Assembly (NCBI GenBank): GCA_017522065.1
Contig: JAFXAD010000017.1
Coordinates: forward strand, 1 to 55,631
Length of the DNA: 55,631 nucleotides
Direction of reading: 5' to 3'
From: Bacteroidales bacterium
GTDB taxonomy: Bacteria > Bacteroidota > Bacteroidia > Bacteroidales > P3
In this document: piece after piece, positions 1-55,631 of the stretch
Position numbering within the stretch: the stretch's first letter is position 1
Layout: each line of letters starts with the position of its first letter
Translations under genes and position numbers: made by a program
The notes under the pieces: generated by a model
What the model was told of the DNA's origin: nothing
Seen by the model: only the letters and a program-made list of their open reading frames with translations
Database searches by the model: none

Positions 1-98
1 CCCTTCACTCCCCCTTCACTCCCCCTTCACTCCTCCCTCACTCCCCCTATAACCCTCCAACCCTATAACCCTCCAACCCTATAACCCTTAACCTCAGA
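1..98 (+). repeat. CACTCCC array followed by CCCTATAA-type array, upstream of mutL
   Basis: The window opens inside a low-complexity array. About five copies of a CCCTTCACTCC-like word (1-48) are followed by about three copies of CCCTATAACCCTCCAA (47-89), and the array runs to within ten bases of the mutL GTG codon. The word order, CACTCCC before CCCTATAA before the start codon, is the same as in the other composite arrays of this window. The C-rich strand is the coding strand of mutL. No Shine-Dalgarno sequence is visible. Confidence 0.9.
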
Positions 99-1946
99 GT
101 GGATATTATCAACATACTTCCTGACAGTGTCGCCAACCAGATAGCGGCTGGCGAGGTGGTGGACCGCCCTGCATCGGCTGTCAAAGAACTGCTCGAAAAC
201 GCTATCGATGCCGGCGCAACGGAAATACAACTCATTGTCAAAGACGCCGGAAGAACATTGATACAAGTCGTCGACAACGGTTGCGGCATGTCGGACAGCG
301 ACGCCAGACTCTGTTTCGAGCGGCATGCAACATCAAAAATAAGCCGCGCCGACGACCTCTTCTCGATCCGCACCATGGGTTTCCGAGGCGAGGCGCTCCC
401 CTCGATTGCCGCCGTGTCGCAAGTCGAGATGCGGACCCGTCAACACGACAATCAGCTGGGCACCCTTGTCGTCATCGAGGGATCGGCCGTCAAGGAACAG
501 TCGCCATGCAGCTGTTCACCAGGAACATCGATATCGGTCAAGAACCTCTTCTACAACATCCCCGCTCGACGCAATTTCCTTAAACGCGACAGCATCGAAC
601 TGTCACATATCGAAGAAGTGTTCCGAAGGGTTGCATTGGCAAACTGGAATGTGGCATTCTCGTTCCATCACAACGGACGCCTACTATACGACCTCCGCGC
701 CGGAAATCTGGCCCAACGTATTGCCGGCATTTTCGGAAACGGATATAACCAGCGGCTTTACAGTATCGAAGAGAATACAGAACCCGTCAAGGTTTTCGGA
801 TATGTCGGCAAAGCCGAATACGTCAAACGCACACGAGGCGAACAATATATATTTGTCAACCAGCGGTTCATAAAACATCCCGGTCTGTCGGCCGCCATCG
901 AACGGGCCTACGCCGAATTGGTGCCGGAACACACCTATCCCGCTTACTTTGTCATGCTTACTGTCGACCCGTCGCGACTGGACGTTAATATCCATCCTAC
1001 AAAAACGGAAGTCCGCTTCATCGACGAAAGCGTGATTTTCGCAATCCTTAGGGCGGCAACAAAAAAAGCCTTGGGGCAGTTTTCGCTTGCCAACGAGCTT
1101 GAATTCAACCCATCGACCGAGATTGATTTCTCACCAGCCCCCAAAGGTCATGTCCCCGCGGCACCAGAAGTATCCTACAATCCCACCTACAACCCTTTCC
1201 GCGCTGAACAATCACACGACGAGAAGGCGAGACCGGACAAATTCGCATCTTTTTTTGACGATGCTCAAGGTGGCAATAGCGGTAGTATGCCTGCCGAGCA
1301 TGATGAGCCAGGTATTCCCCGCGAGTTTGGCGAAAGAATGGACGACGTCAGTACGTCAACCGAAAATCGTAGTGCCGACGAGCGCAACGCATTATCCGTA
1401 CTGAGTTTCCAAAACAGATACATCCTCGCAACACTCAAGTCGGGCGTTGTCGTCATCGACCGCCAACGAGCCCTCGAACGCATACTGTACGAGCGCTTTG
1501 CATCACGCAATCATAGCGCCAACCCGCAACAGCTCCTTTTCCCCGTAAACGTCCATCTCGGCTCTGCCGACAGCGAACTGCTCACCGAACTGATGCCCGA
1601 TATGAAGGATGCCGGATTCGTGCTTTCCCCGCTCGGACAGAACACCTTCGTCGTCTCAGCAGCTCCGCCAGACGTCGACGACATCTCCATTCAGCATATC
1701 ATCGAACAAATAATCAGCGATTACAAAAACAGCATGTTGCAGAAAATAAACGACAGGGCTGGTAGCATTGTCTTGACCATGGCACGACAACTGGCGTCAA
1801 AAGACTCCTCTCCTCTACGGCCAGAAGAGATGCAGCAACTCATGGCAGACCTCTTCAGTTGCCACACCCCCGATCTATCGCCATCAGGAAAACGCACCAT
1901 GTTCGTTCTCTCGGAACAAGAGCTCAAAGAAAAATTCAACAATTAA
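99..1946 (+). CDS. mutL: DNA mismatch repair protein MutL
   Basis: MutL is the GHKL-ATPase matchmaker of methyl-independent mismatch repair, linking MutS mismatch recognition to downstream excision. The 615-residue product carries the ATPase motifs in order: ENAIDAGAT (about residues 33-41), DNGCGM (59-64), RHATSKI (75-81) and GFRGEAL (94-100). A variable linker and a C-terminal dimerisation domain follow. The start is a GTG at 99, chosen because MutL proteins begin only a few residues before the LPDSVANQIAAGEVV motif. At the place where endonuclease-active MutL has DQHAxxExxxxE this protein has DRQRALERILYE (about 453-464), so the metal-binding motif is degenerate. Both flanks of the gene are repeat arrays. 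The gene is certain; loss of nuclease activity is inference. Confidence 0.97.
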   Translation: MDIINILPDSVANQIAAGEVVDRPASAVKELLENAIDAGATEIQLIVKDAGRTLIQVVDNGCGMSDSDARLCFERHATSKISRADDLFSIRTMGFRGEALPSIAAVSQVEMRTRQHDNQLGTLVVIEGSAVKEQSPCSCSPGTSISVKNLFYNIPARRNFLKRDSIELSHIEEVFRRVALANWNVAFSFHHNGRLLYDLRAGNLAQRIAGIFGNGYNQRLYSIEENTEPVKVFGYVGKAEYVKRTRGEQYIFVNQRFIKHPGLSAAIERAYAELVPEHTYPAYFVMLTVDPSRLDVNIHPTKTEVRFIDESVIFAILRAATKKALGQFSLANELEFNPSTEIDFSPAPKGHVPAAPEVSYNPTYNPFRAEQSHDEKARPDKFASFFDDAQGGNSGSMPAEHDEPGIPREFGERMDDVSTSTENRSADERNALSVLSFQNRYILATLKSGVVVIDRQRALERILYERFASRNHSANPQQLLFPVNVHLGSADSELLTELMPDMKDAGFVLSPLGQNTFVVSAAPPDVDDISIQHIIEQIISDYKNSMLQKINDRAGSIVLTMARQLASKDSSPLRPEEMQQLMADLFSCHTPDLSPSGKRTMFVLSEQELKEKFNN

Positions 1947-1952
1947 AAAAAA

Positions 1953-2116
1953 TTTAACTTTAAAATTTAACTTTAACCTTAACCTTAACTTTAACTTCAG
2001 ATACAGATCTATTGTCCCCTTCACTCCCCTTTCACTCCTCCCTCACTCCTCCCTCACTCCACCCTCACTCCCCCTAAAACCCTAAAACCCTTTAACCCCT
2101 ATAACCCTCCCCCTAA
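1953..2116 (+). repeat. Composite repeat: TTAACC array, CTATTGTCCC linker, CACTCCC array, CCCTAAAA array
   Basis: This is the cleanest example of the composite repeat. Reading with transcription: TTTAAC/TTAACC words (about 1953-1994), the anchor and linker CTTCAGATACAGATCTATTG plus TCCCC (1995-2019), five CACTCCC-type words (about 2020-2074), then CCCTAAAA/CCCTATAA words up to the ATG of the next gene. The region spans the whole mutL-rhomboid gap. No separate promoter or ribosome binding site can be distinguished in it. Confidence 0.9.
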
Positions 2117-2932
2117 ATGTCACAAAACTATTCTCCTCAAGGATTCCGCATGCTGCCAACCGGCGTAAAGCATCTTCTCATTCTTAATGCACTCTTCTAC
2201 ATCGCCGCCTTGGTTTTCCGCAGCTCCATGGGCATCGATCTCGACCGTTGGCTGGCACTCTACTATATCGGCAGCGACAGCTTCCGTCCGTGGCAGTACC
2301 TGACCTACATGTTCATGCATGGCAGTTTCGAACACATATTTTTCAACATGTTCGCCCTTTGGATGTTCGGATACATCCTCGAAAATTTCTGGGGAACACG
2401 ACGGTTCGTGATCTTCTATCTGCTCTGCGGCATTGGTGCCGGAGTGTTCCACACCCTCGTGACAGGCCTCATGGCAATGCCCGTACTGAACGACATCAAC
2501 ATTTACGCATCAAATCCATCGCCCGAAGCGCTCATCCAGATATACAACGACCATTTTGAAGGAATCATTAACCCTCAGTGGATTACAGAGGTTACCAACG
2601 CTTGGCGCAGTGGAATGCAAGGAGATTTCGCTCTCGACACCACATCGGCCCTCATGGAGGTGTACAACAAATCCGTCATCGGCATCCCCACTGTTGGCGC
2701 ATCGGGTGCCATCTATGGCATCCTGCTTGCATTCGGCATGATGTTTCCCGAGGAGCGTATCTATCTCTATTTTCTTGTTCCCATCAAAGCCAAATGGTTT
2801 GTAATTGGTTACGCTGTCGTCGAACTCGTTACCGGCATTATTGGCACCAACGACGGAATAGCCCATTTCGCTCACCTTGGCGGTATGCTCGTCGGCCTGA
2901 TTCTCATTCTCATGTGGCGCAGAAGGAGGTAA
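2117..2932 (+). CDS. Rhomboid family intramembrane serine protease
   Basis: A 271-residue polytopic membrane protein of the rhomboid family, which cleaves transmembrane substrates within the inner membrane. The GASGAIYG motif places the catalytic serine at residue 196, and AHLGG near the C-terminus supplies the histidine at 253. The conserved HGSFEHIFFNM loop-helix segment is at about 69-78. Between the third helix and the serine helix there is a hydrophilic insertion of about 70 residues (120-190), as I recall from other Bacteroidales rhomboids. The start ATG lies directly behind CCCTAA repeat words. The stop codon is 4 bases before the next start, and its last codons contain the AGGAGG used by rarD, so the two genes are probably co-transcribed. 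Substrate unknown. Confidence 0.93.
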   Translation: MSQNYSPQGFRMLPTGVKHLLILNALFYIAALVFRSSMGIDLDRWLALYYIGSDSFRPWQYLTYMFMHGSFEHIFFNMFALWMFGYILENFWGTRRFVIFYLLCGIGAGVFHTLVTGLMAMPVLNDINIYASNPSPEALIQIYNDHFEGIINPQWITEVTNAWRSGMQGDFALDTTSALMEVYNKSVIGIPTVGASGAIYGILLAFGMMFPEERIYLYFLVPIKAKWFVIGYAVVELVTGIIGTNDGIAHFAHLGGMLVGLILILMWRRRR

Positions 2933-2936
2933 AAGC

Positions 2937-3833
2937 GTGACCGACACTGCACAATACAGGAAAGGCTTGATATACGGGCTTCTGTGCTACTGCATCTGGG
3001 GCCTCTTCCCTCTCTATTGGCGACTGCTCGACCATGTCGGCAGTTTCGAGATCCTGGCACACCGGATGCTATGGTCCGCAGTCTTTATGATTGTTCTGTT
3101 TGTCGGCATAAGACACCGTAGCATCAAAAAAAGCATCCATACCTTTCGACAATGGATGGGGCTACTGCTCACCAGCGTGCTGATCAGTTTCAACTGGGGG
3201 TTGTACATCTGGGCCATAAACCATGGCTATATTCTGCAGAGCAGCATAGGGTATTATATTAACCCTCTTGTCAACGTATTGCTTGGATACCTCTTCCTCC
3301 ACGAACGTCTCAACCGGGCCCAATCGGTTGCCCTGCTCTTCGCTTTGGCGGGTGTGCTGTATTTCACCATTGACTATGGCCATTTCCCGATAATCTCCAT
3401 CGGCCTTGCACTGAGTTTCGGAATCTATGGCCTGCTCAAGAAGAAAATGGGTCTTCCGGCAACCGAAGCGCTGACTGTCGAGACTATATGGATGATGCCT
3501 GCCGCTGCTGCCTTTATTCTGTGGTCATATAACTCCGGCGACTCTGCTCTCAACTCATTCGATGCCCTAACGTGGATTCTCCTCTTGGCCGCGGGTGCCG
3601 TAACGGCCATTCCTTTACTACTTTATGGCAAGGCTGCAGAAAGAATAACATTGACCGATCTCGGATTCCTACAATACCTCTCACCTACAGGACAGTTCCT
3701 TATCGGGGTTTTTGTTTACGACGAGCCTTTCACGACAGCACATATAGTGTGTTTCGCGTGTATCTGGACCGGGCTGGCAATCTTTTCGGTCGATGCACTG
3801 AAGCCGAAAAAACTTGTCAAGAATGTACATTAG
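2937..3833 (+). CDS. rarD: EamA-family transporter RarD
   Basis: A 298-residue inner-membrane protein of the drug/metabolite transporter superfamily, RarD branch. It has about ten hydrophobic segments and the signature CYCIWGLFPLYWRLL at the N-terminus, typical of proteins annotated as chloramphenicol-sensitive RarD. The true substrate of the family is not established. Translation begins at a GTG (2937), supported by a strong Shine-Dalgarno AGGAGG at 2924-2929 inside the end of the rhomboid gene. Such a strong site is rare in this window and suggests translational coupling. The gene converges on the MATE transporter gene with about 40 bases between the two stop codons and no obvious terminator hairpin. 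Confidence 0.9.
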   Translation: MTDTAQYRKGLIYGLLCYCIWGLFPLYWRLLDHVGSFEILAHRMLWSAVFMIVLFVGIRHRSIKKSIHTFRQWMGLLLTSVLISFNWGLYIWAINHGYILQSSIGYYINPLVNVLLGYLFLHERLNRAQSVALLFALAGVLYFTIDYGHFPIISIGLALSFGIYGLLKKKMGLPATEALTVETIWMMPAAAAFILWSYNSGDSALNSFDALTWILLLAAGAVTAIPLLLYGKAAERITLTDLGFLQYLSPTGQFLIGVFVYDEPFTTAHIVCFACIWTGLAIFSVDALKPKKLVKNVH

Positions 3834-3873
3834 ACCTCCACAACCACTTCTGTCAGTCACGCAATCTTTTTCG

Positions 3874-5292
3874 TCATCGTTCTTTCGGACCGGATTCCTT
3901 ACGCGGTTTTCTGACTGGGGGAACATATCCGACACGAAACACGTCACGATGCGTCAGCAACAGTACCGTTGACAATGCAGCACCAAGAAAATCGCATATC
4001 ATGCACGACAGCCATACTCCGACAACACCGTCACCGCTACTGCGAAACATGATGCCTGGAAGTATCAGCGAGATGGGTATCAGGAACAACACTTGTCGTG
4101 ACAGGCTGGTTACTATAGCAATCCACGGCTGATCAATCGATTGGAACAGTTGCGAGTTGACAATGGTATAGGCAATAAAGGGCGCAAGCGCCATCAAATA
4201 GCGCATGGCTGGTATGCCCATATTCACAATCTCGCTGTCGTTGTTGAAAAACTTGATGATTGTTCCGGGAAACAGCAGCGACAGTGCAGAACCCAAGATT
4301 CCGAGCGCCACACACACCTTCATGGTTAGGATATACACTTCACGCAAACGGTCGTTGCGGCAAGCTCCATAGTTGTAGCCGGCAATGGGTTGCATACCCT
4401 GGCAAACGCCCAGGAACATCATGAATATCAAGCCCGCCGCCGAATTTACGACTCCATAAACGGCAACGGCATTGTCGCCACCAAACATCGAGAGTTGCCT
4501 GTTGAGGATGGCAACCACTGCAAATGCAGCCACATTCATCGAGAATGGGCTTATTCCGATGGCAAGGATATTGCGGAAAATATATAGCTTCGGAGCCCAA
4601 CAGTGTGATTTGAACCGTATGAATGAACGACGGTCGACGAAATGCAGCACCGACACTATGGCTGTAACCGCCATCGAGATGGTTGTACCCCATGCGGCAC
4701 CGGCAACTCCCTGCCTCATCAGCGAGATGAAAAAATAGTCGAGAACAATATTCAGTATGGCTCCTCCTATCATTATCCACATCGCTTTGACGGGATAGCC
4801 GGTGGCACGTATCAAGCCCGTAAGGTTATATGTCATAGTGACAAGGAACATGCCCGGAAGCACAATATCCATATATTCACATGCAAAGTCGATGGTTTGG
4901 GCCGAGGCGCCAAAGAGCGTAAGGATTGGACGCATCCAGATATAGCCTGCCGTGACGAAAAGGAAACCAAACAGGAAGGTAAGCAGCATGGTGTTGCCCA
5001 GAATCTTCTCGGCCCAGCGGTTGTCTTTGCGACCAAGGACAATACTCATTCGCGACGACGCTCCTGCTCCGACAAGTGAACCAAACGCATGGACTATATT
5101 CATCACTGGGAACGTGATAGCCAAGGCTGCGAGATAGAGGGTCCCATAGCCGTCACCACTGTGTCCGAGAAATATCCGGTCGACTATGTTATAGACTGAT
5201 GTCACCACCTGGCTTGTTACTGCAGGAATGGCATACTGCCACAACAGCCGACCGACTGGTTGGCTCTCCAATTCTTTGGTTTTGTCAGTCAT
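3874..5292 (-). CDS. MATE family multidrug/Na+ efflux transporter
   Basis: A 472-residue protein with twelve predicted membrane helices in two homologous halves, matching the MATE (multidrug and toxin extrusion) family of NorM/DinF-like antiporters. The opening segment, with GRLLWQYAIPAVTSQVVTSVYN and a downstream DRIFLGH, is the canonical first helix of MatE proteins, and GVCQGMQPIAGYNYGA marks the second half. Its ATG overlaps the stop codon of the upstream M20 peptidase gene by 8 bases (ATGACTGA), so the two are co-transcribed and translationally coupled. Substrate cannot be deduced. Confidence 0.92.
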   Translation of the reverse strand: MTDKTKELESQPVGRLLWQYAIPAVTSQVVTSVYNIVDRIFLGHSGDGYGTLYLAALAITFPVMNIVHAFGSLVGAGASSRMSIVLGRKDNRWAEKILGNTMLLTFLFGFLFVTAGYIWMRPILTLFGASAQTIDFACEYMDIVLPGMFLVTMTYNLTGLIRATGYPVKAMWIMIGGAILNIVLDYFFISLMRQGVAGAAWGTTISMAVTAIVSVLHFVDRRSFIRFKSHCWAPKLYIFRNILAIGISPFSMNVAAFAVVAILNRQLSMFGGDNAVAVYGVVNSAAGLIFMMFLGVCQGMQPIAGYNYGACRNDRLREVYILTMKVCVALGILGSALSLLFPGTIIKFFNNDSEIVNMGIPAMRYLMALAPFIAYTIVNSQLFQSIDQPWIAIVTSLSRQVLFLIPISLILPGIMFRSSGDGVVGVWLSCMICDFLGAALSTVLLLTHRDVFRVGYVPPVRKPRKESGPKER

Positions 5293-6502
5293 TTCTCTTT
5301 ATTTTGTTTTCCAAAGCAACAAAAGCATTGTATGCAACAAAGCCGTTGGCAAGTTCGATGGAGCGTTCGTCAACAATAAGGTTGGGACGGTGAAGGTTGC
5401 TGAAAGGTGTGCCCGGCTCGTGAATCCCGATTCGGAAATAGCACGCAGGTATCTTCTGGGCAAAAAAGGCAAAGTCTTCGGCTGTCATACGCATGTCCAA
5501 CCACTCGACATTCTCGTTGCCGATAAAACTGCATGCATTGTCGTAGACCTGTTGCGTGCATTGGTCGTCGTTCACGACATAGGGGTATCCGTAATCAATG
5601 AAGAGGTCGCACTCCCCTCCCATGCTTTCGGCCACTCCGCACGATATCTTGCGTATCCGTTCGTGGGCCTCAAGACGCCATTTCTCATCAAATGTACGTA
5701 TTATGCCTTCCATCTTCACCTCGTCAGGAATAATATTGGTCCGTCCGCTGCCTATTATTTTCCCGAAACTCAGTGTGGTAGGCATCATCGGAGAAGCATT
5801 TCGACTGACAACCTGTTGAAGTGCAACAACAATATGGCAAGCTATAAGTATCGGATCGACACTCAGATGCGGTGTCGCTCCATGTCCGCCACGTCCTTTT
5901 ACGGTCCAATAGAGCTCGTCGGTCGATGCCATATACTTGCCCTTTCGCATGCCGACACGCCCATAGTCCATTTCCGGAAGACAATGGAATGAATATATCT
6001 CGTTGGGCATAAGTGTGTCAAAGAGTCCGTCGTCCATCATCATGCGGGCACCTCCCGGATACATTTCCTCCGACGGCTCGAAGATGAACATGATTGTTCC
6101 GTGCAGCTTGTCGCGCATGTCGCAAAGTATTTTTGCGGCTCCCAGAAGCGAACTCGTGTGCATATCATGTCCACAGGCATGCATGACCCCCGGATTCTGC
6201 GACGCAAATGGCAAGCCCGTCTCTTCCTGCAAAGGCAACGCATCGTAGTCGCTTCGAAGGGCTACACAATATCCATCGGGTTCTATCCCGCCACGAAGCA
6301 CGGCCATACAACCTGTCTTTCCAATACCAGTACGTGGTTGCAGACCCATTTCGCGGAGTCGTTCGGCAACATATTCCATTGTGCCGTATTCCTGTTGCGA
6401 GAGCTCCGGATGGCTGTGCAGCCATCGCCGCCACTGAATCACTTCGGCATTTATGTCATGAGCTCTCTTTTTGATCTCTTCAATTATTTCGATATGTGAC
6501 AA
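5285..6502 (-). CDS. M20D family amidohydrolase/metallopeptidase (hippurate or N-acyl-amino-acid hydrolase type)
   Basis: A 405-residue cytosolic dinuclear zinc amidohydrolase of peptidase family M20D, which removes acyl groups from N-acylated amino acids or cleaves hippurate-like amides. The metal-binding segment HACGHDMHTSS places C110 and H112, the EPSEE segment gives the catalytic and metal glutamates (about 145-146), and TAEDFAFF is the conserved late motif. Length fits the family. It begins behind a composite repeat and overlaps the MATE gene by 8 bases. A function of the pair in processing and exporting a conjugate is only a guess from linkage. Confidence 0.93.
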   Translation of the reverse strand: MSHIEIIEEIKKRAHDINAEVIQWRRWLHSHPELSQQEYGTMEYVAERLREMGLQPRTGIGKTGCMAVLRGGIEPDGYCVALRSDYDALPLQEETGLPFASQNPGVMHACGHDMHTSSLLGAAKILCDMRDKLHGTIMFIFEPSEEMYPGGARMMMDDGLFDTLMPNEIYSFHCLPEMDYGRVGMRKGKYMASTDELYWTVKGRGGHGATPHLSVDPILIACHIVVALQQVVSRNASPMMPTTLSFGKIIGSGRTNIIPDEVKMEGIIRTFDEKWRLEAHERIRKISCGVAESMGGECDLFIDYGYPYVVNDDQCTQQVYDNACSFIGNENVEWLDMRMTAEDFAFFAQKIPACYFRIGIHEPGTPFSNLHRPNLIVDERSIELANGFVAYNAFVALENKIKRND

Positions 6503-6760
6503 AGCAAAAAAAAGTTAAAGTTAAGGTTAAGGTTAAGGTTATAAGGTTATAGGGTTTTAAGGTTAAAGGGTTATAGGGTTATAGGGGGAGTGAAGGTGGA
6601 GTGAAAGGGGAGTGAGAAGGGAGTGAAAGGGGAGTGAAAGGGACAATAGTTTTGTATCTAAAAGTTAAAGTTAAGGTTAAGGTTAAAGTTTTTTTCGTTT
6701 TCGTCTTCGTTTTCGTTAAAGTTAAAGTTAAAGTTAAAGTTAAGGTTAAAGTTAACGTTG

Positions 6761-6856
6761 TTAGTTATATTTATTAGAGTAATTAGCATGTAATTATATC
6801 CTGCGTAGCCTTCGCGTAATTCGAGTAATTCGCCGTTTAAAATAAGGTTAACGTTG
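6761..6856 (+). repeat. 96-bp interspersed element, copy A
   Basis: One of three copies identical over 96 bp (with 6915-7010 and 22933-23028). It begins TTAGTTATATTTATTAGAG and ends ATAAGGTTAACGTTG. Inside are the words GAGTAATT and TAATTCG, repeated, and a central CTGCGTAGCCTTCGCG. It has no open frame of note. Confidence 0.93.
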
Positions 6857-6914
6857 ATGAATTGTATCTGAAGTTAAGGTTAAAGTTAAAGTTAAGGTTA
6901 ACGTTGATGGAATC

Positions 6915-7010
6915 TTAGTTATATTTATTAGAGTAATTAGCATGTAATTATATCCTGCGTAGCCTTCGCGTAATTCGAGTAATTCGCCGTTTAAAATAAG
7001 GTTAACGTTG
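6915..7010 (+). repeat. 96-bp interspersed element, copy B
   Basis: Identical in all 96 positions to copy A, 154 bases away, and to the copy at 22933. Its left flank (TTAACGTTGATGGAATC) is shared with the 22933 copy, so the duplicated unit is somewhat longer than 96 bp there. Confidence 0.93.
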
Positions 7011-7054
7011 AAAGGTAATTGTATCTGAAGTTAAAGTTAAGGTTAAGGTTAACG

Positions 7055-8188
7055 TTAAAGAAACTTGTTGAATACAGGATTGGCATAGATTGCGAGAAAG
7101 AAATCCATGATTTTTTCCCTTGCGGCCAGCGACGGACCCTTTAGCGAGCTGTGTTCGGCGTACGACATGAAATCCTCCAACTGCTGCGTCGTATAGTTGT
7201 CGACATATTGGGCATCACCCGTCACAAGGTCGGCAGCAATGTAGTTTGTCTTATGCAGCTTGTAACCTTGATGTATACGATTGTCGATTATGTCGGCAAG
7301 TGCCGTATAACGTTCGTTCTTGAACAAAGCAGCGCACGAAGCCACCTCTTCTGCTGTGATAGGCTTGCAAAAATGAAGATGCACATCGCCCTTTTGTTGC
7401 GATATGCCCATCATGATGCTGACAACGTCCTCATGCTGAGTCTTTTCATATATACCCGTCGATGATGTGTATTCGGCAACGCTTTTCATCAAGTCACAAG
7501 GCTCGTATTCGTAGCTGATGGCTACGGGTACAATATTGAGTTTGTTGAAGTCTGCCTCAAAGTCGCCCGTACCCGCCATCGAGAACATCTTCAGCAACCC
7601 CTGGTCCGTACGGTCGTCTCCGTTTTTCGTTCGGCCGTTCCGCTGGGCAATCCATACCGAGCTCCCCTTTTCGAAAAGGACATGATGTATATAGTTCGAC
7701 AGGAAAACAGAGTTGTTGTAGAATTCCCGGCGCGACCCGTCCCGGATTATCGTGAACATCTTGTTGAGACGGAAAAGGTCGATCATGAAGTCATTCTTCA
7801 TCAGGTTGTTGCCAAATCCGATTTCCGGAGTCTTTATGCCGTTGGCAATCATTGCCACATCCAGCAGGCCGGCATCGAGCGTGATATCGCGATGGTTCGA
7901 AACAAACAGGTAGCACTTGTCGGCCGATATGTTCTCCAGCCCGTCGTATGTGAACGACGACATGCTCCGCTGCACAATCTGATAGACCAGCGGACGCATC
8001 ACCATATACTGCAGCTCGTCGCACGTCGTGATGCACTCCATCAACGCTGCAAAAGCATCGGCATCGACATTCGGATTCATCGTTTTCACCAGTCGGCTGA
8101 ACATAGGGTTATGTGCCAGGCGCGCTATCGCCGATGGCACCTCCGCCGACGTGTAGGGCTCTATACTTGAGAAATCAAATTCTGTCAC
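7055..8188 (-). CDS. Glycerol acyltransferase-like protein (PlsC/PlsB-type acyltransferase domain)
   Basis: A 377-residue protein with an acyltransferase core. NHRDITLD (about residues 98-105) corresponds to the first acyltransferase block; the histidine and last aspartate are five residues apart rather than the classical HX4D, a form I recall from Bacteroidales glycerol acyltransferases (NHRDIVLD). The EKGSSVWIAQRNGRTKNGDDRT segment resembles the substrate-binding block. The likely role is acyl transfer to a glycerol phosphate or related lipid at the inner face of the membrane. The ATG is close behind a composite repeat, and the TAA stop touches the TTAACC array downstream. Exact acceptor unknown. 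Confidence 0.82.
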   Translation of the reverse strand: MTEFDFSSIEPYTSAEVPSAIARLAHNPMFSRLVKTMNPNVDADAFAALMECITTCDELQYMVMRPLVYQIVQRSMSSFTYDGLENISADKCYLFVSNHRDITLDAGLLDVAMIANGIKTPEIGFGNNLMKNDFMIDLFRLNKMFTIIRDGSRREFYNNSVFLSNYIHHVLFEKGSSVWIAQRNGRTKNGDDRTDQGLLKMFSMAGTGDFEADFNKLNIVPVAISYEYEPCDLMKSVAEYTSSTGIYEKTQHEDVVSIMMGISQQKGDVHLHFCKPITAEEVASCAALFKNERYTALADIIDNRIHQGYKLHKTNYIAADLVTGDAQYVDNYTTQQLEDFMSYAEHSSLKGPSLAAREKIMDFFLAIYANPVFNKFL

Positions 8189-8191
8189 AAT

Positions 8192-8413
8192 ATTTAAGGT
8201 TAAGGTTATAGGGTTATAGGGTTATAGGTTTTAAGGTTATAGGGGGAGTGAGGGTGGAGTGAAAGGGACAATAGTTTTGTATCTATTTGTATCTAAAAGT
8301 TAAGGTTAAGGTTAAAGGTTAAAGTTAAAGGGTTATAGGGTTATAGGGTTATAGGGTTAAAGGGTGAAGAGTTGTTTTCGTTTTCGTCTTCGTTTTCGTG
8401 CCGAAGGCCTTTT
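8192..8413 (-). repeat. Composite repeat upstream of the acyltransferase gene
   Basis: Together with the heptamer run that follows, this occupies the 377-base gap between the acyltransferase and hexosaminidase genes. On the minus strand the order is ACGAAAACGAAG words joined to a GGCCTTCGGCACG junction, CCCTATAA words, TTAACC words, the linker with a doubled AGATACA (8265-8299), two CACTCCC words, CCCTATAA words and TTAACC words up to the start region of the acyltransferase. The order of linker, CACTCCC and CCCTATAA is the same as at 1995-2116 and 6503-6664. Confidence 0.9.
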
Positions 8414-8581
8414 CGTTCTCACTTCTCAGTTCTCAGTTCTCCGTTCTCACTTCTCAGTTCTCAGTTCTCACTTCTCAGTTCTCACTTCTCAGTTCTCAGT
8501 TCTCACTTCTCCGTTCTCACTTCTCACTTCTCCGTTCTCACTTCTCCGTTCTCACTTCTCAGTTCTCAGTTCTCAGTTCTC
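8414..8581 (-). repeat. Uninterrupted run of 24 heptamers nnTTCTC
   Basis: Exactly 24 consecutive 7-base units fill 168 bp. Each is TTCTC preceded by one of only three dinucleotides: ag, ac or cg. The core pentamer never varies, while the dinucleotide does, like a minisatellite variant-repeat code. On the minus strand the run reads GAGAACT/GAGAAGT/GAGAACG and contains the stop codon of the hexosaminidase gene. Translated frames through it give serine/phenylalanine-rich peptides that are artefacts. Confidence 0.95.
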
Positions 8582-10431
8582 AGTTTCAGGACATGCTCCT
8601 TTTCCCGCAACAGTCCGTTATAGAAGGCAATCGTATGAAGTTCAGTATCTGCAGCTATTACAAACGGCTCACTGTAGCGTCTGAATTTGCCGTCGCCTGT
8701 ATGGTAATAGATGTCCGTTCCTTCGGTTTCTGAATGTATTGCAATTCGTGACGTCCCGTCCGATAGTTTCTCTTTCGACACCCAAGGGGTGAACGACGAC
8801 GTTCCGACTCGGTAGTCGTTGGCTCGCAGCCGAATGATATTGCGGGCTATACGGCGACGGAACGATTCCCAGTCTCTTGACGTTGACGGCGACCACAGGA
8901 CTTCTGCCATTGCACACATCCGCGGCAGCAACATATATTCTGCCATCTCGGGCGTGTTGATGTATTCTGTCCACAGATTGCATTGCCCACCGAGTATATG
9001 CTTGCGGTATCGTTCGGGTAGCGATTCGGGCATCGGGTCGAATTGGTATACCTTGTGCAATGTCAACAGCGTATTGGGCATCGCCGGCGGCTGGAACTCC
9101 GCATCGGCCTGATAGAAATTCAGATAGCAGAACTCCATAGGCGTCATGATTACATCGTTGCCGCGACGTGCAGCCTCAATGCCGCCCCTATCGCCTCGCC
9201 ACGACATCACCGTCGCGTCGGACGACACCCCGCCCTCCAGTATTTCGTCCCATCCTATTATGCTCTTCCCTTGCCGCATGACATATTTTTCCATCTGGAC
9301 AATCATCCAACCCTGCAGCTCTTCTTCGTTTTTCAGACCTTCCTTCTTAATTCTCTGCTGACAACGGGCGCATCGCTTCCAGTTCTCCTTGACGGCCTCG
9401 TCGCCTCCTATGTGTATATATTTGTATGGAAACAACGGTATAACCTCGTCCATGACATCTTTGAGGAATAGCATGACACTGTCATTCCCTCCGCACAGTA
9501 TCGCCCGCGGAGGCCAATAAGGGCCATACTGTACCGTGTATGTCGTGTCGTCTCCCGCACATGCAAACTGCGGATAGGCTTCGAGTACGGCACAGCAATG
9601 CCCCGGTATCTCTATCTCGGGGATGATGTCGATATAGCGCTCCGCAGCATATTCCACAATCTCCCTCACCTCCTCTTTCGTGTAGTATCCGCCATTGGTC
9701 CGCGCCTCGCCCTCTTGTGGCGGCTCAGCCTCGCCCCAAGGGGCATCGTCGCGGTCCACTCGCCACGAACCGACATCGTTCAACAACGGATATTTGGCTA
9801 TCTCTATCCGCCAGCCGTGGTCGTCCGTAAGATGCCAGTGGAACCGGTTCATCTTGTAACGCGCCATAAGGTCCAGATGCTTCTTGATCTGCGTGACTCC
9901 AAAAAAATGACGCGACACGTCCAAGTGCGACCCTCGCCAGCCGAAACGGGGATAGTCCTTTATATGGCATGCCGGCAGAACAATCTTGCTATATCGCGTC
10001 TCGCTTATGTCCTCTGGCAACATCTGGACAAATGTCTGGAATCCGTAGAATAGTCCCTGTTCACTGTTGGCGGCAATGACAATATTGTCCTTCGTGACAT
10101 CGATAGTGTAGCCTTCTTCGCCGATTTCGGGTACCAGGGTGTCGTTTATGATGAATTGGATAGAATTGTTCTCCATCTTGCCCGCAAGCACCGGATTGAA
10201 ATGCCATTGCCGCAGAAGACGCGAGATATATTTTATCGACGCGTCGTTCTGACCGACATTACCCCCATAGCACGTTGTGCTTCCCGATAGCGTGAAGCTG
10301 CCTCTCTCCATCTCCATCTCCACGGGCATTGGTACTATCGCATATTCATTGATCGTGATTTTCCGCCCACATGAGCCGAAAAACAGCATCAATGCCATTA
10401 TCGAAAAAACTGAATATCTAAATCTATACAT
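8566..10431 (-). CDS. Beta-N-acetylhexosaminidase lipoprotein (glycoside hydrolase family 20)
   Basis: A GH20 enzyme that releases terminal N-acetylglucosamine or N-acetylgalactosamine from glycans by substrate-assisted catalysis. It has a lipoprotein signal ending LMLFFGSC, an N-terminal GH20b domain (about 35-160), and the catalytic barrel with [12 protein letters not shown] and the paired acid residues in YIHIGGDEA (about 344-345). I chose the ATG at 10431; an in-frame ATG at 10449 would add six residues but lies only about 8 bases from a -7 box (10458-10465). The last residues LRTEN and the TGA stop are encoded by the heptamer run. It is probably surface-exposed or periplasmic and used for host or dietary glycans. 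Confidence 0.93.
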
Positions 10432-10457
10432 TGTTTTGTCTCTTTCCATTAAATCTG

Positions 10458-10465
10458 CAAAATTA
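10458..10465 (-). promoter_or_regulatory. Promoter -7 box TAATTTTG for the hexosaminidase gene
   Basis: TAATTTTG on the minus strand matches the Bacteroidota -7 consensus TAnnTTTG, 26 bases before the ATG at 10431. A good -33 TTTG at the usual spacing is not evident. Confidence 0.6.
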
Positions 10466-10534
10466 CTATAATATTTTCACATATCGCACCTTTTTAGTTA
10501 TATTTAACTCAAAAACGATGTTTAATTGAAAAAA

Positions 10535-10557
10535 ACGGAGAGGGAACCCCTCTCCGT
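10535..10557 (-). terminator. Rho-independent terminator after the pseudouridine synthase gene
   Basis: A perfect 10-bp stem (ACGGAGAGGG with CCCTCTCCGT) around a 3-base loop is followed on the minus strand by seven T. It lies about 140 bases beyond the pseudouridine synthase stop codon and before the hexosaminidase promoter, so it closes the operon that comes from pheT. Confidence 0.88.
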
Positions 10558-10624
10558 ATTTACAGCATTAATGTACAAGGCAACTTCTATAAAATTCGTT
10601 TCATTCGCGTTTTGCTTGAAAAAA

Positions 10625-10694
10625 GGGTTGAAGGATTGAAGGGTTGAAGATATTAAGGGGGTTTTCGTTTTCGTTTTCGTCTTCGTTTTCGTAT
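10625..10694 (-). repeat. GGGTTGAA words and ACGAAAACGAAG words after the pseudouridine synthase gene
   Basis: On the plus strand three GGGTTGAA-like words (10625-10648) are followed by six TTTTCG/TCTTCG words (10661-10693). The latter end exactly at the TGA stop codon (10695-10697) of the minus-strand gene, so this word type begins immediately after the coding region. Confidence 0.85.
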
Positions 10695-11654
10695 TCAAAT
10701 CATCTTTAAGTAATTGACCTCCTGTTGTGTCAGCTCACGTGAACGTCCTCGTGGAAGGTCTTTCTTCGTCAGACCTGCAAACACTGTCCGGTCTAGCTTT
10801 TTGACCTCATAGCCGAAATGCTCGAATATGCGGCGCACTATCCTGTTTTTGCCTGAGTGGAGTGCCACTCCCACAACATGTCGGTCCTTCCCATCGCCCT
10901 GATACTGTACATCATCAACCGAAATGAATCCGTCTTCAAGTTCGATGCCTTCAAGCATCTGTCGCATATCCTCTCGGCTGACATTCTTGTCACATTCAAC
11001 CTGGTAGATTTTATACACCTTCGACGATGGGTGTGTGAGCTTTTTTGCCAGATCTCCATCGTTGGTGAAAAGCAGCAGCCCTGTAGTGTTTTTGTCGAGC
11101 CGACCAACAGGATATATGCGCTCGCGACAGCAACCAACCATCAGCTGCATGACCGTGTTCCGCTCCTGTGGGTCGTCTACTGTCGTGATGTAACCCTTTG
11201 GCTTGTTGAGCAGAAAATATCGTTTTGTTTCGCTTCGCAGTATCTCTCCGCCATAGGCTACAATATCGCCTTCCTTCACTTTATATCCAAGTGTGGTGAC
11301 GACTTCGCCGTTGACAGAAACTGCTCCGGCTTCGATCAGTTTGTCGGCATCGCGTCGTGAACATATTCCGGCATTCGCTATATACTTGTTCAGACGGGTT
11401 GTCCCATCATTGACGGCAGTCTTCGGTTCGGGCTTTTGGGTTACGGCCTTTTTTGCCTGCCCCCGGCTGTTCCTTACCGCATGGTCTTTGCGGACTCGTT
11501 TGGCTCCTTCCTCTCGTTCGTATGGCTTGTTGCGACTTTTGCGACTGTATGGCTCCTTTGGCTTTTCTTCTCTCGATTTTTGGCTTCGGACTTTTTTATC
11601 AGTGCTGTCGCCTGTGGGTCTGCTGTTTTTCATCTCTCGATTTTTTTGGAACAT
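10695..11654 (-). CDS. rluB: RsuA/RluB family rRNA pseudouridine synthase
   Basis: Converts a specific uridine in rRNA to pseudouridine. The protein has a basic, low-complexity N-terminus rich in K, R and S, an S4 RNA-binding domain (LNKYIANAGICSRRDADKLI), and the catalytic domain with PVGRLDKNTTGLLLFTNDGD, whose aspartate is the catalytic residue. The frame stays open upstream to 11831, but those residues would overlap the neighbouring conserved gene, so I chose the ATG at 11654; another ATG lies at 11633. RluB-like (23S) is more likely than RsuA because of the basic extension, but the target base cannot be fixed. The gene ends at ACGAAAACGAAG repeats and a terminator. Confidence 0.9.
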   Translation of the reverse strand: MFQKNREMKNSRPTGDSTDKKVRSQKSREEKPKEPYSRKSRNKPYEREEGAKRVRKDHAVRNSRGQAKKAVTQKPEPKTAVNDGTTRLNKYIANAGICSRRDADKLIEAGAVSVNGEVVTTLGYKVKEGDIVAYGGEILRSETKRYFLLNKPKGYITTVDDPQERNTVMQLMVGCCRERIYPVGRLDKNTTGLLLFTNDGDLAKKLTHPSSKVYKIYQVECDKNVSREDMRQMLEGIELEDGFISVDDVQYQGDGKDRHVVGVALHSGKNRIVRRIFEHFGYEVKKLDRTVFAGLTKKDLPRGRSRELTQQEVNYLKMI

Positions 11655-11692
11655 ATTGATGTGAAATGTCTTGTATCTGTCTGTTTTTTTGT

Positions 11693-12133
11693 TTATCGTT
11701 TTATATCTATTGCCGACTGGCCGAAATGCATAACGTATGGTCCTACGTTTTCCAGTGCTTGGGTCTCCAAGACTTTTGAGACTTCTTGTGCCATCATCAG
11801 GAATATCTGCAGATTGTTGTTGATTAACCACTTGATGGCATCAATATCTTCTCGGCATGCCAATGCGAACATGAGGTTGCACCGATGTGTGGCTTTACCT
11901 ATCCATACTCGCGCCTTGTCCTCGCCGTCGATGGCGTTCGACAGGATTGCTAGCCACTCGTAATGGTTCTCAAACAGCCATTTCATCGCTTCCGTATCTC
12001 CCCTTATGGCATTCGAGAATGCGGCAAGCTCGGGATAACCATTAGCTATCAGCCATCTGAAAAAATCTTTTCTCCCAGATATGCTCTTGCATAGCACAAG
12101 CAGTATCTTTATGTCGTATTTCTCAAGTCCCAA
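11693..12133 (-). CDS. Conserved hypothetical protein with ankyrin-like helical repeats, coupled to pheT
   Basis: A 146-residue soluble protein without signal or membrane segments. It contains repeated helix pairs of the form AIRGDTEAMKWLFENHYEWLA and CREDIDAIKWLINNNLQIFL, which resemble degenerate ankyrin or SEL1-like repeats. I recall similar small proteins (starting MGLEKYDIKILL) in Bacteroides, but no known function. The start is a TTG, six bases past the pheT stop, with an AAGGAG ribosome binding site made from the last codons of pheT. This arrangement implies translational coupling to phenylalanyl-tRNA synthetase. Confidence 0.75.
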   Translation of the reverse strand: MGLEKYDIKILLVLCKSISGRKDFFRWLIANGYPELAAFSNAIRGDTEAMKWLFENHYEWLAILSNAIDGEDKARVWIGKATHRCNLMFALACREDIDAIKWLINNNLQIFLMMAQEVSKVLETQALENVGPYVMHFGQSAIDIKR

Positions 12134-12139
12134 TGCTGT

Positions 12140-14623
12140 TTAGCTCCTTATTTTTGCACCCAACTGCGTTTCCAGATTTTTCTGTAATTTTGCCATTACT
12201 GACTCAATCTGTTTGTCGGTCAATGTCTTGTCAGGATCCTGCAGGATGAAGCTTACTGCATACGACTTGTATCCGTCGGCAATGCCTTTGCCCTGATAGA
12301 CATCAAAGAGCGACACTTTGCGAAGCAGTTTCTTCTCCGTAGCGTGTGCCACTGTCTCTATCTGGCTAAAAGTTACTTCATTCGACAATACCAAGGCCAA
12401 ATCGCGACGCACTTCCGGAAATTTGGGTATTTCACTGAAGGTGACATCTTTGCTCGGAAGCAGCTTTAAGAGGTGATCCCAATTGATATCGACATAGATA
12501 ACTTCCTGTCGGCAGTCCATCTTTTGCAACAGTTTGCGATCGACTCGTCCGGCCACAGCAAGCTGTTTTTTGTTGTCGCGGACTTGCCATGCCAATCCTT
12601 CCGAAAGGTATTGTTCGGTGGCGGGAATGGTCTGAAGTCTCTCGATAGGTATGCGAAGCCTGTGCAAAATATTGTGGAGATGTGCCTTGGCGTCGAAGAA
12701 ATCGACTGCTTTGCGCGGACCTCGCCAACTTTCGCCAGCAACAGAACCGGTCATGAAGAATGAAAGATGCTGCGTTTCGATGTAACGTTTTGTTACAGAA
12801 AGTGCATCGGGTTCGTCTGGGTTTTTCACATAGCTCCGCCCAAATTCATATATTTTTTGGTCGAAGATTTTGTGGTTCATGTTGTATGATATACACTCCA
12901 ATCCGTTGTACAGGAGCGTCTGACGCATGACGTTAAGCTCTTTCGACAGTGGGTTCAGTATCTCTACACACCTCTCGGCCGGGAAGTCTGGATTGTCCTG
13001 ATAGTAGCTGCTCTTGGTCAACGAATTGTTCATTATCTCGTTGAAGCCATTGTATGTCAAGTAGTCGGAAGCTATATTTTTTATTTTCTGCGGATTCGGC
13101 TTCACTCCGTATGCCAGACAGCTGTTCAGCCGCTCATCAAAATCGACATTGTTGTATCCATAGATTCGCATGATTTCCTCAACCACGTCGCATTCGCGAT
13201 ATACATCGACTTTGCATGTCGGTATGCGTAGCAACATCCCCTCGGAATCTTCTTCCACTATTTCTATATCGAGCGACCTCAACGATGTGCGTATTGCATC
13301 GACTGGCACCTCCTTGCCTATCAGGTCGGCAACACGGCGGAAATTAATCTGCACTTCTGCTCTTTCTATCGGCTTGGGATACAAGTCTATAATATCGCCA
13401 CAGATTTCGCCTCCGGCAAGTTGTCCGATCAGATATGCTGCACGGCGGAGTGCCCAAATTGTTATGTTTGGATCGCATCCTCGTTCGTAACGGAACGAGG
13501 CATCGGTCTTCAAACCATGGCGCTTCGAGGTCTTACGTATGCTTACGGGATTGAAATAGGCACTCTCGAGGAATATGTCTTTTGTCTCCATCGTAACGCC
13601 TGATTTCAGTCCGCCAAAGACTCCGGCAATACACATGCCTTCTTTATCATTGCAGATGACCAGGTCTCTGCTGTCCAATTTCCGTTCTACACCGTCAAGT
13701 GTAACAAACGGGGTGTCCTGAGGTAAACACTTGACCGTTATCTGCTTGCCCTCTATCTTGTCGGCATCGAAAGCGTGGAGCGGTTGACCGACCTCCATCT
13801 GAACGAAATTGGTTATATCGACGATGTTGTTGATTGGGCGGAGTCCAACGGTACGCAATTTGTCTTTCAGCCAATCGGGTGACTCCTGCACCTTGACGTT
13901 CTTGATTGTCAATCCGCTGTATCTTGGACACAATGTTTGGTCTTCGACTTTTACCTTTATTGTTCCAGCAGCATTGGCACTCTGGTTGACAGTGAGTTTT
14001 TCATTGACCTGCGGCCATTTTATGGCTTTATGTTCTCCGTTGCGAGTGTTGAGGACTGCCACAACATCGCGTGCAACTCCTATGTGTGATGTGGCATCGC
14101 TACGGTTGGCTGTAATGGCCACCTCGAGGGTATAGTCGTCCTTTACACCAAAATAATCTCGTGCGGGCATTCCGACAGGGGCATCGTCGGGCAGGACCAT
14201 AATTCCGTCATGGCTGTTGCCCAATTGCAGCTCATCCTCTGCACAAAGCATGCCTTCGCTGACTTCTCCTCTTAGCTTTCCTTTCTTTATTTCATAGAAT
14301 TCAGTGTCTGAAGTCCATATTTTTGTCCCGATCTGGGCACAGACAACTTTTTGGCCTGCTGCAACATTGGGGGCTCCACATACAATGTGCAACGGCTCCA
14401 AAGCACCCACATCGACAGTGGTTATATGAAGGTGGTCGGAATTGGGATGCGGTTCGCATGTCAGCACCTGAGCTATTACGACATGTTCCAATCCTCCTTT
14501 GATAGTCTCGACTTTCTCCACTCCCTCAATTTCAAGTCCAGAGAAGGTCAGTAAATCATCCAGTTCGTTTGGCGACAGTGATGTGTCGACGTAATCTTTC
14601 AGCCAGTTATAGGAAATTTTCAT
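12140..14623 (-). CDS. pheT: Phenylalanine-tRNA ligase beta subunit
   Basis: The 827-residue beta subunit of the alpha2-beta2 phenylalanyl-tRNA synthetase, which charges tRNA-Phe and edits mischarged tyrosine. Domains in order: N-terminal helix MKISYNWLKDYVDTSL, EMAP-like tRNA-binding fold (about 40-150), B3/B4 editing domain, B5 domain, the catalytic-like core, and the C-terminal anticodon-binding FDX-ACB domain (about 735-827, beginning FSEIPKFPEVRRDLALVL). Full length. The alpha subunit pheS is not next to it in this window. The leader contains repeat words ending about 50 bases before the ATG. Confidence 0.97.
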   Translation of the reverse strand: MKISYNWLKDYVDTSLSPNELDDLLTFSGLEIEGVEKVETIKGGLEHVVIAQVLTCEPHPNSDHLHITTVDVGALEPLHIVCGAPNVAAGQKVVCAQIGTKIWTSDTEFYEIKKGKLRGEVSEGMLCAEDELQLGNSHDGIMVLPDDAPVGMPARDYFGVKDDYTLEVAITANRSDATSHIGVARDVVAVLNTRNGEHKAIKWPQVNEKLTVNQSANAAGTIKVKVEDQTLCPRYSGLTIKNVKVQESPDWLKDKLRTVGLRPINNIVDITNFVQMEVGQPLHAFDADKIEGKQITVKCLPQDTPFVTLDGVERKLDSRDLVICNDKEGMCIAGVFGGLKSGVTMETKDIFLESAYFNPVSIRKTSKRHGLKTDASFRYERGCDPNITIWALRRAAYLIGQLAGGEICGDIIDLYPKPIERAEVQINFRRVADLIGKEVPVDAIRTSLRSLDIEIVEEDSEGMLLRIPTCKVDVYRECDVVEEIMRIYGYNNVDFDERLNSCLAYGVKPNPQKIKNIASDYLTYNGFNEIMNNSLTKSSYYQDNPDFPAERCVEILNPLSKELNVMRQTLLYNGLECISYNMNHKIFDQKIYEFGRSYVKNPDEPDALSVTKRYIETQHLSFFMTGSVAGESWRGPRKAVDFFDAKAHLHNILHRLRIPIERLQTIPATEQYLSEGLAWQVRDNKKQLAVAGRVDRKLLQKMDCRQEVIYVDINWDHLLKLLPSKDVTFSEIPKFPEVRRDLALVLSNEVTFSQIETVAHATEKKLLRKVSLFDVYQGKGIADGYKSYAVSFILQDPDKTLTDKQIESVMAKLQKNLETQLGAKIRS

Positions 14624-14671
14624 TGAGGTTATTGATTATATGTTTGTTTATTGATATTAAATTCAGTTCTC

Positions 14672-15315
<644 letters not shown>

Positions 15316-15319
15316 TTAA

Positions 15320-16912
15320 TCAAAAATAACAATCTTGGACAACAAGTTGGTTTATTGAATCTTGAGTCAAACACTCATCCCATTGGGCACTGACGGTGTC
15401 GACTGCGGTTTTTTCGCTCTTTTCGTACAGTCTGTATTGAACTGTCGGCAGGTCCATTTCACTGTATGCGAGACCTCCGTCATTGTTGTCAATATTGCTG
15501 TACATAGTGAGCAGATGCCTGTTGCCGTATTTGCTGTCAAAGGTTATTCTCTTGTATCGATAGAAATACTCTTCGGCTTCAACAGCCTGGTTCAGCTCGT
15601 CGGAAACCGATATCGTCTCGCCATAGTCAAGATACGGCAAAATGATTTTCATGTCGCTGAGCAATTCCTGGTTCGAGTTCACCTTATGGATGCTGGCCAG
15701 GTTGAGAATCAGTCCTGTTCCAAATACCACTATGGCAATTCCCATCAGCACACGCTCGGCGGTCTTATTCATATTCTCCAACCAGTCCTCTAAAAGATCA
15801 TACAAGAGGCATGCCATGGAAATAGCGAAAAATGGCAACGTGGGAACGATATAGAACTCCTGTTGTTTGTGACCAAGCATGATCGGAAGTATGCCTGAAA
15901 GTCCTATGGCAAGAAAGAACCATCCCAGCTTCGAGTGCTCTATCTGTACTGCACTAAGCTTGTCGCTGAAGCGCCAATGGAACATATAGCGATAGAACGG
16001 ACGCCCCTTGATGCGTATCAGACAAAGCAACAGCATTATGGCAATTGGTATTGAACCCTGAAGCAACAGTGCATACAGTATGTAGAATCTCGATGCAACC
16101 GTCTGTACATGAAGCACTCCGCCAATCATTTGACCATGAACATAGTTGTACAGATGGTGATAGACATCGGGCGAAACGAAAATCACGACAAACAGGGTGA
16201 CCATCCATACCGCCAATATGACGCCTGTTGTATAAATCGGGAAAAGCACCCTCTCGCGACGCACCATCAGCCAATAGAGAATGGGGAAAAAGATCGGAAA
16301 CAATCCAGCAAACCCCTTGACCATGAATGCCAGTTCCATCATCAATGCAGCAAGTACAATCCAGCCGGTCCTGCTCAGCTTATAAGGACCTGTTTTTTTG
16401 CCTACAGCCAATCGGGAATGGGCTATAAACGATGCTCGTCCTGCCTTGAGAAGGAAAACCACAGACAATAGTATGAACATCGTCATAGTGCTCTCCAACA
16501 GATTGTTGGTTGCCGACCATGAGACAATGGGTATCGTTATCCAGCACATCAACGGAAGCCATCCGGTACGCAGCGACTGGCCAATCAGTTTCCATATCCA
16601 CAATATCAGGGCTGCCAAGATGAAATAGGTCAATACAGAATAGACTTTTTCGGCCATGAAAGTATTATCGCCAAAAAGTTTATACCATTGGCTTTCAAGC
16701 CAGTACCCTAAAGGCAGATAATTCTGTCGTTCTATACTGCCGGGGGTGTCGAGCGAAGGGAGCCAGAAGTCCTCGAAACCTTCAGACATACGCTGCGATA
16801 TAACAGCATTATCCATTCCTACACGCGACAAACCTTCGGTCAGGAAGCCGCCTGAAATAAAGAGCAGGAAAGCTCCTATGACAATAAAATACAATGAGGT
16901 TTGTCGTTTCAT
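15320..16912 (-). CDS. Glycosyltransferase family 39 (ArnT/PMT-like) membrane protein
   Basis: A 530-residue integral membrane protein with about ten hydrophobic segments and a soluble C-terminal part. The N-terminal helix is followed by SRVGMDNAVISQRM and LPLGYWLESQWYKLFGDN, corresponding to the first periplasmic loop of GT39-family transferases, where the catalytic acid normally sits. ArnT-like enzymes transfer sugars from polyprenyl phosphate to lipid A or other envelope acceptors; the acceptor here is unknown. It lies downstream of glnS and directly upstream of a lipoprotein gene. Confidence 0.8.
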   Translation of the reverse strand: MKRQTSLYFIVIGAFLLFISGGFLTEGLSRVGMDNAVISQRMSEGFEDFWLPSLDTPGSIERQNYLPLGYWLESQWYKLFGDNTFMAEKVYSVLTYFILAALILWIWKLIGQSLRTGWLPLMCWITIPIVSWSATNNLLESTMTMFILLSVVFLLKAGRASFIAHSRLAVGKKTGPYKLSRTGWIVLAALMMELAFMVKGFAGLFPIFFPILYWLMVRRERVLFPIYTTGVILAVWMVTLFVVIFVSPDVYHHLYNYVHGQMIGGVLHVQTVASRFYILYALLLQGSIPIAIMLLLCLIRIKGRPFYRYMFHWRFSDKLSAVQIEHSKLGWFFLAIGLSGILPIMLGHKQQEFYIVPTLPFFAISMACLLYDLLEDWLENMNKTAERVLMGIAIVVFGTGLILNLASIHKVNSNQELLSDMKIILPYLDYGETISVSDELNQAVEAEEYFYRYKRITFDSKYGNRHLLTMYSNIDNNDGGLAYSEMDLPTVQYRLYEKSEKTAVDTVSAQWDECLTQDSINQLVVQDCYF

Positions 16913-16971
16913 GATAGTGTGGTTTTATTAATGGCAAAAGCTGTTATACAATGAGATTACAAACCGACATG

Positions 16972-18669
16972 TCAGCCGTTGATTTTGAACGAATCCTTCA
17001 ACGTGCACGAACGGTTGAACACCAAGTGGTCGGCATTTCCGTCAGGGTCGGTGCAGAAATATCCCATACGTTCGAACTGGAATCGTACAGGTGCTGCAAC
17101 CCCGTTTTCGTAATGTTCCTGCTTGATGTCGTCCAATATACATGGTTCGATTTTGCAGTTGTTTATCGTACGGAGGGAATCGGGATTGAGGTTGTCGAGG
17201 AACGATCCACCTTCAGGCACATCGTCCGGCGCTTCGGCAGCAAAAAGACGGTCGAACAAGCGTACCTCGGCATTGACGGCGTGTCTTGCCGAAACCCAAT
17301 GGATCGTACCCTTCACTTTGCGTCCGTCGGGGGCGTCGCCACCTCGCGTAGCAGGATCGTACGTGCAGTGGATGCATATCACATTGCCATCGGCATCCTT
17401 CTCTACACTCTGGCATTTGACGAAATAGGCGTATCTGAGTCTGACTTCATTGCCAGGTGTCATACGGAAATACTTCTTAGGAGGATTCTCCATAAAGTCT
17501 TCTCGTTCAATGTAAAGCTCCCTGCAGAATGGAACTTCGCGTTTTCCGTCGGCCTCGTTTTCAGGGTTGTTTATTGCCGTCAGCATTTCTTCCTTATCCT
17601 CCGGATAGTTGTCGATCACAACCTTTACCGGGTCAAGGACTGCCATACGGCGCTGGGCAACCTTGTTAAGGTGTTCGCGCAAAGAAAATTCCAGCAACGA
17701 ATAGCTTATAATATTGTCGCGCTTTGCAACGCCAATGCGTTCGCAGAAATTACGAATACTTTCGGGCGTATATCCTCTGCGACGGAAACCGCAGATAGTA
17801 GGCATACGCGGATCGTCCCAGCCGCTCACATACCCTTCTTTGACCAGCTGCAGCAGCTTGCGCTTCGACATGACAGTGTAGTCGATGTTCAGTCTGGCAA
17901 ACTCATACTGGTGGCTCGGATAAATGCCGAGCTGCTCAATGAACCAGTCATACAGCGGACGATGGATGTCGAATTCCAACGTACAGATGGAATGGGTGAT
18001 ATGCTCTATCGAGTCGCTCTGACCATGTGCATAGTCATACATCGGATAAATGCACCACTTGTCGCCCGTACGATGATGATGGGCATGCAGTATACGGTAC
18101 ATGATCGGGTCGCGGAACATCATGTTCGGGTGTGCCATGTCGATTTTGGCGCGAAGCACGCGGCTACCATCAGCAAACTCACCGTTTTTCATCCTTTCAA
18201 ACAGGTCGAGGTTCTCTTCGACACTGCGGTCGCGCCAAGGGCTGTTTTTGCCCGGAGACGTTACCGTGCCGCGGTTTTGACGGATTTCCTCAAGGGTCTG
18301 GTCGTCAACATAAGCCAGGCCTTTCTTAATCAATTCCACAGCCCATTCGTAAAGCTGCTCAAAATAGTCTGAGGCATAGTGTACGCCAGCCCATTCGAAA
18401 CCCAACCAACGGATGTCGTTCTGTATGGAGTCGACATATTCTGTGTCCTCTTTGACTGGGTTTGTGTCATCAAAACGTAGGTTTGTCTTTCCTCCATATT
18501 TTTTTGCAAGACCAAAATTCAGACAAATGGATTTGGCATGACCAATATGGAGATAGCCATTAGGTTCCGGTGGAAAACGGGTCAAAATAGACTTGTAAGT
18601 TCCGTCAGCAAGACCTTTTTCGATGATTTCCTCTAAGAAATTGAGCTGTTTTTCGTTGTTTTCTTCCAT
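16972..18669 (-). CDS. glnS: Glutamine-tRNA ligase
   Basis: Class Ic glutaminyl-tRNA synthetase, about 565 residues. The nucleotide-binding HIGH motif is in [15 protein letters not shown] and the KMSKS equivalent is VMSKRKL. The C-terminal beta-barrel anticodon-binding domains follow (from about residue 350), including the [16 protein letters not shown] segment typical of GlnRS. I chose the ATG at 18669 ([11 protein letters not shown]); the frame is open upstream to 18705 but those residues match nothing expected. Presence of GlnRS means Gln-tRNA is charged directly. Confidence 0.96.
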
Positions 18670-18831
18670 TAAAAATCTATTTATAATACAAGCTCTTTTA
18701 TTCAAGTGCTCTGATTTATACTATAATAAAGCCCACCAAGCAAAACTTGGCACTTTTACAAAAATACTAAAAATATAATAAATAGACCTTCTCGGCCTGA
18801 AAAAAATATGACCGAGGCCTTCTTTGTGCCG

Positions 18832-20127
18832 TCAAAGTCCGGCGGCAGTTATCAATGTCAAGTAGTTAATATAGTTTTCAAGTCCGCATCGTTCGCAAGT
18901 GTCAGCGGGGTCATGATAGCCTCCGTATCTCTGCCCCATTGTCAGGAAGAAAAGCGATGGAACGTGTTTGCTGAAATACCAGTGGTCGCTGTTTGGACGG
19001 TTTTTGCGTTCACGGATTTCCGGGGCTATCTGTAGGACTTCGTTCAGCTTCTGTAATCTTTCTACGAAAGGTCTTGTCTCCTGTGCATCGGCATTGAATA
19101 CCATCAACCCTTCGTCGCCACCGCAGAACATGTCGATATTCACCAAAAGCCTTACTTTGTCGAAATCGAAAACAGGGTGTTCGACAGCATATTTTGAGCC
19201 CTGCAGACCAGCCTCCTCTCCGCTGAAGAAACAAAACACATGCGTGTAGTGAGGCTTCTCGTCGACCGACATTCTTGCGATATCCAACACGGCTGCGACA
19301 CCGCTCCCGTTGTCATGAGCTCCATAGAAAACCACCGAATCGCCCATTGTGCCGAGGTGGTCATAATGTGCCGTGTACACAATCATCGTATCCACTTCAC
19401 CCTGGACATAACCATATATGTTTTGTGTCTTGTAGTTTGGATGGAACTGTGTGAAAATATTGCAGTTAAGATTCTTCACCTTGCTTGGCAAAGCCGATTT
19501 GAGGATTTCGATATAGGCATATCCGTGCTCATAATTGGTGTTTGCTGGCGAGTATGTATTCAATGCATCTAAAGCCAATAATATTCCGCACGAATTGAAC
19601 GGATTGCGTCTCTGCAAACTACGAATCTGACTTTCAAATCGTGCTTTTTCTTCCTCACTGTTGCTTTTGAAATCTGTGACGTCAATATAGACAAACACAT
19701 TCTGCAGAAGGTCGTTGTTCTTCTTCAGGAATGATTTCAGCTTGTCCGCTTCCATTAACACATTGCCATTGACTTTGAGTATCTTATACGTTCCCCATGT
19801 CGATTTCGACCATGCCGGAACTCTGAATTCGTCATAAGCTTTCAGTTTCTTGTCTCCGATTTTCAATGTTAGAGGTCCTTCCATCGAAAAAACACTGAAT
19901 GTGTATGACTGGTAATAGTTGTCCACCAACGGTTTGACATGGAGTCTGCGAAGTTCTGCTCGAATGTATTCGGCAGCGATGCTGTCACCACGGAACGAGT
20001 ATCCTCGTCCGTGAAACTCCTCCGATGTGAGTCGTCCCAACACCTGACGCATGTAGTTAGTATCTTGTGCCGACAAGAATGTGAAACAAAATAAAAACAA
20101 TAAAAAAGTATAACTAATTCTTTTCAT
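18832..20127 (-). CDS. Secreted M28 family zinc aminopeptidase
   Basis: A 431-residue protein with a Sec signal peptide (MKRISYTFLLFLFCFTFLSA) and an M28 peptidase domain. Metal ligands are visible in AHYDHLG (His), HDNGSG (bridging Asp), SGEEAG (catalytic and metal Glu), NIDMFCGGDEG (Asp) and GGYHDPADT (His). These enzymes remove N-terminal residues or cyclise glutamine; which applies here is not clear. It is probably periplasmic. The gene follows yfcC with about 50 bases between and may share its transcript, coupling peptide degradation and amino-acid transport by context only. Confidence 0.9.
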   Translation of the reverse strand: MKRISYTFLLFLFCFTFLSAQDTNYMRQVLGRLTSEEFHGRGYSFRGDSIAAEYIRAELRRLHVKPLVDNYYQSYTFSVFSMEGPLTLKIGDKKLKAYDEFRVPAWSKSTWGTYKILKVNGNVLMEADKLKSFLKKNNDLLQNVFVYIDVTDFKSNSEEEKARFESQIRSLQRRNPFNSCGILLALDALNTYSPANTNYEHGYAYIEILKSALPSKVKNLNCNIFTQFHPNYKTQNIYGYVQGEVDTMIVYTAHYDHLGTMGDSVVFYGAHDNGSGVAAVLDIARMSVDEKPHYTHVFCFFSGEEAGLQGSKYAVEHPVFDFDKVRLLVNIDMFCGGDEGLMVFNADAQETRPFVERLQKLNEVLQIAPEIRERKNRPNSDHWYFSKHVPSLFFLTMGQRYGGYHDPADTCERCGLENYINYLTLITAAGL

Positions 20128-20176
20128 CTGAATTTTCTATCAAATTATTTTTGGTACCAGACATCATGATGCCTCA

Positions 20177-21787
20177 TTAAAAGCCTGGAAGATTAAGGAA
20201 TAGCGTTGGAAGAATCAGAAGGAATCCTACAAGAATCAAGAAAAGTATGAATTTCCATACCCATTTCAACCATGTGGCATAAGGGATTCGGGCAATACCG
20301 AGACAGCCGATGAGCACACCGGAAGTCGGTGTCAGCATGTTTGTAAACCCGTCACCGAACTGGAAGGCAAGGACTACCGCCTGACGCGAGATGCCCGTCA
20401 GATCGGCAAACTGGGCCATAATAGGCATCGTTAGAGCTGCCTTTGCAGACCCAGAAGGCATTATTATATTCAATGCCGTCTGGAATGCATACATCACCCC
20501 TACTGATGTTATCTCGCCTGCTTTGGCCAATGAGCGTGTAAGACCATACAATATGGTATCCAGCACCTTGCCGTCCTGCAAAATGAAAATTATGCCACTT
20601 GCCAAGCCGACAACCAAAGCGGCCGAAAGAATATCCTTACACCCTGCCAAAAAGAGTTTCGCAATCTCATCGGCTTTCTGTCCGTACGCAATTCCGGAAA
20701 GCAAGCCCATTGCCAAGAACAGAGCCGATATCTCCATCACATACCAGCTGTATCCAAGAACTCCTATGACAAGATATGCAATGGTGAAAACAAGCAAGTC
20801 GAGTATGAAAAAATGAACCGATTTGCGCAACGTGAAGATGCCGCTTACAACAAAAAGAACAGCCACAACGGGCATCAATGAAATACTGGCTTTACTGCTG
20901 CCAACAGTCACCGTCGTAACCGGAAACTTTACGGCACAAACGACCAACACTATCGACAATAAGACAAATACCACCCACGCAGATTTCGGAGTATAGTATT
21001 CCGTTTTTTCTGTTGCCAACTCTTGTCCGCGTTCCCTCCAATAGGAATCCAGTTTATAGACTGGCGAGGATTCAGGATTTTTCTTGACTCGGTTGGCATA
21101 GACAATCACAAATGCAATTCCTATCGCTGTGAGTATGACCCAACACACAGCCCGATATTCCAATCCCGAAAAGAGTGGCACTCCAGCTATACCCTGGGCA
21201 ATCCCAATCGTAAACGGGTTGAGCATTGCTCCTGCAAATCCCACATGTGCCGCCATATAACACATACAAATGCCGACAATGGAATCATACCCCATCGATA
21301 TGGCCAGCGGAACAAAAACCACGACAAAGGCTATCGTCTCTTCACTCATGCCGAAAACGGCACCAAACAGACTGAACAATATCATCACCGATGCAATGAT
21401 AACGTTATCGACGCCAACCTTCTTAAACAACCTATTGCCGTTCAGACGTCTTGCTTTCCGCAAGAAGGCCATGACACCTATATCTATGGCATGGCTGGAG
21501 TTGAGTATCCAGAACGCACCGCCTACCATAAGGATAAAAACAATAATGTCGGCCTTGTCACAAAATCCAGAAAAGAGCGATGAAAACACTTGCCATGTCT
21601 GGGGATTATGATCCACTCGCCTGAAGGAATTGTCTTTGACCACACTCCTTGTCGACACTGTCCCGTCTGCATTTGCAACCTCGACGGTTTCCCTTAGGAA
21701 CTCGCCACCCGGCACAATCCAAGTGATTCCTGCAGCAATAAGAATCAGGAAGAATACGATAGTGAATGTGTGCGGTATACGTTTCAC
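20177..21787 (-). CDS. yfcC: YfcC family transporter (DcuC/ArcD-type basic amino acid antiporter family)
   Basis: A 536-residue inner-membrane protein with about twelve helices. The opening MKRIPHTFTIVFFLILIAAG with the following WIVPGGEF is characteristic of YfcC-family proteins. Conserved family stretches include GGAFWIL and a late MPSGSAKAALTMPIMAQFAD. The family is annotated as putative basic amino-acid or C4-dicarboxylate transporters; the substrate is not established. The start codon is GTG (21787). A 16-bp perfect hairpin lies 20 bases upstream of it. Confidence 0.9.
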   Translation of the reverse strand: MKRIPHTFTIVFFLILIAAGITWIVPGGEFLRETVEVANADGTVSTRSVVKDNSFRRVDHNPQTWQVFSSLFSGFCDKADIIVFILMVGGAFWILNSSHAIDIGVMAFLRKARRLNGNRLFKKVGVDNVIIASVMILFSLFGAVFGMSEETIAFVVVFVPLAISMGYDSIVGICMCYMAAHVGFAGAMLNPFTIGIAQGIAGVPLFSGLEYRAVCWVILTAIGIAFVIVYANRVKKNPESSPVYKLDSYWRERGQELATEKTEYYTPKSAWVVFVLLSIVLVVCAVKFPVTTVTVGSSKASISLMPVVAVLFVVSGIFTLRKSVHFFILDLLVFTIAYLVIGVLGYSWYVMEISALFLAMGLLSGIAYGQKADEIAKLFLAGCKDILSAALVVGLASGIIFILQDGKVLDTILYGLTRSLAKAGEITSVGVMYAFQTALNIIMPSGSAKAALTMPIMAQFADLTGISRQAVVLAFQFGDGFTNMLTPTSGVLIGCLGIARIPYATWLKWVWKFILFLILVGFLLILPTLFLNLPGF

Positions 21788-21806
21788 GTTGTTTGGGTAT
21801 AAGTAC

Positions 21807-21844
21807 GCAATATGTTTTCAACGAAAGGGTTGAAAACATATTGC
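21807..21844 (-). terminator. Strong 16-bp hairpin between purC and yfcC
   Basis: GCAATATGTTTTCAAC (21807-21822) and its perfect complement (21829-21844) enclose a 6-base loop. It lies 58 bases downstream of purC and 20 bases upstream of the yfcC GTG. There is no T-run after it, so it may be a weak terminator, an mRNA-processing or stability element, or an attenuating structure in the yfcC leader. Confidence 0.55.
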
Positions 21845-21870
21845 ATGCTGTTTTAAAAAATATTATTGTT

Positions 21871-21898
21871 TAATCACTAATCACTAATCACTAATCAC
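21871..21898 (-). repeat. Four perfect heptamers TAATCAC after purC
   Basis: TAATCAC repeats four times without error and ends three bases from the purC stop codon. It is a third, unrelated heptamer array in this window placed exactly at the 3' end of a coding region. Confidence 0.9.
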
Positions 21899-21901
21899 TA
21901 A

Positions 21902-22858
21902 TTATTTATCTAAGAGTCTCTCAAGACACTTTGTGACATTTCTTTCTATACGTGCATTCACGTCGGCACAATCTTCGGCCTTGATGAATTTCTCTCCTGT
22001 AATGTGTTCGTATAGTTCTATATATCTGTCCGTGATTGAATTGACAATTTCGTCGGTCATTTCAGGCACTTTCTGACCTTCTTTACCCTGGAAACCATTG
22101 TCCATCAACCATTCGCGGACGAACTCCTTGCTCAACTGGCGCTGGTGTTCGCCTTTTGCCTGGCGTTCTTCGTATCCTTCGGCATAAAAATAGCGTGATG
22201 AGTCGGGAGTGTGGATTTCGTCAATCAGGTATATCTTTCCATCGCGTTTTCCGAATTCGTATTTTGTGTCGACAAGTATGAGACCTTTTTGAGCAGCGAT
22301 TTCCGTTCCGCGCTGGAAGAGCTGAAGAGAATACTTCTCCAGCATATCATAGTCCTCTTTCGAGACAAGACCTGTACGGATGATTTCCTCGCGCGAAATG
22401 TTTTCATCGTGGCCTTCGTCGGCTTTGGTTGTCGGGGTAACAATCGGTGTCGGGAATTTCTGGTTTTCGACCATACCATCAGGCAGTTGTATGCCACACA
22501 GCACACGGTTGCCGGCTTTATATTCCCTCCATGCCGAGCCTGCCAAATAACCACGAACAATCATCTCGACACGAAATCCTTCACATTTCAGCCCCACTGT
22601 GACCATCGGATCTGGCGTCTCAATTTTCCAGTTGGGAACGATGTCGGCAGTGGCATCCAAAAACTTCGATGCTATCTGATTGAGCACCTGACCCTTGTAT
22701 GGAATACCCTTGGGAAGTACCACATCGAATGCCGATATACGGTCACTGACAACCATGGCCATATACTTGTCGTCAATGTTGTAAACATCACGCACTTTAC
22801 CTACATACAGGCTCTTTTGTTTCGGAAAATTAAAATTTGTTTTTACTATTGCTTGCAT
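21902..22858 (-). CDS. purC: Phosphoribosylaminoimidazole-succinocarboxamide synthase
   Basis: SAICAR synthetase, which condenses CAIR with aspartate using ATP in de novo purine synthesis. The 318-residue protein has the family motifs [11 protein letters not shown] near the N-terminus, [31 protein letters not shown] and LVDTKYEFG, with [17 protein letters not shown] near the end. It is of the longer (about 310 aa) bacterial and eukaryote-like type common in Bacteroidota. No other purine gene is adjacent. The leader contains TTAACC repeat words and a 96-bp element. Confidence 0.96.
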
Positions 22859-22889
22859 ATTATTATTTTGTATAGTTTAAAAGTTAAAA

Positions 22890-23069
22890 AATTGTATCTG
22901 AAGTTAAGGTTAAGGTTAACGTTGATGGAATCTTAGTTATATTTATTAGAGTAATTAGCATGTAATTATATCCTGCGTAGCCTTCGCGTAATTCGAGTAA
23001 TTCGCCGTTTAAAATAAGGTTAACGTTGATGAATTGTATCTGAAGTTAAGGTTAAGGTTAAGGTTAAGG
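22890..23069 (-). repeat. Repeat filling the rsmD-purC gap, including 96-bp element copy C (22933-23028)
   Basis: On the minus strand: TTAACC words starting inside the last rsmD codons, an anchor TTAACTTCAGATACA, the 96-bp element (identical to 6761-6856 and 6915-7010), further TTAACC words and a second anchor. AACGTTAACC, which carries the rsmD stop codon, is the same word that flanks the 96-bp elements. Confidence 0.92.
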
Positions 23070-23618
23070 TTAACGTTGATGAATATTTTTTGCGAAGAAA
23101 GTGAAGTTAACTTTTCCATACGCCCTATGCTGCCAAAAATGAGGGTTGTCTTCGAACGAGAATTCTTTCGGATGTTCAAGAATGAAAATGCCGTCGTCTT
23201 CAAGCACGTCACTGTCGAAAACCAATTGTGGCAATACGGGCAGATCATTGAGCGCATAAGGAGGATCGGCAAAAACTATGTCAAATTTCCTGTTTGCACG
23301 CTTCAACAAGTCAAAGACATCGGCCCTTACCACACGCATATTCCCTATCTTCATTTGCTGCACGGTGCTTTTCATGAATTCGGTACATGCGTTGTTGATA
23401 TCCACACTCGTAACCTCCTTGGCACCGCGCGACACAAACTCGACGCTCACAGCCCCCGTACCGGCAAAAAGATCCATTACCGAACATTCGTCATAATCGA
23501 CGTAGTTGTTCAATATATTGAAAAGACTTTCCCTTGCCATATCGGTGGTAGGTCTGACAGGAAGCGACGTCGGCGGATTCAATTTCCGTCCTCTGAATGT
23601 GCCTGCAATTATACGCAT
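23070..23618 (-). CDS. rsmD: 16S rRNA (guanine(966)-N2)-methyltransferase
   Basis: A 182-residue SAM-dependent methyltransferase that methylates G966 of 16S rRNA. Visible motifs are MRIIAGTFRGRKL, the SAM-binding MDLFAGTGAVSVEFVSRGA (about 49-67) and the catalytic FADPPY (about 116-121). The C-terminal residues IHQR and the stop codon are encoded by the repeat word AACGTTAACC rather than by a conserved RsmD tail. It sits downstream of DUF3822, an arrangement I recall as usual in Bacteroidales. Confidence 0.95.
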   Translation of the reverse strand: MRIIAGTFRGRKLNPPTSLPVRPTTDMARESLFNILNNYVDYDECSVMDLFAGTGAVSVEFVSRGAKEVTSVDINNACTEFMKSTVQQMKIGNMRVVRADVFDLLKRANRKFDIVFADPPYALNDLPVLPQLVFDSDVLEDDGIFILEHPKEFSFEDNPHFWQHRAYGKVNFTFFAKNIHQR

Positions 23619-23643
23619 AGGATTACGGTTGATGAAATAGGTA

Positions 23644-23682
23644 ATTGTATCTGAAGTTAAGGTTAAGGTTAAGGTTAAAGTA
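23644..23682 (-). repeat. Short TTAACC array with anchor between DUF3822 and rsmD
   Basis: Four TTAACC-type words followed by the anchor TTAACTTCAGATACA (minus strand). The array begins at the DUF3822 stop codon (23675) and ends about 25 bases from the rsmD ATG. Confidence 0.85.
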
Positions 23683-24499
23683 TTAAAGCATATCTATACA
23701 GCCCTACGTGCTGCATCTCTGTATCGGACAGCTTTTTGTCACGTCCGCCATAGAGCGACACCTTGGGGAAGTAAGGTCTCATTTTGGAATAACCATCCCT
23801 ATCAATGTTTCCGCACAATGCAACCTCCATAGCCGCATCCTCAAGGTGCAGCTGCTTTGTTATGTTCAAAGCATGGTATAGCGTTTCCTCTGTGCAGCTG
23901 CATTTGAATGTATTGCTAAGCTGAAGTTTCTTGTTGCAGAATATTGCGAAATCGCTTTCCCCATCCCGGATATTGACAAGCATCACCGAGCGCATGTCGC
24001 TATATGATAATATTTTGTCATTAACCATCGCAGCATGTTGGCAAGTGACTTTCAGCCCTGGAATGGCAATTTTGAACGCCGAAGCCTGATTGTTGTTGGC
24101 GCTGAACACGATATAAGATTTTATCGCTTCATTGTAATTACAGAATACACCATTCCCCTCATGCACCTTGCAGAGCGCTTCGAGATACTCCGTTTTCTTT
24201 GTTTCATCAAAAAGGTGCTCAGGAATCCATACCATTTGGTCCGTAGGTATAATCAGTCGGACATCTTTGAGCCCGAAAGTTTGAATCTTTATCTCCGCAA
24301 AAATGTTTTTGATGTCTGATATCAATTCAGCTATCGGAGAATTGATATTGCATTCCACTTCTCCAATGGCAAGGAGTTCGTCATGTGTGCTGCACACCGA
24401 AAAAGAAAATCCATTTGACTCGATGCAAATGGACAATCTTTTTTCAAATGAGGCAACATCTTTGTCTGATCCGATAAACGACTTAATTATATGCGACAT
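23675..24499 (-). CDS. DUF3822 family protein
   Basis: A 274-residue protein of a family restricted, as far as I recall, to Bacteroidota and usually placed next to rsmD. The fold is related to actin/hexokinase-like type IV pilus ATPase (PilM-like) proteins by annotation, but function is unknown. Visible features are an N-terminal SFEKRLSICIESNGFSFSV, a central RLIIPTDQMVWIPEHLFD and a C-terminal ALCGNIDRDGYSKMRPYF. I chose the ATG at 24499 (MSHIIKSFIG). The reading frame stays open to 24646 only because it runs through the repeat element upstream; that extension is an artefact. Confidence 0.8.
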   Translation of the reverse strand: MSHIIKSFIGSDKDVASFEKRLSICIESNGFSFSVCSTHDELLAIGEVECNINSPIAELISDIKNIFAEIKIQTFGLKDVRLIIPTDQMVWIPEHLFDETKKTEYLEALCKVHEGNGVFCNYNEAIKSYIVFSANNNQASAFKIAIPGLKVTCQHAAMVNDKILSYSDMRSVMLVNIRDGESDFAIFCNKKLQLSNTFKCSCTEETLYHALNITKQLHLEDAAMEVALCGNIDRDGYSKMRPYFPKVSLYGGRDKKLSDTEMQHVGLYRYALIL

Positions 24500-24514
24500 A
24501 GATGTTATTGATTT

Positions 24515-24586
24515 ATTTATTAGAGTAATTAGCATGTAATTATATCCTGCGTAGCCTTCGCGTAATTCGAGTAATTCGCCGTTTAA
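24515..24586 (+). repeat. 96-bp element, partial copy D (72 bp)
   Basis: ATTTATTAGAGTAATTAGC through CGCCGTTTAA matches the internal 72 bp of the three full copies. Both ends are missing, including the TTAACC-type flank. It lies in the leader of the DUF3822 gene. Confidence 0.9.
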
Positions 24587-24616
24587 GTAATACTTTTGTA
24601 GTATTTTGCAATAAAT

Positions 24617-24655
24617 ACAAATGGTATGTAGGCATATAACCCACATACCATTTGT
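24617..24655 (-). terminator. Terminator hairpin after the gene at 24668
   Basis: A perfect 13-bp stem (ACAAATGGTATGT with its complement at 24643-24655) encloses a 13-base loop that can add a short inner stem. It starts 13 bases past the stop codon. The downstream T content on the minus strand is modest (ATTTATT), so termination is likely but not textbook. Confidence 0.7.
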
Positions 24656-24667
24656 GCATTTGGTTAA

Positions 24668-25393
24668 TTATTCGAAATTACCTTCGGTAACAGGAGCGGT
24701 GATGTCGCCGACTTTCCAGCCCAAGAACTTGTTCATGTCTTTAAGTTCGGCTTTCTTGTTTATAAGCCATTGCTCATCGCTTCCAGTGAAAATCTCAACA
24801 AATTTATGGAATGCACCATCGTTTGAATCATTTGTGTAATCGGCAAACAGGTCGTCGAGGGTTACAAAAGCCTCAAAGGTAGGAAGTTTTCCGCCAGCGC
24901 CAGAGAGCGATGCAGCGACGGAGTCCGCCTTGATGGTGAATTTGGTTTGCTTGTGGGTATAAGGAACATAGATTACATCGGCCAACTGCTCGTCGGTCAA
25001 TGTAAGTTTTTTATCTTCGCGTAGTTTTTCCAGAGGCACAACATAAACCTCTTTCTGGACGATCCAGCCTTTACGGATAGCCTCAAGTTCAGGCATGTCG
25101 TAAACAGAATCCGGTGCATTTTCGGCCTTCTCCTTGCGCATCACCTTCTGCTCTTGCTTGCTCAGATTGAGAAGCAATGTGTCGAAGTTGCCGCAATAGG
25201 TACCGTAAGCAGCCTTGTGGGCCTCTTCCAATGTGCGAATCACTTTCAGTTTTTCGCCACAGGCATCGCGACGTGTGTAGTATTCAGACTCGCGCTGCTG
25301 AGGACGATTGATACAGAGGAAAATCATAACGCCCAAGAACACAATCAGTAGTCCAAGGACACTCTTCAGGATAATAGATCCAGTCTTGCTCAT
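24668..25393 (-). CDS. Unknown membrane-anchored protein
   Basis: A 241-residue protein with one N-terminal membrane segment (about 8-30, ILKSVLGLLIVFLGVMIFL) and a long extracytoplasmic part. After the helix come a charged stretch RESEYYTRRDACGEKLKVIR and LEEAHKAAYGTYCGNFDTLL, with two cysteines that could pair. The helix followed by a helical segment with AYGTYCGNFDTL recalls pseudopilin-like organisation, but this is not enough to assign a function. It has its own -7 box upstream and its own terminator, so it is a single-gene unit. Confidence 0.7.
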   Translation of the reverse strand: MSKTGSIILKSVLGLLIVFLGVMIFLCINRPQQRESEYYTRRDACGEKLKVIRTLEEAHKAAYGTYCGNFDTLLLNLSKQEQKVMRKEKAENAPDSVYDMPELEAIRKGWIVQKEVYVVPLEKLREDKKLTLTDEQLADVIYVPYTHKQTKFTIKADSVAASLSGAGGKLPTFEAFVTLDDLFADYTNDSNDGAFHKFVEIFTGSDEQWLINKKAELKDMNKFLGWKVGDITAPVTEGNFE

Positions 25394-25438
25394 TTTATTT
25401 AGTGTTTTTATTGTTTATAATCTGACTATTTGAGTTTG

Positions 25439-25446
25439 CAAATATA
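25439..25446 (-). promoter_or_regulatory. Promoter -7 box TATATTTG
   Basis: TATATTTG on the minus strand fits TAnnTTTG, 45 bases before the ATG of the 25393 gene. The -33 element is not clear. Confidence 0.55.
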
Positions 25447-25614
25447 CGAAGTTTTATTCAAATCACTCAGTTGTGAAAATATTTTTTTTAGGGAGCTATC
25501 GCAAAAACATAATTGATAGCATGTTGCAGAATGTTCTTTTTGGATTCAAACTTAACGAAGTCTTATGCTACAGCATCATTTTTTCACTTTTGCCGCATAG
25601 TTTTCAGTTCAGTT

Positions 25615-27018
25615 TCAGAATTTGCCTTGCTCCAGATGGTGAAGATTAACTTTGCAATCGAAGTTGTCGTTCAGATACTGTGCAATCTGCTCGGCACAAT
25701 AGACCGACCTGTGGCGGCCTCCCGTGCATCCGAAGTTGATCATCAGCCGTGTATACCCTCTTCCGATATAACTGTTGACAGCCTCACTGACAATTCCCCT
25801 GACATGATTCAGAAAGCGCTCGGTTTCTTCACGCTCTTCGAAGAAATCGATAACGGCCTTGTCTCTTCCATTGAGGGTTTTGTATTCATCAAACTGGCCA
25901 GGATTCGGAAGCGCACGGCAGTCAAATACGAAACCACCTCCATTCCCGTACTTGTCGAACGGTATACCTTTGCGGTAAGAAAAACTGAAGATGCTGACAG
26001 TCAACTCCTCCCCGTCTTCGGCATATTCTTTCATGGAGCATATCGACTCCCATACCGACATCAGGTGCGGAATCTCGACAGGAAGTTTTGTAGTGGATAT
26101 CACTTTCCTAAGGTTCCGTACGGCAAAAGGAATGCTCTTGATAAAGTGTTCCTTCTTCTCAATGACACCTCTGTATCCGTATGCTCCCATGGCTTGCATC
26201 ATTCGGGCAAGGACGTAGCCATAGAATTTGTTGCGGAAGTGTTCCTTCTCAGCATCGTTACCGCTGTCACCGAACCGTTTCACAAGATAGTAGTCGAGCA
26301 ACTGTTTGCGCATCTCGTCGGGGACATTGGATTTCGAGCTGTACAAAAGCGACGCAAGGTCATATTGGGCAGCCCCCATACGGGCACCTTGGAAATCGAC
26401 AAAATACATCTCGTCGTCGACAAGCATTATGTTGCGCGATTGGAAGTCGCGATACATGAAATACGTACAGTCGTCATCAAGCAGATAGGTTATGAACGTT
26501 CTGAAATCAGTTTCCAGCTGTTGTTCGTCGAACTGGATATGGAACAGTTTAAGGAAATAATACTTAAAATAGTTCATGTCCCACAGCAGGGCTTGTTCGT
26601 CGAATTTCGGACGAGGATAAGCCTTGCTGAAATCGATGTCCCTGCATGCTGTCTGGATATGTATAAGCCTGTCTATCGCCTTTTTGTACAACGCAAGCAT
26701 CGATTCAGACACATCCACGTCGTTTGTCTTGCGCGAGGTTAGCCACGTGTACAATGTGACATTGCCCAGGTCCTCCTGCAGGTATGTGGTCCTGTCTTCG
26801 CTGATGGCGTACACTTCGGGCACCTTAACGCCGCGTTTCTTCATCTCGTTGGCAAAGAAAAAGAAAGCTTCGTTCTCGCGGACATCACTGCCTATGGTTG
26901 CAATACAGGTCTTGTTCTTACCGACAAGCCTGTAGTATAGTCTATTAGAACCATTGGCCGACATTTGTATTATGCTTTCGCATGGTTCACCGGCCCACGT
27001 TTTAAACAATTCTTCCAT
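25615..27018 (-). CDS. AmgK-like sugar kinase fused to RapZ C-terminal domain
   Basis: A 467-residue two-domain protein. Residues 1 to about 330 form an aminoglycoside-phosphotransferase-like kinase: YRDFQSRNIML is the catalytic loop (Asp and Asn present) and VDFQGA the metal-binding loop. This is closest to AmgK, which phosphorylates the anomeric position of N-acetylmuramate or N-acetylglucosamine in cell-wall recycling. Residues from about 340 match the C-terminal half of RapZ, including FGCTGGRHRSV. In enterobacteria RapZ senses glucosamine-6-phosphate and controls GlmS mRNA. The fusion is known to me from Bacteroidota, but its combined role is not established. The gene starts 2 bases from the AtpZ-like gene and is co-transcribed with it. 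Confidence 0.88.
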   Translation of the reverse strand: MEELFKTWAGEPCESIIQMSANGSNRLYYRLVGKNKTCIATIGSDVRENEAFFFFANEMKKRGVKVPEVYAISEDRTTYLQEDLGNVTLYTWLTSRKTNDVDVSESMLALYKKAIDRLIHIQTACRDIDFSKAYPRPKFDEQALLWDMNYFKYYFLKLFHIQFDEQQLETDFRTFITYLLDDDCTYFMYRDFQSRNIMLVDDEMYFVDFQGARMGAAQYDLASLLYSSKSNVPDEMRKQLLDYYLVKRFGDSGNDAEKEHFRNKFYGYVLARMMQAMGAYGYRGVIEKKEHFIKSIPFAVRNLRKVISTTKLPVEIPHLMSVWESICSMKEYAEDGEELTVSIFSFSYRKGIPFDKYGNGGGFVFDCRALPNPGQFDEYKTLNGRDKAVIDFFEEREETERFLNHVRGIVSEAVNSYIGRGYTRLMINFGCTGGRHRSVYCAEQIAQYLNDNFDCKVNLHHLEQGKF

Positions 27019-27020
27019 TG

Positions 27021-27227
27021 TTACTGTTTCATACCTTTGACGAGCCTGATGATTGCCACAGTCAGACCAACAGCTGTCATTATCAATGTAAACAAGGGCA
27101 CGTTACCGCCGCGTTTGCGGTCGATAGCGACACCTGCCCATACTGCTCCGCCGACAATAACTGCCATTTCTATTCCGAGAGTGGAATAGCGGACCCAGTT
27201 CTCAAGGTCGTTTCTACTCTTTTTCAT
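27021..27227 (-). CDS. AtpZ/AtpI-like small membrane protein
   Basis: A 68-residue protein with two membrane helices: WVRYSTLGIEMAVIVGGAVWAG and the segment starting LFTLIMTAVGLTVAIIRLV. It matches the ATPase_gene1 (AtpZ) family, assembly or Mg2+/Ca2+ transport partners of F-type ATP synthase. The start is the ATG at 27227 (MKKSRNDLENW), which overlaps the end of the bactofilin gene by 14 bases; an upstream in-frame start at 27251 would extend the overlap. No ATP synthase subunit gene is nearby. Confidence 0.8.
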   Translation of the reverse strand: MKKSRNDLENWVRYSTLGIEMAVIVGGAVWAGVAIDRKRGGNVPLFTLIMTAVGLTVAIIRLVKGMKQ

Positions 27228-27615
27228 TATCGTTGGCACCGTTCTCGGCACCCCGCATCTCGTTTTCCTTCCTTACTTCGTCGAGCATGCGGCATGTGCC
27301 GGAGAATGTAGCTCCCGGTTCAATGCTCAAACGGTTGATAAGGATGTCGCCTTTCACATTAGCTGTGCTGTTGAGCGAGAGGAGCTCCTTTACCGAGATA
27401 TTGCCCTCTACCCTACCTATGATGTTGGCATTCTGGCAAACGACATTTCCTTTCACGAATCCCGATTCGCCGACAACGAGTTTTCCGTTAAGTGTGATGT
27501 TTCCATCCAAGGTTCCGTCAAGGCGAAAATCGCCTACTGCACTGACAGCTCCTTTAATTGTGGTACCTTGTGCAATTGTGTTGATTGAGCTTTCCATTTC
27601 TGCAAATTTAGCCAT
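27214..27615 (-). CDS. Bactofilin family polymer-forming protein
   Basis: A 133-residue bactofilin (DUF583). The core, about residues 15-110, is a right-handed beta-helix seen as short repeats: GDFRLDGTLDGNITLNGKLV, then VVCQNANIIGRVEGNISV, then ANVKGDILINRLSIEPGATF. Bactofilins assemble nucleotide-free filaments that recruit cell-wall enzymes. The tail is charged and disordered (about 112-133). The gene is sandwiched between the SprE-like lipoprotein and the AtpZ-like gene and overlaps the latter. Confidence 0.93.
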   Translation of the reverse strand: MAKFAEMESSINTIAQGTTIKGAVSAVGDFRLDGTLDGNITLNGKLVVGESGFVKGNVVCQNANIIGRVEGNISVKELLSLNSTANVKGDILINRLSIEPGATFSGTCRMLDEVRKENEMRGAENGANDNEKE

Positions 27616-27667
27616 TTTTATTTGTATTGTCTTAAAGGTTTTTTCGGACTAAACCGACCTTTGTCTA

Positions 27668-30448
27668 TTAATTGTTGTTGCTGAGTGATTTATAATAGTA
27701 TTCGTAGAACTTCACGTATGCGTCAATGTTCTTCTGATTGTAGAATGTATTATAGTTTTGCGTTGATATGCTGAACACTACATAGTCTTTCGGGTCGTAT
27801 TTGGTAAGCGGCCCTCCGTCGAGCATCAGGTGTGTCCTGTAGGCTTCGGCTTCCTGGGCATTTTTGAAACGATGTATTGTCAGCATCTGTACCGTATCGG
27901 TAAACAATAGCGGACTGGCACGGTATCCACTATTGGAGTAGAACTCCATATTGAAATCTGCAATGGCATATTGCAACTGTGTGGCAACGATTTTCTTGTC
28001 GTTGATAAGCACGGCAACGTAGTGTTGCTGGTTCTCCCTGAAACGGTACATCAGACTCTCCTGCGGCAACTCGCTCTGCTCTGAGGATGTAGAGACGTTT
28101 TTGTCGTTTTTGTTGCTGGCTACAACATCGCGCACATTCTCGTTGTAGCGTGTACGGCCTCGCTCTTCTTCGTCGGCCGAGACCGATTCCGAAGCCGAAC
28201 CATAGTATCCGGTTCGGAGATATGCCAGTTGCTCTTTGGCCAGTTCGACAAGCCGCGTAGTGTCGGCATAGTCGGCAATGATTGTCTCGAATGTCATTGT
28301 GGCCATGTTGGTATCGCCAGTCTGTGCAGCAGCCAAACCTTTCCAATAGCGGAATTTGCCCATAAGCGGTTGCTCGTTGTATCGTTGCAGCGCCTCGTCG
28401 ACATGCGCAATGACATCACGATATTTTTTGCGGCGATACAGATTGTAGACAGTGGCATATTCGTTTTGTGCCACTTCGCTACGTTTTATGATTTCGAGAT
28501 AATACTCATCGTCACGAATCATGTTGGCATAGTCGCAGTCCGGGAATCCCATAAGGACCATATCCTTATAGTAGTTGGCCTGAGGGGTGTTGCCCTGCTT
28601 GCTGTAGATTCGCCATAGTTGGTAGAATGCCTGTACGATTTCGTCCGAACCCGGATATTCTTTTGTAAGTCTCAAGTAGCATTCAAGAGCCCTTTCGGTG
28701 TTTTCAATGCCATCATAATATATATAGCCAGCATTCAGAAGACAACGGGCTATTTCAAGATGCATGGTGTCACGCTGGCCCTGTCTTGTCGGCAAGTCTT
28801 TCAGGTAGTATGCAGCGTAATGCGGGTCGTTGGGGTTCTCTGACGGCTTTATGACAATGCTGCTGTCGGCTGAGGTGGTATCATCAGCCATTTCGTCAAA
28901 ATCATTGCCCATTTCCATGCCAGGAATCATGGAACCCATTGCAAACGAGCTCCTTTTTGACATAAACCAATAGTCGTCAAGCGCCCTTACGCCCCATCTT
29001 TGCCTGAAGGTTTGCTTACCTTTGCTGACGGTATTGTGGTTATAGAAATACCAATCGCCTTGCAGGGTGTTTTGCTGCGCCATAGCATCCTGATTCAATT
29101 CTGCTATCAGCTGTCTTTCAGCCTCTTCCTTCTCTTTCTGTTTCAGGTCTGCAATTTTTTTGTTGATGAGGTCATTACGTTTAGCCGGATCCATATCCGC
29201 CCACAGCAGCAGACTGTCGTTCCGATAGATAAGACGTGTGTTTTCAACAAGAGCTGTAAGTGTTGTGTAGCGCGACCTGATTTCATTGAAATGTGGATAA
29301 TCAGGTTTGATTATATGCATGGCTGTATCGTAGTATTTCTGCGCTTCATCGTAGTTCTCATACATTTCGTACAACACATCAGCCATCCTGAGTGCCGACT
29401 TGGCCTTTTGCGACGGGTTGTTCGTTGCGGCAGCGACCGACTGCCGATAGTTGTCGCAAGCTTTTTTGGCATCCTTCATGCCGAGGTACATCTCAGCTTT
29501 GGCATAATATATCTGGTCTTTAAACTCGGCGTTCTTCTTGTCTTTGAGCATTTTGTCGAGACTGCGTTCAACCTCTGAAAGATTGGTGTGTTCCTCTGTG
29601 GCACATGAGGCGATGTTGATTCTCGCATTGAACTCCATCACATAGTCGGGCTTACAACTCAACACCTTCTCAAAGTACTTGGTCGCTGTAGGACGTTTGT
29701 CGAGGTGCTGATATATCTGTGCCATAATGAAATACAGTCTTGCTTTGGTATGACGGTCCGTTGTCTCGTCGAGGGCCAAGCGGATATACTGGACTGACTT
29801 CTTGTATTTCTCTTGCGGAAGAACGGCCTCTACCATGGCAAGATAGAGTTTGTCGGCCAGTTTGGGTGAGAAGTTGTCTTTCGACTGGTCGTTAACCAGA
29901 AGATCCAAAGCGGACTCAGCATCAGCATACTGCTTCTCTTGCGTCATACATCGTGCCAGCAGGATTTTTGCCTCGTCAGCCTCCATGCTTCCAGAGTACT
30001 GTGTGGTTATTAGCCGACAAGTGTTAGAGGTCGCCGCATAGTCTTGCTTCTCAAAGGAAGCATACGCAGTAAGCAGATAACAGTTCTTGACATATTTGAC
30101 ATACTCACGCCCCTGCTGATAGATGCTGTGTTTTTTTATGCCTTTTATACCTTTTTCGATGGCCTTGTCCATTTCTGGATATATTCCCATCGCCTGCTCT
30201 TTTGTGCCGATTCTGTAGACAGGCAATATCTGTGTATAGTCGTCGTTAAAGGTTTTTCGCAGTTTTCTTATTCCCTCCTTGTAACTCTCGTTGCCGTTCC
30301 ACCACACATTGTAGTGGCATGTGGTGTTATGATATGTGACATTAGCCCACTTTGCCTTGCGTGTCGAACATCCCGCCATGAGCAACACCACCATCGTCAG
30401 CGATGTGACTATAGTATAATGTATTATATGTCGTGGCATTTTATTCAT
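27668..30448 (-). CDS. TPR-repeat lipoprotein, SprE/PorW-like
   Basis: A 926-residue lipoprotein (signal ending VVLLMAGC) made largely of tetratricopeptide repeats, e.g. around LLTAYASFEKQDYAATSNTC and further units between about 150-410 and 560-760. The N-terminal block CSTRKAKWANVTYHNTTCHYNVWWNG is characteristic of SprE/PorW proteins, which in gliding Bacteroidota link the type IX secretion system with the envelope. Many Bacteroidales without gliding keep a homologue. An acidic region near 500-530 separates the TPR blocks. The downstream order bactofilin, AtpZ-like protein is conserved in my recollection of the group. The specific role here is unproven. Confidence 0.82.
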   Translation of the reverse strand: MNKMPRHIIHYTIVTSLTMVVLLMAGCSTRKAKWANVTYHNTTCHYNVWWNGNESYKEGIRKLRKTFNDDYTQILPVYRIGTKEQAMGIYPEMDKAIEKGIKGIKKHSIYQQGREYVKYVKNCYLLTAYASFEKQDYAATSNTCRLITTQYSGSMEADEAKILLARCMTQEKQYADAESALDLLVNDQSKDNFSPKLADKLYLAMVEAVLPQEKYKKSVQYIRLALDETTDRHTKARLYFIMAQIYQHLDKRPTATKYFEKVLSCKPDYVMEFNARINIASCATEEHTNLSEVERSLDKMLKDKKNAEFKDQIYYAKAEMYLGMKDAKKACDNYRQSVAAATNNPSQKAKSALRMADVLYEMYENYDEAQKYYDTAMHIIKPDYPHFNEIRSRYTTLTALVENTRLIYRNDSLLLWADMDPAKRNDLINKKIADLKQKEKEEAERQLIAELNQDAMAQQNTLQGDWYFYNHNTVSKGKQTFRQRWGVRALDDYWFMSKRSSFAMGSMIPGMEMGNDFDEMADDTTSADSSIVIKPSENPNDPHYAAYYLKDLPTRQGQRDTMHLEIARCLLNAGYIYYDGIENTERALECYLRLTKEYPGSDEIVQAFYQLWRIYSKQGNTPQANYYKDMVLMGFPDCDYANMIRDDEYYLEIIKRSEVAQNEYATVYNLYRRKKYRDVIAHVDEALQRYNEQPLMGKFRYWKGLAAAQTGDTNMATMTFETIIADYADTTRLVELAKEQLAYLRTGYYGSASESVSADEEERGRTRYNENVRDVVASNKNDKNVSTSSEQSELPQESLMYRFRENQQHYVAVLINDKKIVATQLQYAIADFNMEFYSNSGYRASPLLFTDTVQMLTIHRFKNAQEAEAYRTHLMLDGGPLTKYDPKDYVVFSISTQNYNTFYNQKNIDAYVKFYEYYYKSLSNNN

Positions 30449-30645
30449 TCACGCAGTGTGATTCTTGGGAACAATTATTTATTCAAAAAACTTATTAAAA
30501 CTATAACGCAAAAGAGTATTTTTTATTGCCTTGAAGCACTACCAGCTTTAATCATTAGTTTATATCACGCACAACAACAACGTGAGTTATAAAATATTAT
30601 CAACAATTCCCAAATATTGATATATATTTCTTTAAATAAGGAATA
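30449..30645. other. Intergenic 197 bases between ychF and the SprE-like gene, no repeats
   Basis: AT-rich spacer without the low-complexity words found in other gaps. It must hold the end of the ychF transcript and the leader of the SprE-like gene, but I find no perfect TAnnTTTG box. An imperfect inverted repeat (TCACG...CGTGA with flanking TTATA/TATAA) lies at about 30560-30585. Confidence 0.5.
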
Positions 30646-31746
30646 TCATACATTGAATCTGAAGTGCATAATATCGCCGTCCTGCACCACATAGTCCTTG
30701 CCTTCGACAGCTATCTTTCCGGCCTCGCGGCATTTGGCTTCACTGCCGAGAGCAACATAATCCTCGAATTTTATCACCTCGGCACGGATGAATCCGCGTT
30801 CAAAATCGCTGTGTATTATTCCGGCTGCCTGTGGAGCCTTCATTCCTTTCTTGAACGTCCATGCACGGCATTCTTTCGGCCCTGCCGTAAGGAATGTCTG
30901 CAGATTCAGCAATTTATAGGCGGCTTTTATCAAACGGTTGACTCCGGACTCTTTCAGGCCCAGGTCTTCCAAGAACATCTGTTTTTCCTCGTATGTTTCA
31001 AGCTCTGCGATGTCGGCCTCAATACCTGCACCAATCACCAGAACCTCGGCATCCTCGTCTTTTACCGCTTCACGAACCATGTCAACGTATTTGTTACCAT
31101 TGACGACCGACGCCTCGTCGACATTGCAGACATACAGTATCGGTTTCGCTGTCAGCAGCATCAAGTCCCTTGCAGCTTCCAGCTGCGATTCTTCCAGCTT
31201 TACGGTTCTTGCGCTTTTGCCCGAAAGGAGGGCTTCCTTGTAGAGGTTCATGACTTCAACAAGCTTCTTTGCCTTCGCATCGCCACCTGTTTTGGCTTTT
31301 TTTTCTTCTTTGGAGTATCTGTTTTCGATGGTTTCGAGGTCTTTGAACTGCAACTCAAGGTCTATGGTCTGCTTGTCTCTCACCGGGTCGACAGACCCGT
31401 CGACGTGGGTGACATTGTCGTCGTCAAAGCACCGGAGTACATGTATGATGGCATCCGTTGTACGGATATCACCAAGGAATTTGTTTCCGAGGCCTTCGCC
31501 TTTTGAGGCACCTTTGACAAGTCCCGCTATATCAACAATCTCCACCGTTGCCGGCACGACACTTGCAGGGCGCTCGATTTCAACCAATTTATTGAGTCTC
31601 TCGTCCGGCACTGTAATTACGCCGACGTTGGGTTCTATTGTGCAAAAGGGGAAATTGGCAGCTTGGGCTTTAGCATTACTGAGACAGTTGAAGAGGGTTG
31701 ATTTGCCCACATTGGGCAATCCTACTATTCCGCATTGTAGTGACAT
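30646..31746 (-). CDS. ychF: Ribosome-binding ATPase YchF (Obg-like, OLA1 type)
   Basis: A 366-residue P-loop ATPase of the Obg family that binds ribosomes and acts in the oxidative stress response. Motifs: G1 [12 protein letters not shown] (about 8-19), G3 region DIAGLVKGASKGEGLGNKFL, a NVDEAS segment in place of the GTP-specific NKxD (hence ATP preference), a coiled-coil insert, and a C-terminal TGS domain. The ATG lies directly behind the anchor ACTTCAGA of a repeat array with no space for a Shine-Dalgarno sequence. Confidence 0.97.
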   Translation of the reverse strand: MSLQCGIVGLPNVGKSTLFNCLSNAKAQAANFPFCTIEPNVGVITVPDERLNKLVEIERPASVVPATVEIVDIAGLVKGASKGEGLGNKFLGDIRTTDAIIHVLRCFDDDNVTHVDGSVDPVRDKQTIDLELQFKDLETIENRYSKEEKKAKTGGDAKAKKLVEVMNLYKEALLSGKSARTVKLEESQLEAARDLMLLTAKPILYVCNVDEASVVNGNKYVDMVREAVKDEDAEVLVIGAGIEADIAELETYEEKQMFLEDLGLKESGVNRLIKAAYKLLNLQTFLTAGPKECRAWTFKKGMKAPQAAGIIHSDFERGFIRAEVIKFEDYVALGSEAKCREAGKIAVEGKDYVVQDGDIMHFRFNV

Positions 31747-31948
31747 TCTGAAGTTAAAGTTAAGGTTAAGGTTAAAGGGTTAAAGGGTTTTAGGGTTATA
31801 GGGTTATAGGGTTTTAAGGTTAACGTTGATGAATTGTATCTGAAGTTAAGGTTAAGGTTAAAGTTAAGGTTATTTTTCGTTTTCGTTTTCGTGCGAAGCT
31901 CTGTATCTAAAGTTAAGGTTAAGGTTAAGGTTAAGGTTAAGGTTTTTT
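31747..31948 (-). repeat. Composite repeat between DUF5715 and ychF genes
   Basis: On the minus strand: TTAACC words beginning at the DUF5715 stop codon, an anchor TTAGATACA with the GAGCTTCGCACG junction, ACGAAAACGAAA words, TTAACC words, another anchor followed by TTCATCAACGTTAACC (the flank of the 96-bp element without the element), CCCTATAA words, and TTAACC words ending in CTTCAGA at the ychF ATG. It contains no CACTCCC part. Confidence 0.9.
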
Positions 31949-31949
31949 T

Positions 31950-33017
31950 TCAATATCTTTTCTCGAATTGTTCGAGCGACAGACGTTCACGTTCGGTTAT
32001 GCCACTTCGGCTTTCTTGTACATGAGTTGTCTTGTTATGTGTTTTGACGTCCTTACGGACGCTGTTTTCAGAGTGCTTTTGGCGTTTCGTAACGGGTTTG
32101 GCTCTGACAGTTTGCGCCGGCTCCACCTTTCGTGGTTTGGGACGCTCCGAAGCTTTGGTTTCGAGATAATCGGGCGAACCCGGATTAATGTATTTGCACA
32201 TTTGCGATTTGCCATCACCCTCATATTGTGTTGTCCGAAGGGTTATGTGAAAGCATGAGCCACGTTCGTATTTCACATAACACAGTCCCTCGTAGTGCAA
32301 CTCGTACAGAGCCAATGCCAACATTTGTTTGCACATCTCCACAACCGTGTCACGCCCGCTTGCAACATGCTCGTATCGTTGTGCCGAAAGGTCGAACGTC
32401 GTGCCGTATATATGGCACGATGTGTCTGTCGCATTACGGTTGACCCTGCGCAGATTCCTTTCGCTCTGTTCTGTACGCAAAGCACTGGTCACAACGATTT
32501 TATACTTCCCGAATTTCTTATAATGCTCGTCCATCAGCTCCGAAAACCTTTCTGCTATATATTCCAGAAGCAGTACTGCCTCGGGAACCAGATAAGGCGT
32601 GGCATGATACATTGTGTCGACCTGGTATAGTTCGGTGCTGAAAATCGGCACAAGAGCGTCACACGCCGACGGGTCGGTGATTTTGTCCGGATCTATTCCA
32701 TTGACTCTGGCTGCAGAGAGGTGCACATAGTTTGAGTCGTTGAACATTTCTCTCAGGTTCATGCTGCGATAGTCGACATACGGAATTGCATCCTTGTCTA
32801 TGCGATTCCTATGCACATAGTCTTTCCCTTTTGCTTTGCTGTACACCGACAGCATGCTCCTCGTACCGACCTCGTCCGGACGCGACCACACAAAAGCGTA
32901 CATCGTCAGCAACAACACGCCCACACCAACTATCGCCAAAAGAGTAGAAAGCCGTTTCGCGGCTGAACGTCTTCGGCGGTTGTTCTGGGAACCATTGGTT
33001 GCATGTCGGTACATCAT
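31950..33017 (-). CDS. DUF5715 family protein, possible M15-like (LAS) peptidase fold
   Basis: A roughly 355-residue protein with a basic N-terminus (RRRRSAAKR), one membrane segment (STLLAIVGVGVLLLTMYAFV) and a periplasmic domain. In that domain TSCHIYGTTFDLS and a later CFHIT place His, Asp and His as in zinc LAS/M15 D-Ala-D-Ala carboxypeptidases, and VTSALRTEQSERN fits the same fold. Enzymatic activity is inference. I prefer the ATG at 33017, which has an AGGAGAG ribosome binding site about 10 bases upstream; a TTG at 33047 would overlap gmhB by 13 bases. The C-terminal 80 residues are basic and low-complexity. Confidence 0.75.
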   Translation of the reverse strand: MMYRHATNGSQNNRRRRSAAKRLSTLLAIVGVGVLLLTMYAFVWSRPDEVGTRSMLSVYSKAKGKDYVHRNRIDKDAIPYVDYRSMNLREMFNDSNYVHLSAARVNGIDPDKITDPSACDALVPIFSTELYQVDTMYHATPYLVPEAVLLLEYIAERFSELMDEHYKKFGKYKIVVTSALRTEQSERNLRRVNRNATDTSCHIYGTTFDLSAQRYEHVASGRDTVVEMCKQMLALALYELHYEGLCYVKYERGSCFHITLRTTQYEGDGKSQMCKYINPGSPDYLETKASERPKPRKVEPAQTVRAKPVTKRQKHSENSVRKDVKTHNKTTHVQESRSGITERERLSLEQFEKRY

Positions 33018-33034
33018 ATCGCTGTTGCTCTCTC

Positions 33035-33589
33035 CTATTTTTGGCAAATTGTTTTGATTGCCGGTTCTATATTCTTGGCAAATGTGTACAAGTCTTTATA
33101 ATAATAGTCAACAAGATGAGGGTGGGACGATGCAACCTCTTTTTCTTCGCCTACAAGCACAGTGCACATCCCCGCACGTCTGCCGAAAAGCATGTCGGTA
33201 GCTGTGTCGCCTACCATAATCGAATGTCGCAGCGACACTCCCTCAAATTCGCGACGGGCCTGCAGTGCCATTCCTATCGATGGCTTGCGCATGAATGAAT
33301 TGGCGGATTTCAACGCCGGACAGAAATAAATCTTGTCGACCCTGCCCCCCGCTTGATTCACCTCGTTCAAAAAAAATCTGTGGATTTGTTCAAGGTCCTC
33401 AGCAGTCATAAGGCCCTTCCCTATCCCCTGTTGATTGGTGACAATGAATATTTTGTCGAAACGGCGTGCAAAAATGGCCATTGCATCCAACACTCCGTCG
33501 ATAATCTTGAAATCGCCGGGCTTCGTCACATACCCGTCGATGATTCTTTCGTTTAGCACACCGTCTCTGTCAAGAAACAACGTTGTCAT
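33035..33589 (-). CDS. gmhB: HAD-IIIA phosphatase, D-glycero-D-manno-heptose 1,7-bisphosphate phosphatase type (GmhB)
   Basis: A 184-residue HAD-superfamily phosphatase. The four motifs are all present: LDRDGVLN (nucleophile Asp), VTNQQGIGKG, RKPSIGM (Lys) and VGDTATDM. This fits GmhB or the related histidinol-phosphate phosphatases; GmhB is favoured because of length and absence of other histidine genes. The substrate would be heptose bisphosphate for LPS core. It begins 3 bases after the GT2 stop codon, which agrees with an envelope-glycan role. Confidence 0.82.
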   Translation of the reverse strand: MTTLFLDRDGVLNERIIDGYVTKPGDFKIIDGVLDAMAIFARRFDKIFIVTNQQGIGKGLMTAEDLEQIHRFFLNEVNQAGGRVDKIYFCPALKSANSFMRKPSIGMALQARREFEGVSLRHSIMVGDTATDMLFGRRAGMCTVLVGEEKEVASSHPHLVDYYYKDLYTFAKNIEPAIKTICQK

Positions 33590-33592
33590 TGC

Positions 33593-34528
33593 TCAAACCA
33601 ATTCTTTTTCTATCAAATAGTTGTTTCTCGTCGATGAATTGCGGCAGATAAGTTCGCCCAAAAATCCTGCCAAGAACAGCATTGCGCCGATGACTACAAA
33701 CAGCATCGAAATATAGAACCAAACGCTGTTTGTCAGTGCAATACGGCCGCACAAACGAAGTACGCACACAACGATGAGGGCAATGAATCCTGCCAAAAAC
33801 GACAATGAGCCTATCAGTCCGAAAAAGTGCATCGGCTGCTTCCCGAATTTCGACATGAACATTATCGACATGAGGTCAAGATAACCGTTCACAAATCGAT
33901 TCAGACCAAACTTCGTCACGCCAAATTCGCGCTTCCTGTGTTGGACAACCTTCTCGCCGATATTGCCGAAGCCAGCCCATTTGGCAATCACAGGAATATA
34001 GCGGTGCATCTCGCCATATACTTCAATCGACTTCACCACGTCGCGTTTGTATGCTTTAAGTCCGCAGTTGAAATCATGGAGTTTGATTCCCGACATTTTC
34101 CGCGTAGTCCAGTTGAAGAACTTTGAAGGAATATTCTTTGCGATTTTCGAGTCGTATCTTTTCTTTTTCCATCCCGAGACGAGGTCGAAGCCATCTTCTT
34201 TTATCATACGGTACAGTTCGGGAACCTCGTCGGGGCTGTCCTGAAGGTCGGCATCCATTGTTATCACGACATCACCTTGCGCATGTCCGAATCCGACATT
34301 CAATGCCGCCGACTTGCCGTAATTCCTGCGGAATTTCACGCCCTTGTATCTTGGATTCTTTTCCCTTAGTTGCTCTATAACGTTCCAAGAATTGTCCTTG
34401 CTGCCATCATCGACCATGATAACCTCATAATCGAAACCGTGTTCAACCATGACGCGATCTATCCATTCTGCCAAATGCGGCAACGATTCGTCTTCGTTGT
34501 ATAAAGGTACTACAATACTGATATCCAT
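33593..34528 (-). CDS. Glycosyltransferase family 2, DPM1/GtrB-like
   Basis: A 311-residue GT2 enzyme with N-terminal catalytic domain (ISIVVPLYNEDESLPHLAEW at the start, VDDGSKDNS, and the DXD-containing MDADLQD) and two C-terminal membrane helices (about 235-260 and 270-295). This architecture transfers a sugar from a nucleotide donor to undecaprenyl phosphate. The lipid-linked sugar could feed a GT-C enzyme such as the GT39 protein encoded at 15320-16912, but that is only a functional suggestion. It is in an operon with DUF4199 upstream and gmhB-like downstream. Confidence 0.9.
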   Translation of the reverse strand: MDISIVVPLYNEDESLPHLAEWIDRVMVEHGFDYEVIMVDDGSKDNSWNVIEQLREKNPRYKGVKFRRNYGKSAALNVGFGHAQGDVVITMDADLQDSPDEVPELYRMIKEDGFDLVSGWKKKRYDSKIAKNIPSKFFNWTTRKMSGIKLHDFNCGLKAYKRDVVKSIEVYGEMHRYIPVIAKWAGFGNIGEKVVQHRKREFGVTKFGLNRFVNGYLDLMSIMFMSKFGKQPMHFFGLIGSLSFLAGFIALIVVCVLRLCGRIALTNSVWFYISMLFVVIGAMLFLAGFLGELICRNSSTRNNYLIEKELV

Positions 34529-34544
34529 TTTATTGTCCTTGTTT

Positions 34545-35102
34545 TTATTGTTTTTTTTCTCTTTCGATTGTTTTGGCTTTTTCTGTCCTGAAAATCAAGG
34601 CAGCGACAAACGATGTCATAATCGACATGACGGCAGTCCTGAACATTCCAATAAAAGCCCATGTATGAAGTTTGTACGACTGCATAACAGCAATCGTGGC
34701 ATTCTTTTCCTCTTCCGTACCGCTGCCGTTCTGTTCCCCATAGATGAAATGTTCAAGGCAGCGAGCAGCAAATCCCTTGTCTATAACCCCTCCATACAAA
34801 ATCAGATAGAGTCCATAAACAACGGCAGCTACGATTCCAAGTCCCAACCCGAACAATATCAGTTCCTTGAATGTGACTTTTTTCTCCGGCAAGCTGTTCC
34901 TGTATTTATATGCAAACACCAGCGTGCATACCAGCAACACGGCATCTGTCACGTAGTTCTCAGGCGCATAAATCGGATAATATATGACCTTGCAAAACAA
35001 AACAGCCAACCCCATAACGGCTCCGGTTATCAGTCCGTCACGCAGGTATGCTATTCTATAATTGCCATATATATCTGATTGATATCGTCTTAAGATTTTC
35101 AT
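34545..35102 (-). CDS. DUF4199 family membrane protein
   Basis: A 185-residue protein with four predicted membrane helices (about 24-42, 51-66, 81-103 and 148-170) and a hydrophilic region between the third and fourth. DUF4199 proteins are small membrane proteins of unknown function, frequent in Bacteroidota and commonly located before a GT2 gene. It is the first gene of its operon, 20 bases behind a well-formed promoter, with a basic C-terminal tail. Confidence 0.82.
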   Translation of the reverse strand: MKILRRYQSDIYGNYRIAYLRDGLITGAVMGLAVLFCKVIYYPIYAPENYVTDAVLLVCTLVFAYKYRNSLPEKKVTFKELILFGLGLGIVAAVVYGLYLILYGGVIDKGFAARCLEHFIYGEQNGSGTEEEKNATIAVMQSYKLHTWAFIGMFRTAVMSIMTSFVAALIFRTEKAKTIEREKKQ

Positions 35103-35120
35103 CTATTTTTTTTTGTTTTG

Positions 35121-35151
35121 CAAAGTTACAAAAATTAGGCGGATTGGCAAA
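35121..35151 (-). promoter_or_regulatory. Bacteroidota promoter TTTG-N19-TAACTTTG
   Basis: On the minus strand a -33 TTTG (35148-35151) is separated by exactly 19 bases from TAACTTTG (35121-35128). This matches the TTTG / TAnnTTTG consensus of the primary Bacteroidota sigma factor and is the best promoter in the window. It drives the DUF4199-GT2-gmhB-DUF5715 operon. Confidence 0.85.
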
Positions 35152-35158
35152 CTTTTTG

Positions 35159-35166
35159 TATCTTTG
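35159..35166 (+). promoter_or_regulatory. Promoter -7 box TATCTTTG for the divergent lipoprotein gene
   Basis: TATCTTTG matches TAnnTTTG on the plus strand, 66 bases before the ATG at 35232. The -33 region is poor (TTAG). It overlaps the upstream region of the divergent minus-strand promoter. Confidence 0.65.
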
Positions 35167-35231
35167 CAAAAATTTTCAGCAGTAAAATTAATTTATTCAA
35201 TAAAATAATCTATTAACAAAAACTTACAGAA

Positions 35232-36515
35232 ATGAGAAGAAAAGCATTCATGGTGGTTTTTGTCTCTCTTTTGATGACATCTTGCCTGAAGGATGGATTC
35301 AATGATTTTGAGGCTCTAAAACACCCGATGTCATTTCAGGGCATTGTAAATCCTTCACTTGCAGTCCCTGTAGCGTCAGGTTCTGCAACCATCTACGACA
35401 TCCTCAATATGGTTCAGGTCTCGTATGCCCAGATGGAGGTAAACGACCAGGGGGTCATTACTCTTAGTTACGACACCTCGGCTTCGTGGCACATACCTTT
35501 CAACAATTCCAAACCCGGCTATTCGGCACCCAAAAACTCAAATATCGTCCATGTGGTGACCAACCAAATCAATGGCTCTGTCGCTATCGACATCTTCGAT
35601 AACATTGAGTTTCTTGACAATGCACAGCTCGAAGTCGACAGCCTCAAGGTCAATCTCAACGCTTTCATAACTGCACAGGCCAACGAGAACTCTCTGCAGG
35701 CTATAGAGACCTATCACGTCCATGTCTACTACGATTCCCTCTACCTCAGTGTCATCGGTAAGGACAATCTGCCCTATAATATTGTCGTTATCAATGATTC
35801 CATTCCCATCGACAGCCTTATTCACGGACAAAACATCAAACTATTCGACAACACCGACATCAGCGAGGCCATCAACAGACGTCCAAAAGAAATCAAATAC
35901 GGTGCACGTATGAACATTGCCTTCGAAGCAGCCTTTTTCGCTTCCAATATCACCGAGAACGATTTCATAGCAGACTCCATCGGAGTTACATCAGTTGACA
36001 TCGATGCCGACGTAAAAGTCGAATTCCCGATTTCGGCATACATCAACAACCTAAGCTATGAGACCGACATAAACTTCGAACCGTCGTTCCATCTCGGCGA
36101 TCTCGTAATCGACTCGTCCTACCTGTTCCTCACTCTTGAAAACGGTATCCCCCTTTCTCTCGATGTCAACGCAAAATTCATCAACGAAGCTGGCGACTCG
36201 ACCGAAATCCTCAACACGACAGTCGGCGGTGCCCCGGTTACTAATACAGCTCCCTATGTCTCGAACGGCAAGACGACGACTTTGGATACCATTGTAGTAA
36301 CTAAAGAGGTGTTCGATGCTTTGCTCGAAACCAAGAAGATTCGTGTCAAGGCAGGACTCAACACCACCGACAACGACCTACAGAAACGTGTCTCTATCAA
36401 AGCCGACGACAAACTGGAAATCAAGCTCTCTGCCTTGCTTCGCCCGTCATACAACATGAATTTCGATTTGGGCAACGGACAAGAAGGTGACAATCAGGAA
36501 GGAGGTTCGAAATGA
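35232..36515 (+). CDS. Large lipoprotein of unknown function, paired with DUF5723 barrel protein
   Basis: A 427-residue lipoprotein (signal ending SLLMTSC) followed by a beta-rich region with many N-D-S stretches and no cysteine-rich or catalytic motif that I recognise. It ends in a short glycine/glutamate-rich tail. Its stop codon overlaps the ATG of the next gene by 4 bases (ATGA), so the two products are made together. A surface or periplasmic partner of the outer-membrane protein is the natural inference. Confidence 0.75.
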   Translation: MRRKAFMVVFVSLLMTSCLKDGFNDFEALKHPMSFQGIVNPSLAVPVASGSATIYDILNMVQVSYAQMEVNDQGVITLSYDTSASWHIPFNNSKPGYSAPKNSNIVHVVTNQINGSVAIDIFDNIEFLDNAQLEVDSLKVNLNAFITAQANENSLQAIETYHVHVYYDSLYLSVIGKDNLPYNIVVINDSIPIDSLIHGQNIKLFDNTDISEAINRRPKEIKYGARMNIAFEAAFFASNITENDFIADSIGVTSVDIDADVKVEFPISAYINNLSYETDINFEPSFHLGDLVIDSSYLFLTLENGIPLSLDVNAKFINEAGDSTEILNTTVGGAPVTNTAPYVSNGKTTTLDTIVVTKEVFDALLETKKIRVKAGLNTTDNDLQKRVSIKADDKLEIKLSALLRPSYNMNFDLGNGQEGDNQEGGSK

Positions 36516-37930
36516 AAAGGATTAATCTCTCTCTCTTCGCCGTTGCTATACTAATGCTCATCGCTCCATTTTCCGCATCGGCTCAGAGCAACATCATGTA
36601 CGGTTCCACACGCAACCCGCTTATGAATGCTGCCAACCCTGCGTTCTTCCCTTCTCACTCTCGCTTCTACCTCGCCCTCCCGGGTGCAAACCTTAACCTC
36701 TCAAGCCCTCTGGCTTACAGCAGTATTTTCCAATACGATACCGCCTCGCAGAAGACTAACATCAATCTCAACAGCGTCCTGGATACTCTTTCTGACGACA
36801 AGCTCCGCTTCGGAACCAACATCCATGCCGTCGGCTTAGGTCTCGACCTCGGCAAGCTTTTCCTGACGCTCTCCACACAAGCCAAAGTCGACCTTAGTTT
36901 CGGCATGCCGTCGGGGGTCGTCACTTTCCTAACCGAAGGCAATTCCAACTACACTGGCGACAATGTCCTCGAACTGCTCGACGGTAACATCATCGCTGTC
37001 CGCGCTTATCTCGAAGGTGCTATCGGTCTTGGATACCGTATCAATGACAATCTGACCATTGGAGCAAGAGCTAAACTCCTCGTCGGTTACCTCGACCTGT
37101 CGGATGCCGGTTCATCACTGACAATACGCACCGAGCCCGACTATTCGGCCATGACTGCCAATATGGATTTCAATCTCAACTACACATCTGCCATCGACAT
37201 CAGCACCGACTCGAACACTAACCGTACTTCCGCACATGTACGCACCTATATGCCAAAGAACTATGGCCTTAATTTTGACCTCGGCGCACGCTACTCGACC
37301 GATTTGTTCGAAGTCTCTGCAAGCATACTCGACTTCGGTCCTGGCATACATTGGAAGGATGGCGTCAAACGTATTGTCTCGGCAAGAGAAGACAACTCGT
37401 TCACCTTCACCGGCGTCGATGTCAGTTCCGTCATGCAAGGCGGTAACCTCGATTCAACCTACACTCAGATGCTCATCGATTCGCTCAAATCGCTTACGGA
37501 ATACAAGACTATCGACGGCGAAGGCGACTATTGGACTTCGATTCCTACGAAAGTCAATTTGGGCGGCATGTTCAACATCACACAGGGTGTCAGCGCTGGA
37601 CTTCTCTTCCATGGCGAATTCGAACGCGGAATAGTCAAAGTCGGCGATGTCTTCAAAACCAAAAATGTAGGCTTCTACAGCCGTACATCTCTGCTGGCCC
37701 GAGCCAACATTCACGACTGGGTTGAGGTAGTGGCTTCTGCTTCCGTAATCACAAGCAACAACCATTGGAACTGGTTCAACCCAGGTATTGGCGTCACTCT
37801 CACGCCTTTCCGTGCATTACAGCTCTATACTTTTATCGACTATATCTCCAATTTCTACATAGTCGATGCTAAACAGCTCAACATTTCATTTGGCTTGAAC
37901 CTCTTCCTTGGCAGCAGTTCTGCCGACTAA
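36512..37930 (+). CDS. DUF5723 family outer-membrane beta-barrel protein
   Basis: A 472-residue protein with a Sec signal peptide ending FSASA and a beta-barrel-like body. The segment GSTRNPLMNAANPAFFP near the mature N-terminus resembles FadL-like and PorV-like barrels, and alternating hydrophobic strands run to a C-terminal aromatic-rich part (LQLYTFIDYISNFYIV). DUF5723 has no established function. It is translationally coupled to the lipoprotein gene upstream and followed by a perfect terminator, which defines a two-gene unit. Confidence 0.82.
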   Translation: MKRINLSLFAVAILMLIAPFSASAQSNIMYGSTRNPLMNAANPAFFPSHSRFYLALPGANLNLSSPLAYSSIFQYDTASQKTNINLNSVLDTLSDDKLRFGTNIHAVGLGLDLGKLFLTLSTQAKVDLSFGMPSGVVTFLTEGNSNYTGDNVLELLDGNIIAVRAYLEGAIGLGYRINDNLTIGARAKLLVGYLDLSDAGSSLTIRTEPDYSAMTANMDFNLNYTSAIDISTDSNTNRTSAHVRTYMPKNYGLNFDLGARYSTDLFEVSASILDFGPGIHWKDGVKRIVSAREDNSFTFTGVDVSSVMQGGNLDSTYTQMLIDSLKSLTEYKTIDGEGDYWTSIPTKVNLGGMFNITQGVSAGLLFHGEFERGIVKVGDVFKTKNVGFYSRTSLLARANIHDWVEVVASASVITSNNHWNWFNPGIGVTLTPFRALQLYTFIDYISNFYIVDAKQLNISFGLNLFLGSSSAD

Positions 37931-37934
37931 ACAA

Positions 37935-37960
37935 TAGGGCTTACTCTCATGTAAGCCCTA
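37935..37960 (+). terminator. Rho-independent terminator after the DUF5723 gene
   Basis: A perfect 10-bp stem TAGGGCTTAC / GTAAGCCCTA with a 6-base loop starts 4 bases after the stop codon and is followed by TATTTT. Confidence 0.85.
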
Positions 37961-37986
37961 TATTTTAAACATCGACATCAAAAAAT

Positions 37987-38355
37987 ATGAAAAAAACTGT
38001 CATTAAAATATTTCCAGTATTAATCTTCATCGCATTGTTTCTCTTCAACTCATGCAATCGCGATGTGGATGAATTCCGATTTACGGGTCATGTCGTCGGT
38101 TCGCAACTGTGCTCATCGAGTCAAATCGGCTATGCCATCGACATCATTGAACCAGACAGCATTGGAAAACCCATCAATATCTCTGGCACTCAGTACCAGA
38201 ATGTAGTGATGGCCTACAGAGCATCGCGAATTCTGCACCAGGGCGACACCATCAAGGGTGTTGCCTACATTACAAAAAGCTATGCAGAACTAAACTGTTT
38301 TGGCATTTCGGAGTACGACCTTCCCGAAGTCATTCTCCTCTCCTGCGACGAATAA
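37987..38355 (+). CDS. Small lipoprotein of unknown function
   Basis: A 122-residue protein with a lipoprotein signal (IALFLFNSC) and a compact C-terminal domain, including DEFRFTGHVVGSQLCSSS. It has four cysteines after the lipid-modified one. No family recognised. It lies between the DUF5723 terminator and der. ACGAAAACGAAG repeat words begin about 17 bases after its stop codon. Confidence 0.7.
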   Translation: MKKTVIKIFPVLIFIALFLFNSCNRDVDEFRFTGHVVGSQLCSSSQIGYAIDIIEPDSIGKPINISGTQYQNVVMAYRASRILHQGDTIKGVAYITKSYAELNCFGISEYDLPEVILLSCDE

Positions 38356-38372
38356 GCATTCCTTATTCTTGT

Positions 38373-38408
38373 ACGAAAACGAAGACGATAACGATAACGA
38401 AAACAAAA
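38373..38408 (+). repeat. Short ACGAAAACGAAGACGATAACG array upstream of der
   Basis: Five or six ACGAAAACGA-like words on the plus strand, the same word type that on the minus strand follows the genes at 10695 and 14848. Here too the orientation matches the direction of the flanking genes. The array ends about 35 bases before the der ATG. Confidence 0.85.
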
Positions 38409-38442
38409 TAATACTCATACTTACCTCATCACATCTTTTCAA

Positions 38443-39750
38443 ATGTCCAACATCGTAGCAATAGTAGGCCGACCCAATGTCGGCAAATCAACACTCTTCA
38501 ACCGCTTGATCGAAGAACGCAAAGCCATCGTCGACCAGACTGCAGGCGTCACACGCGACCGCCAGTATGGCCACTCTGATTGGAACGGCAAACACTTCTC
38601 TGTTATCGACACTGGCGGATACGTTATGGGTGGCGACGACGCATTCGAGACCGAAATCCGGAAACAAGTGGCTCTCGCAATCGATGAAGCCGACCTCATA
38701 CTTTTCCTCGTCGATGCAAAAGAGGGATTGACCCCTATGGATGAAGATGTGGCTGATATGCTACGCCGATGCAAAAAGAAAGTGCTGCTTGCCGTCAACA
38801 AATGCGACACTCCCGAACGACACGAAACAATTGGCGAGTTCTACGCCCTCGGACTTGGCGAGCCCTACCCTATTGCGGGCATTACGGGAACAGGGACCGG
38901 TGACCTTCTCGATGCTGTCGTGGCCGATTTCGACGAAGGTACTGCCGAAGAGGAAGACACCCTTCCTCGTATCGCCGTCGTAGGACGCCCCAATGTCGGA
39001 AAATCCTCTTTTATCAATGCAATAACTGGACAGCAACGCAACATAGTCACACCTATCGCAGGCACCACTCGCGACTCATTGCTTACCCACTACAACCTCT
39101 TCGGATTCGACTTCAACTTTGTCGACACCGCCGGACTGCGCCGAAAACAGAAGGTAAACGAGGACCTGGAGTTCTATTCTGTCCTCCGCTCCGTCCGCGC
39201 TATCGAGAGCAGCGACGTTTGCATTCTTATGCTCGACGCTTCGCAAGGCATCGAACAACAGGACCTTAACATTTTTTCTCTCATCGTACGCAACCACAAA
39301 GGCGTTGTTCTCGTTGTCAACAAATGGGACCTTATAGAAAAAGACAATTCCACACATCGCGACTTCGAACAGCTAATTCGCGAACGCATCTCACCTTTCG
39401 ACGATGTCCCCATCATCTTCACATCTGTAATCAACAAACAACGCATCCACAAGGTGCTCGAAACTGCACAGCAAGTCTATAACGCACGAAGCCGGAAGAT
39501 TACTACATCCGAACTCAACGACACTCTTCTTCCCATAGTCAAAGAACAGAATCCTCCTCCAAGCGTCAAAGGCAAATGGATTAAGATTAAATATATCACA
39601 CAATTGCCCACTCCTTATCCGCAATTCGTGTTCTTCTGCAATCTTCCTCAATATGTGCGTGATCCGTATCGCCGCTTCGTAGAAAACCGTATGCGCGAAC
39701 TGTGGGACTTCCACGGCGTGCCAATCAATATTTATTTTCGCGCAAAATGA
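38443..39750 (+). CDS. der: Ribosome-associated GTPase Der (EngA)
   Basis: A 435-residue essential GTPase with two tandem G domains and a C-terminal KH-like domain, needed for 50S subunit maturation. First G domain: [15 protein letters not shown] (about 6-20), DTGGYV, NKCD. Second: [27 protein letters not shown]. The KH-like domain begins at about residue 350. Its stop overlaps the hslR ATG by 4 bases (ATGA). Confidence 0.98.
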
Positions 39751-40121
39751 GCAACATACGGATAGACAAATATCTGTGGGCCGTCAGGCTATTCAAGACA
39801 CGGAGCATGGCTACCGATGCTTTGCGCGCCGGACGTATCAAACTCAACGGCATGCCGGTCAAGCCCTCTCACGAAATCAGCGTCGGAGAAATCTACGAAG
39901 TCAATATCGAGCAGATGCACCGCACTGTCCAGGTCAAGGAACTTCTCGCAAACCGCGTGGGTGCCAAACTGGTGGAAAACTATCTTACCGACCTCACCCC
40001 GCAAGAAGAGTATGAACGCATACAGATGGCACGCCAATACTCGTTCGAAAAACGCGACCGCGGAGCCGGCCGCCCCACCAAACGCGACCGACGCGAAATC
40101 GAACAGTTCAAGTACAATTGA
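39747..40121 (+). CDS. hslR: S4-domain RNA-binding protein, Hsp15 (HslR) family
   Basis: A 124-residue protein with an N-terminal S4 RNA-binding domain ([20 protein letters not shown]) and a basic C-terminal tail ([14 protein letters not shown]). Hsp15 binds stalled 50S subunits carrying nascent chains. The start ATG at 39747 overlaps the der stop codon. The frame is open 15 codons further upstream inside der, but S4 proteins of this family begin a few residues before IRIDKYLW. Linkage with Der suggests ribosome quality control. Confidence 0.9.
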
Positions 40122-40132
40122 TCGGCCGGAAC

Positions 40133-40810
40133 TCAAAATCGCAACGTAAGCGAAGCCATTGGCAGGCAACCCCATCCTGTCGAGCCATTGCTCTGAGGTA
40201 GCTGCAGAGGTGTGACTGCTGGGGCAACACGCATACTGATATCGTCCGAAATCTGGAAATCGAACAGATGTCCATAGACATACGAATCCAGCAAATTCAA
40301 ACCATAAACAGCAGCGGCAACAATTATCGACAACTGAAAAGTCTTGTTGTATGCCTCATACATATTGTATATATTTGATGTAGGAGTCGATACCATATCC
40401 GGATCGTCAGGATATTGTGTGGCATCATTATGCCCTACCCTGTACAGATACTCATCTTTATAGTATTTCATATCTGTGTAATTGCTATAGATGAAGTAGC
40501 CCACGCCTCCTATAGCTGCATATATTATTGGAACTTTCCATGCCTGGCGGTTGTATACCTGTCCGGCACCAGGAAGAACAGCAGATAGCAATAAGGCTTT
40601 GCGCGCACTGTGCCCACTCTCGGCGACTTCTGTCATTGCCGGCTTTCCAACAATAGAATCCTGGCATTTAGCCATAGGTATACCTGCAGCAAAAAAAAGA
40701 GTAAAGAAAAATATCCCTACTCTTATACTGTTTGTTCTATTGACGACTTTGTTTATCACTCCAATAAATGCGTTTTTTCGTAAATCTTTACTCCGGAAAA
40801 GCCAGCACAT
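40133..40810 (-). CDS. DUF5683 family membrane protein of the parAB operon
   Basis: A 225-residue protein with an N-terminal membrane segment or signal (VGIFFFTLFFAAGIPMA) and the DUF5683 core: RKALLLSAVLPGAGQVYNRQ then WKVPIIYAAIGGVGYFIYSN, followed by another hydrophobic segment (LSIIVAAAVYGLNLLDSYVYG). It shares a TGATG with parB (1-base overlap), so it is translated as part of the parA-parB transcript. I recall this order from other Bacteroidales. Function unknown; a membrane protein linked to chromosome segregation is inference from position. Confidence 0.82.
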   Translation of the reverse strand: MCWLFRSKDLRKNAFIGVINKVVNRTNSIRVGIFFFTLFFAAGIPMAKCQDSIVGKPAMTEVAESGHSARKALLLSAVLPGAGQVYNRQAWKVPIIYAAIGGVGYFIYSNYTDMKYYKDEYLYRVGHNDATQYPDDPDMVSTPTSNIYNMYEAYNKTFQLSIIVAAAVYGLNLLDSYVYGHLFDFQISDDISMRVAPAVTPLQLPQSNGSTGWGCLPMASLTLRF

Positions 40811-41700
40811 CAGTTTTCCTTGATTAGTTTGATTATACGCTCAAAATCACGATCATTGTTGAAATGTATTGTCAAAGTGCCTTTACCTCTACGGCTACGC
40901 TTGATATCCACTTCCGACTGAAGGTACTGTTTCAGTGCCGAACGCGATGCCGCATGGATTTCCGGCAGGTCGTCTTTCTTTCGGGCTGCGACCTGTGGCT
41001 GCTTTGGTTTGTTCATCTCTTTGACCATCTGCTCGGTCTGGCGTACCGAAAGCTGCTTGTTGATGATCTCATGCAGCAAGGCAAGATGGGTTTCCGTATC
41101 CTCCACATTGACCAAGCAGCGAGCGTGAGCCATGCTTATCTGATCACTGCTGAGCGCAAGCTGTGTTTCGGAAGGCAAATTGAGCAGACGAAGATAGTTG
41201 GTGATCGTCGAACGGTTCTTGCCGACCTTTTCGCTCAGTTGTTCATGCGTAAGCTGGCATTCCTCAATCAGTGCATTGTACGAAAAGGCAATCTCCATAG
41301 CGTTAAGGTCCTCTCGTTGAATATTTTCAATGAGAGCCATCTCCATCATCTGAGTGTCGGTGGCAATACGTATGTATGCCGGTATTTCCTTCAGACCGGC
41401 AATCTTGGAGGCTCTGAGACGACGTTCTCCGGCTATCAGCTGATACTTACCGTCGGGCATCTGCCTTACCGTTACCGGAGTGATGACACCTTGCTGACGT
41501 ATCGACTGAGCCAACTCCTCCAAAGCCTCCTCGTCAAACTCCTTGCGGGGCTGATAGGGATTTGCTTCTATGCTGTCGACAGCAATTGTCGTGATGGCAG
41601 TAGTCAAATTCGATTTGCCCATTGCGGCGTCTATATCGACGTCGGGCAGAATTGAACCCAAACCGCGGCCAAGACCGCTTGTTTTTTTCTTCGTAGGCAT
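40810..41700 (-). CDS. parB: Chromosome partitioning protein ParB
   Basis: A 296-residue ParB/Spo0J CTPase clamp that loads at parS and drives origin segregation. Features: N-terminal LGRGLGSILPD, the ParB box IEANPYQPRKEFDEEALEEL, the CTP-binding AGERRLRA and ENIQREDLNAMEIA, the helix-turn-helix (SEKVGKNRSTITNYLRLL), and a C-terminal dimerisation domain. No perfect parS was found in the window. Confidence 0.96.
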   Translation of the reverse strand: MPTKKKTSGLGRGLGSILPDVDIDAAMGKSNLTTAITTIAVDSIEANPYQPRKEFDEEALEELAQSIRQQGVITPVTVRQMPDGKYQLIAGERRLRASKIAGLKEIPAYIRIATDTQMMEMALIENIQREDLNAMEIAFSYNALIEECQLTHEQLSEKVGKNRSTITNYLRLLNLPSETQLALSSDQISMAHARCLVNVEDTETHLALLHEIINKQLSVRQTEQMVKEMNKPKQPQVAARKKDDLPEIHAASRSALKQYLQSEVDIKRSRRGKGTLTIHFNNDRDFERIIKLIKEN

Positions 41701-41743
41701 GAGACGAGTTATAAATTTTGTACTTCAGTTTAGGATTCTGACA

Positions 41744-42520
41744 TTAAGCTTTCTGCATTCCGTTGCGACGCAGAATTTCATTAGCCAGATTCAAGTAGTT
41801 AATGGCACCCTGGCAAGTGGCATCGTGCATGATTATCGAGCGGCCATAGCTCGGTGCTTCGGCCAGTTTGGTGTTGCGGTAAATAAGGGTGTCGAAAACC
41901 ATCTGCTTGAAATGGCTGCGGACATCTTCTACAACCTGACGGGCCAAACGCAGACGCGAATCATACATCGTTATCAGAAGACCCTCTATCGTTAGCGATG
42001 GGTTCAAGCGGGTTTGGACAATTCTGACGGTGTTGAGCAGTTTCCCGAGTCCCTCCAAAGCGAAATATTCACTCTGGATAGGTATGATTACAGAGTCCGA
42101 TGCCGTTAGCGCATTGATGGTTATCAGGCCCAGCGAGGGTGAACAGTCGATAATGATAAAATCATAATCGTCCCTGACCGGTGCAAGTGCTTTGGAAATA
42201 TAGAATTCGCGCTGTTTCTCGTTCACAAGGTCTATTTCAGCACCGACAAGATCGATGCGTGTTGGCAGAAGCGACAAATTCGGTGTCTCTGTCTCGACAA
42301 TACAGTCTCTCGCAGCCACCTGTCCTAGAAAACACTCGTATGCACTCTGCTCCACCGTCTCGGGATTGAAACCCAATCCCGACGTGGCATTAGCCTGTGG
42401 ATCGGCATCGATCAACAGGACTTTGTACTCAAGAACCGCAAGCGATGCAGACAGATTTGTCGCTGTTGTGGTCTTACCCACTCCACCCTTCTGGTTGGCT
42501 ATCGAAATTATTTTTCCCAT
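41744..42520 (-). CDS. parA: Chromosome partitioning ATPase ParA (Soj)
   Basis: A 258-residue deviant-Walker ATPase that forms DNA-bound gradients for ParB movement. Motifs: ISIANQKGGVGKTTTATNLS (deviant Walker A with the signature lysine), IDADPQANAT, and DFIIIDCSPSLGLITINAL (Walker B region). A purine-rich ribosome binding site (GGGAAGG) lies about 8 bases before the ATG, next to an imperfect hairpin in the leader. Confidence 0.96.
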   Translation of the reverse strand: MGKIISIANQKGGVGKTTTATNLSASLAVLEYKVLLIDADPQANATSGLGFNPETVEQSAYECFLGQVAARDCIVETETPNLSLLPTRIDLVGAEIDLVNEKQREFYISKALAPVRDDYDFIIIDCSPSLGLITINALTASDSVIIPIQSEYFALEGLGKLLNTVRIVQTRLNPSLTIEGLLITMYDSRLRLARQVVEDVRSHFKQMVFDTLIYRNTKLAEAPSYGRSIIMHDATCQGAINYLNLANEILRRNGMQKA

Positions 42521-42533
42521 GTTTTACCTTCCC

Positions 42534-42578
42534 TTACCGTCAACGCCAATACTTTTCTTTTGGGTGTTGATGCGGTAA
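42534..42578 (-). promoter_or_regulatory. Imperfect hairpin in the parA leader
   Basis: TTACCG pairs with CGGTAA, and TCAAC with GTTGA, with a 2-base bulge, enclosing a loop of about 21 bases. It lies 13 bases before the parA ATG and beside the ribosome binding site, so it could affect translation, or be only a processing or terminator remnant from the DUF3276 gene. Confidence 0.35.
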
Positions 42579-42608
42579 AAAATATGTTTATTTCAGGCTT
42601 GCCTGGTT

Positions 42609-42974
42609 TTAAATATTGAAGTCTATTCCGTCAATGACATTCTCGTCAGCATTCTGGCCATCCTCTTTATGATAACCGTAATGCTCATTTTCTGGTTGTT
42701 CTGGTTCCTCAGGAATAATGCCGGTCTCTATGAAATTGAAAGCGTTGGTCAGTCCACGCTGGAATTTCTCAAAATCTTCCTTGTAAAGGAACATCTTGTT
42801 TTTTTCAAAATAAAAATTTCCCGTGTTGTTGTCAAAAATCTTGCGGCTCTCAGCTATGACAATGAATTTATCGCCACCTCTGGTCTCTTTTACATCAAAA
42901 AAATACTTGCGTTTTCCAGCACTAATAGACTGTGAATACAACTCTTCTTTCTGTCTGTTACTGTTAAAATCCAT
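42609..42974 (-). CDS. DUF3276 family PUR-like nucleic-acid-binding protein
   Basis: A 121-residue protein of the DUF3276/PUR-alpha-like family. The single PUR repeat spans about residues 10-90 (ELYSQSISAGKRKYFFDVKE, GDKFIVIAESRK, FYFEKNKMFLYKEDFEKF), followed by an acidic, flexible tail. PUR domains bind single-stranded DNA or RNA; the spirochaete homologue BpuR is an RNA-binding regulator. It is located before parAB with its own -7 box and could contribute to that operon, but no direct link is known to me. Confidence 0.88.
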   Translation of the reverse strand: MDFNSNRQKEELYSQSISAGKRKYFFDVKETRGGDKFIVIAESRKIFDNNTGNFYFEKNKMFLYKEDFEKFQRGLTNAFNFIETGIIPEEPEQPENEHYGYHKEDGQNADENVIDGIDFNI

Positions 42975-43001
42975 GACTAATATTAATTAAAATTGAATTG
43001 G

Positions 43002-43009
43002 CAAAATTA
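43002..43009 (-). promoter_or_regulatory. Promoter -7 box TAATTTTG for DUF3276
   Basis: TAATTTTG on the minus strand, 27 bases before the ATG of the DUF3276 gene. No clear TTTG at 19 bases. Confidence 0.6.
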
Positions 43010-43071
43010 CTGTTTTTTTTTCAAATACTGTTTTTCTTACATTTTTTTTTGACACAGGCGAAAATTTATGT

Positions 43072-44349
43072 CTACATCTGCTTATGGGTCATTATGTCAA
43101 GAACCACATCGTCGGTCTGGTCCATTCCTTCCATTCCCAAACGTCCAAGATTACGTATCGAACAATCTATGTTCTTCTCCGACAGACCGTCGCACGCATC
43201 GACAACCTTGTCGTGGAGTGCCAGTTCTGCACATACAAAAGCGCTGTACAGTCCTGTCGACATCTTCAGGGCACACGAAGGTTTGGCGCCGTCGCATACC
43301 ATTCCGGCAAGCGTGTTGATCATATTTTTTATAGCATAGCACATCTGGTCATAACTGCCACCGTGCAAGTATGTTATTCCACTGGTCACTCCTATCGAAG
43401 CATTGACGATGCCGCATAGTGCCGAAAGGCGTCCAATGCCACGCTTGACATATATCGATGTAAGGTGGCTAAGTATGAGGGCACGGGTTATCTGCTCGTC
43501 GCTGCACGATTTGGCTTTGCCATATTCATACACCGGAAGCGTGCAGGCAATGCCTTGATTGCCGCTCCCGCTGTTGGAATAGATTGGCAGGGTGCAGCCG
43601 TCCATGCGGGCATCCGACGCAGCCACCGTACGGGCTATAACGGTATGGACAATGTCGCCAGCAGCATTCTCCATCAGAATGCGTCCAGTATTGAGTCCAT
43701 AGCCTTTCAAGCCCTCGTTTGCAGCCTTGCAGTTGAGCTTTACGGTTTCAAGAATAAAGTCCAACTCTTCGAGTGGTGCCGTGGTCGCATACTCATAAAC
43801 AATACGTTGGGACAACTCAGGAACTCCATTTGCAACAGCATCTGACTTGCCCGTCGAACAATCGTTCTCGAACAAGACTTCGTTGTTGCGCGAAATATAG
43901 ATAAAGTTTGTGTGGCGTTTTGAGATGATGGCCGTAGCAGTGTCCTCACCCTTACGGCAAATACATTCAATATATAGTTTGTCCTCACAACGTTCCTTAA
44001 GGCCGATGCTGATTTTGTCGCCATTGTTCGCAAGCCATGTTTTTGCAGCCGACACTTCGTCGCTGGTGACTGTCAGGACCTCGAGTTGCCGTGACGAATC
44101 TCCAGCTGTGAGAGCGATGGCTACAGCTATAGGCAATCCGACCATACCGGTACCTGGTATACCAACTCCAAGCGCGTTTTTGAAGACGTTTTTGCTAAGT
44201 AGCAACTGTGTCGTCTCGGGCATACAACCAAGTGTTTCACGGGCTTTTGCAACAGCAAGTGCCACAGCACCGGGTTCGGTACATCCCGTTGCCACAACAA
44301 CCTCTCGCTGTATAAGGTCTCGAATCTGCTTACGAATACTGTCGTCCAT
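43072..44349 (-). CDS. L-cysteine desulfidase / L-serine dehydratase alpha family protein (CyuA/YhaM type)
   Basis: A 425-residue member of the iron-sulfur L-cysteine desulfidase family, which breaks cysteine to pyruvate, ammonia and sulfide. TGCTEPGAVALA near the N-terminus gives the first conserved cysteine (C23). Further cysteines in RLSALCGIVNASIG and MVCDGAKPSCALKMSTG complete the likely [4Fe-4S] site. Substrate serine versus cysteine cannot be separated from sequence. A strong hairpin separates it from the upstream deoxyhypusine-synthase-like gene, so expression is only partly coupled. Confidence 0.87.
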   Translation of the reverse strand: MDDSIRKQIRDLIQREVVVATGCTEPGAVALAVAKARETLGCMPETTQLLLSKNVFKNALGVGIPGTGMVGLPIAVAIALTAGDSSRQLEVLTVTSDEVSAAKTWLANNGDKISIGLKERCEDKLYIECICRKGEDTATAIISKRHTNFIYISRNNEVLFENDCSTGKSDAVANGVPELSQRIVYEYATTAPLEELDFILETVKLNCKAANEGLKGYGLNTGRILMENAAGDIVHTVIARTVAASDARMDGCTLPIYSNSGSGNQGIACTLPVYEYGKAKSCSDEQITRALILSHLTSIYVKRGIGRLSALCGIVNASIGVTSGITYLHGGSYDQMCYAIKNMINTLAGMVCDGAKPSCALKMSTGLYSAFVCAELALHDKVVDACDGLSEKNIDCSIRNLGRLGMEGMDQTDDVVLDIMTHKQM

Positions 44350-44409
44350 TGTTCAATACGTATTGTTGACAACCTATCTTTATTGTCTCTAAATCTGTAA
44401 ATTGGCATT

Positions 44410-44444
44410 AAAATCTTTGAGAAAGGTTATTTCTCAAAGATTTT
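44410..44444 (-). terminator. 15-bp perfect hairpin overlapping the 3' end of the deoxyhypusine-synthase-like gene
   Basis: AAAATCTTTGAGAAA and its complement enclose a 5-base loop; outer TGGCA/TGCCA can pair as well (44403-44450). One arm encodes the last residues (KIFEK) of the upstream gene and the loop contains its TAA stop. The minus-strand downstream arm ends in TTTT. Probably a terminator or mRNA end-stabiliser. Confidence 0.72.
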
Positions 44445-45464
44445 TTGCCAGTTCTTGTATTCTCTTTCGCGCCACGGACCGTTGTGGTACACGTACGATG
44501 CAATCATCGGTATTACAGTGGTTCCTTCGGCATAGACCATCTGTTGCAGGTCTTCCGAAACCTTGCCCCACGATCCAGCCTCGAGCAGGGTCGACGACGA
44601 GCAGGCACCGTCACGGACGTCAGCAACAGTGATTTGGATAGCATATTTGTGCATCGGAACTTCGTGGCCAAGTATTTCTGCACAGACGACAGTGTCCTGA
44701 GCAAAGTTCTTGGGTGTGCCGCCACCAACCATGAACAGTCCCGTCTCGGGGGCTGCCATCTTGATTTTGGTCAGCTCAACAAAATCGCATACCGAGTCGA
44801 TGCTGAGATAGGGCTTGCCGGCATTGGCACGTTCCCACTGGTGTTTGCCGATTCCGAAACCAGCCGAGCTGTCGGAGAAAGCAGGACAGAAGATGGGCAC
44901 GCCACATTCGTAGCATGTCTGGATGAGGCTCTCCTTCTTCACACTGCGTCCATTGTGCAGCCATTTGCCGAGTTCATAGATGAATTCGCGCGAGCTGTAA
45001 GGACGGGCTTCGAGCATGTTGGCAAGCTCATAGGTGGCATTGTCGCAAGCCTGAAGTTCTTCTTCGTCGATGAAGGTGTCATATATACGGTCAATGTACA
45101 ATTCGCGAAGTTTCGTGTCGGGAATGACATTCTCTTTTGTTCCAATATAATGTTTGAAGCCAAGTGCCTCGAAAAGATCCATGTCTATTATAGAGGCTCC
45201 GGTGGAAACGACCACGTCGACCATCTTGTTCTTGACCATATCCACATACACCTGCATACAGCCTGCAGCCGATGTCGAACCAGCGATTGTAAGGATATTG
45301 GTGCATTCTTTTTCAGCACACATTTTCATAAGAATATCTGCGGCACGTGCAGTGTCGCGCGAGGTGAACGACATGTGACGCATTGCATCGATCAGCTCGG
45401 TAGAATCGTATTTCTTGATGTCAATGTGCTTGACGGTTTCTTTCAAAAGGTCTTTCTTTTCCAT
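44427..45464 (-). CDS. Deoxyhypusine synthase family protein
   Basis: A 345-residue NAD-dependent enzyme of the deoxyhypusine/homospermidine synthase family. The motif GSWGK keeps the lysine that forms the aminobutyl enzyme intermediate in eukaryotic deoxyhypusine synthase. NAD-binding features include STGASIIDMDLFEALG and FMVGGGTPKNFAQ, and FCPAFSDSSAGFG is also family-typical. Bacteria have no eIF5A, so the acceptor is probably a free polyamine rather than a protein. The stop codon lies in the loop of a 15-bp hairpin, and a -7 box is about 80 bases upstream. Confidence 0.85.
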   Translation of the reverse strand: MEKKDLLKETVKHIDIKKYDSTELIDAMRHMSFTSRDTARAADILMKMCAEKECTNILTIAGSTSAAGCMQVYVDMVKNKMVDVVVSTGASIIDMDLFEALGFKHYIGTKENVIPDTKLRELYIDRIYDTFIDEEELQACDNATYELANMLEARPYSSREFIYELGKWLHNGRSVKKESLIQTCYECGVPIFCPAFSDSSAGFGIGKHQWERANAGKPYLSIDSVCDFVELTKIKMAAPETGLFMVGGGTPKNFAQDTVVCAEILGHEVPMHKYAIQITVADVRDGACSSSTLLEAGSWGKVSEDLQQMVYAEGTTVIPMIASYVYHNGPWREREYKNWQKIFEK

Positions 45465-45541
45465 TTTATATGTTTTATGTTATTATATTTAATTTTGAAT
45501 TTCAATAATATATAAATAAAATATTGCAACGAATAATTTAG

Positions 45542-45549
45542 CAAAATTA
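45542..45549 (-). promoter_or_regulatory. Promoter -7 box TAATTTTG for the deoxyhypusine-synthase-like gene
   Basis: TAATTTTG on the minus strand, about 78 bases before the ATG. Immediately upstream is an AT-rich inverted repeat (45557-45585). Confidence 0.55.
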
Positions 45550-45556
45550 CATAAAA

Positions 45557-45585
45557 ATTGATATTGAGCAAAAAATAATATCAAT
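45557..45585 (-). terminator. AT-rich 9-bp inverted repeat between dnaB and the deoxyhypusine-synthase-like gene
   Basis: ATTGATATT and AATATCAAT with an 11-base loop, followed on the minus strand by TTTTATG. It could be a weak terminator of dnaB (42 bases beyond its stop codon) or an operator next to the -7 box of the following gene. Confidence 0.45.
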
Positions 45586-45626
45586 ATAGTATGTAATAGT
45601 CAGTATGACTGCCGGAAATACACTGT

Positions 45627-47180
45627 TTATTGGTTTTCGAACATTCCTTCATTTTCCTGATTTGCATCAGCGTCGACATCCTGGTTCATTTTCGAATCGA
45701 AAATCACAGTCGTTCCACCTGAGTCGAATGCTGTGTTTGGACTGAGTCCTGAAGCCATGTTGAATTCGTTGTAGTTCTCTCGGTTCTCGAATTTTGCGAA
45801 CTGTTTTATGAACTTCAGTCGCACTTCGCCCGTCTCGCCACTACGGTGCTTGGCAAGAATGATGTCGGCCATACCGAGTGTCGACCCGTTGTTATCCTCA
45901 TATATCTGATAATATTCAGGACGATAAATGAACATGACGATATCTGCATCCTGTTCGATAGCACCCGACTCGCGAAGGTCTGAAAGCTGGGGCTTTTTGG
46001 TGCCTCCACGTGTCTCAACGGCACGTGAGAGCTGCGACAATGCCAGCACCGGAACCTCGAGTTCTTTTGACAGCGCTTTAAGCTGGCGCGATATAAGGCT
46101 GATTTCCTGCTCGCGATTGCCATTGCGCGATTGTTCACCTCCCGCCTGCATAAGCTGCAGATAGTCGATGAATACCATCTGTATGTCGTGCTGCTGCTTG
46201 AGGCGGCGGCATTTGGCTCGAAGCTCGAAAATGGTGAGCTGCGGTGTGTCGTCGATATAGATAGGAGCTTCGGGGAGCGCCTGGGTTCGTGCATAGAGCT
46301 GGTTCTTATCGGCATCAGGCAGTTTTTCGCCTTTCTTGAGTCTGTCGCCCGATATGCCCGACTCGCTGCTTATAAGTCTCATCACAAGCTCAACTGCTGT
46401 CATTTCCAACGAGAAGAAGGCAATCGGTTTCTTCATATCGATGGCTATATTGCGAGCCATTGTCAGTGCAAAGGCCGTCTTTCCCATTGCCGGACGGGCG
46501 GCAAGAATGATGAGCGTTCCGGGTTGGAAACCGGCCGTCATTCGGTCGAGTTCAACAAATCCGGTGGGAATTCCACTATACGAACTGTCGCTCTTTTGAG
46601 CTGACTCTATTTGCGAGAATGCTTTCTTCAGCACATCCTGCATGTTGTGGTATTCCGTATGGAAATTCTTCTCGTCAATCTCCATAAGCGTGCGTTCCGT
46701 TTTGTCGAGCAGGTCGAGCGGGTCTGTGGTGTCGTCGTATGCAGCTGTAAGGGTTTCGGTGCATACACGGATGACTTCGCGCTGAATATATTTTTCCGAA
46801 ATGATTCTCGAATGGAATTCTATGTGTGCGGCCGACACGACCCTGTTTGTCAGCTGCGAGAGGTAGATTGCACCACCAACCGCCTCCAGCATCCCGTCCT
46901 TCATGAGCTGTTGCGTCACAGTCAACAGGTCGACAGGTTTCGACTGTTCGAAAAGGGTGAGAATCGCTTTGAATATCAACTGGTGCTCCGGACGATAGAA
47001 ATATTCGACACGAAGCATCTGTATTGTGTTGTTCAGGGCATTCTGATCTATCATCAAGGCTCCAAGCACAGCCTCCTCAAGTTCCACTGCCTGCGGCGGG
47101 GTTTTGCCATTCAGCGAGAACGCCTGCTCGTAAGTAATTCTTTCTTTTCTTTTTGCAATATTTCTTTGTGGTGTTTCCAT
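45627..47180 (-). CDS. dnaB: Replicative DNA helicase DnaB
   Basis: A 517-residue hexameric RecA-like helicase that unwinds the replication fork. The N-terminal DnaB domain starts at about residue 28 (PPQAVELEEAVLGALMIDQN). The C-terminal ATPase has Walker A AARPAMGKTAFAL, Walker B MVFIDYLQLM and the H4 region QLSDLRESGAIEQDADIV. No intein is present. The ATG lies only 4 bases past a TAATTTTG -7 box, so the mRNA is probably leaderless or nearly so; the next methionine is too far inside the domain to be the start. Confidence 0.97.
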   Translation of the reverse strand: METPQRNIAKRKERITYEQAFSLNGKTPPQAVELEEAVLGALMIDQNALNNTIQMLRVEYFYRPEHQLIFKAILTLFEQSKPVDLLTVTQQLMKDGMLEAVGGAIYLSQLTNRVVSAAHIEFHSRIISEKYIQREVIRVCTETLTAAYDDTTDPLDLLDKTERTLMEIDEKNFHTEYHNMQDVLKKAFSQIESAQKSDSSYSGIPTGFVELDRMTAGFQPGTLIILAARPAMGKTAFALTMARNIAIDMKKPIAFFSLEMTAVELVMRLISSESGISGDRLKKGEKLPDADKNQLYARTQALPEAPIYIDDTPQLTIFELRAKCRRLKQQHDIQMVFIDYLQLMQAGGEQSRNGNREQEISLISRQLKALSKELEVPVLALSQLSRAVETRGGTKKPQLSDLRESGAIEQDADIVMFIYRPEYYQIYEDNNGSTLGMADIILAKHRSGETGEVRLKFIKQFAKFENRENYNEFNMASGLSPNTAFDSGGTTVIFDSKMNQDVDADANQENEGMFENQ

Positions 47181-47184
47181 AATG

Positions 47185-47192
47185 CAAAATTA
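47185..47192 (-). promoter_or_regulatory. Promoter -7 box TAATTTTG immediately before dnaB
   Basis: TAATTTTG on the minus strand ends 4 bases before the dnaB ATG (47180), which would place transcription start at or near the start codon. Confidence 0.55.
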
Positions 47193-47320
47193 CTCGTTTT
47201 TTTTGAAAGAATGATTTTTATTACAATTTTTTTTCAAATATGGCGTTATGTCGTTATCGTGATTGAAGGTTGAGCAAAAGATAACCATTTGAACTTATAA
47301 TAAAGGATTATATATTTAAA

Positions 47321-48055
47321 TTGAAAATTAAAATTATTATATTAGCTCTTCTGATTGTTTCCATCTGCGCACCAGACAACATCCAGGCGCAACGCCGACG
47401 TAACAGACAGGTATTCAGAGCCTATCCTGTTTTTGGAGCAACAGCGTCACAGATTCGTGGCGACGAACTTAAAGGCTTTGACAAGTGGGGGTTCTCCGCA
47501 GGTGTCGGAACGATGCTGGCACTGACAAATGACAGATTGTGGAACTTGTCGCTCGAGGCCGACTTCTCGCAACGTGGAGCCTTCAACAATACAAACGACC
47601 CCTACAGCCTGATCGACTTTACAATGAATTATGTCGACATCCCGGTGACATTGCATTTTACTGACCCTTACGGAGGAATGACTTTCGGCGTGGGACTGAT
47701 ATACAGTCGCCTCGTGAAACAGCCCAATGGACTGATGCTATACAATAGCAACTATTTCGTCCCCGACACCAGCGACATGTCGTTTCTGAAGAACGACTTC
47801 AGCATCGCTCTCGACGTGCGTTTCGCAATATGGAGGGGACTTACTCTCAATCTTCGCTATCAACACTCAATCCTTCCTGTCAAGAAGAACTGGCAGTTCA
47901 CTGAACACCTCTCTGCCGTCGAAGGCGACATATCAACATGGTCCAACAACTGTTACAACTCTTCGGTGACAATGAGAGTCATGTATGTTTTCGGTGACAA
48001 CAATCACAGAAAATATGCGCACAAAAAAGGAAAATCGAAAAAACACAGACGATGA
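47321..48055 (+). CDS. Outer-membrane beta-barrel protein (porin-like, OMP_b-brl type)
   Basis: A 244-residue protein with a signal peptide (IIILALLIVSICAPDNIQA) and about eight amphipathic strands, such as WGFSAGVGTMLAL and FSIALDVRFAI. This fits small eight-stranded barrels of the OMP_b-brl/PorT-like families. The C-terminal tail is strongly basic (HKKGKSKKHRR), which is odd for a barrel and might remain in the periplasm. The start is a TTG (47321) with an AAAGGA upstream; no ATG is available. It overlaps coaD by 4 bases. Confidence 0.75.
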   Translation: MKIKIIILALLIVSICAPDNIQAQRRRNRQVFRAYPVFGATASQIRGDELKGFDKWGFSAGVGTMLALTNDRLWNLSLEADFSQRGAFNNTNDPYSLIDFTMNYVDIPVTLHFTDPYGGMTFGVGLIYSRLVKQPNGLMLYNSNYFVPDTSDMSFLKNDFSIALDVRFAIWRGLTLNLRYQHSILPVKKNWQFTEHLSAVEGDISTWSNNCYNSSVTMRVMYVFGDNNHRKYAHKKGKSKKHRR

Positions 48056-48510
48056 AAACTGCTGTATTCCCAGGTTCGTTCGACCCCATCACTACAGGTC
48101 ACATCGCCTTGATCAACAAGGCCTTGAAACTCTTCGACAAAGTTATTGTCGCCGTAGGTAAAAACCTCGGCAAGAAACAATACCTGCCACTCGAAGAGCG
48201 CATCGAACGAATACGTGTCGCTACGGCACAAATGCCGCAAGTGGAGGTGACGAACTACGACTGCCTCACAACCGACCTCTGCCACAAGCTTAACGCCGGC
48301 TTCATCTTGAGAGGTGTTAGGGACAATGCTGATTTTGAATACGAACGACGCATTGCCGACATCAACCGTATCATCGCTCCCGACATCGAGACCGTCCTGC
48401 TCTTCGCCGACCCTGAGCATGCTGCCATTAGCTCCACAATGGTGCGCGAACTCGACGCCTTCGGAAAAGACGTTTCCCCGTTTGTCGTCGGTATCCACCC
48501 TGAGAGTTAA
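48052..48510 (+). CDS. coaD: Phosphopantetheine adenylyltransferase
   Basis: A 152-residue enzyme of coenzyme A synthesis that adenylates 4'-phosphopantetheine. The nucleotidyltransferase HxGH equivalent is in PGSFDPITTGH and the second motif is AAISSTMVRE. Length is typical (about 155 aa). The ATG overlaps the stop of the barrel gene (ATGA). Confidence 0.96.
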   Translation: MKTAVFPGSFDPITTGHIALINKALKLFDKVIVAVGKNLGKKQYLPLEERIERIRVATAQMPQVEVTNYDCLTTDLCHKLNAGFILRGVRDNADFEYERRIADINRIIAPDIETVLLFADPEHAAISSTMVRELDAFGKDVSPFVVGIHPES

Positions 48511-48538
48511 CCTTGCCAAACAATTCAAACCTATTGCT

Positions 48539-50632
48539 TTGCTGTTTATTGACACTCCAATAGAATTCCTTAAAGGTGTCGGCCCGTCAAAAGCCGACCT
48601 TTTGCATCGCGAACTGGACATATACACCTTTGGCGACCTGTTGGAGTATTTCCCTTTTAGATATGTCGACCGTTCAAAAGTGTCATCTATCGCTGAACTG
48701 AATCCCGACGAACCCTATGTGGTCCTGAAAGGAACAATATACGACATGCATACGGTCGGAAACGGAAAATCAACCCGTCTGACAGCTCAACTGCGCGACA
48801 AAACCGGACAGATTGAACTCGTATGGTTCCAAGGCATAAAATGGATCAAAGACTCATTGAAGCCCGATGTCGAATACACTGTGATGGGCAAGCCTACCAT
48901 CTTCAACGACAGAATAAACATTGCTCATCCTGACATCGAGAGGGCTGACGCCGACAACGAATCAAACCGGAAATATATACCCATCTACTCGTCGACCGAG
49001 AAACTGAAAGCCAAAGGACTGCACACAAAGGGCATTGCGCGGCTCACCGAACAGCTCTTGAGGATGGCTCATGGGAAAATACCTGAGACTCTGCCACTGA
49101 AAATACTGCAAAAATACAAGCTGCCCTCACGCGGAAACGCCATCGAGATAATACACTACCCACTGCGCCCGCACGACATAGCCCTATCCATGCAGCGCAT
49201 GAAATTCGAAGAACTTTTCTTCCTTCAACTCGACTACCAATACTCGAAACGCGAACGCCACAAACGCTCTAACGGATACATTTTCCCTGTCGTGGGCGAA
49301 AAATTCAACAGATTCTACAACGAACGCCTGAATTTCGAATTGACTGGCGCTCAGAAACGTGTCGTCAAAGAAATCCGATCCGACATGAAATCTGGCCACC
49401 AGATGAACCGACTCCTGCAGGGCGACGTGGGTAGCGGCAAGACTCTCGTGGCCCTCCTATCCATGCTCATAGCCGTCGACAACGGATGCCAAGCATGCAT
49501 GATGGCTCCTACCGAAATCCTTGCCAACCAGCACTATTTGAACATCAGCAAGATGCTCGACGGTATTGGCGTGCATGTCGAACTCCTGACGGGTTCGGTT
49601 AAAACGTCTGAAAAAAAGAAAATCAAACAGCGACTGGCAGAGGGCGAAATCGACATCCTTATTGGTACTCATGCCCTTATCGAAAAGGACGTGATTTTCA
49701 AGAATCTCGGATTTGCAGTCATCGACGAACAACACCGTTTCGGTGTGGAACAACGGTCCAAACTATGGACCAAAAACTCCCTTCCGCCCCACGTTTTGGT
49801 CATGACGGCAACTCCTATCCCTCGCACCCTCGCCATGAGCGTCTATGGCGATCTCGATTGCTCGACAATCGACGAGTTGCCTCCGGGACGGAAATCGGTC
49901 AAAACCATCCATTGTACCGACCAGCAGAGACTGAAGGTCTTTGGGTTTATCAGAAACGAAATATCGAAAGGACGACAAGTCTATATTGTATACCCGCTGA
50001 TAGAAGAATCTGAAAGCCTCGACCTCAAAGATTTGATGGACGGCTACGAAAGTGTATCGCGCGAATTTCCTCTCCCCGACTACCAGATCAGTATCGTGCA
50101 CGGCCGCATGGACGCAGAATCAAAAGATTACGAGATGGGTCGTTTCAAACGTGGCGAAACGCACATAATGGTCAGCACCACGGTTATTGAAGTGGGTGTC
50201 GATGTCCCTAATGCCACCGTTATGGTCATCGAGAACGCCGAACGCTTCGGACTGTCACAGCTCCACCAGCTGCGCGGACGCGTGGGGCGCGGTGGCGAAC
50301 AGTCCTATTGCATCCTCATGACAAAGAACAATTTGCAGGGTTCTGCTCGCGAACGCATAAATACAATGGTCAACACCACCGACGGATTCCGCATAGCCGA
50401 GACCGACCTGAAACTCCGCGGCCCCGGCGATTTGCAAGGATTGCGGCAGAGCGGTGTTCTGGCTCTTAAACTCGCCGACATTGTCGACGACGAGCCTATC
50501 GTCAGGGCGGCACGCGAGAGCGTCGAGGAAATTCTCGACGAAGACCCCGAACTGAAAACTTTGGAAAATGTAACCCTAAAACAACATATACAGCAAAACA
50601 AACGTGGACTCGCTTGGGGAAAGATAAGTTAA
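48539..50632 (+). CDS. recG: ATP-dependent DNA helicase RecG
   Basis: A branch-migration helicase that remodels stalled forks and Holliday junctions. N-terminal wedge/OB domain (about residues 1-200; EFLKGVGPSKADLLHREL), then SF2 helicase motifs: QGDVGSGKTLVALL (I), IDEQHRFGVEQR (II, DEQH), TATPIPRTLAM (III) and QLRGRVGRG (VI). The frame is open far upstream, but that part reads through coaD. I chose a TTG at 48539, 28 bases past the coaD stop, giving about 697 residues, close to the usual RecG length. There is no clear ribosome binding site and no ATG in a sensible position, so the exact start is uncertain. Confidence 0.92.
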   Translation: MLFIDTPIEFLKGVGPSKADLLHRELDIYTFGDLLEYFPFRYVDRSKVSSIAELNPDEPYVVLKGTIYDMHTVGNGKSTRLTAQLRDKTGQIELVWFQGIKWIKDSLKPDVEYTVMGKPTIFNDRINIAHPDIERADADNESNRKYIPIYSSTEKLKAKGLHTKGIARLTEQLLRMAHGKIPETLPLKILQKYKLPSRGNAIEIIHYPLRPHDIALSMQRMKFEELFFLQLDYQYSKRERHKRSNGYIFPVVGEKFNRFYNERLNFELTGAQKRVVKEIRSDMKSGHQMNRLLQGDVGSGKTLVALLSMLIAVDNGCQACMMAPTEILANQHYLNISKMLDGIGVHVELLTGSVKTSEKKKIKQRLAEGEIDILIGTHALIEKDVIFKNLGFAVIDEQHRFGVEQRSKLWTKNSLPPHVLVMTATPIPRTLAMSVYGDLDCSTIDELPPGRKSVKTIHCTDQQRLKVFGFIRNEISKGRQVYIVYPLIEESESLDLKDLMDGYESVSREFPLPDYQISIVHGRMDAESKDYEMGRFKRGETHIMVSTTVIEVGVDVPNATVMVIENAERFGLSQLHQLRGRVGRGGEQSYCILMTKNNLQGSARERINTMVNTTDGFRIAETDLKLRGPGDLQGLRQSGVLALKLADIVDDEPIVRAARESVEEILDEDPELKTLENVTLKQHIQQNKRGLAWGKIS

Positions 50633-50649
50633 CTAAGGCAACACCTGAA

Positions 50650-50910
50650 AAATCGTTTAATTCGCAATTTGTTTACAAAATAAACTCTTCAATATTAATT
50701 CGTTAAATTCGAATAATTCGCCGTTTTAAAAAAAAATCGTTTAATTCGCCGTTAACTTCAGATTCAGATCTATTGTCCCCCTCACTCCCCTTTCACTCCC
50801 CTCTCACTCCCCTCTCACTCCCCTCTCACTCCCCTCTCACTCCACAATTTAATTAATGTCAACATATTAATTCGTTAAATTCGTATAATTCGCCGTTTTA
50901 AAAAAAAACT
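50650..50910 (+). repeat. AATTCG-word repeats with linker and CACTCCC array after recG
   Basis: First part of the 482-base gap between recG and the TPR gene. It holds several AATTCGCCGTT words (related to the end of the 96-bp element), the anchor and linker CTTCAGATTCAGATCTATTG plus TCCCC (50756-50780), about six CACTCCCCT words (50781-50844), and a second copy of the block ATTAATTCGTTAAATTCG...CGCCGTTTTAAAAA. I see no gene or terminator. Confidence 0.9.
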
Positions 50911-50930
50911 TCGTTTTCGACAAGGGAAAC

Positions 50931-51112
50931 CATCAAACCCTAAACCCTACAACCCTACAACCCTACAACCCTCAAACCCTCAAACCCTCAAACCCATCAA
51001 ACCCTCCAACCCTCCAACCCTACAACCCTCAAACCCTCAAACCCTCAAACCCATCAAACCCTCCAACCCTCCAACCCTCCAACCCACAAACCCTCCAACC
51101 CTCAAACCCTCA
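50931..51112 (+). repeat. Telomere-like CCCTACAA/CCCTCAAA/CCCTCCAA array upstream of the TPR gene
   Basis: About 22 words of 8-9 bases, all of the form CCC plus T or A plus A/C-rich spacer, run without interruption to the ATG at 51115. Within it a 57-bp higher-order unit of seven words is present twice in perfect tandem (50964-51020 and 51021-51077). The template strand has GGG tracts every 5-6 bases and so fits G-quadruplex patterns. Confidence 0.95.
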
Positions 51113-51114
51113 AT

Positions 51115-52269
51115 ATGCCATTGAAAAAAACTATATTACTGCTTGTGGCTTCTACTCTTTGCGCTACAGCTTTGTGTCAAAACGACTTCATCTCTAAAGG
51201 CATAAATGCCGAACAACTTGGACTTTACGACCGCGCCATCGACTATTTCCGCCAGGCTTCCGCATCCGAGCCCGACAATGCCCTTCCCTACTTGCTCATC
51301 GGCAAAATGCAGCACAAACGTTCGCATTTCAGCGAAGCCGCCGAGTCGCTGCGTCAGGCTGTTTCCCTCAACGACACTCTCGCCGAAGCTTACGAATTGC
51401 TCATCTGCAGTTATATTGAAAACGACGATTTTGACGGCTCCAAAAGCGGACATTTCAATGGAATTGACGAACTCGAGCGACTCTGCGAACGCGCAATCGA
51501 ACTGAACCCTCAAAGTGCATCGAACTACTGCAGCATGGCCCTCATAAACAACCACAGGAAAAACTTCACGAATGCCATCAACTGGGTCAAGAAAGCCATC
51601 GAAATCGACCCAAAACTGCCACGGGCCACCAACACTCTCGGTGTTATTTACTTTAACCGCGGCAACGACAACGATGCTCTTGCACAGTTCCGCAAAACCC
51701 TGGCCAACGACCCCGACAACATCGACGCATACTATAATCTCGGGGTAATGTACACTCTGAAAAACAATTACGAAACCGCAATAACGCACCTGCGCAAAGG
51801 TTTGCAACGCGACAACAAGTCGATCAAACTTTACTATTTCCTCGGCATCGCCTATATGCAACGCGGCGACGACAAACGCGCCATACAATGCTATGAGACA
51901 ATCCTTTCGCTCGACAGCACCTATCTGCCTGCATACAACCGGCTTGGCGCCGTCTACGCCCATAAGGGCAACTACGACGAAGCCGTGGCTTACCACCAGA
52001 AGGCCGCTCGTATCAATCCTAAGGATGTCGATGCCTTCAAATGCCTCGGCAAAGTCTACACCGACAAGGGCGACTACGTGAAAGCACTACGCAACTACCA
52101 GAAAGCTGTCGCCATCAACGACCGAGACCACGAGACCTACTGTCTCATTGCTAAACTCTATGCAAAACAGGGCAACTCGACAAGGGAAACTTCAAGCTAC
52201 AAGAAGGCCGCTAAGCTGGGCAACAAAGAGGCGCAGGCTTGGATGGTCTCAAAAGGCATGGCTTGGTAG
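51115..52269 (+). CDS. Secreted tetratricopeptide repeat protein
   Basis: A 384-residue protein with a Sec signal peptide (KKTILLLVASTLCATALC; a cysteine near the cleavage site could make it a lipoprotein) followed by about nine TPR units to the C-terminus. Clear ones are AIDYFRQASASEPDNALPYL, AINWVKKAIEIDPKLPRATN and AVAYHQKAARINPKDVDAFK. Such proteins act as periplasmic or membrane-associated scaffolds; the partner is unknown. It begins right behind the telomere-like array and ends in a terminator, so it is probably a single-gene unit. Confidence 0.85.
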   Translation: MPLKKTILLLVASTLCATALCQNDFISKGINAEQLGLYDRAIDYFRQASASEPDNALPYLLIGKMQHKRSHFSEAAESLRQAVSLNDTLAEAYELLICSYIENDDFDGSKSGHFNGIDELERLCERAIELNPQSASNYCSMALINNHRKNFTNAINWVKKAIEIDPKLPRATNTLGVIYFNRGNDNDALAQFRKTLANDPDNIDAYYNLGVMYTLKNNYETAITHLRKGLQRDNKSIKLYYFLGIAYMQRGDDKRAIQCYETILSLDSTYLPAYNRLGAVYAHKGNYDEAVAYHQKAARINPKDVDAFKCLGKVYTDKGDYVKALRNYQKAVAINDRDHETYCLIAKLYAKQGNSTRETSSYKKAAKLGNKEAQAWMVSKGMAW

Positions 52270-52301
52270 CGGACCGCTGCAAGCAAATCCCTCTTTTTTT
52301 T
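52261..52301 (+). terminator. Probable terminator overlapping the stop codon of the TPR gene
   Basis: GCTTG/CAAGC (52261-52265, 52280-52284) and AGCG/CGCT form a two-part stem containing the TAG stop codon, followed nine bases later by eight T (52294-52301). The gap before the T-run is longer than usual. Confidence 0.55.
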
Positions 52302-52354
52302 GATTTCTGATTGTTCTTTTTGATATTTTTATATAAAAATCTTGATTAATGTCG

Positions 52355-52362
52355 TATCTTTG
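52355..52362 (+). promoter_or_regulatory. Promoter -7 box TATCTTTG for the nrnA operon
   Basis: TATCTTTG fits TAnnTTTG and lies 24 bases before the nrnA ATG. The -33 element is weak. Confidence 0.7.
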
Positions 52363-52385
52363 CAGTTTGTAAAACGAGCTGTAAA

Positions 52386-53420
52386 ATGCCATTAAATTTT
52401 GACAATGAACTTATTGAACGCTTTGCCAAACACCTTGACAAGGCGCGGAAAATCGCAATCGTTTCGCACATGAACCCCGATGGCGACGCTGTCGGTTCTT
52501 TGCTTGGGTGCTATCATTGGCTTTGCTCGTCATTCTATGCCGGTGAATCTTGCCCGGACATAACCATGCTTTTGCCGCATCCTGCTCCAGCCGACTCCAG
52601 CTATCTCCCTTCGTCCGAACTAATCATCGACGCTGAGAACAACTTGCAGCTATGCGAACGGCATCTCTCTGAGGCCGACCTCATTATCGGCGTGGACTTC
52701 AACAACAGCCGACGTATCATGCCTCTCGACAAAGCCCTCGAAGCATGTCAAGCCCCCAAGATGCTGGTCGACCATCACCACAACCCTGACACCGAATTGT
52801 TCCAAACGGTGCTTTCCGTCCCTGACCTTTCGTCTACGTGCGAACTGCTCTATTGGCTCTTTGTCAGGATTATTGGCGATAGCTCCATCAACACCGACAC
52901 CGCCCGATGCCTCTTTCACGGAATCAACACCGACACTGGCTGTTTCGCTTATGCCAACGAAGACCCGTCGCTTTACGAGGCTGCTGCTGCACTGATGAAA
53001 CACCCCATCAACGCTGCTCAAGTTCACAACCGCACATTCAACAACTACAGCATCAGGAAAATGCAGATTCTCGGATTCCTCATATCGCAACGTATGAAGA
53101 TTTTCAGCGACCAAGGATTCTGCTACATCTATATCAGCGCCGACGACCTGGCCCAGTTCAACGGCAAAGCCGAAGATCTCGAAGGACTCGTGAACTATAC
53201 TCTTATGATTCAAACCATGAAGGTCGGCGCTATGGTCAAAGAAACCGATGGGAAAGTACGTCTCTCGTTCCGCTCTAAAGACGATTTCGACGTCAACGCA
53301 TTCGCCAAGCAATACTTTGGAGGCGGCGGCCACACAAAGGCCAGCGGCGCCACTTCGCCCTACGATTTCGACACGACACTGAAAATCTTGGAAGAAAACA
53401 TGTTAAAAGAACTGTCTTAA
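52386..53420 (+). CDS. nrnA: DHH family phosphoesterase, NrnA-like (nanoRNase / pAp phosphatase)
   Basis: A 344-residue DHH-DHHA1 phosphoesterase that degrades short oligoribonucleotides and 3',5'-pAp or cyclic dinucleotide products. Motifs: HMNPDGDAVGS (I), GVDFNNSRR (II), VDHHHNPD (III, the DHH) and HGINTDTGCFAY (IV), with GGGGHTKASGA in the C-terminal DHHA1 domain. It heads an operon with two FKBP lipoproteins; I recall a similar order (DHH, GldI) in Flavobacteriia. Confidence 0.93.
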   Translation: MPLNFDNELIERFAKHLDKARKIAIVSHMNPDGDAVGSLLGCYHWLCSSFYAGESCPDITMLLPHPAPADSSYLPSSELIIDAENNLQLCERHLSEADLIIGVDFNNSRRIMPLDKALEACQAPKMLVDHHHNPDTELFQTVLSVPDLSSTCELLYWLFVRIIGDSSINTDTARCLFHGINTDTGCFAYANEDPSLYEAAAALMKHPINAAQVHNRTFNNYSIRKMQILGFLISQRMKIFSDQGFCYIYISADDLAQFNGKAEDLEGLVNYTLMIQTMKVGAMVKETDGKVRLSFRSKDDFDVNAFAKQYFGGGGHTKASGATSPYDFDTTLKILEENMLKELS

Positions 53421-53431
53421 ATCACCCTACC

Positions 53432-53938
53432 TTGAAAAAAACTTTTCTCATATTGGCTTTTGGACTGCTCACGGCATGTCATAACGACCCTCCTATCGTG
53501 GGACCGGTGAACACGCAGAACAACAGTCTCAAGGAGCACATGATCAATGCCAACAGGACTATAGCACAATCCGAAGAGACTGCCATTGACGAATACATTA
53601 GCCGGTACGGATGGACTATGACCAAATTGCCCGAAGGTGCCAGAGTGTGGGAATACGAAAAAGGTAGCGGCAAACCTATCGGCTTCGAAGACAGCGTATC
53701 GATTCGTTACAATGTCGAAGCCATCAACGGCAAAACACTTTATACCAATGTTGAAGAACACTTTGTCGCAGGTCGCAAACGCGACATGATTGGACTCGAC
53801 CAAGCGGTGCGCAGCTTGCGCTACGGCAGCAGAGCCAAAATCATTCTGCCTTCCAACCTCGCCTATGGCGTCGGTGGCGATGGCGACCGAATACCTCAAA
53901 GCGCTATTCTCGTAATCGACCTTACTATCGACAACTGA
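53432..53938 (+). CDS. FKBP-type peptidyl-prolyl isomerase lipoprotein, GldI-like
   Basis: A 168-residue lipoprotein (signal ending FGLLTAC) with one FKBP domain in the C-terminal half (about 78-167: GFEDSVSIRYN... then SLRYGSRAKIILPSNLAYG). These lipoproteins assist folding of envelope or secreted proteins; GldI is needed for gliding in Flavobacterium. The start codon is TTG at 53432, 12 bases after nrnA; no ATG fits. Confidence 0.82.
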   Translation: MKKTFLILAFGLLTACHNDPPIVGPVNTQNNSLKEHMINANRTIAQSEETAIDEYISRYGWTMTKLPEGARVWEYEKGSGKPIGFEDSVSIRYNVEAINGKTLYTNVEEHFVAGRKRDMIGLDQAVRSLRYGSRAKIILPSNLAYGVGGDGDRIPQSAILVIDLTIDN

Positions 53939-53982
53939 ATAATAATAAACAATTTAAACAAAATCAATAATATCAAAAAAAA

Positions 53983-54879
53983 ATGAAAAAGTTTTTCAGA
54001 TTATTTGCTGCACTCACTCTCTGCGCGTCGTTTTTGACGAGCTGCGGCGACGGTTTCAAGACCACTCCTAACGGTCTTAAGTATAAATTTTTAGAGACAA
54101 ACAAAGATGCACAACAAGTCCAGATGAATGATGTGCTCGTCGGTACCTGCACGCTGAAACTCAACGACTCGGTCCTCCGTAGCGTCACCACTCCCGACCG
54201 CATCCTTATGGCCAGCGAAAACCTCTTCAAAGGCGACCTCCCCGAAGGTCTGCTTATGATGCACATCGGCGACAAAGCCATCTTCGTTGTCGAGGCCGAC
54301 TCCGTGGCTGCTCTCGGTATGCAACTCCCGCCTTTCTACAAAGCCGGCACCGGTATGAAACTCTACTATGAAATCCACCTCACCGACATCATTACTCAAG
54401 AGGAAATGAACGAGGAACGCAAAAACTACATGGAGAACATGGAACAAATGCACGAAGCCGAGAAAGAAACTCTTGCTCAGTATGTCTCCGAAAAAGGCAT
54501 CAAAGCCTCTCCCGACGACGACGGCCTGTACATCGCTGTCAACAAGAAGGGCAATGGCCCCAAAGTCGAAATCGGACGCAATGTCGCCATCAACTACACC
54601 GGACGCCTCCTCGACGGCAGAGTGTTCGACACCAGCATCGAAAGCGTTGCCAAGGAAAACAACATCTACGACAGCAACCGCCCCTACGAACCTCTCTCCT
54701 ACCGCGTCGGCGAAATGTCCCTGATCCGCGGCTGGGAAAAAGGCGTCATCAACCAGCCTGCCGGCAGCAAGCTGACTCTCGTCATCCCCTCGGCTCTCGC
54801 CTATGGCCCCCAAGACCTCGGCATCATCCCGCCAAACAGCCCTCTTGTATTCGATATCGAAATTGTTTCTGTAAAATAA
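53983..54879 (+). CDS. FKBP-type peptidyl-prolyl isomerase lipoprotein with two FKBP-like domains
   Basis: A 298-residue lipoprotein (signal ending ASFLTSC). An N-terminal FKBP-like region (about 25-135, with LPEGLLMMHIGDKAIFVV) is joined by a charged helix rich in M, E and N (about 140-170) to a canonical C-terminal FKBP domain (about 195-297, RNVAINYTGRLLDGRVFDTS, ending LVFDIEIVSVK). The first domain looks degenerate and may serve for substrate binding. It is 44 bases downstream of the GldI-like gene, in the same operon. Confidence 0.88.
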   Translation: MKKFFRLFAALTLCASFLTSCGDGFKTTPNGLKYKFLETNKDAQQVQMNDVLVGTCTLKLNDSVLRSVTTPDRILMASENLFKGDLPEGLLMMHIGDKAIFVVEADSVAALGMQLPPFYKAGTGMKLYYEIHLTDIITQEEMNEERKNYMENMEQMHEAEKETLAQYVSEKGIKASPDDDGLYIAVNKKGNGPKVEIGRNVAINYTGRLLDGRVFDTSIESVAKENNIYDSNRPYEPLSYRVGEMSLIRGWEKGVINQPAGSKLTLVIPSALAYGPQDLGIIPPNSPLVFDIEIVSVK

Positions 54880-54880
54880 C

Positions 54881-54924
54881 TCAAACCCTCCAACCCTCAA
54901 ACCTTCAAACCCTCCAACCCTCAA
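54881..54924 (+). repeat. CCCTCAAA/CCCTCCAA array upstream of adk
   Basis: Five CCC(T)-A/C-rich words fill the whole gap between the FKBP gene and the adk ATG (54928). Same word family and orientation as at 50931-51112. Confidence 0.9.
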
Positions 54925-54927
54925 ATC

Positions 54928-55494
54928 ATGCTTAACATAATCCTTTTCGGCGCTCCGGGTGCAGGCAAAGGAACCCAGAGTGACCTGCTCGTCGAGAAAT
55001 ACAATCTCAACCACATTTCCACCGGCGACCTGCTGCGCAAAGAAATTGCAGACCAGACCGAACTCGGAAAACGCATCAAAAACATCATGGACTCCGGCAG
55101 TCTCGTGAGCGACGACATCGTAGTCGAAATGATCGACAATGCCATTGCCAAAGATACACAAGGCATCCTGTTCGACGGCTTCCCGCGCAACGTCGCTCAG
55201 GCCGAAACCCTCGAGAAACTCCTCGCAAAACATGGACGCAAACTCACCTGTATGGTCAGCCTCGACGTCCCTCGCGAAGAACTCATCCGACGCATGCTCG
55301 AACGTGCCAAGGTCTCCGGACGTAGCGACGACAACGAGGAGACTATCAAAAACCGCCTCAAAGAATACGAGGCCAAAACTCTCCCCGTCGCCTCTTACTA
55401 CGAAAGCAAGGGTCTCCATGTCAAAGTCAACGGTTTCGGCGACATCCACGACATCTCCAATGCCATCATCGCCGCTATCGAAAAACGCAAATAA
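54928..55494 (+). CDS. adk: Adenylate kinase
   Basis: A 188-residue short-form adenylate kinase interconverting ATP + AMP and 2 ADP. The P-loop is FGAPGAGKGTQ (about 7-17), STGDLLRKEI forms part of the AMP site, FDGFPRN is the conserved central motif, and the LID is short without a zinc site, as usual for the 189-residue Bacteroidota form. The leader consists entirely of telomere-like repeat words. Confidence 0.97.
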   Translation: MLNIILFGAPGAGKGTQSDLLVEKYNLNHISTGDLLRKEIADQTELGKRIKNIMDSGSLVSDDIVVEMIDNAIAKDTQGILFDGFPRNVAQAETLEKLLAKHGRKLTCMVSLDVPREELIRRMLERAKVSGRSDDNEETIKNRLKEYEAKTLPVASYYESKGLHVKVNGFGDIHDISNAIIAAIEKRK

Positions 55495-55512
55495 ACTCAT
55501 TTGCAACTCTCT

Positions 55513-55544
55513 CGGTGGCACGGATCTGACCGTCTGTACCACCG
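55513..55544 (+). other. Hairpin downstream of adk
   Basis: CGGTGG pairs with CCACCG and, inside, ACGG with CCGT around a 6-base loop. It starts about 20 bases after adk. No T-run follows, so it is not a standard terminator; the next CCCTCCAA-type array starts shortly after it. Confidence 0.4.
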
Positions 55545-55561
55545 CCAATACGAAAAGTAAC

Positions 55562-55631
55562 ATAACCCTCCAACCCATCAACCCCATCAAACCCATCATC
55601 CCCATCAAACCCATCAAACCCTAAAACCCTA
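55562..55631 (+). repeat. CCCATCAA/CCCTAAAA array at the window end
   Basis: About eight words of the form CCC plus ATCAA, CATCAA or TAAAA, continuing beyond the window. By analogy with the other arrays it should lie immediately upstream of a plus-strand gene outside the window. Confidence 0.85.

What the first reader, a model, noticed from the sequence alone, without database searches (positions are those of the whole stretch)
1..55631. Orientation-locked composite repeats fill gaps between co-directional genes
Thirteen or so gaps carry low-complexity words: 1-98, 1953-2116, 6510-7053, 8192-8581, 10625-10694, 14672-14847, 22890-23069, 23644-23682, 31747-31948, 38373-38408, 50650-51112, 54881-54924, 55562-55631. 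In the C-rich word classes the C-rich strand is always the coding strand of the neighbouring genes, whether those are on + (mutL, rhomboid, TPR, adk) or - (M20, acyltransferase, rsmD, purC, ychF). None occurs in the divergent gaps (35103-35231, 47181-47320) or the convergent gaps. Word order is preserved in independent gaps: TTAACC, anchor, CTATTGTCCC linker, CACTCCC, CCCTATAA, start codon. Random slippage would not give a shared order and a transcription-linked orientation. A family of leader/trailer elements that spread by gene conversion or copying, and may act in RNA, is a possible explanation. I recall low-complexity intergenic words in some Bacteroidales, but not this grammar being described.
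Basis: partly seen in the sequence, partly recalled or inferred. Interest (0 to 1): 0.82.

Follow-up and report, generated by a model that had tools for sequence, protein, structure and literature searches.

The report
Composite word-array repeats between genes

Summary
The repeats are real and at the stated places. In the window the C-rich words lie in coding sense and outside the convergent and divergent gaps. In 40 held-out stretches of the same genome the strand lock fails for most words (TTAACY 15 gaps sense: 8 antisense, core 5:5). It stays for AACCC runs (18:2), CCC runs (18:3), CCCTATAA (12:2) and, weaker, CGAAAACG (18:6). In relatives the same core lies mostly antisense (4:16). What holds is the internal order: (TTAACY)n, CTTCAGATAC, about 7 bases, TTGTCCC, C-rich words. 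The core recurs at 22 own sites and, as a looser pattern, in 14 of 120 genomes of the genus, this one included, with no hit of the reversed control. Relatives have the same joints short or filled with other words. The word after the core is species-specific. Some relatives carry the core at the tip of a large hairpin with inverted word arrays. Best reading: a clade-specific family of dispersed composite repeats, copied into gene joints, whose word arms are homogenised within a species. A function in RNA is not shown. It is a new variant of known intergenic short-repeat families.

The parts
1..98 (+). CACTCC array then CCCTATAA/AACCC array, up to the mutL start
   Evidence: window base 1 is base 1 of contig C13, so the contig begins inside the composite
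1947..2116 (+). full composite mutL-rhomboid: TTAACY 1967-1996, core 1999-2018, CACTCC 2022-2071, AACCC 2078-2106
   Evidence: the same joint carries the core in relative G045
6503..7054 (-). composite between 7055-8188 and M20: 154-base unit in 2.2 copies, TTAACY arrays, CGAAAA, core 6640-6659, CACTCC, AACCC
   Evidence: joint of 12 bases, overlapping, and about 75 bases in G035, G033, G005
8189..8581 (-). GAGAACT heptamer array (8414-8581, runs into the end of the GH20 gene), CGAAAA, AACCC, TTAACY, core 8265-8284, CACTCC, AACCC
10662..10694 (-). CGAAAA array directly after the stop of the pseudouridine synthase gene
14672..14847 (-). CGAAAA and TTAACY arrays with anchor CTTCAGATAC
22890..23081 (-). 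TTAACY arrays, anchors and one copy of the AATTACTCG unit (rsmD-purC)
23639..23678 (-). TTAACY array and anchor (DUF3822-rsmD), beginning in the stop codon
24514..24586 (-).
31747..31949 (-). TTAACY arrays with anchors, CGAAAA, AACCC array (DUF5715-ychF)
38373..38408 (+). CGAAAA array in front of der
50715..51113 (+). AATTCGCCGTT copies, variant core 50760-50779, CACTCC array, 187-base AACCC array up to the TPR gene start
54880..54925 (+). AACCC array filling the FKBP-adk gap
55564..55629 (+). AACCC array after adk, at the window end

Best explanation
These gaps hold members of a clade-specific family of dispersed composite repeats. Shown: members share one axis, (TTAACY)n - CTTCAGATACA - short spacer - TATTGTCCC - C-rich word array - often an AACCC array; they sit mostly in joints between co-directional genes, in either orientation; the joints compared are short in many relatives; the C-rich word next to the core is species-specific; some relatives carry the same core at the tip of a large hairpin whose arms are inverted word arrays, once inside the mutL reading frame. 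Inferred: the hairpin is the older form and the TTAACY form is a half-hairpin whose left arm was replaced (no joint with both forms was found); members spread by copying between joints (recombination on shared words, with slippage lengthening the arms), which also makes the words uniform within a genome; co-directional joints tolerate them because little but a stop and a start codon has to be kept, and some words supply the stop codon. The remaining strand lock (AACCC and CCC runs on the coding strand, close to start codons, in this genome) is read as selection against G-runs in the mRNA there, not as a property of the element.
For: Core at 22 own sites, 21 of them with exactly 7 spacer bases; within 60 bases TTAAC lies left of the core at 15 of 22 sites and right at 3, CACTYC right at 20 and left at 5, whatever the orientation to genes. 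Looser pattern in 14 of 120 genomes of the genus, reversed control 0 in all 120; 21 rows here, 12, 8, 8, 4 in G064, G045, G052, G035, one each in nine; in the rest of the family 1 of 70, control 1. The own-type core has one match in the collection of 84,980 species, inside a gene, about 4 expected by chance by my estimate (the own genome and near ones may be left out there). Word after the core: own 19 of 21 rows CACT-type, relatives 38 of 41 AACT-type (four pairs of relatives' rows overlap). Short joints: GH20-acyl and acyl-M20 in three closest relatives; DUF3822-rsmD 6-47 bases and rsmD-purC 8-158 in 19 relatives against 60 and 215 here, from the last aligned residue; mutL-rhomboid 9-372 in 13 loci of 12 genomes. 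Same joint, same core, both flanks matched: this genome and G045 (mutL-rhomboid), G052 and G064; one flank matched: G052 and G045. Hairpin form: L183, L185, L186, L200 fold with z -8.1, -8.3, -4.6, -7.2. CCC x4 runs, held-out: 18 gaps sense, 3 antisense, 11 of the 18 within 50 bases of the next start.
Against: No copying event was seen directly; no strains of this species were compared. Joints are not always short in relatives: DUF5715-ychF is 41-504 bases in the 5 loci where both genes were found, 203 here, and G064, G097, G052 fill mutL-rhomboid with 152-160 bases of other sequence. A general measure of repeated 6-mers is not confined to co-directional gaps (own 118 of 348 co-directional, 13 of 48 convergent, 25 of 61 divergent), and for anchor or core the confinement in this genome is not significant. 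In G045 and G052 CCC runs show no lock (2:3, 2:5), and AACCC runs occur in 4 held-out convergent or divergent gaps. Harm by G-runs is assumed: one listed abstract says that an RNA G-quadruplex in the 5' UTR promotes translation, studied in vitro and in E. coli (PMC11087576, listing only).
Confidence: 0.5

Rival explanations
1. Orientation-locked RNA leader elements: the composite is transcribed in front of the next gene and acts in translation or Rho-dependent termination; the C-rich, G-poor stretch would be an unstructured loading site.
For: In the window the core copies found are sense; AACCC x3 runs end within 50 bases of a start codon in 14 of 18 held-out sense gaps; several TTAACY-armed composites are predicted nearly unstructured. 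MacGregor 2015 suggests a translational role for TAACTGA repeats in front of start codons (PMC4679880, abstract).
Against: Held-out cores 5:5, TTAACY 15:8; relatives' cores mostly antisense, G052 0:7; the element is missing from the same joints in many relatives.
Confidence: 0.17
2. Independent slippage of simple repeats in unconstrained gaps, without copying between sites.
For: Other species fill the same gaps with other words; neighbouring TTAACY units are slightly more alike than shuffled ones (0.61 against 0.52, p 0.0125, 23 arrays).
Against: A core that is not itself repeated at most sites, with fixed spacing, at 22 own sites and in other species; fixed word order; a long unit shared by separate gaps.
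Confidence: 0.12
3. A mobile element of the REP/BIME or MITE kind moved by a Y1 (RAYT-like) or other transposase.
For: Dispersed, mostly intergenic, hairpin forms; the genome has two Y1_Tnp matches.
Against: The flanks of both Y1_Tnp genes carry other repeated sequences and neither the core, TTAACY pairs nor GGCTGACGC; lengths of the composites vary with their arrays; no target duplication was noticed, but none was searched for systematically.
Confidence: 0.15
4. Assembly artefact of a metagenome bin.
For: Several contigs begin within about 120 bases of a core or inside a composite (C8, C17, C20, C54, and C13 itself); a run of N interrupts the G045 array.
Against: The same core and order in separately assembled genomes of other species, at least twice at a joint with both flanks matched.
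Confidence: 0.03

Closest known systems
G-rich heptamer repeats (GGGAATC, GGGGAYT) of Xanthomonas and Nostoc, Rehm et al. 2015 (PMC4692102; passages read)
   Same: Preferred between aligned genes, under-represented between divergent genes; G-rich strand on the non-coding side within 50 bases in front of an open reading frame.
   Different: There one heptamer; here several words of 6-11 bases in fixed order around a core, in hairpin and half-hairpin forms. There G-rich strands lie about equally on either strand and loci with repeats are more conserved than controls; here CCC runs are 18:3 on the coding strand and the joints compared are often empty in relatives.
TAACTGA direct repeats of Beggiatoaceae, cyanobacteria and some Bacteroidetes, MacGregor 2015 (PMC4679880; abstract and section 10 read)
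   Same: Intergenic short direct repeats, mostly forward and close to start codons in some genomes; mixed heptamers in some Bacteroidetes; shorter repeat-free gaps in some close relatives.
   Different: Different words; no conserved core in what I read.
REP/BIME palindromes with RAYT transposases (PMC2817692, search listing only)
   Same: Dispersed extragenic palindromes, composite arrangement.
   Different: Here arms are tandem words that differ between species; the Y1_Tnp genes found lie among other repeats.
Tandem repeats of Borg elements (PMC9879509; passages read)
   Same: Fast-evolving tandem arrays, some starting in the end of a reading frame.
   Different: Borg arrays have perfect units and arise independently; here units vary and order is shared between sites.

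Membership tests
Intergenic short tandem direct repeats (TAACTGA type) | Units of about 7 bases, head to tail, intergenic | tested here: met
   units of 6, 7, 8, 9 and 11 bases; TTAACYTTAAC 3 times in called genes against 134 in gaps of the sample
Intergenic short tandem direct repeats (TAACTGA type) | Unit TAACTGA | tested here: not met
   none of the array consensus units is TAACTGA
Intergenic short tandem direct repeats (TAACTGA type) | Forward orientation to the next start codon | tested here: inconclusive
   met for AACCC (18:2), not for TTAACY 15:8, CACTCC pairs 7:4, core 5:5
G4-forming heptamers (Rehm type) | Preferred between aligned genes, rare between divergent genes | tested here: inconclusive
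   TTAACY 20 of 236 against 1 of 94 (p 0.011); core or anchor 17 of 236 against 4 of 94 (p 0.46); convergent and divergent pooled
G4-forming heptamers (Rehm type) | G-rich strand opposite the coding strand within 50 bases of a start | tested here: met
   in this genome only: CCC x4 runs 18 sense: 3 antisense held-out gaps, 11 of 18 within 50 bases; not in G045 (2:3) or G052 (2:5); pattern only, no structure measured
REP/BIME with RAYT | RAYT gene flanked by the same palindrome | tested here: not met
   core, TTAACY pairs and GGCTGACGC absent from both Y1_Tnp loci held
MITE | Terminal inverted repeats with target duplication | not tested
   six joints were set beside relatives, without a systematic search for duplications
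Rfam RNA families | Match to a curated RNA family | tested here: not met
   0 matches in the window at gathering scores

The most novel reading that the evidence does not exclude
The genus carries a whole class of array-armed hairpins: a few tip cores (GACAAT...ATTTGTC/TATTGTCCC and GGCTGACGC) persist across species, while the words that build the arms are rewritten in each species and kept uniform within a genome, even inside an RNase P RNA and inside the mutL reading frame. Some process, perhaps enzyme-driven, writes or copies short words next to the cores at gene joints.
Probability: 0.2. Interest if true: 0.8.

Novelty: new variant of a known kind. Interest (0 to 1): 0.52.

Why it matters
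Here a clade lengthens operon joints by up to hundreds of bases with related, species-specific word arrays around a core that is conserved between species. Comparing close strains would show how such words are copied and made uniform, a question that seems open for short intergenic repeats in bacteria generally (my judgement from the papers seen).

Tried and rejected
Universal strand lock: rejected by held-out stretches and by relatives. A general C-over-G skew of arrays: rejected, own co-directional gaps with arrays 61 C-rich to 48 G-rich, relatives 31 to 44. Phage source: the own-type core has 0 matches in the viral collection; phage and plasmid records were not searched. Origin from a gene: the single outside match lies in a gene of a Bacteroides bin downstream of a rhomboid pair; the number is within chance, so I leave it as coincidence. 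Rfam: no match. RAYT link: not supported. Rho loading site: considered from general knowledge, not testable here. Name of the organism: not given by the tools; an uncultured Bacteroidales genus, possibly Cryptobacteroides, is my guess only. Print search for the words: 135 papers hold at least one of five words, none of the 15 listed holds two, and their subjects are unrelated; the literature searches listed no description of this composite (listings only, open-licence papers).

Limits: genes were called by my own script (starts revised), so starts may be off by codons. The own stretches were taken from contigs that had matches, and the G045 and G052 stretches largely from contigs with cores, which inflates densities but should not affect orientation. 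Loci exist for 26 of the 41 non-own rows.
Full report
What is there. The window is C13:1-55631 of a 2.62-Mb, 62-contig, 91% complete genome (the length of C13 was not shown). Tandem repeat search gives 32 rows, with units of 6, 7, 8, 9 and 11 bases and longer ones up to 154. Pfam names neighbours as mutL, rhomboid, M20 peptidase, GH20, PheT, purC, rsmD, ychF, der, TPR, FKBP and adk; the protein 7055-8188 has no Pfam match at E 1e-5, so 'acyltransferase' is not confirmed, and 'acyl' below is only a label.

Held-out test. I took 40 other stretches of the same genome and called genes with my own script: 457 gaps of 20 bases or more, 348 co-directional, 48 convergent, 61 divergent, window included. 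Pooled with the window the bias looks strong (TTAACY 22 gaps sense to 8 antisense). Without the window it is 15:8, anchor 11:6, CTATTGTCCC 5:3, CACTCC pairs 7:4, GAGAACT 7:2, AATTCGCCGTT 4:11, none significant; CCCTATAA 12:2, AACCC 8-mers 17:1 and CGAAAACG 18:6 remain. With an AACCC x3 pattern the count is 18:2, with CCC x4 18:3. Several exceptions are whole blocks inverted with their word order intact, for example L044 16762-17095 and L030 8954-9169. So the window is an unusually one-sided sample.

The core. AGATAC, 3 to 14 bases, TTGTCCC has 22 matches in the genome, the reversed control 4; 21 of 22 have exactly 7 bases between. TTAAC lies within 60 bases to the left at 15 of 22 sites and to the right at 3; CACTYC to the right at 20 and to the left at 5 (the four C54 copies in a row account for four of these five). 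In L120 the core touches the start codon. By my gene loci lie sense (three with one flank known) and 6 antisense, the C54 cluster counted once; the 15 loci with both flanks called are co-directional (L119 is not).

Relatives. A looser pattern with a C-rich word behind the core hits 14 of 120 genomes of the genus, this one included, and its reversed control none: 21 rows here, 12 in G064, 8 each in G045 and G052, 4 in G035, one each in nine others, of which the G006 one looks accidental. In the rest of the family 1 of 70 genomes has a hit, and 1 has a control hit. An own-type core occurs once in the collection of 84,980 named species, inside a gene, and not in the viral collection. The flanks show TTAACY and CTTCAGATACAAA in copies of G045, G052 and G064 too (one letter differs in some), but the word behind the core is AACTTCC or AACTCCC instead of CACTCCC (own 19 of 21 rows CACT-type; relatives 38 of 41 AACT-type). 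Of 25 distinct non-own loci, 4 lie sense and 16 antisense with both flanks called, 1 is convergent, 4 have one flank (three antisense, one sense). In stretches of G045 the core is 3:2, in G052 0:7.

Joints in relatives. GH20 and acyl are one base apart in G035, about 35 in G033 and about 100 in G005, 377 here; acyl and M20 are 12 bases apart in G035, overlap in G033 and are about 75 apart in G005, 552 here (read by eye). DUF3822-rsmD is 6-47 bases in 19 relatives, 60 here; rsmD-purC 8-158, 215 here, with other low-complexity words in some. mutL-rhomboid is 9-372 bases in 13 loci of 12 genomes; G045 carries a composite with other left-hand words there, and G064, G097 and G052 carry 152-160 bases of other sequence. 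DUF5715-ychF is 41-504 bases in the 5 loci where both genes were found, 203 here. Comparing flanking proteins, the core lies at the same joint with both flanks matched in this genome and G045 (65% and 83%) and in G052 and G064 (78% and 88%); G052 and G045 share the downstream neighbour of another copy (89%).

Hairpins. Copies in G070 (L183), G019 (L185), G098 (L186) and G035 (L200) fold into large hairpins whose arms are inverted word arrays (z -8.1, -8.3, -4.6, -7.2; 60 shuffles each); L180 (-3.6), L181 (own, -2.7), L190 (-2.5) and L118 (own, -2.3) are weaker; most other copies do not stand out. The G019 copy is not in a gap: it lies in frame inside mutL, between stretches that align to MutL. 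A second tip sequence, GGCTGACGC, lies next to arrays in this genome and in five relatives among the 40 sampled, with z -7.3, -6.9, -5.5 in L139, L160, L161, about -3 in L154, L020 (two), L025 and L046, and 0.1 in L146; two of six own non-coding calls (L024, L033) look like gene sequence. In L154 it lies within an RNase P RNA, in a stretch where the model leaves out 3 positions and the sequence 86; the own RNase P RNA was located but not inspected.

Stop codons. The GAGAACT array runs into the GH20 reading frame, which ends RTEN-stop with the stop taken from the array, while G035, G033 and G005 end in other residues. Words shared with the gap reach the last 21 bases of the upstream gene in 8 of 297 own co-directional gaps of 40 bases or more, against 1.4 in internal control; six of the eight look like arrays. 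At gene starts it is 5 against 0.6, none of them plainly an array. In the relatives' sample it is 3 of 274 against 0.0 at gene ends and 0 against 1.2 at starts.

Reading. The shared core, order and long unit speak for descent by copying; the species-specific words speak for homogenisation within a genome; the short joints speak for gain in this lineage, though some relatives have gains of their own. The strand lock is confined to AACCC and CCC runs (with a weaker bias of CGAAAACG) in this genome and resembles what Rehm et al. report for G-rich heptamers in front of reading frames (passages). The cause, selection on G-runs in mRNA, is inference, as is the descent of the TTAACY form from a hairpin. 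A function of the composite is not shown.

Known kinds. MacGregor 2015 and Rehm 2015 describe intergenic short repeats with partly similar placement. I saw no description of the composite or of array-armed hairpins in the listings of searches, which cover open-licence PubMed Central papers only; of three papers I read an abstract, a section or passages.

Noticed in passing
L139, L146, L154, L160, L161 and own L020, L025, L046: GGCTGACGC sits next to or between word arrays in several species, often with inverted arms; arms differ by species and site.
   Followed up: partly
L185 about 513-527: In relative G019 a hairpin copy of the core with its arrays lies in frame inside mutL, between aligned parts of MutL.
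   Followed up: partly
L154 17600-18034 (-): A (GGTTATA)n array with GGCTGACGC lies in a variable stretch of the RNase P RNA gene of relative G036.
   Followed up: partly
L206 and L207: The two Y1_Tnp genes of this genome lie among other repeated sequences (GCACCCCT 10 and CAGCCGTT 12 times in L206, GGATTTGYAATCC 8 matches counted over both strands in L207), perhaps a REP/RAYT arrangement separate from the composites.
   Followed up: no
window 24480-24700: Missed repeat copy; the listed DUF3822 start at 24646 is probably too far upstream, since relatives mostly align only from about residue 43-50.
   Followed up: partly
L132 2967-2986: The own-type core occurs exactly in a gene of a Bacteroides bin downstream of a rhomboid pair, and a rhomboid gene follows a core in the window; probably chance.
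   Followed up: partly
window 6719-7060, 22901-23081, 24514-24586: The unit with CGAATTACTCGAATTACGCGAAGGCTACGCAGG recurs; a similar hairpin-like unit is in relative G111 (L164).
   Followed up: no
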